In this document: positions 1 to 43,035 of the stretch, piece after piece
Layout of the letters: every line of letters starts with the position of its first letter
Position numbering within the stretch: position 1 is the first letter of the stretch
NCBI GenBank assembly: GCA_025927655.1
Contig: JAICKY010000006.1
Coordinates: 1 to 43,035, forward strand
Direction: 5' to 3'
From: Candidatus Saccharimonadota bacterium
GTDB lineage: Bacteria > Patescibacteriota > Saccharimonadia > Saccharimonadales > UBA4665
Length of the DNA: 43,035 nucleotides
Made by a program: the position numbers and the translations under genes
The notes under the pieces: generated by a model
Database searches by the model: none
What the model was told of the DNA's origin: nothing
Seen by the model: only the letters and a program-made list of their open reading frames with translations

Positions 1-391
1 AACACGCAGTGGCTCATTCGTCTGTAGACGGTCATAACACTCAGTATATACGCTAGCCTGAGAACGCCCGGACGACGGAAGCTGCTGGAAGGCGGCGTCA
101 TCCCACGAGCTTACGCTCGGGGAATTGTTGCCGGATTAAATACATGGAGGAAGACCTAACTAAAATCGAGCAACGAATCAACGATTTAATCACTCGTACA
201 GACGAACAAATAACAGAAGGAGGCGTCGATATGCCGACAATCTTGACATATGTAAAATACTTTGTGGAACACCTAAAAGATTTGCTCATTGACCACTGTA
301 ATCCGATCATGCAAGGACGTTATTTTGGCGTCATTTTCGATCAGACGCCAAGCTACTCAGAAATAGACTGTGGAACCGCAGAAATATCAAA

Positions 392-437
392 AATCCCAGG
401 GATGAACGAGCTTTTTAAGCTCGCAGATCCTGGGATT
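392..437 (-). terminator. Intrinsic terminator of tRNA-Leu(UAG)
   Basis: Two-part stem on the minus strand: AATCCCAGG...CCTGGGATT outer arms and CGAGCTT...AAGCTCG inner arms, followed by TTTTTGATATTT. Confidence 0.7.
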
Positions 438-444
438 GTTGATC

Positions 445-528
445 TGGTGCGGATGAGAGGACTTGAACCTCCACGCCTTGCGGCACTAGCTCCTAAAACT
501 AGCGTGTCTACCATTCCACCACATCCGC
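445..528 (-). tRNA. tRNA-Leu (anticodon UAG), CCA encoded
   Basis: Minus strand: GCGGATGTGGTGGAATGGTAGACACGCTAGTTTTAGGAGCTAGTGCCGCAAGGCGTGGAGGTTCAAGTCCTCTCATCCGCACCA. 7-bp acceptor stem GCGGATG/CATCCGC, anticodon loop TTTAGGA, T-arm GGTTCAAGTCC, long variable arm. Confidence 0.95.
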
Positions 529-672
529 ACAGGGGGCATAGGACAAACCTACGGTTTTTCCTACCTAAGCCGGCTAAAATGAAATACATTTTGTCCGGCT
601 GGTCTTTTCCCTTGGGAACAAGGGCTTCAAAAAGGTAACAGAGAGTATTTTACGAAATTTATGACAAAAAGG

Positions 673-1698
673 CTAGAACGGATGTTGGCTGCGCGCCACA
701 GCTTCGTTCACAAACTTGTAACTCCAGGTTAACCGGCCAAAATTGCGCAGTCTATGAGTACGCAGCAATCGCTTCACTTGGGCGTGTGTCAGCAGTCGCA
801 GCTCCTCCACTTCTCCGGGCTGGGGGCGTAATTCTGCACTATGCACCGGCAGTGTTACTGCATAGGCGTACACATGCGCCTTGGTGTATTTATGGTAATG
901 AGGATGGTAGCTGATACGACGATGCACAAATAGCGGCCGGAAGTGCCTCTCCGGCAGTTTTATACCCAGCTCTTCGTGTGTTTCGCGTGCCGCAGCTTGC
1001 AGCGGTTCTTCGCCGCAGTCCAAACCACCGCCAAGCGAAATTTCCAGCATACCGGGTGCAAATACTATCGATTTCACCCGCTTGCCCACGACAAATTTTC
1101 CATCCGTAGTTTGCACCACCACATGCACGCCACGGTGCCACAAGCCACGGTCAGTGGCCCAGCCCATTGGTAACCGCAGACCGGTTTTGTGGTTTTTGTC
1201 ATCCACTACGTCCACCCAAGCAGTGTGGGTCAGGTATTCGTACAGGCCGTCGCAGTGTTTGCGAATACCCGCAAACGTACCAGCCGCTGCATCAATAAAA
1301 GCTTGCTCGCTGCGCTGCGCCAATGTCCGGCGCTTCAGCTCCGGGTCAATATCTGCAATGTGCCACACCAGCACTTTGCGTTCATCGAACGTATAGCTTT
1401 TACGCGCTGCATCGTAGACATCCTTGCTCAAGAAAACGATCACGTCAGCATCCGCAAGCAGATTGTCGGAAGTCTGGGTATTGGTCCCCGCAATGCCATG
1501 ATTCAGCTTGTGCAGCTTAGCGGTAGCTCTAGTGAATGGCTGTGCCGTCCGCACATCCGCCTCGTCTGCGCCGATACCGCTGGATGTTACCACGAACCGG
1601 TCGTCCACCAGCGTATCCATGTACGCGGCAGCCAGCCGGCTTCGGTAAGTGTTACCCTGACACACAAAATGAATGTTGAATGGTTTTTGAGTTTTCAT
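673..1698 (-). CDS. Fusion of low-molecular-weight protein tyrosine phosphatase-like domain and Nudix hydrolase domain
   Basis: N-terminal CQGNTYRS (C-X5-R-S) and downstream DP motif (IADIDPE); C-terminal Nudix box GGLDCGEEPLQAAARETHEELGI fits GX5EX7REUXEEXGU. Confidence 0.8.
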   Translation of the reverse strand: MKTQKPFNIHFVCQGNTYRSRLAAAYMDTLVDDRFVVTSSGIGADEADVRTAQPFTRATAKLHKLNHGIAGTNTQTSDNLLADADVIVFLSKDVYDAARKSYTFDERKVLVWHIADIDPELKRRTLAQRSEQAFIDAAAGTFAGIRKHCDGLYEYLTHTAWVDVVDDKNHKTGLRLPMGWATDRGLWHRGVHVVVQTTDGKFVVGKRVKSIVFAPGMLEISLGGGLDCGEEPLQAAARETHEELGIKLPERHFRPLFVHRRISYHPHYHKYTKAHVYAYAVTLPVHSAELRPQPGEVEELRLLTHAQVKRLLRTHRLRNFGRLTWSYKFVNEAVARSQHPF

Positions 1699-1745
1699 TG
1701 CACGCTTTACTATGCCTCAAGCGTAAGCTATTCCAGAAGAGATGT

Positions 1746-2279
1746 CTAGCCTAGCCGGCGATAAAACACCAGCTGCGCATCGCCGTATGTTTTATGAGAC
1801 ACAACCTGCAAGCCCGGGAAGGCGCGCACTGCTTCGCTGCCCGGCCATGAAAGCACCAGCAGGCCGCCCTCTACCACGTGTACCGTCAAGCGTTCCAAGA
1901 CGTCGGGCCTGATATCGTTATACGGCGGATCGGCCAGCACTATATCGAACTGTTTGTCCTGGTTGTTGCGGGACCAACCGCTGATGTTCTTGCGGCGCAC
2001 CGTTACAACGTCTTCCAGGTCAAGCGCCCGAACGTTTACAGCTATAGTTTTAACCGCTTCAGGATCAATATCTATTGCCAGTACACTGTCGGCACCCCGG
2101 CTAACCGCTTCAATACTACAAGCCCCGGAACCAGAAAACGCGTCTAGTACACTCAAACCGTCCAGATCACCCAGCGTGTTGAATAGTGCCCCGCGAACTT
2201 TGTCGCTCATGGGGTGAGTACGCTGGGTGTGCGGGCTGTCGAAATTACGGCCGCCTAAGCGGCCGGCAATAACCCTCAT
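1746..2279 (-). CDS. rsmD: 16S rRNA (guanine(966)-N(2))-methyltransferase RsmD
   Basis: MRVIAGRLGGRNFDSP..., VRGALFNTL, LDAFSGSGACSIEAVSRGA, LADPPY motif. Start at 2279 gives a 4-nt ATGA overlap with the upstream gene. Confidence 0.92.
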   Translation of the reverse strand: MRVIAGRLGGRNFDSPHTQRTHPMSDKVRGALFNTLGDLDGLSVLDAFSGSGACSIEAVSRGADSVLAIDIDPEAVKTIAVNVRALDLEDVVTVRRKNISGWSRNNQDKQFDIVLADPPYNDIRPDVLERLTVHVVEGGLLVLSWPGSEAVRAFPGLQVVSHKTYGDAQLVFYRRLG

Positions 2280-3148
2280 ATGTCGTAAGCCTCTCGAGCT
2301 GCAAGATACCACGCAATGGTCACGGCATTCACAATCCGTGGCACCAATTCACGCCGTGCCATTTTGGCCAGCTTAGGCGTCCAGCCAGATACATAAAACT
2401 GGTCGTACATTTTCAGTGCGGCAACATCTTTCACCGATTGTAAGAATGTCTCGGCCATGCCTGCCTTAACTGCCACGTCCAATTCGGACTGCGTTGGCAA
2501 TGCCCGGTGCAGTCTCAGCGGCATAATCATCACCGCCACCCCCCATTCAAACGCTAAGTGTGTTGCAATCAGGCCCTTGTCGCCCCACATCTGCCAGTTC
2601 TTGCTCATGCGCTCCGGCAGCGTATCGCCCGGTATAAGCAGCTTTTCCTTCGGGCTGGTGCGGGTTTCTATGCCTTCGCCGCGCAGGCGAAACAACTCTT
2701 TTTCGTATGGATATTGGTGGGCTGGCGTTAAACCATCGACGATGCCGTGTGCCAACCAGGCGGCTTCAAAGGCTGCACGCGTCTGATTGCCTTCTTTGAG
2801 CGCTTTCACCAGCTCCTGGTAATTGTGCTCCAAAATAGCCACAATCTGCCGGTCAGATTCGTCGTCCGGGTTTATAAAGTGCCACAGTTCATCCTGGGCG
2901 GGTGTTTTGCGCTTAATGCCATCCGGGCCGTCCATGCCCTCAAACCGAATAATACCTTTGCGATTCGGAAAATCCCGGCCTTTCGGCAGCAGCTGTGTCA
3001 GGTGCTGCCGTGCTACCCGGTCAATCTTTTGATGCGCACCGAACCAGGCATCAAAATATTTGAGATGCCGCAAAGTGCTTCCCGCGTACATCAGGCGGAT
3101 GCTCCGCCGGCAACGGGTTGTAGTAAGATAGGTTGCAAGTTCATTCAA
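2276..3148 (-). CDS. Conserved hypothetical protein; possible zinc-dependent phospholipase C / S1-P1 nuclease-like fold
   Basis: Contains WLAHGIVDGLTPAHQYPY (H-x3-D-x4-P-x-H spacing) and an upstream WHF. No signal peptide visible. In an operon directly after recG. Confidence 0.4.
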   Translation of the reverse strand: MNELATYLTTTRCRRSIRLMYAGSTLRHLKYFDAWFGAHQKIDRVARQHLTQLLPKGRDFPNRKGIIRFEGMDGPDGIKRKTPAQDELWHFINPDDESDRQIVAILEHNYQELVKALKEGNQTRAAFEAAWLAHGIVDGLTPAHQYPYEKELFRLRGEGIETRTSPKEKLLIPGDTLPERMSKNWQMWGDKGLIATHLAFEWGVAVMIMPLRLHRALPTQSELDVAVKAGMAETFLQSVKDVAALKMYDQFYVSGWTPKLAKMARRELVPRIVNAVTIAWYLAAREAYDI

Positions 3149-5185
3149 TTAATTGAGGTTCGTGACAGTACGCAAGCGTGCCACACGCGTGCTTAATTCA
3201 TTATATTGTACCAAACTTTCACCACGTTTCAGAAACTCGGCAGCTGATGCGCGAGCCTCTGCAATCAGCTTCACATCGGTGAGTTTGGCGACGCGCAGAT
3301 CTAGCGCGCCATGCTGCATCTGGCCATAAATAGCTCCGGGACCTCGCAGTTCCAAATCCAGTTCGGCCAGTTTAAAGCCGTCCTGGCTGCTTTCGAGCGC
3401 CCTTAGACGCCGTGACGGCGCCGAAGAATCGCCCATCATTAGATAGCAGTAAGCCTTAGCCTGGCCGCGGCCAACCCGGCCGCGCAGCTGATGCAACTGC
3501 GCCAGCCCAAAGCGCTCCGCTGATTGAATCATCATCACGCTGGCATTCGGCACATCCACCCCCACTTCGATCACTGTTGTAGAAACTAGTACATCAAGCT
3601 CGTGCGTCACAAACCGCTGCATAACGGCGTTTTTCTCGTCGGCCTTCATTTTTCCGTGCAGCAAACCCACGCGGTACTGCTTGAATTCCTTTTTTTGGAA
3701 CTGTTCGTACGTCTTCTCGGCCGAGTGCGCATTCACCGTTTCAGATTCAGCAATAAGCGGGCAGACCACGAACATCTGCCTGCCGTCGTCTAATTCTTTG
3801 CGGATATCCGCATACGCCGGTTCAACCGAGTTTGGCGACACGATTTCGGTGCGAATTGGCTGACGCCCGGCAGGTTTTTGGGCCAGCACCGATATATCCA
3901 GCTCACCGTACAGAGTCAGCGCCAGCGAGCGCGGGATCGGCGTAGCCGTCAAACTCAGCAAATGCGGCATATGCCCCGCCTTTTTCATAAGTTCCTTGCG
4001 CTGTTCCACGCCAAATCGGTGCTGCTCGTCTATTATAACCAGCCCCAGCTCGTGCATATCGACTTTGTCTTGAATAAGCGCCTGCGTGCCCACGATAAAC
4101 CGGGCGCGGCCGGTGGCAATTGCCTGATGAGCCTTCTTTTTTTGTGCGCTGGTCAGCGCCCCGACTAATAGTGCCAGCTTAGATTCCATGCCAAGCGGCT
4201 GTAGCAGCTTGTAAATGGTTTCGGCATGTTGCCGTGCCAGCAGTTCGGTCGGTGCCATAAAGGCCACCTGGCACCCGTGCCGTAGCGCCATCAGAGCCGC
4301 CATAGTAGCTACCACCGTCTTACCCGATCCCACATCGCCTTCAACTAACCGGTTCATCGGGTGGTCGGACTGCATGTCCTGATAAATCTGCCAAACCGCC
4401 TTCCTTTGCGCATCGGTGAGCGTGAACGGCAGATGACCCACGAAGTCTTTCGCCAGTTGCCCGTCGAATGGAATCACTAATGATTCATCAGCCGCTAGCT
4501 CTTGTTTGTTCATGAGCGCAGCCAGGCTCAGTTCAAACACTTCTTCGAATCCCAAGCGCCGCCGGGCTTCAGCCAGCTGCACGCCGTCGATTGGAAAATG
4601 CATCGCCAGCACCGCTTCGGCGCGGCTCATCAGCTTTTGCTCCCGCACCAGCCACCCGGGCAGTGTCTCTGGCAGCGTCCGGGTTAAACTCCGGCAGTTC
4701 CCTACCACCTTGCGGATCTGTTTGCTGGTGAGGCCCTTGGTCTCACGGTACACGGGTACAATCCGCGCCGTATTCACGGTAAGATCACTCACTAGTTCCG
4801 CGCTAGGGCTGGTCATTTGCATACGCTGATGGCTGAGTTCAAAGAGGCCCGAAAAATAATACGCCGCACCCACTTTCAATCCATTTGCCCGATAGGGCTG
4901 ATTGAACCAGACCAAGCGAATGCTGCCCGTTTCATCGCTGGCTACGGCTTCGGTTATGTGCATCCCGCGCCGCACATAGCGCCCTGTTGCCTGTTTTACG
5001 ACTGCCTTCACCGTCACCGGGCCGGGCTGCATGTCACGGATGGATACCACTTCGGAATAATCTTCGTATCGCCGCGGCAGGTAGTCAACCAGATCGGCCA
5101 CCGTTTTCACACCCAAAACCGCCAGCTTTTTTGCCAGTTCCTCCCCCACTCCTTTTACAGCCGTCACCGGACTATGCAACTCCAT
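3149..5185 (-). CDS. recG: ATP-dependent DNA helicase RecG
   Basis: Full-length 678 aa; wedge domain start VTAVKGVGEELAKKLA, Walker A GDVGSGKTVVA, DEQHRFGV, GRVGRGQAKAYC. Confidence 0.97.
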   Translation of the reverse strand: MELHSPVTAVKGVGEELAKKLAVLGVKTVADLVDYLPRRYEDYSEVVSIRDMQPGPVTVKAVVKQATGRYVRRGMHITEAVASDETGSIRLVWFNQPYRANGLKVGAAYYFSGLFELSHQRMQMTSPSAELVSDLTVNTARIVPVYRETKGLTSKQIRKVVGNCRSLTRTLPETLPGWLVREQKLMSRAEAVLAMHFPIDGVQLAEARRRLGFEEVFELSLAALMNKQELAADESLVIPFDGQLAKDFVGHLPFTLTDAQRKAVWQIYQDMQSDHPMNRLVEGDVGSGKTVVATMAALMALRHGCQVAFMAPTELLARQHAETIYKLLQPLGMESKLALLVGALTSAQKKKAHQAIATGRARFIVGTQALIQDKVDMHELGLVIIDEQHRFGVEQRKELMKKAGHMPHLLSLTATPIPRSLALTLYGELDISVLAQKPAGRQPIRTEIVSPNSVEPAYADIRKELDDGRQMFVVCPLIAESETVNAHSAEKTYEQFQKKEFKQYRVGLLHGKMKADEKNAVMQRFVTHELDVLVSTTVIEVGVDVPNASVMMIQSAERFGLAQLHQLRGRVGRGQAKAYCYLMMGDSSAPSRRLRALESSQDGFKLAELDLELRGPGAIYGQMQHGALDLRVAKLTDVKLIAEARASAAEFLKRGESLVQYNELSTRVARLRTVTNLN

Positions 5186-5245
5186 AATTCCAGTATACCG
5201 TCTATGCCCCGCTTCAGCCGCGTCCGTCTGAATATTCGAGTTGTG

Positions 5246-5962
5246 TTAGTAACTGCGGTTTCGAGCGTTTTGACGGGATGTGGCTGCCAAGGAGTCATCG
5301 ATGGTCTTTAAATCTACCGCTGTTTTTCGGTACTGTAAGGCTAGCATTATAAGGCTATCTGCCAATTGCGGGTTATTGGGCAGCAGCGGGCCGTGCAAAT
5401 AGGTACCGATGGCATTGCGCGTACGAGCACCCTCAGTCTGATCTTCGCCGTTGTTGCCATTGCCGCGAGTAACCCTGCCGAGCGGCGCTTGGTCATGCAG
5501 TAACGTCGTACGGCCGCTATGATTTTCAAATCCGTAGAGTGTGCCAAAATCTGTTGTTTCTACGGCCGTGTTACCGATAAGCCGTTTAGGGCCGCCAATC
5601 GTGTCGGCATCAAAAATCCCAATGCCCTTAATTTCCTTGCCGTCATGGGTCACAAATCTGTTGCCAAATAATTGGTACGTACCACAAACCATCAGCATTG
5701 GCACATCAGCGGCAACCAGTTTATGCAACCAATTGCCGATGCGCAAGATATCTTTCTGGATATCAGCCTGGGCGGAGTCCTGCCCGCCGCCGCCGAGCAC
5801 AACATCGACGTCTTTCGGCAGCTTGTCGCCAACATTATAATAATGCACCACCGGTTCCAGGCCATGCCACTCGGTCCGGCGTGTTAATGTCAGCAGGTTG
5901 CCGCGGTCGCCATACGTGTTCATTTCGTTCGGATAGATATGCAGTATGTGGATCTTGGTCAT
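5246..5962 (-). CDS. gatD: Lipid II isoglutaminyl synthase, glutamine amidotransferase subunit GatD
   Basis: IHILHIYPNEMNTYGDRGN, GGGGQDSAQADIQKD, nucleophile region MVCGTYQLFG, GFENHSGRT; adjacent to and overlapping murT. Confidence 0.92.
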   Translation of the reverse strand: MTKIHILHIYPNEMNTYGDRGNLLTLTRRTEWHGLEPVVHYYNVGDKLPKDVDVVLGGGGQDSAQADIQKDILRIGNWLHKLVAADVPMLMVCGTYQLFGNRFVTHDGKEIKGIGIFDADTIGGPKRLIGNTAVETTDFGTLYGFENHSGRTTLLHDQAPLGRVTRGNGNNGEDQTEGARTRNAIGTYLHGPLLPNNPQLADSLIMLALQYRKTAVDLKTIDDSLAATSRQNARNRSY

Positions 5963-7233
5963 AGCACCTTCCCTGCCTTTCGCTCAAGCAGCGCGTGTAA
6001 ACGCAGCATGGCCGTGTAGCTGGCAAACACCACCTTTTCACCTGGCAGCCTACAGAAGGCTTGCAGGGCCTTTTCGACATCTGGTTCTATAGAGCCAACC
6101 GGAACGTTGTCGTACTGAAGCCGCAGTGCCATGTCCACCGCCCGGCTGCCACTAGTATAGGCAACGTCCGTTCCTTGCAAACTGGTAAAATCAATATCCC
6201 ATAGCCATGACATGTCGCGGCTGTCTGCCAGATTGTCGTTAATAACAATCATAGTTGCAGTATACGGTCGTACATACGATGCTAAGCCCTGCCGGAAACT
6301 TGCCGGGTTCTTTACTAAGTTCAGCTGTAGTTCAGAACCGTTTTTAAGCATGAACTTCTGGCCACGGCCAAAGGCAGGTTTTACGCCGGCCAGCTGCTTT
6401 AGTAATTTCGCCGGTGCGACATGCGGCAACAGTTGCCGTACCAGGGCTAACGCGCCAGCGGCATTCTGCAGGTTGTGTTGTCCCGTAACTAACAGCTTGG
6501 TTTTAAACCGTTGGGTGCCTATTTGGTAGGTGGCTTCATCGTCTTTAAAGTTCAGCAGTTCGATAGCTACCTGCATTTTGGCAGCATTTGGTGCGGGCGG
6601 CGCATCGCTCACCGACACAATTTCGTCATCACGCGGGAAAAATTTGAGCAGGTCTGGCGCCACGCCAAAGTACGTCACAGGCACATCGCCGCCATCTGCA
6701 ATTGCACTCAGGCGCTTGTCATCGGCATTGACCACTATTTGCTCCGTAGCGGACAGCATCGTATCACCAATAAGTTTTGCAACGGTGTCGACCTCTCCAA
6801 AGCGGTCCAGCTGGTCACGGCTGGCATTTAATGCGAGCACGTATTTTGGTCGGATAACATCGGTAAATTGCCGGGCGTAGGCTTCGTCCAACTCGAACAC
6901 CGCACTATCGAATGGCAGATGGCCGGTTTTGGTTGCCTGCTGGCTGACCGATGAAATAATGCCGCGTGTCAGGTTGCTGCCGGTTGCATTGGTAAGTACG
7001 CGCTTGCCATTGGCCCGCAGCAGCTCAACCACCATCTTGGTTGTAGTGGTTTTGCCGTTGGTACCGGTGATGATAACGACACCTTCTGGCAACTTGCGAA
7101 GCATCACGCTCAGATAGCCGGGAACCAGTGTTTCGACGACCAGGCCAGGCATAGATTGTCCGCTGCTTCTACCGCGCAGTTTTACCGCTTGCGCGACTGA
7201 TTTGCCTAGAGCCGTTCCAATTATTCGCCGCAC
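5959..7233 (-). CDS. murT: Lipid II isoglutaminyl synthase, Mur ligase-like subunit MurT
   Basis: ITGTNGKTTTTKM, NASRDQLDRFGE, INDNLADSRDMSWLWDIDF; coupled to gatD; GTG start. Confidence 0.92.
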   Translation of the reverse strand: MRRIIGTALGKSVAQAVKLRGRSSGQSMPGLVVETLVPGYLSVMLRKLPEGVVIITGTNGKTTTTKMVVELLRANGKRVLTNATGSNLTRGIISSVSQQATKTGHLPFDSAVFELDEAYARQFTDVIRPKYVLALNASRDQLDRFGEVDTVAKLIGDTMLSATEQIVVNADDKRLSAIADGGDVPVTYFGVAPDLLKFFPRDDEIVSVSDAPPAPNAAKMQVAIELLNFKDDEATYQIGTQRFKTKLLVTGQHNLQNAAGALALVRQLLPHVAPAKLLKQLAGVKPAFGRGQKFMLKNGSELQLNLVKNPASFRQGLASYVRPYTATMIVINDNLADSRDMSWLWDIDFTSLQGTDVAYTSGSRAVDMALRLQYDNVPVGSIEPDVEKALQAFCRLPGEKVVFASYTAMLRLHALLERKAGKVL

Positions 7234-7239
7234 GCGTAT

Positions 7240-8490
7240 CTAATCCTGTAGTTCGACTAAGGCCGAATCTTTGAACGCTTTGCCGCGGCGCAGCAGCAAA
7301 CGGCCATTTTGGAAATCTGCTGGTTCAAAGTTTTCACGGGCGGCTTTTTGGCCGTTAATACTAATGCCGTTTTCTTTCAGCAGACGGCGGGCCTCGCTAT
7401 TGGATGCTGCGAGGCTGCTCGATACCAGCGTGTCGATCAGCGGCGCGGTGGCAGTGGCTGCAACATTTGGGATTTCCTGACGGAGCGCATCTAGTACGTC
7501 GCCAGCATCCCCAATGTTCAGACGGCCGGTCAAGCAGTCTGTCACCCGCTTTGCTATATTGGTCGCTTCCTGCCCGTGGACCAGCGCCGTAACCGACTCG
7601 GCGAGTTTCTGCTGCGCGACTCTTTGGCTGGGGTTCTCGTGGTGATGCCTCATAACATCATCAACTTCTTCCTTGGACAGCAACGTGTAGATCTTAATGT
7701 AGTCCTCCACACCCGCGTCGTCACAGGTAATCCAGAACTGGTAGAACTGCGTGGGGGTGGTTTTGGCAGGATCGAGCCAGATGGCGCCTGCTTCGGACTT
7801 GCCAAACTTCACACCTGTTGTTTTATTTACGGCCAGTGGTCCGGTCCATATGTTTGCTTCACTGCCAGTAACACGCCGGATGAGTTCCACGCCGGCAATA
7901 CTATTACCCCATTGGTCAGCGCCTGCCACCTGCAAGGTGGCGCCCTTTTCACGGTGCAGATGCAAAAAGTCGTAGCCCTGGATCAACGAGTAGCTGAATT
8001 CTGCATATGATATCCCGGCACCATCTTCGCCAAGACGGCTCTGGACAAATTCGCGCCCCAGCATTTGGCGCATTGGCACATGCTTGCCCACATCACGCAG
8101 GAAATCCAGGTAGCCCATGCCTTTGAACCAGTCATAGTTATCGACGATCTCAAAGTCTTTGCCGGCAAACACCTGGCGGTATTGGGCAGCAATGGCGTCT
8201 TTGTTATGCTGGATTTCTGCCAGGGACTTGAGATCGCGTTCCTGAGCCTTGCCGTCGGGGTCACCGATCATGCCGGTAGCCCCACCGACCAGCAGAATAG
8301 CTTTGTGGCCGTGGTCTATAAAATGCCGCACCATCATGGCCATGGCAAAGTTGCCAACAGTCATACTATCGGCGCTTGGGTCTACCCCCCAATAAAACGT
8401 TACGGGATCGCCATCGAGCGCAGTTATGTCTTTGTAGGTCGTTTGGTTGACGAAACCTCGCCAAGTTAGTTCTTCAGAAAGTGTCATCAT
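7240..8490 (-). CDS. tyrS: Tyrosine--tRNA ligase
   Basis: YWGVDPSADSMTVGNF, GGATGMIGDPDGK, VAGADQWGNS, KFGKSEAGAIWLD, C-terminal S4-like domain. Confidence 0.97.
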   Translation of the reverse strand: MMTLSEELTWRGFVNQTTYKDITALDGDPVTFYWGVDPSADSMTVGNFAMAMMVRHFIDHGHKAILLVGGATGMIGDPDGKAQERDLKSLAEIQHNKDAIAAQYRQVFAGKDFEIVDNYDWFKGMGYLDFLRDVGKHVPMRQMLGREFVQSRLGEDGAGISYAEFSYSLIQGYDFLHLHREKGATLQVAGADQWGNSIAGVELIRRVTGSEANIWTGPLAVNKTTGVKFGKSEAGAIWLDPAKTTPTQFYQFWITCDDAGVEDYIKIYTLLSKEEVDDVMRHHHENPSQRVAQQKLAESVTALVHGQEATNIAKRVTDCLTGRLNIGDAGDVLDALRQEIPNVAATATAPLIDTLVSSSLAASNSEARRLLKENGISINGQKAARENFEPADFQNGRLLLRRGKAFKDSALVELQD

Positions 8491-8650
8491 GGAGTAGTAT
8501 ACCGTTTCTCATGCCGTTATATAAATAGCTGCTACAAAAAGAGTACCCTGATAGGAGCCTACTGATAGATATACCTTTGTATTGTCCCGATAAAGCTGCC
8601 TAAAGACTGGAGGATTGACAGCACAATAGTGCACTTGTTTTTCTAAAACT

Positions 8651-8659
8651 TGCTATAAT
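8651..8659 (+). promoter_or_regulatory. Extended -10 promoter of the PBP gene
   Basis: TGCTATAAT about 40 nt before the ATG at 8701. It overlaps the TTG at 8659, arguing against that start. Confidence 0.65.
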
Positions 8660-8700
8660 TGAATTGTATAAACGTGAGTTCAGAGAGACCAAAAATAAGT

Positions 8701-11700
8701 ATGAGTGATCCTACCCCGCGCCCCCGGCGCAAGAAGGCTGCCAAGAACACCTACACTACCAAGAGCGGCAAGACTATAACGTTAAACCGTTCTTTAAACG
8801 ACCGTATGCGTGCCGGGCGCGAAGCCCGTGCTCAACGCAAAGCCGCATACCTGAGCACACTTCCCAAGGAACCATGGAAGCGTTTGTTGTACCGCATGCA
8901 TCCAAAACGCCTCTACAAATATTGGTTTAGCCGCGACGGTGCCATAATGGCGCTCAAACTGGCTGGCGTCGGGTTCGTAGTTATCTTTGTGCTTATTGTC
9001 GGCATGTTCGCCTATTTCCGCAAAGATCTACCGAAGATTCACGACATAAACAGTAGTAATTCGGGCGGTAGCATTGCCTATTACGATCGCACAGGTCAAA
9101 CATTGATCTTCCAGGATTATGATGCGTTTAAGCGTATCCCGATCCCCAGCGATCAAATATCGTCCTATCTAAAAGATGCTACTATCGCCATCGAGGACAA
9201 AGATTTTTACCACGAGGGCGCCTTCAACATCAAAGGCATCACGCGTGCCGCTGTTAACAACGCTACAGGCGGTAGCACGCAAGGTGGCTCGACCATCACC
9301 CAGCAGCTGGTCAAATTGGACGAGGGCTGGACCAACGACCACACTATAAACCGCAAGGCTAAGGAACTAATTTTGGCGGTTGAACTGGAGCGGGAATACA
9401 GCAAGGACGACATACTAACAGCATACTTAAACTTAGCCCCATACAGTGGTCTGGACTACGGTGTGCAGGCAGCGGCACAGGATTACTTCCATGTCGATGC
9501 CAAAAACCTTACGCTGGCGCAGGCAGCCATGATGGCGGCTATCCCAAAGGAGCCAGGTGACTTTTCTCCGTATGCTAGCCCGAACTTCAACCCATCCGCA
9601 GTAGATAATCTATTCGACGAAAATGGCTTGATTGATCGTCAGCAGTACATCCTCGACCTCATGGCTAAGCAAGGGTATGTTACACAGGCACAAGCAGATG
9701 CAGCCAAGAAAGTTGATGTCATTGGGGAAGTAAACCAGTTGCCAACTAGCCACTATGCCGGTATGAAGCCGGGCTACGCATACGCCATCCAGGCAGCCCG
9801 CCAGGAACTGGAGAAAGATTTCCCAGCATCGGTCATCAAGAACGGTGGCTGGAAAGTAACCACCACCATAGATACGAATCTACAGGATTTGGCGAATAAG
9901 TCCCTGGCTGACAGCGCCAAGCTATTACATAAGGACAGCGCCGATGACGCATCTTTCGTCGCGGAAGACAACACTACCGGACAGATAGTAGCGCTCGTGG
10001 GCGGCATGGATTTCACCACACAACAGCTTAACTACGCCAGCGATGCGCCTATCTCACCCGGCTCCAGCATTAAGCCGTACTCCTACGCCGCGCTTATTAA
10101 CGATAATAACAGCGTGGGCGCTGGTAGTATGATAGTGGACAACAAAGCAGCATTGCCAGGATACCCTTGTACAAACACAAACACACCAGAAAGCAGCAAC
10201 CCGGGCAACTGTCTGTTCGACGATACGCGTCGCAATTACGGTAATGTCACCCTTCGCTACGCGCTTGGCAGCTCACTGAACATACCCGCCGTAAAAGCTT
10301 TCACCTCCACCGATCCAAAAGACACCTCTACGGCCGCAGATGGAAGCAGCTGGAGACGCGCCTCTATTAACAACACCATGTCTGCTATTAACGCCATGAT
10401 GGGCAACCCTGATAGCTACAAGTGCTATGACCCGGTCCGGCTCGAAGAAGAAGGAATATCATCCATATCAGATGCAACCAAGTCGGATGAAACACCGTGT
10501 GGGGCAGCAGCCGGTATTGGTAACGAGGCGTACACTACGCTAGCCGATCATGTAAACGGCATCGCTACGCTGGCACGTATGGGTCAGGTGGTGCAGCAAA
10601 CCATGATTCTAAAAGTCACCGACGCCTCCGGCAAATCACTGGTGCTGCCTAAACCAGCAAAGCCTAAACAAGTCCTGAAACCTGATTCAGCCTATATAGT
10701 CAACAACATGGCTGCCGACCCGGGCGCTTCATACCTAGGCATTTACGGCCATCCTTGTGTTGCCACTGCCTCCAGCTGCAATAGCAAGAGCTATGAGTTC
10801 CATCGCTACAAGGGCTGGGACAACGCCATCAAGACCGGTACTAACCAGGATCTGGATGGCCTGATGATGAGCTGGAACACCAAATACACCGCAGGCGTGT
10901 GGATCGGCAACTACGATCATAGCCCGTATGGCGGCACTCCTGAAAAAGTCACCGATCCGATCATGAAAACATGGATGCAGGGTGCGATTGACAACCTAGG
11001 CAATGTAAAGCCCGCTAACTGGACACAACCATCCGACATAAAGACTCTGCCAGCCTACCACTCGAACGTGCCATTCCCAAGCGGAGAGGCAACCCCGCCG
11101 AGTAATGATCTATTCCCGTCATGGTATGTAGCTAAATCTGGCACAACAGGCAACTCTCAGACAATCGACAAAGTTTCCGGCAAGCTGGCTACCAGCTGTA
11201 CCCCTCCGCTTGCGCGGCAATCCGGCACAAACAACAGCATCAGCGCATGGAACGTAGATCTATACGCGGGCGGCAGTCCAAATTCCACTACGCCTAGCTC
11301 GTCATCCGGCAGCAGTTCCCGGCCGAGCGATGACGTCCACAACTGTAGTACTGACACACCGCCAACAGCGACTATCACGGCCGTAAATAACGTTTCTACC
11401 AGCGGTAGCAACACGATTAGCTGCCCTATTACCGGGTGTACCATTCGAGTTCACATAGACCAAGGAACTCATCCTCTCACCGATCCTGCATACCCACAAT
11501 ATCCCGGTACGCTAAGCCTGATCGTAAACGGTCAAACAGTACAATCGCAGGAAGTCGACCAGAGTGATGACTATACACTGACGTACGTTCCACCGGCCGG
11601 ATCAACAGGGAGCATCCAGATAACGGCCCAGGTTACCGACAGCGTACTCTATTCAGGCAGTGACACGCAGACGATAAATATTGGCACTACCGCATCATTC

Positions 11701-11787
11701 CGCGCCCAAATTGTTGGCGGCAATGGTGGCGGCACTGGCAACGGTCGCGGCGGGACACTCGCCGGCTTTCACCCTAACAAGCGCTAG
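8701..11787 (+). CDS. Class A penicillin-binding protein (transglycosylase/transpeptidase) with Ser-rich linker and C-terminal extension
   Basis: Basic N-terminus, one TM helix, glycosyltransferase 51 motifs (ATIAIEDKDFYHEGAF, GGSTITQQLVK), transpeptidase SPGSSIKPYSYAA and KTGTN motifs. Likely start MSDPTPRPRRKK at 8701. Confidence 0.93.
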   Translation: MSDPTPRPRRKKAAKNTYTTKSGKTITLNRSLNDRMRAGREARAQRKAAYLSTLPKEPWKRLLYRMHPKRLYKYWFSRDGAIMALKLAGVGFVVIFVLIVGMFAYFRKDLPKIHDINSSNSGGSIAYYDRTGQTLIFQDYDAFKRIPIPSDQISSYLKDATIAIEDKDFYHEGAFNIKGITRAAVNNATGGSTQGGSTITQQLVKLDEGWTNDHTINRKAKELILAVELEREYSKDDILTAYLNLAPYSGLDYGVQAAAQDYFHVDAKNLTLAQAAMMAAIPKEPGDFSPYASPNFNPSAVDNLFDENGLIDRQQYILDLMAKQGYVTQAQADAAKKVDVIGEVNQLPTSHYAGMKPGYAYAIQAARQELEKDFPASVIKNGGWKVTTTIDTNLQDLANKSLADSAKLLHKDSADDASFVAEDNTTGQIVALVGGMDFTTQQLNYASDAPISPGSSIKPYSYAALINDNNSVGAGSMIVDNKAALPGYPCTNTNTPESSNPGNCLFDDTRRNYGNVTLRYALGSSLNIPAVKAFTSTDPKDTSTAADGSSWRRASINNTMSAINAMMGNPDSYKCYDPVRLEEEGISSISDATKSDETPCGAAAGIGNEAYTTLADHVNGIATLARMGQVVQQTMILKVTDASGKSLVLPKPAKPKQVLKPDSAYIVNNMAADPGASYLGIYGHPCVATASSCNSKSYEFHRYKGWDNAIKTGTNQDLDGLMMSWNTKYTAGVWIGNYDHSPYGGTPEKVTDPIMKTWMQGAIDNLGNVKPANWTQPSDIKTLPAYHSNVPFPSGEATPPSNDLFPSWYVAKSGTTGNSQTIDKVSGKLATSCTPPLARQSGTNNSISAWNVDLYAGGSPNSTTPSSSSGSSSRPSDDVHNCSTDTPPTATITAVNNVSTSGSNTISCPITGCTIRVHIDQGTHPLTDPAYPQYPGTLSLIVNGQTVQSQEVDQSDDYTLTYVPPAGSTGSIQITAQVTDSVLYSGSDTQTINIGTTASFRAQIVGGNGGGTGNGRGGTLAGFHPNKR

Positions 11788-11810
11788 GTCCCAAAATATT
11801 TAGTCTTAAC

Positions 11811-13178
11811 CTACTTTTCTAGGAACTCGTTGAGCGCAGTACGAACATCCGGTACTACATGCAGAAATGTTTCTTTGCCAGCTTTTGCACCGCGCTCTTT
11901 AGGGCCAACAGCAGCTTCAAACCCTAGTTTCTTGGCTTCAGCTACACGCCGGTCTATAAAAGGCACGTGACGGACTTCCCCGCTTAAACCCACTTCCCCA
12001 AACACCACTGCATTCTGCTTCAGCTGCAACCCCTTTGCCGCTGATCCTATGGCCATACAAATGGCCAGATCAGCAGCTGGATCGTTCAGGCGGATACCGC
12101 CCACAATATTGATATAAATATCCTGTTCGGACAGTGCAAGCTTGGTACGCCGTTCCAGCATGGCAACCAGTAAGTTTACGCGGTTCAGGTCGATGCCGCT
12201 GGTAGCTCGCTTAGGGTATCCGTATGATGTTTTATTTACCAGTGCCTGCACCTCGACCAGCAGCGGGCGAGTACCCTCCAGCGTAGCCAGTACCACCGAC
12301 CCGTCACTGATCTGGCGCTCGGCAAGGAGTGCCTGGCTAGGGTTATCGACGGGCCGCAGGCCATGTTCGTCCATCTCCATAATTGCCGCTTCGCTAGTGG
12401 AACCAAAACGATTTTTGGTAGCTCGCAGCACCTTAAAGCCCCCATAGGCATCACCTTCCAGCTGTAGCACCACATCCACTATATGTTCCAGCACTTTCGG
12501 TCCGGCGATGCTGCCTTCCTTGGTTACATGGCCGACCACAAACATCGCCGTGTTACTAGCCTTGGCGGCCGCTACCAGCACAGCCGTGCTGTTCGTGATC
12601 TGGCTGACACTGCCAGGAGCAGACGCAACTGCCTGCACCGTCATAGTCTGGATAGAATCCACCACCACAAAATCATAATTTCCACCCGCCACCGTAGCGG
12701 CTACGTCTTCGGCGATGTTGCTGGTAGCTAATTGCAGCCGTTCAGCACCGGCCACGCCAAGCCGCTGAGCACGCATACCTACCTGATGTTCCGACTCTTC
12801 GCCACTCACGTACAGTACGGTATGCTCCTGCGCCACCATACTGGCAAGCTGTAATAACAACGTACTCTTGCCTATGCCCGGCTGCCCGGCTATAAGGTTC
12901 ACGCTACCCGCCACAATGCCGCCGCCCAGCACTGCATCCACCTCGGTAAGCCCGGTGCGCATGCGCCTTTCATCTTTACTAGCAGATTTTGCCACCGCCT
13001 GCACAGTGAGCACATTGCCTGCACCAGCTTTCTTGCCTAGTCCCGTGCCGGTTACAGCAGTAATCTGCACTTCTTCGGTTATAGTATTCCATTCGCCGCA
13101 CTGCGAACAGCGGCCAGCCCAGGAGCTGTATTGCGCTCCACAGTTATTACACACGAACCGATTGGTTTGCCTGGCCAT
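11811..13178 (-). CDS. radA: DNA repair protein RadA
   Basis: N-terminal zinc finger CNNCGAQYSSWAGRCSQCGEWNT, Walker A GQPGIGKSTLL, KNRFGS, Lon-like C-terminal domain. Confidence 0.97.
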   Translation of the reverse strand: MARQTNRFVCNNCGAQYSSWAGRCSQCGEWNTITEEVQITAVTGTGLGKKAGAGNVLTVQAVAKSASKDERRMRTGLTEVDAVLGGGIVAGSVNLIAGQPGIGKSTLLLQLASMVAQEHTVLYVSGEESEHQVGMRAQRLGVAGAERLQLATSNIAEDVAATVAGGNYDFVVVDSIQTMTVQAVASAPGSVSQITNSTAVLVAAAKASNTAMFVVGHVTKEGSIAGPKVLEHIVDVVLQLEGDAYGGFKVLRATKNRFGSTSEAAIMEMDEHGLRPVDNPSQALLAERQISDGSVVLATLEGTRPLLVEVQALVNKTSYGYPKRATSGIDLNRVNLLVAMLERRTKLALSEQDIYINIVGGIRLNDPAADLAICMAIGSAAKGLQLKQNAVVFGEVGLSGEVRHVPFIDRRVAEAKKLGFEAAVGPKERGAKAGKETFLHVVPDVRTALNEFLEK

Positions 13179-13192
13179 ATTGCTAAAAACTC

Positions 13193-14164
13193 CTACTGAT
13201 TGTTTGGCAGCGAACTGGCAGAGAGCTCTTTAGTAAGTTGCTGCTCTTCGAGTGCTACTGCGTTCCGCTTGTCTACAATGCCATTATACCGGTTTATCAG
13301 ATCTTTTGTGTTTGCTAACAACGTATTGTACGCGTCTGCTGCATGGTTGTAGCTGGCAACACCGTTGTTGTAAGCAGCGACGTGCCCGCTAGTACGCTCG
13401 TTCTGCAGCTGCGAGCTTTGGCTATCGAGCGCAGCCTTTTGCTGGTCTAGCTGCGTTTCGTCGGCCGTTATTTGCTGGTTCAATGCTTTCAGCTGGGTAT
13501 CATAGGCCGTTACCTGGTTGTGCCGGCTGGTAAATTCCCCTTGATAGCTCGCGGTATACGCAACAATTTTCGCGCGATCAGTAAAGTACTGCTTGTAATA
13601 CTGCTCTAACGCCGGCGGCAACGTCGCAACCTCTGTGCCAAACACCGAATGCATCTCGTTCACTACATCGTTCGGTTCAGACTTTTTGTAAGCCGCAATC
13701 GTATCCTTGATGCGCTGATCCGTCAGACCATGCTGATAATAATCAACTAACATGGCGTCGACTTTGGTTCGTTCGCTGCTGGATAACCGGCGATACGCCG
13801 CATGAAGCGTTTCGTGGGCGGCAGTTACCTGCTCCACCCCATCCAGCCGCGCGTCTGTCACTGCATAGACATATATACCGTGGTCATTGCCCAGATAGCA
13901 ACCAAGCACGACTGTTTTTTCACTGCCAGCCGGGCAATGGCTCGTAAATGCATTGCCGGCCGTGATATCCGGGTGGTTTACATAAAACAGGTCCCGGGCC
14001 TTCGCCGTCATAGTGTCATCGCCAGCCAGCTGCACGACAGAGGCCGGAGCGATATAACCGCGCAAATGCCACCAATCAAGCAATGCCTGCCGTTCAAGCA
14101 GAATCCCGCTGGCCAAACCCAGTAACACTACCAGTACCGCAACCTGTGCCCGTTTTGTCTTCAT
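13193..14164 (-). CDS. Membrane-anchored protein with HExxH motif and C-terminal coiled coil (putative zinc metallopeptidase)
   Basis: N-terminal TM (AQVAVLVVLLGLASGILL), QVTAAHETLHAAYRR (HETLH), long coiled coil. ORF start at 14191 includes a -10 box (TACACT, 14176-14181), so ATG 14164 is preferred. Confidence 0.6.
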   Translation of the reverse strand: MKTKRAQVAVLVVLLGLASGILLERQALLDWWHLRGYIAPASVVQLAGDDTMTAKARDLFYVNHPDITAGNAFTSHCPAGSEKTVVLGCYLGNDHGIYVYAVTDARLDGVEQVTAAHETLHAAYRRLSSSERTKVDAMLVDYYQHGLTDQRIKDTIAAYKKSEPNDVVNEMHSVFGTEVATLPPALEQYYKQYFTDRAKIVAYTASYQGEFTSRHNQVTAYDTQLKALNQQITADETQLDQQKAALDSQSSQLQNERTSGHVAAYNNGVASYNHAADAYNTLLANTKDLINRYNGIVDKRNAVALEEQQLTKELSASSLPNNQ

Positions 14165-14222
14165 TGCCTGCTCCAAGTGTAGCACCTCCATGACGCTACA
14201 CTCGAATCTTGTAGGCCCCTAC

Positions 14223-16709
14223 CTACTCAGCTGCGGTTGTATAGATAAGTTTGTCGTCCTTCGTGGCAATGTGTACGATATCACCCTTCTGGTAGCGCTG
14301 ATCCAACAGTTCTACTGCCATTTGGTCTTCGATGGTGTCTTGAATTAGGCGGCGAAGTGGCCGCACGCCGTTCTTGGCGTCGTAACCTTTTTCGAGCAAA
14401 TATTCCTTCGCGCCCTTAGTCAAGCTAACACTCAATCCCTGTTTTTGCAGACGGGTTTTCAGTTCGTCGATTTGCAGGTCAATAATCCTGAAAATATCTT
14501 TCCGGTTCAGGCCGCGGAACACCACAATCTTGTCGATGCGGTTCAGCAGCTCCGGACGCATTTCCTTTTTCAACCGGTCGAGCACGTTATCTTTGTTAGC
14601 ATCGTGCATGGCATCGAGATCATCAAAATCAGCCGGACGTTCAGCTCGGAAGCCAAAACTGGCCTCCTTCTGCAGGCGCTCGGCACCGATGTTACTCGTC
14701 ATGATGATAATCGTGTTCGTAAAGTCGATCTTGCGTCCTTTAGCGTCAGTCAAATAGCCATCTTCCAGAATCTGGAGCAGCATATTGAAGACATCCGGGT
14801 GAGCCTTCTCTATTTCGTCGAACAGCACCAGGCTGTATGGCTGGCGGCGTATTTTATCAGTCAGCTGGCCGCCATCGTCGTAACCGACATAACCGGCCGG
14901 CGCACCGACTAGGCGGGATACATTGTGGTGTTCGCCAAATTCGGACATATCTATCTTTACCAGCGCACCTTCGCTGCCAAAGAATTCACGGGCCAGTACA
15001 CGAGCCAGCTCAGTTTTACCAACGCCGGTCGGACCAAGGAAGATAAACGAACCGATCGGCCGGTTGGTAGCGCCAATGCCGCTGCGGTTGCGGCGGATAG
15101 CACGGCTCACGACCTCTACCGCTTCCTCCTGGCCGATGACGTGCTTGCCGATGTTCTTTTCCAGGTTCAGCAGGTATTTCGCTTCGCTCTTGATCACTTT
15201 CTTGACTGGCACGCCCGTGATACGCGCCACTACTTCTGCCACATCGTCGCTGGTGACGTGCAGACGGCGGCCTTCCTTAGTGTCTTTGAGTAGCTGCTCC
15301 AGCTCTTTGTTGATTTGCGAAGCGCGGGTTTTACTGCGTGCCGCCCGCTCGTAATCTTCGTTGTCAACAGCCTCGTCTATCCGTGCGTTTACCAGCTTCA
15401 GTTCCTTTTGCAGCTTGCGAACCTCAGGGCTGGTTTTGCCCTTTAGCACCCGCAAATGCGCGGATGTTTCATCCAGCAGATCGATTGCCTTATCCGGCAT
15501 GAACCGGTCATTTATATAGCGTTTCGCCAAATTGACGGTATCTTCCAGCACTTCGTCGCTGATGGTTACCCCGTGGAATGCTTCGTAGTGTTTGCGTAAG
15601 CCCTTCAAAATCGCCAAGGTCTCAGCTGGATTGGTCTCTGGTACCTGAATTGGCTGGAAACGACGCTCCAGCGCTGCATCTTTTTCGATATGCTTGGTGT
15701 ATTCAGCAGTAGTGGTCGCGCCGATTACCTGGATCTTTCCACGGGCCAGCGCTGGCTTCAAAATATTGCCGGCGTCCATAGCACCCTCGGCTGCGCCTGC
15801 GCCGACTATCAAATGCAACTCATCTATAAATACGATAGTCTTTTTATCGTCTTCCAGTTCCTGCATCACCTTTTTAAGCCGCTCTTCAAATTCCCCGCGG
15901 TATTTAGTACCGGCGATCATACCAGCCAGGTCGAGCATCACGATACGCTTGTCAAGCAGGCTGTCAGGCACGTCTTCGGAAACAATTCGCTGGGCAAGAC
16001 CTTCCACAATAGCAGTCTTCCCCACGCCCGGTTCACCGATGAGTACCGGGTTGTTCTTGGTACGGCGGTTCAGGATGGTAATCATACGCTTGATTTGGTT
16101 CTCGCGGCCCACCACCGGGTCGAGCTTGCCTGCCCGCGCATCCCGCGTCAAATCAGTGCCAAAGCTGTCAAGCGTAGTCTTCTTGGCCCCTTTGCGGCCG
16201 GTGCGCCGGTTTCCGCCCTCGGAACCGCCTTCGTTCTCTTCGTACTGCTGGCGATTCAGGAAGTTCTCGAGTTCATTCGTCAGCCGGTCGATGTCAATAT
16301 TCATGTCACGGAGCAGCACCGTTGCCCGTGCATTTTTCTGGCTCAGAATACTGTACAGAATGTGCTCGGTACCGCAGAAGTCCTGGCTATAATCCTGGGC
16401 GACATCATACGCCATCTTCAGTGTCAGTTTGGCCGTTTCAGAATAACCCTTGGCGCCCATATTTAGAACGAGCGTCTTCGGTGTCAGGTTCAGTGCGATT
16501 CGCGCCTTATCCAGGGTAACGCCAGCGCCTTCGAGCAATTTGGCGCCCATACTGGAATCTTGTGCCAGCAGGCCTAGTAATAAGTGTTCAGTGCCTACAT
16601 AGGCATTGCCAAGTCCACGGGCAATAGTACCGGCATGCGCCAGGCTCTGGCGTGCGTTGTCGGTCAAGAAATTGGAGAATTCTTGGTAGTCGGGAGTGTT
16701 CGGTTGCAT
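14223..16709 (-). CDS. clpC: ATP-dependent Clp protease ATP-binding subunit ClpC
   Basis: N-terminal Clp repeats, two AAA+ modules (GEPGVGKTAIVEGLA; GPTGVGKTELARVLA), UVR-like middle region, SD GAGAGGGGAC before ATG. Confidence 0.96.
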   Translation of the reverse strand: MQPNTPDYQEFSNFLTDNARQSLAHAGTIARGLGNAYVGTEHLLLGLLAQDSSMGAKLLEGAGVTLDKARIALNLTPKTLVLNMGAKGYSETAKLTLKMAYDVAQDYSQDFCGTEHILYSILSQKNARATVLLRDMNIDIDRLTNELENFLNRQQYEENEGGSEGGNRRTGRKGAKKTTLDSFGTDLTRDARAGKLDPVVGRENQIKRMITILNRRTKNNPVLIGEPGVGKTAIVEGLAQRIVSEDVPDSLLDKRIVMLDLAGMIAGTKYRGEFEERLKKVMQELEDDKKTIVFIDELHLIVGAGAAEGAMDAGNILKPALARGKIQVIGATTTAEYTKHIEKDAALERRFQPIQVPETNPAETLAILKGLRKHYEAFHGVTISDEVLEDTVNLAKRYINDRFMPDKAIDLLDETSAHLRVLKGKTSPEVRKLQKELKLVNARIDEAVDNEDYERAARSKTRASQINKELEQLLKDTKEGRRLHVTSDDVAEVVARITGVPVKKVIKSEAKYLLNLEKNIGKHVIGQEEAVEVVSRAIRRNRSGIGATNRPIGSFIFLGPTGVGKTELARVLAREFFGSEGALVKIDMSEFGEHHNVSRLVGAPAGYVGYDDGGQLTDKIRRQPYSLVLFDEIEKAHPDVFNMLLQILEDGYLTDAKGRKIDFTNTIIIMTSNIGAERLQKEASFGFRAERPADFDDLDAMHDANKDNVLDRLKKEMRPELLNRIDKIVVFRGLNRKDIFRIIDLQIDELKTRLQKQGLSVSLTKGAKEYLLEKGYDAKNGVRPLRRLIQDTIEDQMAVELLDQRYQKGDIVHIATKDDKLIYTTAAE

Positions 16710-16757
16710 AATTTGTCCCCTCTCGTCGCGAACGTTTTAGATAGTTTCGCTCCTTCC

Positions 16758-16787
16758 ATAATACCGCTTTTAGCACTCGGCAGTCAA
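16758..16787 (-). promoter_or_regulatory. clpC promoter (-35 TTGACT, 18-nt spacer, -10 TATTAT)
   Basis: Minus strand TTGACT (16787-16782), spacer, TATTAT (16763-16758). The -35 lies inside the CIRCE spacer. Confidence 0.75.
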
Positions 16788-16796
16788 GAGTGCTAA
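16770..16796. promoter_or_regulatory. CIRCE operator (HrcA binding site) upstream of clpC
   Basis: TTAGCACTC-GGCAGTCAA-GAGTGCTAA: exact 9-9-9 CIRCE consensus. Confidence 0.95.
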
Positions 16797-16875
16797 TTTT
16801 ACACATCCTGGCCGCGTTCGTCGCTTACTGAACGCCTTTTTATGGGTAGCACGACGCATTGCAATGGCATGCATA

Positions 16876-16911
16876 AAAACAGAGCCGGCGGTAATTTACC
16901 GGCTCTGTTTT
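16876..16911. terminator. Bidirectional intrinsic terminator downstream of nusA
   Basis: AAAACAGAGCCGG-CGGTAATTTA-CCGGCTCTGTTTT, 13-bp perfect inverted repeat. Confidence 0.9.
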
Positions 16912-16928
16912 ACTACGGCTATACCAGA

Positions 16929-18083
16929 CTATTCACCGTGTTCTTCGATAGCTTCGAGCAAAGAACTTTCCAGAGCTTCCTTTTTCTTGAGCTTCGGTTG
17001 CTTAGGCAGTTCCACGGTTTCTACCGTGCCTTCTACTTCGGCCTGTTTCTCGGCTTCGATGTCGAGTTCATATTCAACCAGCTTGCTAGCTAGGCGCACA
17101 TTCTGACCGCCGCGGCCGATAGCGATACTCAGCTGGTCTTCGGGAACGATAACCTTGGCGCGCTTGTTAGCTTCGTCGAGTTGTACTCGCGTGACCTTGG
17201 TAGGACTGAGCGCCTCAGCGATGTAATCGCTGATGTTCTCTTTCCAGACGATAATGTCGATCTTTTCCTGCTCGCCAATCTCGTTCATAACGGCATTCAC
17301 GCGGGTACCGTGGCCGCCCACGAATGTACCGACTGGATCTACACCTGACACCGTGCTGGCGACAGCGACCTTGCTGCGCACACCGGCTTCACGGGCGATG
17401 TTCTTGATCTCGACCGCACCACTTTCCATTTCGGGTACTTCCGCGCGGAACAGGAATTCCAGGAATTCACGGTTGCCGCGGCTAACGACCAGCTGCGGAC
17501 CGCGAGGACCGCGCTCAACGTCCTTCAGGAAGACTTTCAGACGCTGGCCGGGGTAGTAACGCTCACCCTGAATCTGCTCGCTCTTCGGCATAATGCCTTG
17601 AGCCTTACCCAGTTCCAAGCGCACAATCATGCCTTCGACACGGGCAACCATAGCAGTGATGACGGTGCCGATTTTGTCCTCGTATTCAGCCAGCACAATT
17701 TCGCGCTCCGCTTCGCGCAATCGCTGCAAAATAACCTGCTTGGCAGTCTGTGCAGCCACGCGGCCAAAACTGCGGACTTCTTCGTGGACTTCCACAAAAT
17801 CACCCAGTTTGGCATCCTTTTTAAGCTGTTGGGCCTGTTCGACGTTCAGTTCGTACGCGGGTTCTTCGACTTCTTCGACAACCTCTTTGTTAACGTAGGC
17901 GTCAACGTCACCGGTAGACAGATTCATTTCTACCCGGACTTCTTGCTCGCGTTCGCCGTAATCGCGGCGGTAAGCAGCTGCCAGCGCCTGCTCTACTACT
18001 TCTTTTACCGTAGCTTCGGGCAAGTTCTTTTCTTCGGCGATAGCCTGGATGGCTACTGCCAGTTGTTTAAAATCCATATCCAT
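16929..18083 (-). CDS. nusA: Transcription termination/antitermination protein NusA
   Basis: NusA N-terminal, S1 and KH domains (ERDVERGPRGPQLVVSRGNREFLEFLFRAEVPE-like region, VGGHGTRVNAVMNEI, LSIAIGRGGQNVRLASKL). Confidence 0.95.
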   Translation of the reverse strand: MDMDFKQLAVAIQAIAEEKNLPEATVKEVVEQALAAAYRRDYGEREQEVRVEMNLSTGDVDAYVNKEVVEEVEEPAYELNVEQAQQLKKDAKLGDFVEVHEEVRSFGRVAAQTAKQVILQRLREAEREIVLAEYEDKIGTVITAMVARVEGMIVRLELGKAQGIMPKSEQIQGERYYPGQRLKVFLKDVERGPRGPQLVVSRGNREFLEFLFRAEVPEMESGAVEIKNIAREAGVRSKVAVASTVSGVDPVGTFVGGHGTRVNAVMNEIGEQEKIDIIVWKENISDYIAEALSPTKVTRVQLDEANKRAKVIVPEDQLSIAIGRGGQNVRLASKLVEYELDIEAEKQAEVEGTVETVELPKQPKLKKKEALESSLLEAIEEHGE

Positions 18084-18141
18084 GGTTTTTCCTTTCTCTT
18101 ATTTCTCCAAATTGTAAGGGGCATTTACTGACTCTTTCACG

Positions 18142-18165
18142 AAAAAAGTCGACCTGCCGGCCGAC
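18142..18165 (-). terminator. Intrinsic terminator in the proximal nusA leader (possible attenuator)
   Basis: Minus strand GTCGGCC-GGCA-GGTCGAC then TTTTTT: 7-bp stem (one G-U), tetraloop, U6. Confidence 0.6.
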
Positions 18166-18177
18166 CTAACAGATATA

Positions 18178-18205
18178 AGTATAGCAAAGCCTCCAGCGTT
18201 GTCAA
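18178..18205 (-). promoter_or_regulatory. Strong promoter facing nusA
   Basis: Minus strand TTGACA - 16 nt - TATACT with extended TGC before the -10. Confidence 0.75.
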
Positions 18206-18315
18206 ATAACCAGAACATGCCCGTTGGCTTTCCAGGATAAGCCTACAGGATAGCCATACCGTAAGCCTACAGTTTTTTAGAAGCAAGTCATCTCCCCATG
18301 CTATGCTAGATATAT

Positions 18316-20883
18316 ATGGGAAAATCAGTAGCTCGACTATACACACAGTTTCAACCAAAGCAGTACGATGTCACGTTTGATATCGACGAAGATGCGATGT
18401 ATTTCAAAGGTATTGCCGTCATCACCGGCAAAAAAGTCGGCCGGCCAAGCCAGCGGATCACCCTGCACCAACACGAGCTGAAAATTACCAGCGCCAAAAT
18501 AACTAAGCACGACAAAAAGGGCGATCAAGAATTATCTGTTACGCGTATCAACCACCACGCTAGTTTCAACGAAGTACGCTTGCACACCGAACAGATGGTA
18601 TATCCCGGAGAATACACGCTGGAACTGCGCTTCGAAGCACCGCTGACCGTTGGCATGACCGGCATTTACCCGTGCCTTTTCAAAGACGATGGCACCGAAA
18701 AAAAGCTCATCGCCACCCAGTTCGAAAGCCACCACGCCCGCGAAGCCTTTCCCTGCATAGACGAGCCTGAGGCGAAAGCTGTCTTTAACCTGACGCTGGT
18801 AACACGCCCCGGCATCACCGCCCTAGCTAACACACCGGTACAAAAACAGAGCACAGTTGATGGAAAAATGGTTACCACGTTTGAGCCCACACCCAAAATG
18901 AGCAGCTATCTGCTGGCGTTCGTAACTGGTGACCTGCACCGCAAATCGGCCAAAACTGCGCGCGGCACTGATGTAAACATATGGGCGACCGTTGCCCAGC
19001 CGGCTGAATCGCTCGATTATCCACTAGACGTCGCAAAACGCGTCATAGAATTTTTCGAAGATTATTTCGGTGTAAACTACCCCCTTGCCAAGTGCGACCA
19101 CATTGCGCTGCCCGATTTTTCAAGCGGTGCCATGGAAAACTGGGGGCTTATAACCTACCGGGAGCGCCTGCTGCTGGCCTATCCCGGCGAAACCGCCCAG
19201 AGCACCTTTGAAACCATCGTTATGGTAATTGCGCACGAAGTCAGCCACCAATGGTTCGGCAACCTGGTAACTATGCGCTGGTGGGACGACCTCTGGCTCA
19301 ATGAAAGCTTTGCCGAAATGATGGGGTACCAGGCAATGAACAGCTTGTTCCCTGAATGGCACTCACTAGACAGCTTTATAGCTGCCGAGGGCCTGTCGGC
19401 ACTCCGCCGCGATGCCGTAGCCGGCGTACAAGCGGTAAAGACCGCCGTACATCACCCCGACGAAATCAGCTCGCTCTTCGACCCGTCGATTGTCTACGCC
19501 AAGGGTGCCCGGCTGATGTACATGCTCAAAAACTATATCGGCGATGATATGTTTAGAGCCGGCCTCAAAAACTATTTCGAAATACACGCCTACGGCAACA
19601 CCGAAGGCAGCGATCTGTGGGCTGCACTCAGCGAAGCAAGCGGCATGGACATTGCGGCTTTCATGAATCCATGGCTTACCCGCAGTGGGTTCCCGCTGGT
19701 CACCATTACCCAGGAAGGACATGAAGTTACACTAAAACAAGAACAATTTCTGGACGACCCCAAAAAGGCCGACCCGGAACGTATCTGGCCCGTACCGCTC
19801 TTTACGAATGTACCCGACCAGCCCAAGATGTTCCAGGAAAAGACTCGCCAGCTTCAGGTTGCCGATGACACCACAATGCTTCTCGGTACCGAAGGCCGCG
19901 GCTACTACATGGTCCGCTACGGCACCAACTCGCACAAGCAGGCGGTACTGGACATGGTACGCCAAAAACAGCTGAGCGAAGCCGACCGTTTGCTGCTCCT
20001 GAACGGCGGTAGTATGCAGGCCAAGGCTGGCTACGAACCCTACGCCAACATCCTCACCATGCTCGACGCCTACGCCCAGGAAGTTAGTGAGCCAGTGTGG
20101 GATATCATGGCGATGATACTCGGTGAAAGCCGCCGGTTTATCGACCTGGACCGGTCGCTCGAAGATGCAATCAAACCATTCGCCTCAAAACTGGTCGCTG
20201 CTCAGGTGGCGCGCTTAGGCTGGGACGAGATCGAAAACGAGCCATCGGCCGACCAGAAACTGCGGGCGTTAGTATTAGGCCTGAGTGCATACGCTGAAGA
20301 CCCAGCAACGGTCACCAAAGCGCAGGAGCTTTTTAACGCATACAAAAACACCGGCGTAAGCCTATCCGCCGAACTACGCGGCCTGGTTTTTGTGGTGCCA
20401 ATTAAAAATGGCGATGCCGAAGCATTCGATTTCCTGCTGAACCTACACGACACTACCCAAAATGGCGACCTGAAGGGCGATGCCTGCGATGCGCTCACTG
20501 CCACTCGCGATCCAAAACGCGCCGCGCAGCTTCTGGAGCGTCTAAAAGACGCCCGGCTCGTAAAACCGCAGGATGTTGACCGCTGGCTGGTGTTCTTGCT
20601 CCGCAACCGCTATACCCGTGACACCGCATGGGATTGGATGGTCGCCAACTGGCAGTGGCTGCAGGACACATTCAGCCACGACAAATCATACGACTACCTG
20701 CCACGCTACGCCGCTAGTTGCGTAAACACCCGCGCGTATCAGCGGAAATTCCTGGATCTGTTCGAAAGCAAACAAGACCAGCTGGCACTCAAACGAAATA
20801 TCCAGCTCGGCATGGAAGAGATCGAAACCCGCGTCAGCTGGCTGGAGCGTGATCTTGCTTCTGTGCAGGGATTCTTTAAGTAA
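18316..20883 (+). CDS. M1 family aminopeptidase (PepN-like)
   Basis: GAMENWGLITYRE and HEVSHQWFGNLVTMRWWDDLWLNESFAEMMGY metal site (HExxH-x18-E). Confidence 0.95.
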   Translation: MGKSVARLYTQFQPKQYDVTFDIDEDAMYFKGIAVITGKKVGRPSQRITLHQHELKITSAKITKHDKKGDQELSVTRINHHASFNEVRLHTEQMVYPGEYTLELRFEAPLTVGMTGIYPCLFKDDGTEKKLIATQFESHHAREAFPCIDEPEAKAVFNLTLVTRPGITALANTPVQKQSTVDGKMVTTFEPTPKMSSYLLAFVTGDLHRKSAKTARGTDVNIWATVAQPAESLDYPLDVAKRVIEFFEDYFGVNYPLAKCDHIALPDFSSGAMENWGLITYRERLLLAYPGETAQSTFETIVMVIAHEVSHQWFGNLVTMRWWDDLWLNESFAEMMGYQAMNSLFPEWHSLDSFIAAEGLSALRRDAVAGVQAVKTAVHHPDEISSLFDPSIVYAKGARLMYMLKNYIGDDMFRAGLKNYFEIHAYGNTEGSDLWAALSEASGMDIAAFMNPWLTRSGFPLVTITQEGHEVTLKQEQFLDDPKKADPERIWPVPLFTNVPDQPKMFQEKTRQLQVADDTTMLLGTEGRGYYMVRYGTNSHKQAVLDMVRQKQLSEADRLLLLNGGSMQAKAGYEPYANILTMLDAYAQEVSEPVWDIMAMILGESRRFIDLDRSLEDAIKPFASKLVAAQVARLGWDEIENEPSADQKLRALVLGLSAYAEDPATVTKAQELFNAYKNTGVSLSAELRGLVFVVPIKNGDAEAFDFLLNLHDTTQNGDLKGDACDALTATRDPKRAAQLLERLKDARLVKPQDVDRWLVFLLRNRYTRDTAWDWMVANWQWLQDTFSHDKSYDYLPRYAASCVNTRAYQRKFLDLFESKQDQLALKRNIQLGMEEIETRVSWLERDLASVQGFFK

Positions 20884-21223
20884 TATCCGGCAGAAAGTTT
20901 GTGACACGGTAGTCATCGCCCGTGAGTTCAATTGCGGCTAGCGTATACTCGCCGTTGTAGCGGTTTGCCGCTACCCAAAGTTCGGCAGCAAATTGCATCT
21001 GGTTCAGTTTTCGCGGAGTAATGTAGTCGAGCCCGCCACCTTGTGCAGCGGTTTCACGGTATTTTACTTCCACAAATAGCACCGGCCCATGCCCCCGCTG
21101 CACGATAATATCTATCTCCGCCCGCGGCCGACGCCAGTTCAGCTCCAGTATTGTATATCCCTGTTTTTTCAGATATTCGGCTGCAAATTTCTCGGCATCG
21201 TGCCCATGGCTGTAGTTCGTCAT
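20876..21223 (-). CDS. YraN family protein (UPF0102, endonuclease-like fold)
   Basis: AEKFAAEYLKKQGYTILELNWRRPRAEIDIIVQRGHGPVLFVEVKYRE; next to rnhB, as is common. Confidence 0.9.
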   Translation of the reverse strand: MTNYSHGHDAEKFAAEYLKKQGYTILELNWRRPRAEIDIIVQRGHGPVLFVEVKYRETAAQGGGLDYITPRKLNQMQFAAELWVAANRYNGEYTLAAIELTGDDYRVTNFLPDIT

Positions 21224-21840
21224 GTTAGCAACGCCTGTATAGGTTTGTAGCTCCGGCGATGGATGTCGCTCACCCCGAGTTGCTTTAGTGCCGTTCTATG
21301 CAATGCCGTGCCGTATCCAACATGTTTTTCGAACCCATAGCCGGCATATTGCCCGCCGAGTTCAGCCATGTACTGATCCCGCGCGACCTTAGCCACGATA
21401 CTGGCCGCGCTAACACTTGGCACGCTATCATCCGCCTTTATGATTGCTTTTGCTTTTGGGTTGTCCGGGAAATAGTTGATGTTGCCATCTATAATCACTT
21501 CGTCGTAGTTGACCATGATCTCGGCCAAAGCGCGTTCCATAGCCATTTTTACTGCCCAGGTTACCCCATTTGCATCAAGTTCGGCTGGCCATACCCAGCC
21601 CAAACCAATCGCCAGTGCATGTTGTTGTACCCATGCAGCCGCGACCGTACGCTGAGCCTTTGACAGTTTTTTGCTGTCTCGCAACACAATTTTCGCCGCC
21701 CCTGTTGCAACACCGTTGGGAGGTCTGACCTCCCAAGTCGTTTTAGAGTGAAAATTAACCGGTAGCATCACAGCGCCAGCAACTAGGGGGCCAGCCCAGC
21801 AGCCCCGTCCTACTTCGTCGATTCCTACCTGTTTCAGCAT
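21220..21840 (-). CDS. rnhB: Ribonuclease HII
   Basis: GIDEVGRGCWAGPLVAGAV, KADDSVPSVSAASIVAKVARDQYM, GYGTALHRTALKQLG. Confidence 0.95.
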   Translation of the reverse strand: MLKQVGIDEVGRGCWAGPLVAGAVMLPVNFHSKTTWEVRPPNGVATGAAKIVLRDSKKLSKAQRTVAAAWVQQHALAIGLGWVWPAELDANGVTWAVKMAMERALAEIMVNYDEVIIDGNINYFPDNPKAKAIIKADDSVPSVSAASIVAKVARDQYMAELGGQYAGYGFEKHVGYGTALHRTALKQLGVSDIHRRSYKPIQALLT

Positions 21841-21882
21841 TAGTTACAGTGTGCTAGATTCCAGTCCCAATCGCAACATGTG

Positions 21883-21912
21883 TTGCTATTTTATTGTGTT
21901 TATGGCATAATC
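21883..21912 (+). promoter_or_regulatory. Promoter of the small membrane protein gene
   Basis: TTGCTA - 17 nt - CATAAT, with TGG extended -10, just upstream of the left inverted repeat. Confidence 0.5.
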
Positions 21913-21916
21913 GGCT

Positions 21917-21928
21917 TTGGACAGAAAG
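21917..21928. repeat. Left arm of inverted repeat flanking GC-rich cassette
   Basis: TTGGACAGAAAG; perfect reverse complement at 22520-22531. Confidence 0.6.
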
Positions 21929-21967
21929 TGTAGCTTAACAACTAGGGCCTATCTTGAGAGGAACGAC

Positions 21968-22384
21968 ATGCACACCGTTGTTGCTTGGATTTTTGGTATC
22001 ACCGCACTCCTTGGCTTTACGGCCGGCGCTGGCGGCCTGAAGGCCATGCAGCCGGGACACTTGTTGTACTGGTTGGTAATGGCGGCCCTGGTCGTCTGCC
22101 CTCCTCTGGAGACGATCGGTGCACCCGCTGGTGGCACCGTGACCTTCCTAGCCGTGTTGATCGGGGCCATCCTCACCGGTACCCACCTCGCTCTGCGAGG
22201 AGTGCCCTTTATCGGGATTGTATTCCCCGTCCTCGGTATCGGCTGCGGCGTGTGGCTACTGGCTGTGATCATCACCTCTAACCAATCGCAGCGTGCTGCG
22301 AATCTGGGCAACATCGGATGGTGGATCGCCCTCCAGATTGTGGCGGGCGGCTTTCTCTTGGAGTACACCATGACGAAAACATAG
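21968..22384 (+). CDS. Small polytopic membrane protein of unknown function
   Basis: SD AGAGGA upstream of ATG 21968; about 4 hydrophobic helices (MHTVVAWIFGITALLGFTAGAGG..., LLYWLVMAALVVC, VTFLAVLIGAILTG, GIVFPVLGIGCGVWLLAVII). Confidence 0.65.
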   Translation: MHTVVAWIFGITALLGFTAGAGGLKAMQPGHLLYWLVMAALVVCPPLETIGAPAGGTVTFLAVLIGAILTGTHLALRGVPFIGIVFPVLGIGCGVWLLAVIITSNQSQRAANLGNIGWWIALQIVAGGFLLEYTMTKT

Positions 22385-22432
22385 CCGAAGCCGACTCACG
22401 ACCATGGCGGCCACTGACCGCCAGCACGACCA

Positions 22433-22472
22433 GCACGGCACGCCGGGCGAGATCCTCGCCCGCGTGCCGTGC
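22433..22472. other. Very stable GC-rich hairpin without U-tract
   Basis: GCACGGCACG-C-CGGGCGAG-ATC-CTCGCCCG-CGTGCCGTGC: 18-bp stem with a single bulged C. Confidence 0.85.
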
Positions 22473-22519
22473 CCACGGCCCATTCCATCCTTCCCACCCG
22501 CAGCCGGTTTGTTGAACTC

Positions 22520-22531
22520 CTTTCTGTCCAA
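22520..22531. repeat. Right arm of inverted repeat flanking GC-rich cassette
   Basis: CTTTCTGTCCAA, reverse complement of 21917-21928. Confidence 0.6.
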
Positions 22532-22557
22532 CAACCCCATGAATTTTTATCATTAGC

Positions 22558-22587
22558 AAAAGCCCCGGTACTATGCCGGGGCTTTTT
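22558..22587 (-). terminator. Intrinsic terminator downstream of rplS
   Basis: AAAAGCCCCGG-TACTATG-CCGGGGCTTTTT, 11-bp stem. Confidence 0.9.
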
Positions 22588-22604
22588 GGAATACTTGGAG
22601 GTTT

Positions 22605-23132
22605 TTAGGCTTTGTTTTCTTCGTGCTTAGCCTGTACAGCAGCAGCTTTAGCTTCCAGCTCGGCTTCTTCGGCGGCTTTTGCGCTAGCTTCGGCCTCGGC
22701 AGCCTTGGCGGTCTCTTCGGCCAGTTTGGCAGCTTCGGCTTCGGCGTGCTTGTCTACAACACCGTTAACAGCCTGGCGGTCGAAATCCAGACCTTGCAGA
22801 CGAGCGCTCTTACCGGTCAGCTTGCGCATGTAGCTGAGGTAGTTGCGGCGAACTTTGCTTCGCTTGGTAACTTCGACCTTTAGTACTAATGGGCTGTGTA
22901 GTAAAAAGCTTTTTTCTACACCGACACCGCTGGCGATGCGACGAACCGTAATGCGGCTGGTGTGGCTGTCTTTGCGGTCGCAGCGTATAACGAGACCCTG
23001 GAAGATCTGTACGCGCTCCTTGCTGCCTTCTTTAATTTTTTGGTGCACTTTAACCGTGTCGCCAGAGCGCACGTCGACAACAGCACCTTTTTTGAATGTC
23101 TGGTTGAGTTCCTTGATGTATTCCATAGTCAA
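22605..23132 (-). CDS. rplS: 50S ribosomal protein L19 with Ala/Glu-rich C-terminal extension
   Basis: FKKGAVVDVRSGDTVKVHQKIKEGSKERVQIFQGLVI, GVGVEKSFLLHSPLV, KRSKVRRNYLSYMR. Start is either TTG 23132 or ATG 23126. Confidence 0.95.
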   Translation of the reverse strand: MTMEYIKELNQTFKKGAVVDVRSGDTVKVHQKIKEGSKERVQIFQGLVIRCDRKDSHTSRITVRRIASGVGVEKSFLLHSPLVLKVEVTKRSKVRRNYLSYMRKLTGKSARLQGLDFDRQAVNGVVDKHAEAEAAKLAEETAKAAEAEASAKAAEEAELEAKAAAVQAKHEENKA

Positions 23133-23162
23133 GTGGTAATTGTACGCTATTTCACCCCTGAT

Positions 23163-23306
23163 TGCAACAGTCGTTGCAGAGGGCTGTAATTCTTACCAAC
23201 TCCCGGCAGCCCACCGGATTTACCACCGACAATACACCCGCGTTCACAGACTCTCGGTCGCTCACCGGAAAAGTAGTGCCCCGCAGGCCCGTCAGGGCCA
23301 AGGGGC
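23163..23306. ncRNA. Candidate structured RNA / leader: tandem hairpins between pilB and rplS
   Basis: TGCAAC/GTTGCA, GGGCTG/CAGCCC, CCGG+ACCGA/TCGGT+CCGG, GCCCC+GGCCC/GGGCC+GGGGC stems in series; no convincing ORF. Confidence 0.35.
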
Positions 23307-23310
23307 GCAG

Positions 23311-23328
23311 AAAAACCCTTTAGGGTTT
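23311..23328 (-). terminator. Probable intrinsic terminator of the pilB/gspE-like gene
   Basis: Minus strand AAACCC-TAAA-GGGTTTTT. Confidence 0.55.
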
Positions 23329-23380
23329 GTCTCTAGACCATGAGTGTAGCCTCCGAGTTTGCAGAGCGATGGTCGGTGAA

Positions 23381-24988
23381 CTAGCCAACAACGCGGTAGA
23401 CTTCTTCGAGCGTTGTTTGACCGGCGCAGACCAGCAGAATTCCATCTTGCAGCATAGTACGCATACCGCTCATAATTGCCGCTGTTTCGATAGATTGGCT
23501 GGAAAGTACGGTCGTGTGCTCTTCCAGCAACCGGCGGATTTCACCGGTCATGCGGAACTGCTCACGGATAGCTATCTGGCCTTTGAACCCATAAGGATTT
23601 TCAGCCGATGTACCTGGTTTGTACAGTTGCAGGTCCTGAACATCCGGCCGTTCAACGCCATCGGGCAGCGTCTGGATAACTTGTGTAATTTTGGCTATTT
23701 CCGCCTCGGTAGGCTGGTACGGCTGTTTCGTAGTGTCGTCGAGTTTGCGAATGAGCCGCTGGGCCATGACTAAGCGGATAGCCGATACGAACAAGGGGTT
23801 TTGACCGATTATGTCCATCAGCCGCGTCAACGCCTCGGCCGCGGAACCGGCGTGATAGGTGCTGAGCACCAGGTGACCGGTAAGCGAAGCTTGCAGTGCA
23901 GTCTTGGCGGTGTCGTTATCGCGGATCTCACCAACCATGACGATGTCAGGATCGAGACGAAGTGTTGCCCGCAACTTGTCCGCGAATTTCCCCTCGTTAG
24001 AGCTTTCCAGGTTACTGACCGGTATCTGGGTAATGCCCGTAAACTGATACTCCACCGGATCTTCGATGGTGATGATCTTGCGTTCTTCGGTGTTTAACGA
24101 GTTCAAGATGGAATACAACGTGGTGGTCTTGCCCGAACCCGTCGGTCCGACAACCATTACCAGGCCGCTTGGTTTAGCGATAATGTCATCCAGCACGGAG
24201 CGCTGTTCCGGCGTCAGGCCTAAACGGTCCAGGTTATATTTGCTTTCGTCCATGTTAAACAAGCGCATAACCACGTCCATGCCGTTTACCGTTGGCACCG
24301 TTTCCAGCCGCACGTTCACGTCTACCGGCGTACCATCCGCCATCGTAGCCTTCTGACTGATGTGACCCTGCTGAGCTTCAGCGGTCGATGTAGATACGTT
24401 GCCCGCGCTGGCAATTGCGCTCACAAGTACCCGGTATTTATCTGGTTCCAGCCGGGCAATGGGGTGCAGCACCCCATCTATACGAAACCGAATCCGCACA
24501 TCATGCGCCTGTGTTTCGATGTGAATATCGCTGGCGTTCAAGCGGTGTGCCTGACTAACCAGGTAGGCCAGCATGTCATCAGCACGAACCTGTTTCAGCG
24601 TGGCAGAAACTTGAGCCACCAGATCTGCCGTGCCAGCAGTATTGACGCTAATATCCTGGTATACCACTTGCTTTGGCGGGTCGTACAGGCGCATATACTC
24701 CCGGTAGCCAGCGTCCGAAATAAGCCTAAAGGCAACACGCTGGTCGGTAAAGCGCTGGGTTAACGAGTTGATTGTCTGCTGGGACGTAGTAGTGGTAATG
24801 CCGAACAGAATATTACTGGTGTCCGCCTGCATAGGAACAACACGCAATTTATACAGTTCGTCATTTTCCATGACATCTTTATAAATCTGCTTCGTTGGAA
24901 TTGCAGATGTATCCAGATATTCCACACCTAGTATCTGCGCACGACGCTGTGTAGCAAGCTCTTCGTCGCGGCGAGCATCTTGTGACAT
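23381..24988 (-). CDS. GspE/PulE/PilB family secretion/type IV pilus assembly ATPase
   Basis: Walker A VGPTGSGKTTTLYSIL, EDPVEYQFTGITQ, ASP-box LRLDPDIVMVGEIRD, HLVLSTYHAGSA. ATG 24988 preferred, with TATACT 6 nt upstream. Confidence 0.9.
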   Translation of the reverse strand: MSQDARRDEELATQRRAQILGVEYLDTSAIPTKQIYKDVMENDELYKLRVVPMQADTSNILFGITTTTSQQTINSLTQRFTDQRVAFRLISDAGYREYMRLYDPPKQVVYQDISVNTAGTADLVAQVSATLKQVRADDMLAYLVSQAHRLNASDIHIETQAHDVRIRFRIDGVLHPIARLEPDKYRVLVSAIASAGNVSTSTAEAQQGHISQKATMADGTPVDVNVRLETVPTVNGMDVVMRLFNMDESKYNLDRLGLTPEQRSVLDDIIAKPSGLVMVVGPTGSGKTTTLYSILNSLNTEERKIITIEDPVEYQFTGITQIPVSNLESSNEGKFADKLRATLRLDPDIVMVGEIRDNDTAKTALQASLTGHLVLSTYHAGSAAEALTRLMDIIGQNPLFVSAIRLVMAQRLIRKLDDTTKQPYQPTEAEIAKITQVIQTLPDGVERPDVQDLQLYKPGTSAENPYGFKGQIAIREQFRMTGEIRRLLEEHTTVLSSQSIETAAIMSGMRTMLQDGILLVCAGQTTLEEVYRVVG

Positions 24989-25072
24989 AGCTTCAGTATA
25001 CAGCTTCGTGCCGAGCCCGCCAATAAGCACAAGTATTACCCTTGCGGCGGTTGGCACTGGTACACTTACAGC

Positions 25073-25573
25073 ATGAACCGCGACATCGTCGTTATCGCTC
25101 ACGATATCCGCAGCACGCACAATGTTGGATCGCTGCTGCGCACCGGCGAGGGCTTAGGTGTAACACAGGTGTATTTCACTGGTTACACACCGTATCCATC
25201 ACTCCCCGCAGACGACCCGCGGCTGCCGCATATCTCGGCAAAGTTAACCCGGCAGATTCAAAAAACCGCCCTGGGGGCCGAACTGCTCCTGCCATGGACA
25301 CACCTGGATGATGTAACAGTCTGCCTGGCACAACTCCATGCAGCTGGATATCAGGTGATCGCGTTAGAGCAGTCGGCACACAGCGTGGCACTACCGGACT
25401 TTCGGCCGCCAGAGAAAGTCGCGTTACTGCTCGGCCGGGAGGTTGAAGGCATTGCGCCGGAAATACTGGCGCAATGCGACCAGATTGTTGAAATTCCTAT
25501 GTTTGGCCGCAAAGAATCGTTCAATGTCGTGCAGGCCGCCGCCATAGCACTGTATCAGCTGCGGTTTGCGTGA
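25073..25573 (+). CDS. SpoU/TrmH-family RNA 2'-O-methyltransferase
   Basis: DIRSTHNVGSLLRTGEGLGV, LLLGREVEGI, IPMFGRKESFNVVQAAAIALYQ. Confidence 0.92.
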   Translation: MNRDIVVIAHDIRSTHNVGSLLRTGEGLGVTQVYFTGYTPYPSLPADDPRLPHISAKLTRQIQKTALGAELLLPWTHLDDVTVCLAQLHAAGYQVIALEQSAHSVALPDFRPPEKVALLLGREVEGIAPEILAQCDQIVEIPMFGRKESFNVVQAAAIALYQLRFA

Positions 25574-25588
25574 TATCGTTTGTGCTTA

Positions 25589-25597
25589 TGGTATAAT
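25589..25597 (+). promoter_or_regulatory. Extended -10 promoter of CAP-domain gene
   Basis: TGGTATAAT 38 nt before ATG 25635. Confidence 0.6.
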
Positions 25598-25634
25598 ATT
25601 ACCTATATAAAGCTCCCGAAATAAACCAACAGTC

Positions 25635-26525
25635 ATGACGCTCACCAAGCCAAAACCAGTCCGCCGCCCGGCCAACCACCATAAACGCACCGGCCAGCAC
25701 CACAACCAGGGCCGCCACTACGCAAAAGCATACTGGCCATATTTGCCAGTTTTCGCAGTTTTAGGGCTGGGAATCGTACTGAACAGTTGGGTTGGGCACC
25801 TGCACCACAGCGTGCTGGGGTACTCTACGGATATCAGTCCGCAGGTGCTACTAGCCGAAACGAACGGTGAACGCGTTTCAGACCACAAATCCGCCTTGCA
25901 GTTGAATGCACAGCTGACTGCCGCTGCCCAGGCAAAGGCCAATGATATGGCAGCGCATAACTACTGGAGCCATGTCACGCCAGATGGCAAGCAGCCATGG
26001 AGTTTTATAGACGCCGCCGGGTACAAATACGAAGCCGCCGGTGAAAACCTTGCCTACGGCTTTGGCACCAGCGACCAGGTGATGACGGCCTGGATGCATA
26101 GCTCTGATCACCGGGCCAACATCTTGAATAGCGTGTACGAGGATGTAGGGTTCGCCACTGCCAATGTCGCAAACTACCAGGGAACCGGCCCAGAGACTAT
26201 CGTCGTTGCCGAATACGGCGAACCGCTTGGCGTCATAAACCCTTCCACCGGCAACACTACTTCTACGCCAGTCGTCCTCGGTACGCAGGTCCAGAATGTG
26301 TCACGTTTGTCATTGCTTTCGACTGCCAACTGGCTGCCCCTGGCGGCAGCAGCGCTGTGCGGCGCGGCCCTCATGCTATTCTTCGTTCGCCACGCACTGG
26401 CTTGGCACAAAGTATTGGTACGCGGCGAGCAGTTCGTTGTCGCCCACCCATTCCTGGATGCGTTCCTGATGTCCGCCACGGTGTTCGCACTGCTGGTTTC
26501 ACACGTCGCCGGTACCATTTTATAG
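25635..26525 (+). CDS. Membrane-anchored CAP (SCP/PR1) domain protein
   Basis: LNAQLTAAAQAKANDMAAHNYWSHVTPDGK...GENLAYGF...VMTAWMHSSDHRANILNSVYEDVGF; N-terminal and two C-terminal hydrophobic segments. Confidence 0.9.
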   Translation: MTLTKPKPVRRPANHHKRTGQHHNQGRHYAKAYWPYLPVFAVLGLGIVLNSWVGHLHHSVLGYSTDISPQVLLAETNGERVSDHKSALQLNAQLTAAAQAKANDMAAHNYWSHVTPDGKQPWSFIDAAGYKYEAAGENLAYGFGTSDQVMTAWMHSSDHRANILNSVYEDVGFATANVANYQGTGPETIVVAEYGEPLGVINPSTGNTTSTPVVLGTQVQNVSRLSLLSTANWLPLAAAALCGAALMLFFVRHALAWHKVLVRGEQFVVAHPFLDAFLMSATVFALLVSHVAGTIL

Positions 26526-26557
26526 AGAAGGGGTTAATTTAAATAAGTACTGCCGTG

Positions 26558-29500
26558 CTATTGCAAAACAACGTTGCCGGCACCAACCAGGGTCTGGATG
26601 CGCTCAAGTGAAGCCGGGTCGCTTGCCATGCGGGTAGGGAGCTTTACTGCCTGTTTGGCAGTGTCGGGACCAAGCACCAGCACGACCTCGCTTTCGCCCT
26701 GCTGCTCGTCTATGGCCATTTTGAGCGACTGAAGCATAGCATTGTCATCGCTTTTAGCCAGGCGGATGTACACGCGAACCGGTTTGGGGGCAGATTCGAC
26801 ACGTTCGGCCTTCGCCGCACTAACAGCGGCTGCTAGTGCGCTTCCTTTTCGCTTGCCAACTTTGAGTTCGCGCTGTTTGCGGCCTGTTTCTTGGTAGGCC
26901 GTAGCTTGTTCGTGCGTAACTTCACGGCCATCATCCACTAGAATCTTGCATTCGTCCGTCATGTTGCCGTCACGGTCTTTGGCGTTGATTTTGCCGCGAA
27001 CGATCACAATCCGATCCCGTTCCCACAACCCAATCGTCTGCTGGTATGTACTCGGAAACAGAATCAGTTCGGTCTCGCCAAATTCATCTTCTATCTTCAC
27101 AAAGGCCATTTTCTGGCCCTTTTTGGTCAGGATTTCACGCATATCCGTTACCAGCCCACCGATGACGACCGGCTTTCCGTCATGCTCGGGCTTCAGCATA
27201 TTCAGAGGAGTGGTCTGCTCTGCCAGTATCACGCTAAACGCCTCGAGCGGTTGCTGGCTCAGGTACAGCCCCATGAGTTCCCGCTCCCAGGTCAGCAGTT
27301 CGCGCGGGTTAATTTTGGTCGGCGGCATATCCAGTTTGAGTGTCGGCTTGGCAGTTACAACATCATCAATCACATTACCGAACAGATCCGTTTGGCCGCT
27401 GGCCCGCTCTTTGGACAAACGCTGCCCGTAGGCAACGATCATATCCATGTTGTGCAGCAGGGTTGAGCGGTCGCCAAAGCGGTCAAAAGCACCGGCCTTC
27501 ACCAGGCTGTCTATAGCCTTACGGTTTGCCTGGCGAGTATTCACATGGGTTATAAAATCTTCCAGCGAGCCAAACAGGCCCTCATCGGTCCGGGCACGAA
27601 TGATTTCATCGACCGCACCGCTTCCGACGTTCTTGATAGCATCCATACCAAAGCGAATTGCAGCCCGGCGATTGTCCGGGTTGTCTTTGTCGGGTACCAC
27701 AGCGAATTCGTGGAACGATTCATTGACGTCCGGCGGCAGCACGCTAATGCCCATTTTCTTACATTCCGACATCTCAATGCTCAGGCGGTCAGTGTCGTCA
27801 AAGTCGCTGGTCATCAGCGCAGCCATGAAGGCCGATGGATAGTGAGCTTTCAGATAGGCTGTCCAGTAGCTGGTCATGCCATAGCAGGCTGAATGTGACT
27901 TGTTGAAACAGTAGTCGGCAAACCCAAGCAGGTCCTTCCAGAATTTTTCAATCACTGGTTTTGGTACGCCGTTTGCTACTGCACCGTCTATAAATTTCAC
28001 CTGCATTTTCTGCATCACGTCGAGTTTCTTTTTACCGATGGCTTTACGGAGCGTGTCAGCTTCACCGCCGGTAAATCCACACACATCGCGGCTAATCTGC
28101 ATCACCTGTTCCTGGTACACCAGCACGCCGTAGGTGCTTTCCAGTGCCGATTTCATGAGCGGATGGGCGTAGCTCACAGCCTCCAGGCCGTTTTTACGGT
28201 GGATAAAACTATCGGTCAGCCCGGCGCTCAGCGGTCCTGGGCGGTAGAGCGCGCCCATGGCAATCACGTCATTAAATTCGGTTGGTTTCAGTTCGCGCAG
28301 GTAGCGTTTCATGCCGCTGGATTCAAACTGGAACACACCGGTCGTATCGCCGCGCCCCAGTAAAGCAAACGTTTCCGGATCATCCAGCGGGATCGAGCCA
28401 AGGTCTATATCCGTACCGTCAACACGTTTAATGATACGCAGCGTGTTTTTGATGATGGTCAAGTTGCTGAGGCCCAAAAAGTCCATCTTCAGCAGCCCCA
28501 GTTCTTCGACCTGGCCCATCGGGAACTGCACCGCCACCACACCCTTCTGTGCCATTTCGAGCGGCAGGTAGTTTACCAGTTCGGACGGTGCGATCACCAC
28601 GCCGCAAGCATGCACACCGTGGCTGCGTACGGTACCTTCCAGCGCAATTGCCATGTCTATCACCTGTTTGGAAACTTCATTAGTTTCGTATTCACGCTTC
28701 AGTTCGGGGTCGTCCACAATGCTCTTTTTCAGTGGAATGTGCCGCCCCTGCACCGGCTGCGGGATCATCTTGGCCAAACGATCAGCCTCGGAATACGGCA
28801 CCTGCATCACCCGTGACACGTCACGCACGGCAGCCCTGGCAGCCATCCGGCCAAAGGTCACGATATTAGAAACACGGTCATGACCATATTTGTCGGCACA
28901 ATATTGAATCACCTCGTCGCGTCGGGTATCCTGGATATCCACGTCGATATCCGGCATACTGATTCGGTCCGGGTTCAGGAAACGTTCAAACAGCAGTCCG
29001 TATTTAAGCGGGTCCAGGTCGGTAATATACAAGGCGTAAGCGATGATAGAACCGGCGGCGCTGCCCCGGCCAGGCCCAAAGATAATCCCCTGGTTCTTGC
29101 CCCAGTTGATAAAATCCTGCACGATGAGCATATAGCCGTTAAAGCCCATGCCATCGACCACCCCTAGTTCGTATTCGGCTCGCTCCAGCACATCTTGCGG
29201 CAGGCCTTCTTTCACCTGTTCGATCGTCAGATCGGTCGCCGCGCCGCGGTCGATATCCGCATAGCGTTCAGCCAGACCGCGGTACACCAGCTTATCCAGG
29301 TACGTCTTTTCGTTTTCGCCGTCCGGCACGGGGAACTTCGGGATTAATATCTTGCCCAGCTCAATTGTTACGTTACACCGGTCTGCAATCGCTTTGGTGT
29401 TGGTAATAACCTCTGGATGATCTTTTCCCCACCGTTTAATGAGTTCCCCGGGCGCTTCCACATGCAACGGGTAGTTTTTGAGGCTCATACGCTTTTCGTC

Positions 29501-30226
29501 GGCCAGGAACGCGCCTGTGCCCACACACAGGAGAATTTCGTGGGCATCTTGGTCGGCGTGCTTCAGGTAGTGGGCATCACATGTCACGACCACCGGAATA
29601 TCCAATTCTTTTCCTAGTCTAAGGACTTGCTCGTTGATGTGCTGCTGCTCGGCACTATGCAGTGGGTTTTCAGGATGGCCGTGGTCTTGGATTTCCAGAT
29701 AGTACCTATCGCCAAACACACTCTTGTACCAGCTAGCGATTTCTTTGGCCTTGGCAAAGTCTTCTTCCTTGAGCGCGCTGCCTACCTCTCCACCCATACA
29801 AGCACTGAGCGCAATGATGCCCTCGTTGTACTGTTCGAGCAGTTCGTGGTCGATACGCGGGAAGTAATACACCCCGTGCAGGTTGGCAGTGGTACTCAAC
29901 TGCATCAGGTTCTGATAGCCCTGGTTATTCATGGCCAGCAATATTAAGTGATACCGGTTTTTGTCTTTTTGGGGGTCTTTATCGGTGTGGCGCCGCGCCG
30001 CCACGTATGTCTCTATACCAATCAGCGGTTTTATCTCTTTGGCGGTGGCTTCTTTGTAAAATTCAATCGCCCCGGAAAGCGTACCGTGGTCGGTCATGGC
30101 AACTGCTTCCATACCCGATTCTTTGGCAAAGTTAACTAGCTCGGGGATCTTTGTAAGTCCGTCGAGCAAGCTGTACTGCGTATGGTTGTGCAAATGCACA
30201 TAATCGGATGGCTTCAAATCAGCCAT
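26558..30226 (-). CDS. dnaE: DNA polymerase III alpha subunit
   Basis: PHP domain start VHLHNHTQYSLLDGLTKI, GPGRGSAAGSIIAYAL, PDIDVDIQDTRRDEV, C-terminal OB fold; SD AGAGGT. Confidence 0.97.
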   Translation of the reverse strand: MADLKPSDYVHLHNHTQYSLLDGLTKIPELVNFAKESGMEAVAMTDHGTLSGAIEFYKEATAKEIKPLIGIETYVAARRHTDKDPQKDKNRYHLILLAMNNQGYQNLMQLSTTANLHGVYYFPRIDHELLEQYNEGIIALSACMGGEVGSALKEEDFAKAKEIASWYKSVFGDRYYLEIQDHGHPENPLHSAEQQHINEQVLRLGKELDIPVVVTCDAHYLKHADQDAHEILLCVGTGAFLADEKRMSLKNYPLHVEAPGELIKRWGKDHPEVITNTKAIADRCNVTIELGKILIPKFPVPDGENEKTYLDKLVYRGLAERYADIDRGAATDLTIEQVKEGLPQDVLERAEYELGVVDGMGFNGYMLIVQDFINWGKNQGIIFGPGRGSAAGSIIAYALYITDLDPLKYGLLFERFLNPDRISMPDIDVDIQDTRRDEVIQYCADKYGHDRVSNIVTFGRMAARAAVRDVSRVMQVPYSEADRLAKMIPQPVQGRHIPLKKSIVDDPELKREYETNEVSKQVIDMAIALEGTVRSHGVHACGVVIAPSELVNYLPLEMAQKGVVAVQFPMGQVEELGLLKMDFLGLSNLTIIKNTLRIIKRVDGTDIDLGSIPLDDPETFALLGRGDTTGVFQFESSGMKRYLRELKPTEFNDVIAMGALYRPGPLSAGLTDSFIHRKNGLEAVSYAHPLMKSALESTYGVLVYQEQVMQISRDVCGFTGGEADTLRKAIGKKKLDVMQKMQVKFIDGAVANGVPKPVIEKFWKDLLGFADYCFNKSHSACYGMTSYWTAYLKAHYPSAFMAALMTSDFDDTDRLSIEMSECKKMGISVLPPDVNESFHEFAVVPDKDNPDNRRAAIRFGMDAIKNVGSGAVDEIIRARTDEGLFGSLEDFITHVNTRQANRKAIDSLVKAGAFDRFGDRSTLLHNMDMIVAYGQRLSKERASGQTDLFGNVIDDVVTAKPTLKLDMPPTKINPRELLTWERELMGLYLSQQPLEAFSVILAEQTTPLNMLKPEHDGKPVVIGGLVTDMREILTKKGQKMAFVKIEDEFGETELILFPSTYQQTIGLWERDRIVIVRGKINAKDRDGNMTDECKILVDDGREVTHEQATAYQETGRKQRELKVGKRKGSALAAAVSAAKAERVESAPKPVRVYIRLAKSDDNAMLQSLKMAIDEQQGESEVVLVLGPDTAKQAVKLPTRMASDPASLERIQTLVGAGNVVLQ

Positions 30227-30371
30227 AAACTGTTACCTCTCATGTCTCATAAAATTATACTATTTTAGACCAGCATAAGCAGCATATTACGGGGCAGATT
30301 GTGTATTACACATCACGCGCCGTCCTCCCGATAGTCTATAATTGCAATACGATTACTGAGGACTTGCTGAA

Positions 30372-31355
30372 ATGGCAGCGTATGTGACTTTTATTATTGG
30401 TAATGGCCTTGATTTATCCTTAGGACTTAAAACCTCTTACAAGGATTTTTACGAGTACGCTCAGGCGCAGCAGTGGCATCCCCAAAACAGGATTTACACC
30501 CAAATAAAGGAAAACCCGGAGACGTGGTCCGACTTTGAGCTGGCATTAGGCACGTACACCCACTACATCCAAAAGCTGCCGGAAAAGGACCAAGCAAAAG
30601 AGGCGAATGACCTCCACGAGGAGCTGGAAGAAATCCGGCAGGATTTGGCGGCATACCTGCGTTTGCAGGAAGGCTCCGTGGAAAACTTACCTGATAAGTT
30701 CAGTTTCAGCCTTGCCGGCGATGGTTTTTTTGATGAGTTGCGAGTAGGCCAGCGCGAAAGAATACAGAGTTTACTGTCGGCCAGGCCGGTACACATTGAT
30801 TTTATAACACTAAACTACACAAAAACGCTCGAAAAAATCATTTCAGACCGAACACTCACAAACAACAGTTGGGGTTTCAGGTTTAGGGCGCCGCTCCACA
30901 TCCACGGCAACCTTTCACAGGACCTAACGCTCGGGCTGAGCGAGGAATCGCAGCTTTTTTCGGGCATGTCTACTCAGGAAAAAGACGACCTCATCAAACC
31001 AACCTTGATAGCCTCCATGTACGATGGAAGGCTTGCCGTACTACAGCAGGCTATCAACCGCAGTTCGTTGCTGGTATTTTTTGGAACGTCCATCGGCGAA
31101 ACAGATAAATATTTGTGGACTTACGCTATTGACTGGCTGTTGGGCCACCCGGCCCGCCACATCATAATTCACAAGTACGATAGGAACTATACGGAAAGCA
31201 CTGAACTCTCATCAAGAAAACAGAAGCAGTTTAGAAACAAAGTACAGAACAAACTCTTGGACCACGTACAGCTGGACGAAAGCCTAAAGGAATCACTAAA
31301 AGAGCGGATTCTGGTGATTCACAATACCAAAAGGTTGTTCGTACCTAAGGATTAG
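30372..31355 (+). CDS. AbiH-family abortive-infection protein
   Basis: IIGNGLDLSLGLKTSYKDFYEY at the N-terminus, FITLNYTKTLEKI, PLHIHGNL, FFGTSIGETDKYLW: AbiH-like motif order. Confidence 0.75.
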   Translation: MAAYVTFIIGNGLDLSLGLKTSYKDFYEYAQAQQWHPQNRIYTQIKENPETWSDFELALGTYTHYIQKLPEKDQAKEANDLHEELEEIRQDLAAYLRLQEGSVENLPDKFSFSLAGDGFFDELRVGQRERIQSLLSARPVHIDFITLNYTKTLEKIISDRTLTNNSWGFRFRAPLHIHGNLSQDLTLGLSEESQLFSGMSTQEKDDLIKPTLIASMYDGRLAVLQQAINRSSLLVFFGTSIGETDKYLWTYAIDWLLGHPARHIIIHKYDRNYTESTELSSRKQKQFRNKVQNKLLDHVQLDESLKESLKERILVIHNTKRLFVPKD

Positions 31356-31428
31356 GCGCGAGAAGACAGGCATCTACCAAACTAGGGCTAGCCAGGAAAG
31401 TACCTGGCTCTGGCATTGGTACTCTTAT

Positions 31429-31848
31429 TTACTTATGCAGGAAATCGCGGAGGTGCTCGATAGCTTTTGTAGCGTCATTGATAGCCCGCTTCAGATCTTT
31501 GTCTTCCGCTTCGCCGTCATGCAATGCGCTCAGCACTTCGCGCGCTTTTTGCTTCGCATCGCGCCCCTCTTCCAGCACGCTGTGGACTTCTTTGCTGTTA
31601 CGGAATGATGTTATCCGGTCGCTGACTTCATCAATCATGTCTGAAAGCTCGGTGTGCAGCTTTTTCAGCTCCTTTTCGGCAGCAGCGTAGGTTTCGTTGG
31701 CCTTGGTTTTAATAGCGTCGCGAGTCTCTTTGCCGCTCTTGGGAGCCGTGAGGATTCCAGCCAGATAGCCTACCACCGCAGTCAGGGCAGCGCCAATTGC
31801 GAACTTCTTTACCAGCTCTTGTTTTTCTTCACGATGAGTCCTAAACAT
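31429..31848 (-). CDS. YtxH-like protein (N-terminal TM + coiled coil)
   Basis: KKFAIGAALTAVVGYLAGILTAPKSGKETRDAIKTKA. Confidence 0.8.
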   Translation of the reverse strand: MFRTHREEKQELVKKFAIGAALTAVVGYLAGILTAPKSGKETRDAIKTKANETYAAAEKELKKLHTELSDMIDEVSDRITSFRNSKEVHSVLEEGRDAKQKAREVLSALHDGEAEDKDLKRAINDATKAIEHLRDFLHK

Positions 31849-31850
31849 AC

Positions 31851-32108
31851 CTAGTCCTTCTTCCCTTTCGCGTTAATAGTAGCCATAAATTTGAGTAACA
31901 TGCGCAGCATGCCCGCAGCGCCAGCATTACGGCGCAGCGTTTCACCCAATTCCTCCGCGCTATCTACCAGCTGCTCGCCTTTGGTGGCTATCTGACGCAG
32001 GCTCTTCAGCAGCCGCAGCACCAAAGAGACGGCAATAATAGAGAGGATAAGAAATATACCGAGCAGGGAGCCGAGGACAATGACGAGGACATCAAATGCT
32101 GTATTCAT
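31851..32108 (-). CDS. Small single-TM membrane protein upstream of YtxH
   Basis: MNTAFDVLVIVLGSLLGIFLILSIIAVSLVLRLL. ATG 32108 sits 6 nt after extended -10 TGCTATATT. Confidence 0.65.
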   Translation of the reverse strand: MNTAFDVLVIVLGSLLGIFLILSIIAVSLVLRLLKSLRQIATKGEQLVDSAEELGETLRRNAGAAGMLRMLLKFMATINAKGKKD

Positions 32109-32168
32109 ATGATAAATATAGCACAATCGCATCAGAGCGCAGCAGTCAACTTTCTAACACTGCCTAGT

Positions 32169-33065
32169 TTAATCTTTTAATTTTGTAGCAATATAGGCGC
32201 GCAGCTCAGGCCCAAGCTCGTCATGTGCCAACCCAAAATCGATAACCGTTTTCATGTATTCCAGCTTGTCACCGGTGTCGTAGCGCTTGCTGTTCTGCAT
32301 AAGGCACCCGTAAAAATTGTGGCCGTCGGCCAACATCGGCTGCACCAGGCTGTCTGTTACGTAAAACTCCGTGTCTTCCGGCAGGCTATCCAAACCCCGT
32401 TCCAGATATTCAAAAACGCTAGGGGTAAACAGATAGCCGCCCACGCTGGCAAAATCTGACGGCGCTTTGTCCTTGCCTGGTTTTTCGACAATGGCGTTCA
32501 TTTTCAGCACATCATCACGCATCCGTTCGCCGCCTAGTATTCCATAGCGTTCAAAATCAATATCGTTTGTCACCTGTACGCATGGCAGGATACCGCCCTG
32601 GAACTCATCATACAGTGTTATCATCTGCTGAAATGCATTGGGCGTGGCTACAGTCAGATCGTCTGCGTAGGCATAGATAAATGGTTCATTGCCTATAAGG
32701 TGCGCTGCATTCAGAATGGGAGTCGCGTTTCCATACGGTCCTTTTTGACGGACATACACGAAGTTGGCCAGGCCCGCAATTGTTTCCAGTTCATCGATAT
32801 AATGCTGCTTTTTCGGTCCGCCAGCCCGCAAGTTGTTCAGTAAGTCTTCGTTTGGCATGTCAAAATGATCTTCGATAGCCCGTTTATTGCTTGACCCCAC
32901 GATGATGATGTCTTTAATGCCAGCCGCCACCAGGTCTTCGACGATGTACTGGATGATCGGCTTGTCTATAATCGGCAGCATTTCCTTCGGCATAGCCTTG
33001 GTCTGTGGCAAAAAACGCGTACCAAACCCTGCTGCTGCTATTACTGCCTTTGTTACTTTAGTCAT
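32169..33065 (-). CDS. galU: UTP--glucose-1-phosphate uridylyltransferase
   Basis: KAVIAAAGFGTRFLPQTKAMPKEMLPIIDKPIIQYIVED, YAYADDLT, IVEKPGKDKAPS. Confidence 0.93.
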   Translation of the reverse strand: MTKVTKAVIAAAGFGTRFLPQTKAMPKEMLPIIDKPIIQYIVEDLVAAGIKDIIIVGSSNKRAIEDHFDMPNEDLLNNLRAGGPKKQHYIDELETIAGLANFVYVRQKGPYGNATPILNAAHLIGNEPFIYAYADDLTVATPNAFQQMITLYDEFQGGILPCVQVTNDIDFERYGILGGERMRDDVLKMNAIVEKPGKDKAPSDFASVGGYLFTPSVFEYLERGLDSLPEDTEFYVTDSLVQPMLADGHNFYGCLMQNSKRYDTGDKLEYMKTVIDFGLAHDELGPELRAYIATKLKD

Positions 33066-33625
33066 GCTGCGGTCTCCTTCATATTCACAAATTCGGTAAT
33101 TTCGCGTACTATCGCATCATAGCCGTCGGTATCCAGGTGCGTAGTGTCAATTCTAATTGTTTTCCCGATTGCCAGAGGCCGGTATCGTTCTTCGTCAATT
33201 GCATCATCAATTTTCAGGAGCCCATCGACATGACCTTCATGCCGATCACCATTCTCTAGGCGCGTAGTATTGCGCTTGGTTCTTGTATCGATATCGGTAA
33301 AACAATAGAATTCCAAAGCTGTACTGTTTGTTCTATCACAGACTTGCGAGAGCACATCGGCTGCAAAATCCGCCCAGAATGCGTTTTCAACGAGTATATC
33401 TTTCCCCTCGGCCAACATGGTTTCAGCATAAACATACAACATGTCAACCGAGGCTCGTCCAATTACGCGAGACCACTCTCTGTCGCCAGTTCCTAATGTA
33501 TCGAACAAAAATTCCTTGAGATCGTCTTTCCCGAGCATCGGTAATTCAAGCTTTTTCTGCAAGTATTTTACTAAGGTTGTTTTGCCGCTTGCCGGTTTAC
33601 CGTTTACGATAATGAGTTTCGGCAT
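33062..33625 (-). CDS. P-loop kinase / AAA family ATPase
   Basis: LIIVNGKPASGKTTLVKYLQKKL (Walker A), 4-nt overlap with galU. Confidence 0.8.
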   Translation of the reverse strand: MPKLIIVNGKPASGKTTLVKYLQKKLELPMLGKDDLKEFLFDTLGTGDREWSRVIGRASVDMLYVYAETMLAEGKDILVENAFWADFAADVLSQVCDRTNSTALEFYCFTDIDTRTKRNTTRLENGDRHEGHVDGLLKIDDAIDEERYRPLAIGKTIRIDTTHLDTDGYDAIVREITEFVNMKETAA

Positions 33626-33635
33626 TACGACGCTC

Positions 33636-35081
33636 TTACATTCCCAGCTGTTTTTTAATGAGGTCCGTAGCGAGGGCCGGATTTGCCTTGCCCTGGGACA
33701 GCTTCATAACCTGGCCCACCAGGAAGCCTATGGCTTTCATTTCGCCGTTTTTTACGTCTTCGGCAGCCTTGGCGTTATCGGCAAGCACCTGCGCAACGAT
33801 TTTGGCGATCTCGCCTTCATCGCTTACCTGCAGCAGGTTCTTTTCGGCAGCAACCACTTCGGGGTCTTTGCCTGTTTTTAGCACTTCGGCGAGCACTTCT
33901 TTGGCGGCCGTGGAGCTGAGTTTATTGCCTTCCACCATTTGTGAGAGTTTGATCAATTGTTCTTCGGGTGCCTTCACCTCTGTTTCGGTACCAGCTTCGC
34001 CGTCATCCGATTGAGGTTGCAATAGCCAAAATGCCACGCGTTTAGCGTGCGGCCCGCCTGCGGCTTCGTAGACGTGTTTGATGGTCATAGCTGTGTCTGG
34101 TACGGCTATGATGTCGCTGGTCGTTTTGGCGTCTATGCCAATTTCTGACAAGATACGGCGATAGTCGTCAGGCAGTGCCGGCATACTAGCCTTGATTTCG
34201 TCAATATAGCTTTGCTCCAGCACAATTGGCGGCAGGTCCGGGTCAGGCATGTAGCGGTAATCGTGCGCGTCTTCTTTGGTGCGCTGACTGAAAGTTTTGA
34301 GCCCTGTGTCGTCCCACCCGCGTGTTTCCTGCACGATTTCGCCGCCGTCTTCAAGTACCTGGATCTGGCGTTCTACTTCGTAGTCTACCGCCCGCTCTAT
34401 ACTGCGGAAGCTGTTCAGGTTCTTGGTCTCGGTGCGCGTGCCTAACTGGTCGGTTTTGCTTACCGAAACGTTCACATCGAAGCGCATGTTGCCGTAGTAC
34501 AAATTTGCTTCGGACACATCGGCGTATTTCATCCGCAGCCAGAGTTCACGGGCATAGGCTTTTGCCTCTGCTGCGCTGTGCATATCCGGTTCGCTCACAA
34601 TTTCCAGCAGCGGCGTTCCGGCGCGGTTTAGATCTACCAAACTATAGTCACCACCGGCCGGGTGGGTACTTTTGCCAGCATCGGATTCCATGTGCGCCCG
34701 AGTAATGCCGATGGTTTTCCGCTCGCCAGCCACCTCAATTGCAATAGAACCGCCAAGCACAATCGGCTCGTCGAACTGAGTTATCTGGTAGCCCATGGGC
34801 AGGTCAGGATAAAAATAATGCTTGCGGTCGAACTTGCTGAATTTCTGCGGTTCGCTGTTCAGTGCGAACGCAGCCCGGCAAGCCAAGCGGACCGCTTCTT
34901 TGTTGAGCACCGGCAATGCGCCCGGCAGGCCAAAATCTATGTGGTTTACCAGTGTGTTTGGAGCCGCTTCGCGGGCGTCGTTATCGGCCGCGCTGAACAA
35001 CTTTGTCTTCGTTTTGAACTGGACATGGCACTCTATGCCAATCGTAACGGTGTATTGCCTCCGTGTATCTTCGCTAGCCAT
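33636..35081 (-). CDS. gatB: Asp/Glu-tRNA(Asn/Gln) amidotransferase subunit B
   Basis: TIGIECHVQFKTKTKLFS, DFGLPGALPVLN, KHYFYPDLPMGYQITQ, C-terminal YqeY-like tail. Confidence 0.97.
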   Translation of the reverse strand: MASEDTRRQYTVTIGIECHVQFKTKTKLFSAADNDAREAAPNTLVNHIDFGLPGALPVLNKEAVRLACRAAFALNSEPQKFSKFDRKHYFYPDLPMGYQITQFDEPIVLGGSIAIEVAGERKTIGITRAHMESDAGKSTHPAGGDYSLVDLNRAGTPLLEIVSEPDMHSAAEAKAYARELWLRMKYADVSEANLYYGNMRFDVNVSVSKTDQLGTRTETKNLNSFRSIERAVDYEVERQIQVLEDGGEIVQETRGWDDTGLKTFSQRTKEDAHDYRYMPDPDLPPIVLEQSYIDEIKASMPALPDDYRRILSEIGIDAKTTSDIIAVPDTAMTIKHVYEAAGGPHAKRVAFWLLQPQSDDGEAGTETEVKAPEEQLIKLSQMVEGNKLSSTAAKEVLAEVLKTGKDPEVVAAEKNLLQVSDEGEIAKIVAQVLADNAKAAEDVKNGEMKAIGFLVGQVMKLSQGKANPALATDLIKKQLGM

Positions 35082-35491
35082 TACAGCGCTCCCAGATCTT
35101 TCAGCGCGCCGCGGATACCGATAAGCGCGTCTTTGACATCCCGCTCGCTCAGTTTGACGTTGTTTTCGTGCACCAAGCGGTTGCGTAGCTTGTGGCCGTA
35201 CCAGACTTCGTCGTTGCTCTTTATGTCACGCTGAGCACTTACTAAACGCTCACCCATAGTCTTACCTTTGTACTTGCTGCGTTTGAGCGCGTCGTCCAGT
35301 AGTTTATCGGCATCTATAACTGCCAGTGGCCAAGTGGATTTGTCTTTGCAGAGCTTTTGCAGTTCCTGCCAGCGCTCCTGGTAGTACGCCTGGTTGAGCG
35401 CCTTGGGCTTGCGGCGCAGTAAAAAGCCGGTACCGGAAATCAGAATAAGTATGATGACAATGGCAGCAATAGCCAGATAGGTTTCGCTCAT
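35081..35491 (-). CDS. Membrane-anchored protein with HEPN-like C-terminus, between gatA and gatB
   Basis: N-terminal TM (TYLAIAAIVIILILISGTGFLL), C-terminal WYGHKLRNRLVHENNVKLSERDVKDALIGIRGALKDLG containing RNxxxH. Confidence 0.6.
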   Translation of the reverse strand: MSETYLAIAAIVIILILISGTGFLLRRKPKALNQAYYQERWQELQKLCKDKSTWPLAVIDADKLLDDALKRSKYKGKTMGERLVSAQRDIKSNDEVWYGHKLRNRLVHENNVKLSERDVKDALIGIRGALKDLGAL

Positions 35492-36921
35492 GTTAGTAGC
35501 TCCTCGGCTGCACGTGCCACCGATAGTAATTCCCTATCAGCGCGCTGCGGAGCTATCAGCTGCAAGCCAACCGGCAGGCCTTCGGCCGTACCACAGGGGA
35601 TACTTATGGCGGGCACACCGGCCATGTTCACTGCCACCGTCATGATGTCGGTCAGGTACATTTGAAGCGGGTCGTTGGCATTTTCGCCAATTTTGAATGC
35701 GGTCATTGGTGCGGTAGGGCCAACCAGAAAATCAACCGATTCAAAAGCCTTCGCAAAATCGTTGATAATTTTCGTGCGGACAGTTTGCGCCTTTTTGTAG
35801 TACGCGTCGTAATAGCCGCTGCTTAGAACATAGGTGCCCATCATGATGCGCCGCTTGGCTTCTTTGCCGAAGCCAATCTCACGGGTTTTCGTGTAGCTTT
35901 CGTCCAGGTTTTTGGCGTCTGCATAGCTAAAACCATACCGTTGGCCGTCGTACCGGCTCAGGTTGCTGCTGACCTCTGCCGGACAAATGATGTAATAGAC
36001 AGCCAGCGCCAGCGGCAGTGACGGCAGACTAAGTTCCTGAACCTCGGCCCCAGCCTGTTTGATCTGCTCTATTGCTGCTTCAACGCACCCACGCACACCG
36101 GGCTGCATGCCATCGCCCATATATTCTTTTATGACGCCGATTTTTTTACCGGCCAAGCTACTGGCAGAGACAACGTAGCCCTGATCATCCTGGTCGATAG
36201 TCGTGCTGTCCAGCTCGTCTTTTCCGGCTGTTACATCAACGATTAGCGCTGCGTCTTCCACCGAAGACGCGAGCGGGCCGATACTGTCCAAGCTGCTCCC
36301 CATTGCTACTACGCCGCTGCGGCTTACCAACCCATAGGTTGGCTTGTAGCCAACGGTGCCCGTAAAGCTGGCTGGCAAACGAATGGAGCCGCCGGTGTCG
36401 CTGCCTAGCGCGAACGGGGCAAGGTTCAAGGCCACGCTAGCAGCTGATCCGCCAGAGGAACCACCAGGCACGCGCGTTTCATCGTGCGGGTTTTTGGTGG
36501 TGAAAAAGTCTGAGTTTTCGGTACTGGACCCGTGTGCAAAGGCGTCCAGGTTGGCCTTGGCAACACAAATGGCGTCTTCGGCCTCCAGCTTTTCGATAAC
36601 GGTTGACTGGTACGGCGCAGCAAAGCCTTTTAGGATATTGCTGGCGGCAGTGGTGTCAGCACCAAATACCAGGAAGTTATCTTTGGCGATGAATGGCACG
36701 CCCGCCAGGCGGCCAGCGTTTTCACCGGCAGCAATTTTGGCATCAATAGCCTTTGCCCGCTCACGCGCCCGGTCGGCCGTGGTAGCAACAATAGCTTTGA
36801 ATGATTCATTCCCGGCAATCAGGCCGAGTGATTTTTCTACCAGGTCGACAGCCTTCAGTTCGCCGCTCTGCACCTTGGCGGCAATAGTATCAATAGGTTC
36901 CCAAACGGCCATACTACCCAA
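35488..36921 (-). CDS. gatA: Asp/Glu-tRNA(Asn/Gln) amidotransferase subunit A
   Basis: Amidase signature: IAKDNFLVFG, PGGSSGGSAASVALNLAPFALGSDTGGSIRLPASFTGTVGYKPTYG. Confidence 0.97.
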   Translation of the reverse strand: MGSMAVWEPIDTIAAKVQSGELKAVDLVEKSLGLIAGNESFKAIVATTADRARERAKAIDAKIAAGENAGRLAGVPFIAKDNFLVFGADTTAASNILKGFAAPYQSTVIEKLEAEDAICVAKANLDAFAHGSSTENSDFFTTKNPHDETRVPGGSSGGSAASVALNLAPFALGSDTGGSIRLPASFTGTVGYKPTYGLVSRSGVVAMGSSLDSIGPLASSVEDAALIVDVTAGKDELDSTTIDQDDQGYVVSASSLAGKKIGVIKEYMGDGMQPGVRGCVEAAIEQIKQAGAEVQELSLPSLPLALAVYYIICPAEVSSNLSRYDGQRYGFSYADAKNLDESYTKTREIGFGKEAKRRIMMGTYVLSSGYYDAYYKKAQTVRTKIINDFAKAFESVDFLVGPTAPMTAFKIGENANDPLQMYLTDIMTVAVNMAGVPAISIPCGTAEGLPVGLQLIAPQRADRELLSVARAAEELLT

Positions 36922-37207
36922 TCATCCTTTTAACTTTGAGTTGGTTGTCCTGAGTTTTTGGCACGTTTTTGAGCAAGTCCAGCGGTGCATAGCCATAGTC
37001 TTTTATACTATCTTCACGCATAACGTTCGTGAGACCGGTAACCTGGTTGGTTGACACCAGCCCGCTAACGTCAACAGCTGAAAGCTGTTCGACGTACTGC
37101 AAAATAGCACTCAGCTCTTCGCTGAATTCGGTAACTTCATCATCGCTCAAAGAAATCCGAGCTAACTGAGCAAGCTTTAAGACATCATCCCGTGTGAGTT
37201 TTGCCAT
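36914..37207 (-). CDS. gatC: Asp/Glu-tRNA(Asn/Gln) amidotransferase subunit C
   Basis: LTRDDVLKLAQLARISLSDDEVTEFSEELSAILQYVEQL; overlaps gatA start. Confidence 0.95.
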   Translation of the reverse strand: MAKLTRDDVLKLAQLARISLSDDEVTEFSEELSAILQYVEQLSAVDVSGLVSTNQVTGLTNVMREDSIKDYGYAPLDLLKNVPKTQDNQLKVKRMIG

Positions 37208-37401
37208 TTCTACTAGTATACAAATATAGGGGTATGTTTTAAAGATCTTTCTCTAAAATGCGCAGCGAAACAATTGTACCAGCAGATGTTGCACCCCAAA
37301 TTAGCTTTGTTACTTATGAGCCGGGGTTCGGATCCGCAGGCGGTCCGACAGTAGTTATCTGATCCTGTTCGGCAACGAGTGTGGTCATTACCCCTGCCGC
37401 A

Positions 37402-37491
37402 CTACGCCCGTTGGGATAACACGTCTGAGCCGCCAGTTTCGCCGCCTACGCCGTACACACTACTGGCACCAATGGTAAAAATCTGTTTCAT
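37402..37491 (-). pseudogene. N-terminal remnant of an SGNH/GDSL-type hydrolase
   Basis: Minus strand ATG...TAG encodes MKQIFTIGASSVYGVGGETGGSDVLSQRA*, like the block I GxSS start of SGNH hydrolases, then stop; following sequence is non-coding or frameshifted. Confidence 0.4.
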
Positions 37492-37500
37492 AGTTATGGC

Positions 37501-39468
37501 TTACTGGCCGGCTTTGATTTGAGCAATGAGGTCTCGGAGCTCGGCAGCTTGTTCGAACTGCAGGTTAGCAGCCGCTAAGTCCATCTGTGCACTCAAGTCT
37601 TTCAGCAAGCTGCCATATTCGTCTTTTGGAATCTTCTTCAGGTCCAGCTTAGCGCGCTTGGCTTCGTCGCCCACTGCCTCTACGCGCATACTTTCCTCTA
37701 CCGCCCGGTTGATACCTGTCGGAGTTATGCCGTGCTCGGTGTTGTAGTCTTCCTGGATTTTGCGGCGGCGGATTGTTTCGTCCATAGCGAATTTCATACT
37801 GTCGGTGATACGGTCGGCATACATAACCACGTGGCCCTCCACATGGCGAGCGGCACGACCGATGGTCTGAATAAGCGCCTGCTGGCTGCGCAAGAAGCCC
37901 TCTTTGTCGGCATCCAGTATCGCCACCAGACTGACTTCCGGCAAGTCCAAGCCTTCGCGCAGCAGGTTAATGCCGATCAGTACATCATACACACCCAGGC
38001 GCAAATCACGCAAAATGTCAGTACGGTCGAGCGTATCGACATCACTGTGCAGGTACGCTACTTTCATATTCAGCTCTTTCAGATATTCAGTCAGGTCCTC
38101 CGACATACGTTTGGTTAATGTGGTAACCAGCACGCGCTGGCGCTTTTCGACCGTCGCGCGGATTTCAGCAATTAAATCATCTATCTGGCCTTCTATAGGT
38201 CGGACCTCTATGGGTGGGTCGAGCAAGCCAGTCGGGCGGATAACCATTTGGGCCGGTTCAGGGCTGCGGCTCAGCTCATATTGGGCTGGCGTAGCGCTCA
38301 CATATACGACTTGGTTTACATGGCGCTCGAATTCTGTAAAGGTCAACGGGCGGTTATCGAGTGCGCTAGGCAGGCGGAACCCATGTTCGACCAGTACTTC
38401 TTTGCGTGCCCGGTCGCCGTTATACATGCCGCGCACCTGCGGGATGCTCATGTGACTCTCATCTACCAGCAGCAGATAGTCATCCGGGAAATAGTCCAGC
38501 AGCGTAGCTGGCTGCTCACCCTCTTCGCGGTTCGTCAGGTAACGGCTGTAGTTTTCGATGCCCTTCACGAAACCGGTTTGCTCGAGCATCTCCAGATCAA
38601 ACTTCGTCCGTTGTTCCAATCGCTGCGCTTCCACTAGCTTATTTTGCTTTTTGAATAGCTTTAGCCGGGCCTGTAGCTCCTGGTCTATATAGCCCAGCGC
38701 CACTTTGAGCTTGTCTTGCGGCGTTACATAGTGGCTGCCCGGGAAGATTTTATATTCGTCCAACTCCGCCAGAATTTCGCCGGTAAGCGGATCGATTTTA
38801 GTAATGCGGTCAACTTCATCACCGAAGAATTCCATGCGGTATGCCAATTCCTCGCCGGCCGGGAATACATCCACCACATCTCCGCGCACGCGGAAGGTGC
38901 TGCGGTGGAAATCGATGTCGTTGCGCTGATACTGGATATCGGTGAGCTGACGCAAAAACTTGTCGCGTACCCGGCGTTCGCCGCGTTTGACCTCTATCGA
39001 CAGGCCATCGTAATCTTCCACGCTGCCGATGCCGTATATGCAGCTCACACTGGCCACAATCAGCACGTCTTTGCGGCTGAGCAAGCTGTCGGTAGCGGCG
39101 TGGCGCAGCCGATCGATCTCTTCGTTGATGGCGCTGTCTTTTTCTATGTAGGTGTCACTGCGGGCAATATATGCTTCCGGCTGGTAGTAGTCGAAATAGC
39201 TGACAAAATAGTGAACGGCATTATTCGGGAAAAAATTCTTAAACTCGGCATACAGCTGAGCAGCAAGCGTTTTGTTGTGGCAGAGCACCAGCGTTGGCTT
39301 TTGGGTGTTCATGACCAGGTTGGACATGGCAAAGGTTTTGCCGGAACCAGTCACGCCCAGCAAGGTTTGCTCCTTTAGCCCTTTGTTCAGGCCGTCGGTT
39401 AGCTGTGCAATAGCAGCCGGCTGGTCTCCCGTCGGCTGATAGTTGCTCCGCAGTTCAAAATTACTCAC
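37501..39468 (-). CDS. uvrB: UvrABC system protein B
   Basis: [58 protein letters not shown]-terminal UVR motif. GTG start at 39468 preferred. Confidence 0.97.
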
Positions 39469-39472
39469 GTAT

Positions 39473-40135
39473 CTATTGTAGCGTAGAAGTAGCCTGTATG
39501 TGGCTGACTGCAACAGAAAATGCCGCTTTGATGTTGGAATCCTTCACGACACCGATAGTATCTCCGCAGCCATCTTGTGGTTGCTCATAGTAAAAATAGT
39601 AGTTCCCGATTTTGACAGCTGTTGGATTCTCCGAGCGCAGGGTTTTGCCGGATAGCGGATCGGCGTCTGCATATGTAAACCTCCTGATTGCACCCATACT
39701 CACATCATTAGCCCGACATGCAGTACTAGACAACGAGTTTAGTGACAAATAGACACTGTCAGGCGCACCTGCTTTTACAGCATACGTCGCATCTGAAACT
39801 GTAGAAGTAAGGGGGATCTCTACGCCCCACTCTTTGATCGTCAGGTATTTTAAAGCCTCTGTAAAGGTTTTGCCGCTTTGGGTCACACACTGCGCAGGAT
39901 ATGTTTGTAGCAGCTTACTGCCGCCTGCTTTCTTACACGAATCAAAATCGGTTATCTGTGGTAACTTTGGCATGTCGCCCGAGACTTTATTGGCGCTCTT
40001 TAGGCTGGCATCCGCCAATTGTGCGCTATGGTACGCAAACCAAACCGTAAAACTTACTGCCGCCGCAACCACTACAGCCAGTACTGTTGCCATCGTCGTA
40101 ATCCGGGCACGTTTTTTGTGCGTTTTCACTTCCAT
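39473..40135 (-). CDS. Membrane-anchored extracytoplasmic protein with Cys-containing domain
   Basis: N-terminal TM ([22 protein letters not shown]), [30 protein letters not shown] motif, two further Cys. Confidence 0.55.
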
Positions 40136-40238
40136 CCCTCTTGTTTTAGCTTACTTACGATTATAGGGAGACCCGGCAAAAGCACAAGAGTTTTATGCCA
40201 AACCAGTCAATACACTCATGGTTTGCTATACTACCGGT

Positions 40239-41000
40239 ATGCAACCAAGCGATAGTCCCGCCAACATACCCAAGCGGGAAGTTATACAAAGAGAGCTCAT
40301 AAAAGAAACCTCTGAACGGCTTAGCCGCATCGATGCCGAATTCGCCGACGGATTTGAGTTTATAAACAAATACAACGATACCGTCTCGATCTTCGGTTCA
40401 GCCATGCCCTGGGACGAGCATAACGAGCAATACCAAAAGGCCCGGGATCTTGCGAAGCTGCTGTCCGACGACGGCTACAGTATCGTGACCGGCGGTGGTA
40501 ACGGCATCATGGAAGCAGGTGATCGCGGCGCACAGGAAGCTGGCGGGCACTCGCTGGGGCTCAATATTATGCTCCCGCGCGAACAAGGCCTCAACCCCTA
40601 CACCACCGACTCCATGACCTTCCGGTATTTCTTTACCCGTAAAGTTCTGTTGGCTTATGGTGCCATGGCATACATTTACTTTCCTGGCGGCTTCGGTACG
40701 TTCGACGAGCTGTTTGAAATTCTGACCCTTATCCAAACCAAAAAGATGCCGGCTGCACCGGTTATACTTATGGGCAGTGAATTCTGGACCGGCGTCGACC
40801 TGTTTATCCGAACTTACATGCTGAAAGAGTTCCATACTATTGCCGAGCAAGATCTGGACCTCTACCACATCACAGACGACATCATGGTCGTTAAGGCCCT
40901 AGTGGACGAGCATCGTGACAAAGCAAGTCCACTGGCATCACCAGAGGCGACAGAAGTTACGCCACTTTCACAAGAAGACCTGCTGCTTGGTGAACAATAG
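40239..41000 (+). CDS. LOG-family / TIGR00730-like Rossmann-fold protein
   Basis: VTGGGNGIMEAGDRGAQEAGG, RKVLLAYGAMAYIYFPGGFGTFDELFE (PGGxGTxxE). Start at 40239, after extended -10 TGCTATACT. Confidence 0.9.
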   Translation: MQPSDSPANIPKREVIQRELIKETSERLSRIDAEFADGFEFINKYNDTVSIFGSAMPWDEHNEQYQKARDLAKLLSDDGYSIVTGGGNGIMEAGDRGAQEAGGHSLGLNIMLPREQGLNPYTTDSMTFRYFFTRKVLLAYGAMAYIYFPGGFGTFDELFEILTLIQTKKMPAAPVILMGSEFWTGVDLFIRTYMLKEFHTIAEQDLDLYHITDDIMVVKALVDEHRDKASPLASPEATEVTPLSQEDLLLGEQ

Positions 41001-41016
41001 TTAGGACCGCTAGATA

Positions 41017-42249
41017 TTAATCAAACGCCAGTTCAGGTACCAGTTGCTCATCCAGTTTACCAAGTAGCAATGCTTGTAAGTTTTCCTGGTGCAGGTAGCG
41101 GGCCATAAGTTCACGGCTAAGCGTTGTACGCATGTGGTGCACGATCCGTTGGCCATAATCCAGCCCGTTACAAACGCTGAGTGCTACATCCAGCATATTG
41201 AGCGATACAGTCCGGGTATCTTCTAGCAGCGCCAGCAACTGGTTTCCCTGCCAAAATTCCAACGCAGGCGATAGTTGCGCCAGCATTGTTTCCGCATCAT
41301 GCCAGCTTAGGTCTTCGGGTTGTACGTGTGGTTCAAACACCTGGGGATAATACTGGAAATGCCCACGGCCATAAAACCATTGCACCATTTTCCATGGCAA
41401 TGGTTCGCCCGCTAGCTCCGCAGACGTTATCGGTTCGTGCAACATTGCATCAGCAAAGATTTCCCCGTAGTCTGGCTTGAACTGTTGTAACTTAAGGTAC
41501 GATCCAAGTGACCGCATGTCGTTCACGCTACTGACAGCCAGCAAAAGCGTGGTAATAGCCAGGCCCGAAAGGTCGTGTTCCAAAGGCAGGATTACTACCG
41601 AACCCAGTTCTGGAATGGCTAGGATGTTGTGTTTATGATGGGCGGTGTATTCAGCGGCAATTTCGGGCCAGTGTTTGGCTGTCGGCAGCAGAAAAACAGC
41701 TTTCTTTACTTCGAAATCACGCGGCTTCAACTTTTTGTATGCATCAATGCGCCGCCGCTGCCATTCTGGTGATTCTACAATGTTCACCGCCGCCAGCAGC
41801 TGTGCTACCGGTTCGTGTTTGATCATACTGTCCATGCTGCGGTAGCCGAGCTTCTTCATAGTAGCCTTGGGCTGGAGTTTTTTGAGCATGGCACGCAGCA
41901 CCGATTGTTTGATCACGAACGTCTGTGTGGGCAGCTTTAGCTTTCGCAGATGCGCGCACGCCGCCTCTAGCACTGCTTCCGGAGTTCCATCCGCCCGCAT
42001 ATTCAGCGAGGCGCGCACCTGAATCTCATCCCTTAGCAACCGGGCTTTTAGTGCAGCGTACAGCTCTTCGCCCGTTGTGTCGTGCGGGTCCAGCCCCAAA
42101 TCACGGATTTTGCCGCGTGTTTCGTTCACAATTTCCATCATCAGCCGGATATCAGCACCTGGCAGCCCAGCAGCCTGCTCCAGCCGCTGCAATTGCGCCC
42201 GAAACGCTGGCTCGGCGACCCCCATAAGCTGCGCAAGTACCCTCGACAT
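41017..42249 (-). CDS. Hypothetical protein, 410 aa
   Basis: Long ORF with coding-like composition and -10-like TATATA 5 nt upstream of ATG; no family recognised. Confidence 0.7.
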   Translation of the reverse strand: MSRVLAQLMGVAEPAFRAQLQRLEQAAGLPGADIRLMMEIVNETRGKIRDLGLDPHDTTGEELYAALKARLLRDEIQVRASLNMRADGTPEAVLEAACAHLRKLKLPTQTFVIKQSVLRAMLKKLQPKATMKKLGYRSMDSMIKHEPVAQLLAAVNIVESPEWQRRRIDAYKKLKPRDFEVKKAVFLLPTAKHWPEIAAEYTAHHKHNILAIPELGSVVILPLEHDLSGLAITTLLLAVSSVNDMRSLGSYLKLQQFKPDYGEIFADAMLHEPITSAELAGEPLPWKMVQWFYGRGHFQYYPQVFEPHVQPEDLSWHDAETMLAQLSPALEFWQGNQLLALLEDTRTVSLNMLDVALSVCNGLDYGQRIVHHMRTTLSRELMARYLHQENLQALLLGKLDEQLVPELAFD

Positions 42250-42323
42250 AGTTATATATAGATTACCACAAGCGGCATTCGGTTGGTAGCGTGTGTTTGG
42301 TCACTAGAGAGGGACTACTACAG

Positions 42324-42352
42324 AAAAGAGATAGCCGGCAGCTATCTCTTTT
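42324..42352. terminator. Bidirectional intrinsic terminator downstream of the PfkB-family kinase
   Basis: AAAAGAGATAGC-CGGCA-GCTATCTCTTTT, 12-bp stem. Confidence 0.9.
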
Positions 42353-42371
42353 ACGGTAGCGATCATGGAAT

Positions 42372-43035
42372 TTAGAACTTTTCGGCCTTGTACCAGTCCG
42401 GCGCTTTCGCCAGCCATTTCTCTAGTTCTTCCTCGGTTAATAGGCCTGCTCGGGCACCAGTCTTCTGCACGACGCTCATAGAATTAATAGGCGCCCACTG
42501 CAATGCGCTTTCCAGATTGTGGCCTTTGGCAAGTGCGGCCACGAATGTACTGGCAAAGGCATCGCCCGCCCCGGTGCGTTCAAATGGCGGTGCCGGGTCC
42601 GGGTAGAGCGGCATCTTTAGGCGGCTGTTGCCGTCGCTGGCATACGCACCAGCCGGTCCGTCGGTAATAACGGCGATTTTTACGCCCAGGGCGTGCATTT
42701 TATCGAACAGGCCGTGGATATCATCATAATTGCCACCGGTTACAAACACGGCTTCTTCGCGGTTCAGAACTAGCACTTCAGTACGAGCGTAGAGCCGTTT
42801 CAGACGTTCGGTACCGGCTTCCATCTGGAAGGTACCGGGCTGGAACGCCAACTTTACTTCCGGGTTGGCTTCCAGCCAGTCGGCAATCTGATCGTGATAC
42901 GGCATAGCGTGCTCAGAGATCGAACTAAAATACACCCACTTAGGAACTTCGTCCGGACGGAAGTGCGGCCAGTGGTACGGGTAGTCCCAGTGTTTAATCA
43001 GAATGGTGCGCTCTTCTTTGTACCACAGCACGTAA
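42372..43035 (-). CDS. PfkB-family carbohydrate kinase, N-terminus beyond window edge
   Basis: ERTGAGDAFASTFVAALAKG, VITDGPAGAYA, VLVLNREEA; frame open to the window edge. Confidence 0.88.
   Translation of the reverse strand, partial: YVLWYKEERTILIKHWDYPYHWPHFRPDEVPKWVYFSSISEHAMPYHDQIADWLEANPEVKLAFQPGTFQMEAGTERLKRLYARTEVLVLNREEAVFVTGGNYDDIHGLFDKMHALGVKIAVITDGPAGAYASDGNSRLKMPLYPDPAPPFERTGAGDAFASTFVAALAKGHNLESALQWAPINSMSVVQKTGARAGLLTEEELEKWLAKAPDWYKAEKF

Follow-up and report, generated by a model that had tools for sequence, protein, structure and literature searches.

Is a -10 box placed directly before the start codon a recurrent arrangement in Saccharibacteria, and would the transcripts of such genes be leaderless? 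The question arises from a stretch of 43,035 nucleotides of a Candidatus Saccharimonadota genome (hereafter the window), in which an earlier note listed eleven genes with a -10-like hexamer 5-8 nt before the start codon. All eleven strings, gaps and coordinates were found to be exact, letter for letter. The window is contig 22 in a 34-contig genome of 871,003 bases (87% complete), and UvrB proteins related to its own at 73-88% identity carry, with few exceptions, the label Candidatus Saccharibacteria or Saccharimonadia. Pfam supports the identity of recG, tyrS (class I W/Y synthetase), the M1 peptidase, rplS, the T2SSE-family (pilB-like) ATPase, spoU, gatC, uvrB and LOG, while no Pfam family matched the 410-aa and 85/93-aa genes. 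Gene-level statistics were confined to the window plus 20 other stretches of this genome (399 kb, 331-338 genes), on which genes were called with a simple codon model; the whole genome entered through pattern counts. The features are collected in Table 1.

Table 1. Candidate -10 boxes and control leaders in the window. Nx is the gap between box and start codon; ortholog fractions refer to the near -10 unless stated otherwise, followed where available by the same count at control spacings.
Gene	Element and start	Positions	Strand	Evidence
recG	-10 TATACT, N6, ATG 5183-5185	5192..5197	-	21/33 orthologs vs 8 and 6; RecG by Pfam
tyrS	-10 TATACT, N5, ATG 8488-8490; second ATG at N8	8496..8501	-	11/26 orthologs; SD-like leader in 15/26
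clpC (control)	SD-type leader gagagggg before ATG 16709	16710..16730	-	leader sequence, ortholog upstreams
nusA (control)	leader with SD aaggaa; TACAAT ~27 nt before start	18084..18123	-	SD-like 4-mer in 9/9 orthologs
M1 aminopeptidase	-10 TATGCT, N8, ATG 18316-18318	18302..18307	+	4/5 orthologs; controls 0
rplS	-10 TACAAT; TTG 23130-23132 at N6 or ATG 23124-23126 at N12	23139..23144	-	8/29 orthologs
pilB-like (T2SSE) ATPase	-10 TATACT, N6, ATG 24986-24988	24995..25000	-	24/29 orthologs vs 9 and 2
SpoU methylase, divergent from pilB	-10 TACACT, N6, ATG 25073-25075	25061..25066	+	20/24 orthologs vs 6 and 5
85-93 aa gene	-10 TATATT, N6, ATG 32106-32108	32115..32120	-	string present
gatC, first in gatCAB	-10 TATACT, N7, ATG 37205-37207	37215..37220	-	24/26 orthologs vs 5 and 2
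uvrB	-10 TACAAT, N6, GTG 39466-39468	39475..39480	-	38/39 orthologs vs 3 and 4
LOG (lysine decarboxylase-like)	-10 TATACT, N6, ATG 40239-40241	40227..40232	+	4/4 orthologs
410-aa gene	probable -10 TAATCT, TGTGG before, N10, ATG 42247-42249	42260..42265	-	ortholog upstreams

Within the window, the hexamer TA[TC][AG][ACT]T ending 5-8 nt 5' of a candidate start was found at 9 of the 34 called genes, against 1-4 genes in slid windows and 1.2 +/- 1.05 in shuffled sequences (maximum 4, n = 300). When starts were set by coding score alone, the 399 kb sample presented a sharp peak of -10-like hexamers at a spacer of 6-7 before leading genes. The profile over all candidate ATGs (threshold 3.5) gave 26 and 18 matches at spacers 6 and 7 for leading genes versus a background of 3.7 +/- 1.7, and 2 and 2 versus 0.4 for operon-internal genes. 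Summed over spacers 5-8, the excess is ~46 among 220 leading genes (21%) compared with 2.5 among 61 operon-internal ones (4%), and spacers 9-12, which are enriched too, add roughly 20. Counts over the entire genome are 63 for TAYAMT-N6-ATG, 17 for the same pair at N20 (binomial p = 1e-7) and 11 for the pattern in reverse. The comparison of leading starts with shuffled and within-operon controls that the earlier note had proposed thus yields the peak it anticipated, near-absent operon-internally, and the recurrence that it described is real and not a product of chance. Roughly a fifth or more of the transcript-leading genes in this Saccharibacterium appear to carry a -10 box just 6-7 nt 5' of the start, a gap that would let +1 fall on the start codon, as in a leaderless class. 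The bulk peak is confined to ATG, with none for GTG, TTG or the non-start codons CTG, ATA and ACG in the same spacer profile, which makes a GTG start like the one of uvrB an exception, though an ortholog-supported one. A free EM mixture (-10, SD or none) was rejected, as shuffled upstream regions gave similar fractions and the spacer peak alone set the real data apart from the shuffles; since its mixing fractions were uninformative, fixed motifs with slid and operon-internal controls were used.

Conservation was studied by comparing near -10 counts among orthologs with the same count at two control spacings (Table 1). The spacer is exactly N6 in 30 of the 39 uvrB orthologs, whose flanks are unrelated, and ranges from 6 to 11 among those of gatC, while SD-like motifs are scarce (1-3 per gene) across the orthologs of recG, pilB, spoU, gatC and uvrB. 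Together with the start, the near -10 is kept across the class, independently of its diverging flanks, at uvrB, gatC, pilB, spoU and recG, and not at rplS, tyrS and the 410-aa gene. Two revised starts also find agreement here: the orthologs concur with a GTG start for uvrB, and closer-family pilB orthologs align from the homologue of ATG 24988, while the mechanically called pilB GTG at 25120 would overlap spoU.

Very probably, then, these are sigma-70-type promoters whose placement puts +1 on the start codon or within a few bases of it, and the mRNAs would be leaderless or nearly so. Such a promoter would consist of a -10 box (TATACT, TACAAT or TATAAT), often with TGn before it and sometimes with a TTGACA-like -35 at 17 bp; the first transcribed base would be the A of ATG or G of GTG, or one a few bases away, and the ribosome, presumably together with initiator tRNA and IF2 as in other bacteria, would initiate on the 5'-terminal AUG or GUG with no Shine-Dalgarno pairing. 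Where exactly these mRNAs begin and how the ribosome engages them are inferred by analogy with other bacteria. A possible but less likely reading of the whole class accepts the promoters as real and gives the mRNAs ultra-short leaders of 1-5 nt, translated by the same 5'-end-proximal route or through weak non-SD binding. Discriminator length usually varies by 1-2 nt, which suits this reading, as do the additional peaks at spacers 9-12 and the spread of the gatC spacers, whereas the main peak at 6-7 and the fixed spacer of uvrB argue against it. Because spacers 9-12 are enriched as well, part of the class may have such leaders, and some sites probably do.

The leaderless reading takes the hexamers for promoter elements, and their surroundings are consistent with this. 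TGn and -35-like hexamers played no part in site selection; nevertheless, in nine Saccharimonadia genomes pooled, TGn precedes the hexamer at 42 of 129 sites with spacers 5-8 (8 expected), and TTGACA-like hexamers peak 17 bp from the box (18 versus ~5). These values indicate that the near boxes belong to real sigma-70-type promoters. Boxes lying 20-45 nt upstream are enriched to a similar degree in TGn and -35 elements but are ~6.5-fold sparser per position (129 sites over 26 positions versus 128 near sites over 4); hence, TGn and -35 elements reveal promoters and not leaderlessness, for which position alone speaks. It is very improbable that the hexamer is instead an A/U-rich S1-type ribosome-binding element of the kind proposed for Bacteroidota, with the true promoter further upstream. 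Its position near -12 does recall AT-rich upstream biases (PMC5397173), but the match to TAYAMT is exact and in fixed phase, with TGn and a -35-like box at 17 bp, and the signal nearly vanishes inside operons, while a Bacteroidota-type element would be a diffuse, unphased A/U-rich tract at all genes. The motif CTTRTGnTAAnCT / CTTATGCTTTATACT recurs upstream of several genes, namely at 42260-42275 of the window and at pilB, LOG and 410-aa loci of relatives, and resembles the Gram-positive TRTGn extended -10.

Chance matches combined with the choice of a fitting start codon are refuted for the set taken together and have almost no probability left, given the peak at coding-only starts, the window and genome counts and the ortholog conservation, although the rplS TTG and the 410-aa TATATA do look like such picks. 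For rplS, described in the earlier note as leaderless from TTG, the start is doubtful: the near -10 among its 29 orthologs is not above control spacings, and these orthologs start elsewhere, the closest with ATG at N9 and many others with an SD-like leader. In mycobacteria, leaderless initiation from TTG or CTG is ineffective (PMC4633059), which makes the ATG at 23126 (N12) at least as likely as TTG. The box assigned to the 410-aa gene, TATATA (42255-42260) at N5, is a poor -10 and is not conserved; in the orthologs a shared CTTRTGnTAAnCT ends 9-10 nt ahead of ATG, which makes TAATCT the probable box. A leaderless tyrS holds here and in several relatives and is not conserved beyond them, many orthologs having a distant box and an SD; in another family this TATACT is found ~35-45 nt upstream and is followed by an SD. 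This looks like an evolutionary class switch at one promoter. The promoters of the rplS and tyrS orthologs seem to switch between leaderless and SD-led forms via a changed distance from -10 to start. For the 93-aa gene, no ortholog was present among the relatives' loci compared.

The leaderless genes would share the genome with an SD class. SD motifs precede operon-internal genes in the sampled stretches, and for gatA, which follows gatC in its operon, 3 of 24 orthologs have a near -10 and SD-like motifs prevail. The SD-like leaders that had been ascribed to clpC and nusA are present in both (Table 1). Most operon-internal genes and some leading ones (clpC, nusA, dnaE) are SD-led by their upstream sequences. 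Among relatives, the anti-SD core CCTCC is intact at the 16S 3' ends, bS21 occurs in 41 of 41 genomes (36 above the cut-off) and the class Saccharimonadia has S1-like proteins; in the window's own incomplete genome, 16S (RF00177) gave no match and S12 (PF00164) was not found, and the anti-SD evidence comes from the relatives. Loss of SD initiation in the lineage is ruled out by these components together with the SD motifs before operon-internal genes, and a dual system follows. The near -10 genes would accordingly lack an SD in a genome that uses it elsewhere, with the anti-SD intact as read in relatives. Position, promoter elements and conservation in relatives together give good support to the two translation-initiation classes that the earlier note had suggested. 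Beyond the CCTCC core, which is unchanged, the 16S 3' ends vary: those of the window's order and of genomes G094 and G183 end in GGATTACCTCC, those of most other class members in GGATCACCTCC. An AbiH-family (abortive infection) gene at 30372-31355 (+) adjoins dnaE and has no ortholog in the relatives' loci compared.

Concerning breadth, the gene-level profile recurs unevenly in 8 other Saccharimonadia, being clearest in G230, G189, G109, G067 and G217 and weak in G199 and G094, and six named Saccharibacteria have 28-108 sites versus 6-36 for the reversed pattern. Summed over 145 genomes of Patescibacteria, N6 and N20 matches stand at 7177:4153, and 55 of these genomes reach p<0.001 on their own; outside Patescibacteria, most ratios in the panel are near 1-2. 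Three Patescibacteria families (f16, f25, f67) present no N6 excess of -10 boxes, and the leaderless signal therefore seems absent or lost there. One genome of 0.9 Mb (G177) holds 91 TAYAMT-N6-ATG sites versus 15 reversed, equal in strength to Saccharibacteria. We lean towards a leaderless mode that is major and inherited in all Saccharimonadia and much of Patescibacteria, with uvrB, gatC, pilB and recG fixed class-wide and tyrS and rplS switching with SD solely by their distance from a conserved -10. If this is true, automated start calls in genomes of Saccharimonadia and Patescibacteria would be systematically wrong.

Patescibacteria account for a large part of bacterial diversity, and almost all that is known of them comes from sequence. 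If leaderless genes are numerous in this group, start-codon and promoter annotation should be adapted, as should the design of expression cassettes for cultivable Saccharibacteria, and a reduced, deep-branching lineage would join the debate on the age of leaderless initiation. A literature search for leaderless genes in Saccharibacteria, TM7, CPR or Patescibacteria, whose coverage left out most subscription journals and preprints, found no report, and the available portions of PMC3160421 and PMC12340547 contain no mention of Saccharibacteria or TM7. As leaderless initiation is established in other bacteria, this would be a known mode in an apparently unreported lineage, Saccharibacteria being apparently new for it.

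The closest parallels lie in Actinobacteria and Deinococcus-Thermus, for which Zheng et al. (2011, PMC3160421) describe leaderless genes with TANNNT ~10-12 bp before the start, and PMC12340547 a '-10 region adjacent to ORFs' in Deinococcus. The likeness covers a -10 a few bases before the start, a mixture of leaderless and SD classes and no SD at leaderless genes, while the Saccharibacterium differs in its reduced genome, medium GC and more defined box (TATACT/TACAAT/TATAAT). In PMC9581028, the GeneMarkS-2 leaderless group is cited as 21.6% of 4,769 bacterial genomes, and there, as here, a promoter-type upstream signal serves start prediction. Mycobacterial leaderless transcripts were shown by RNA-seq and ribosome profiling (PMC4633059), whereas the Saccharibacterial ones are predicted from genomes; the two are alike in a 5'-terminal ATG or GTG start, in coexistence with SD leaders and in conservation between species.
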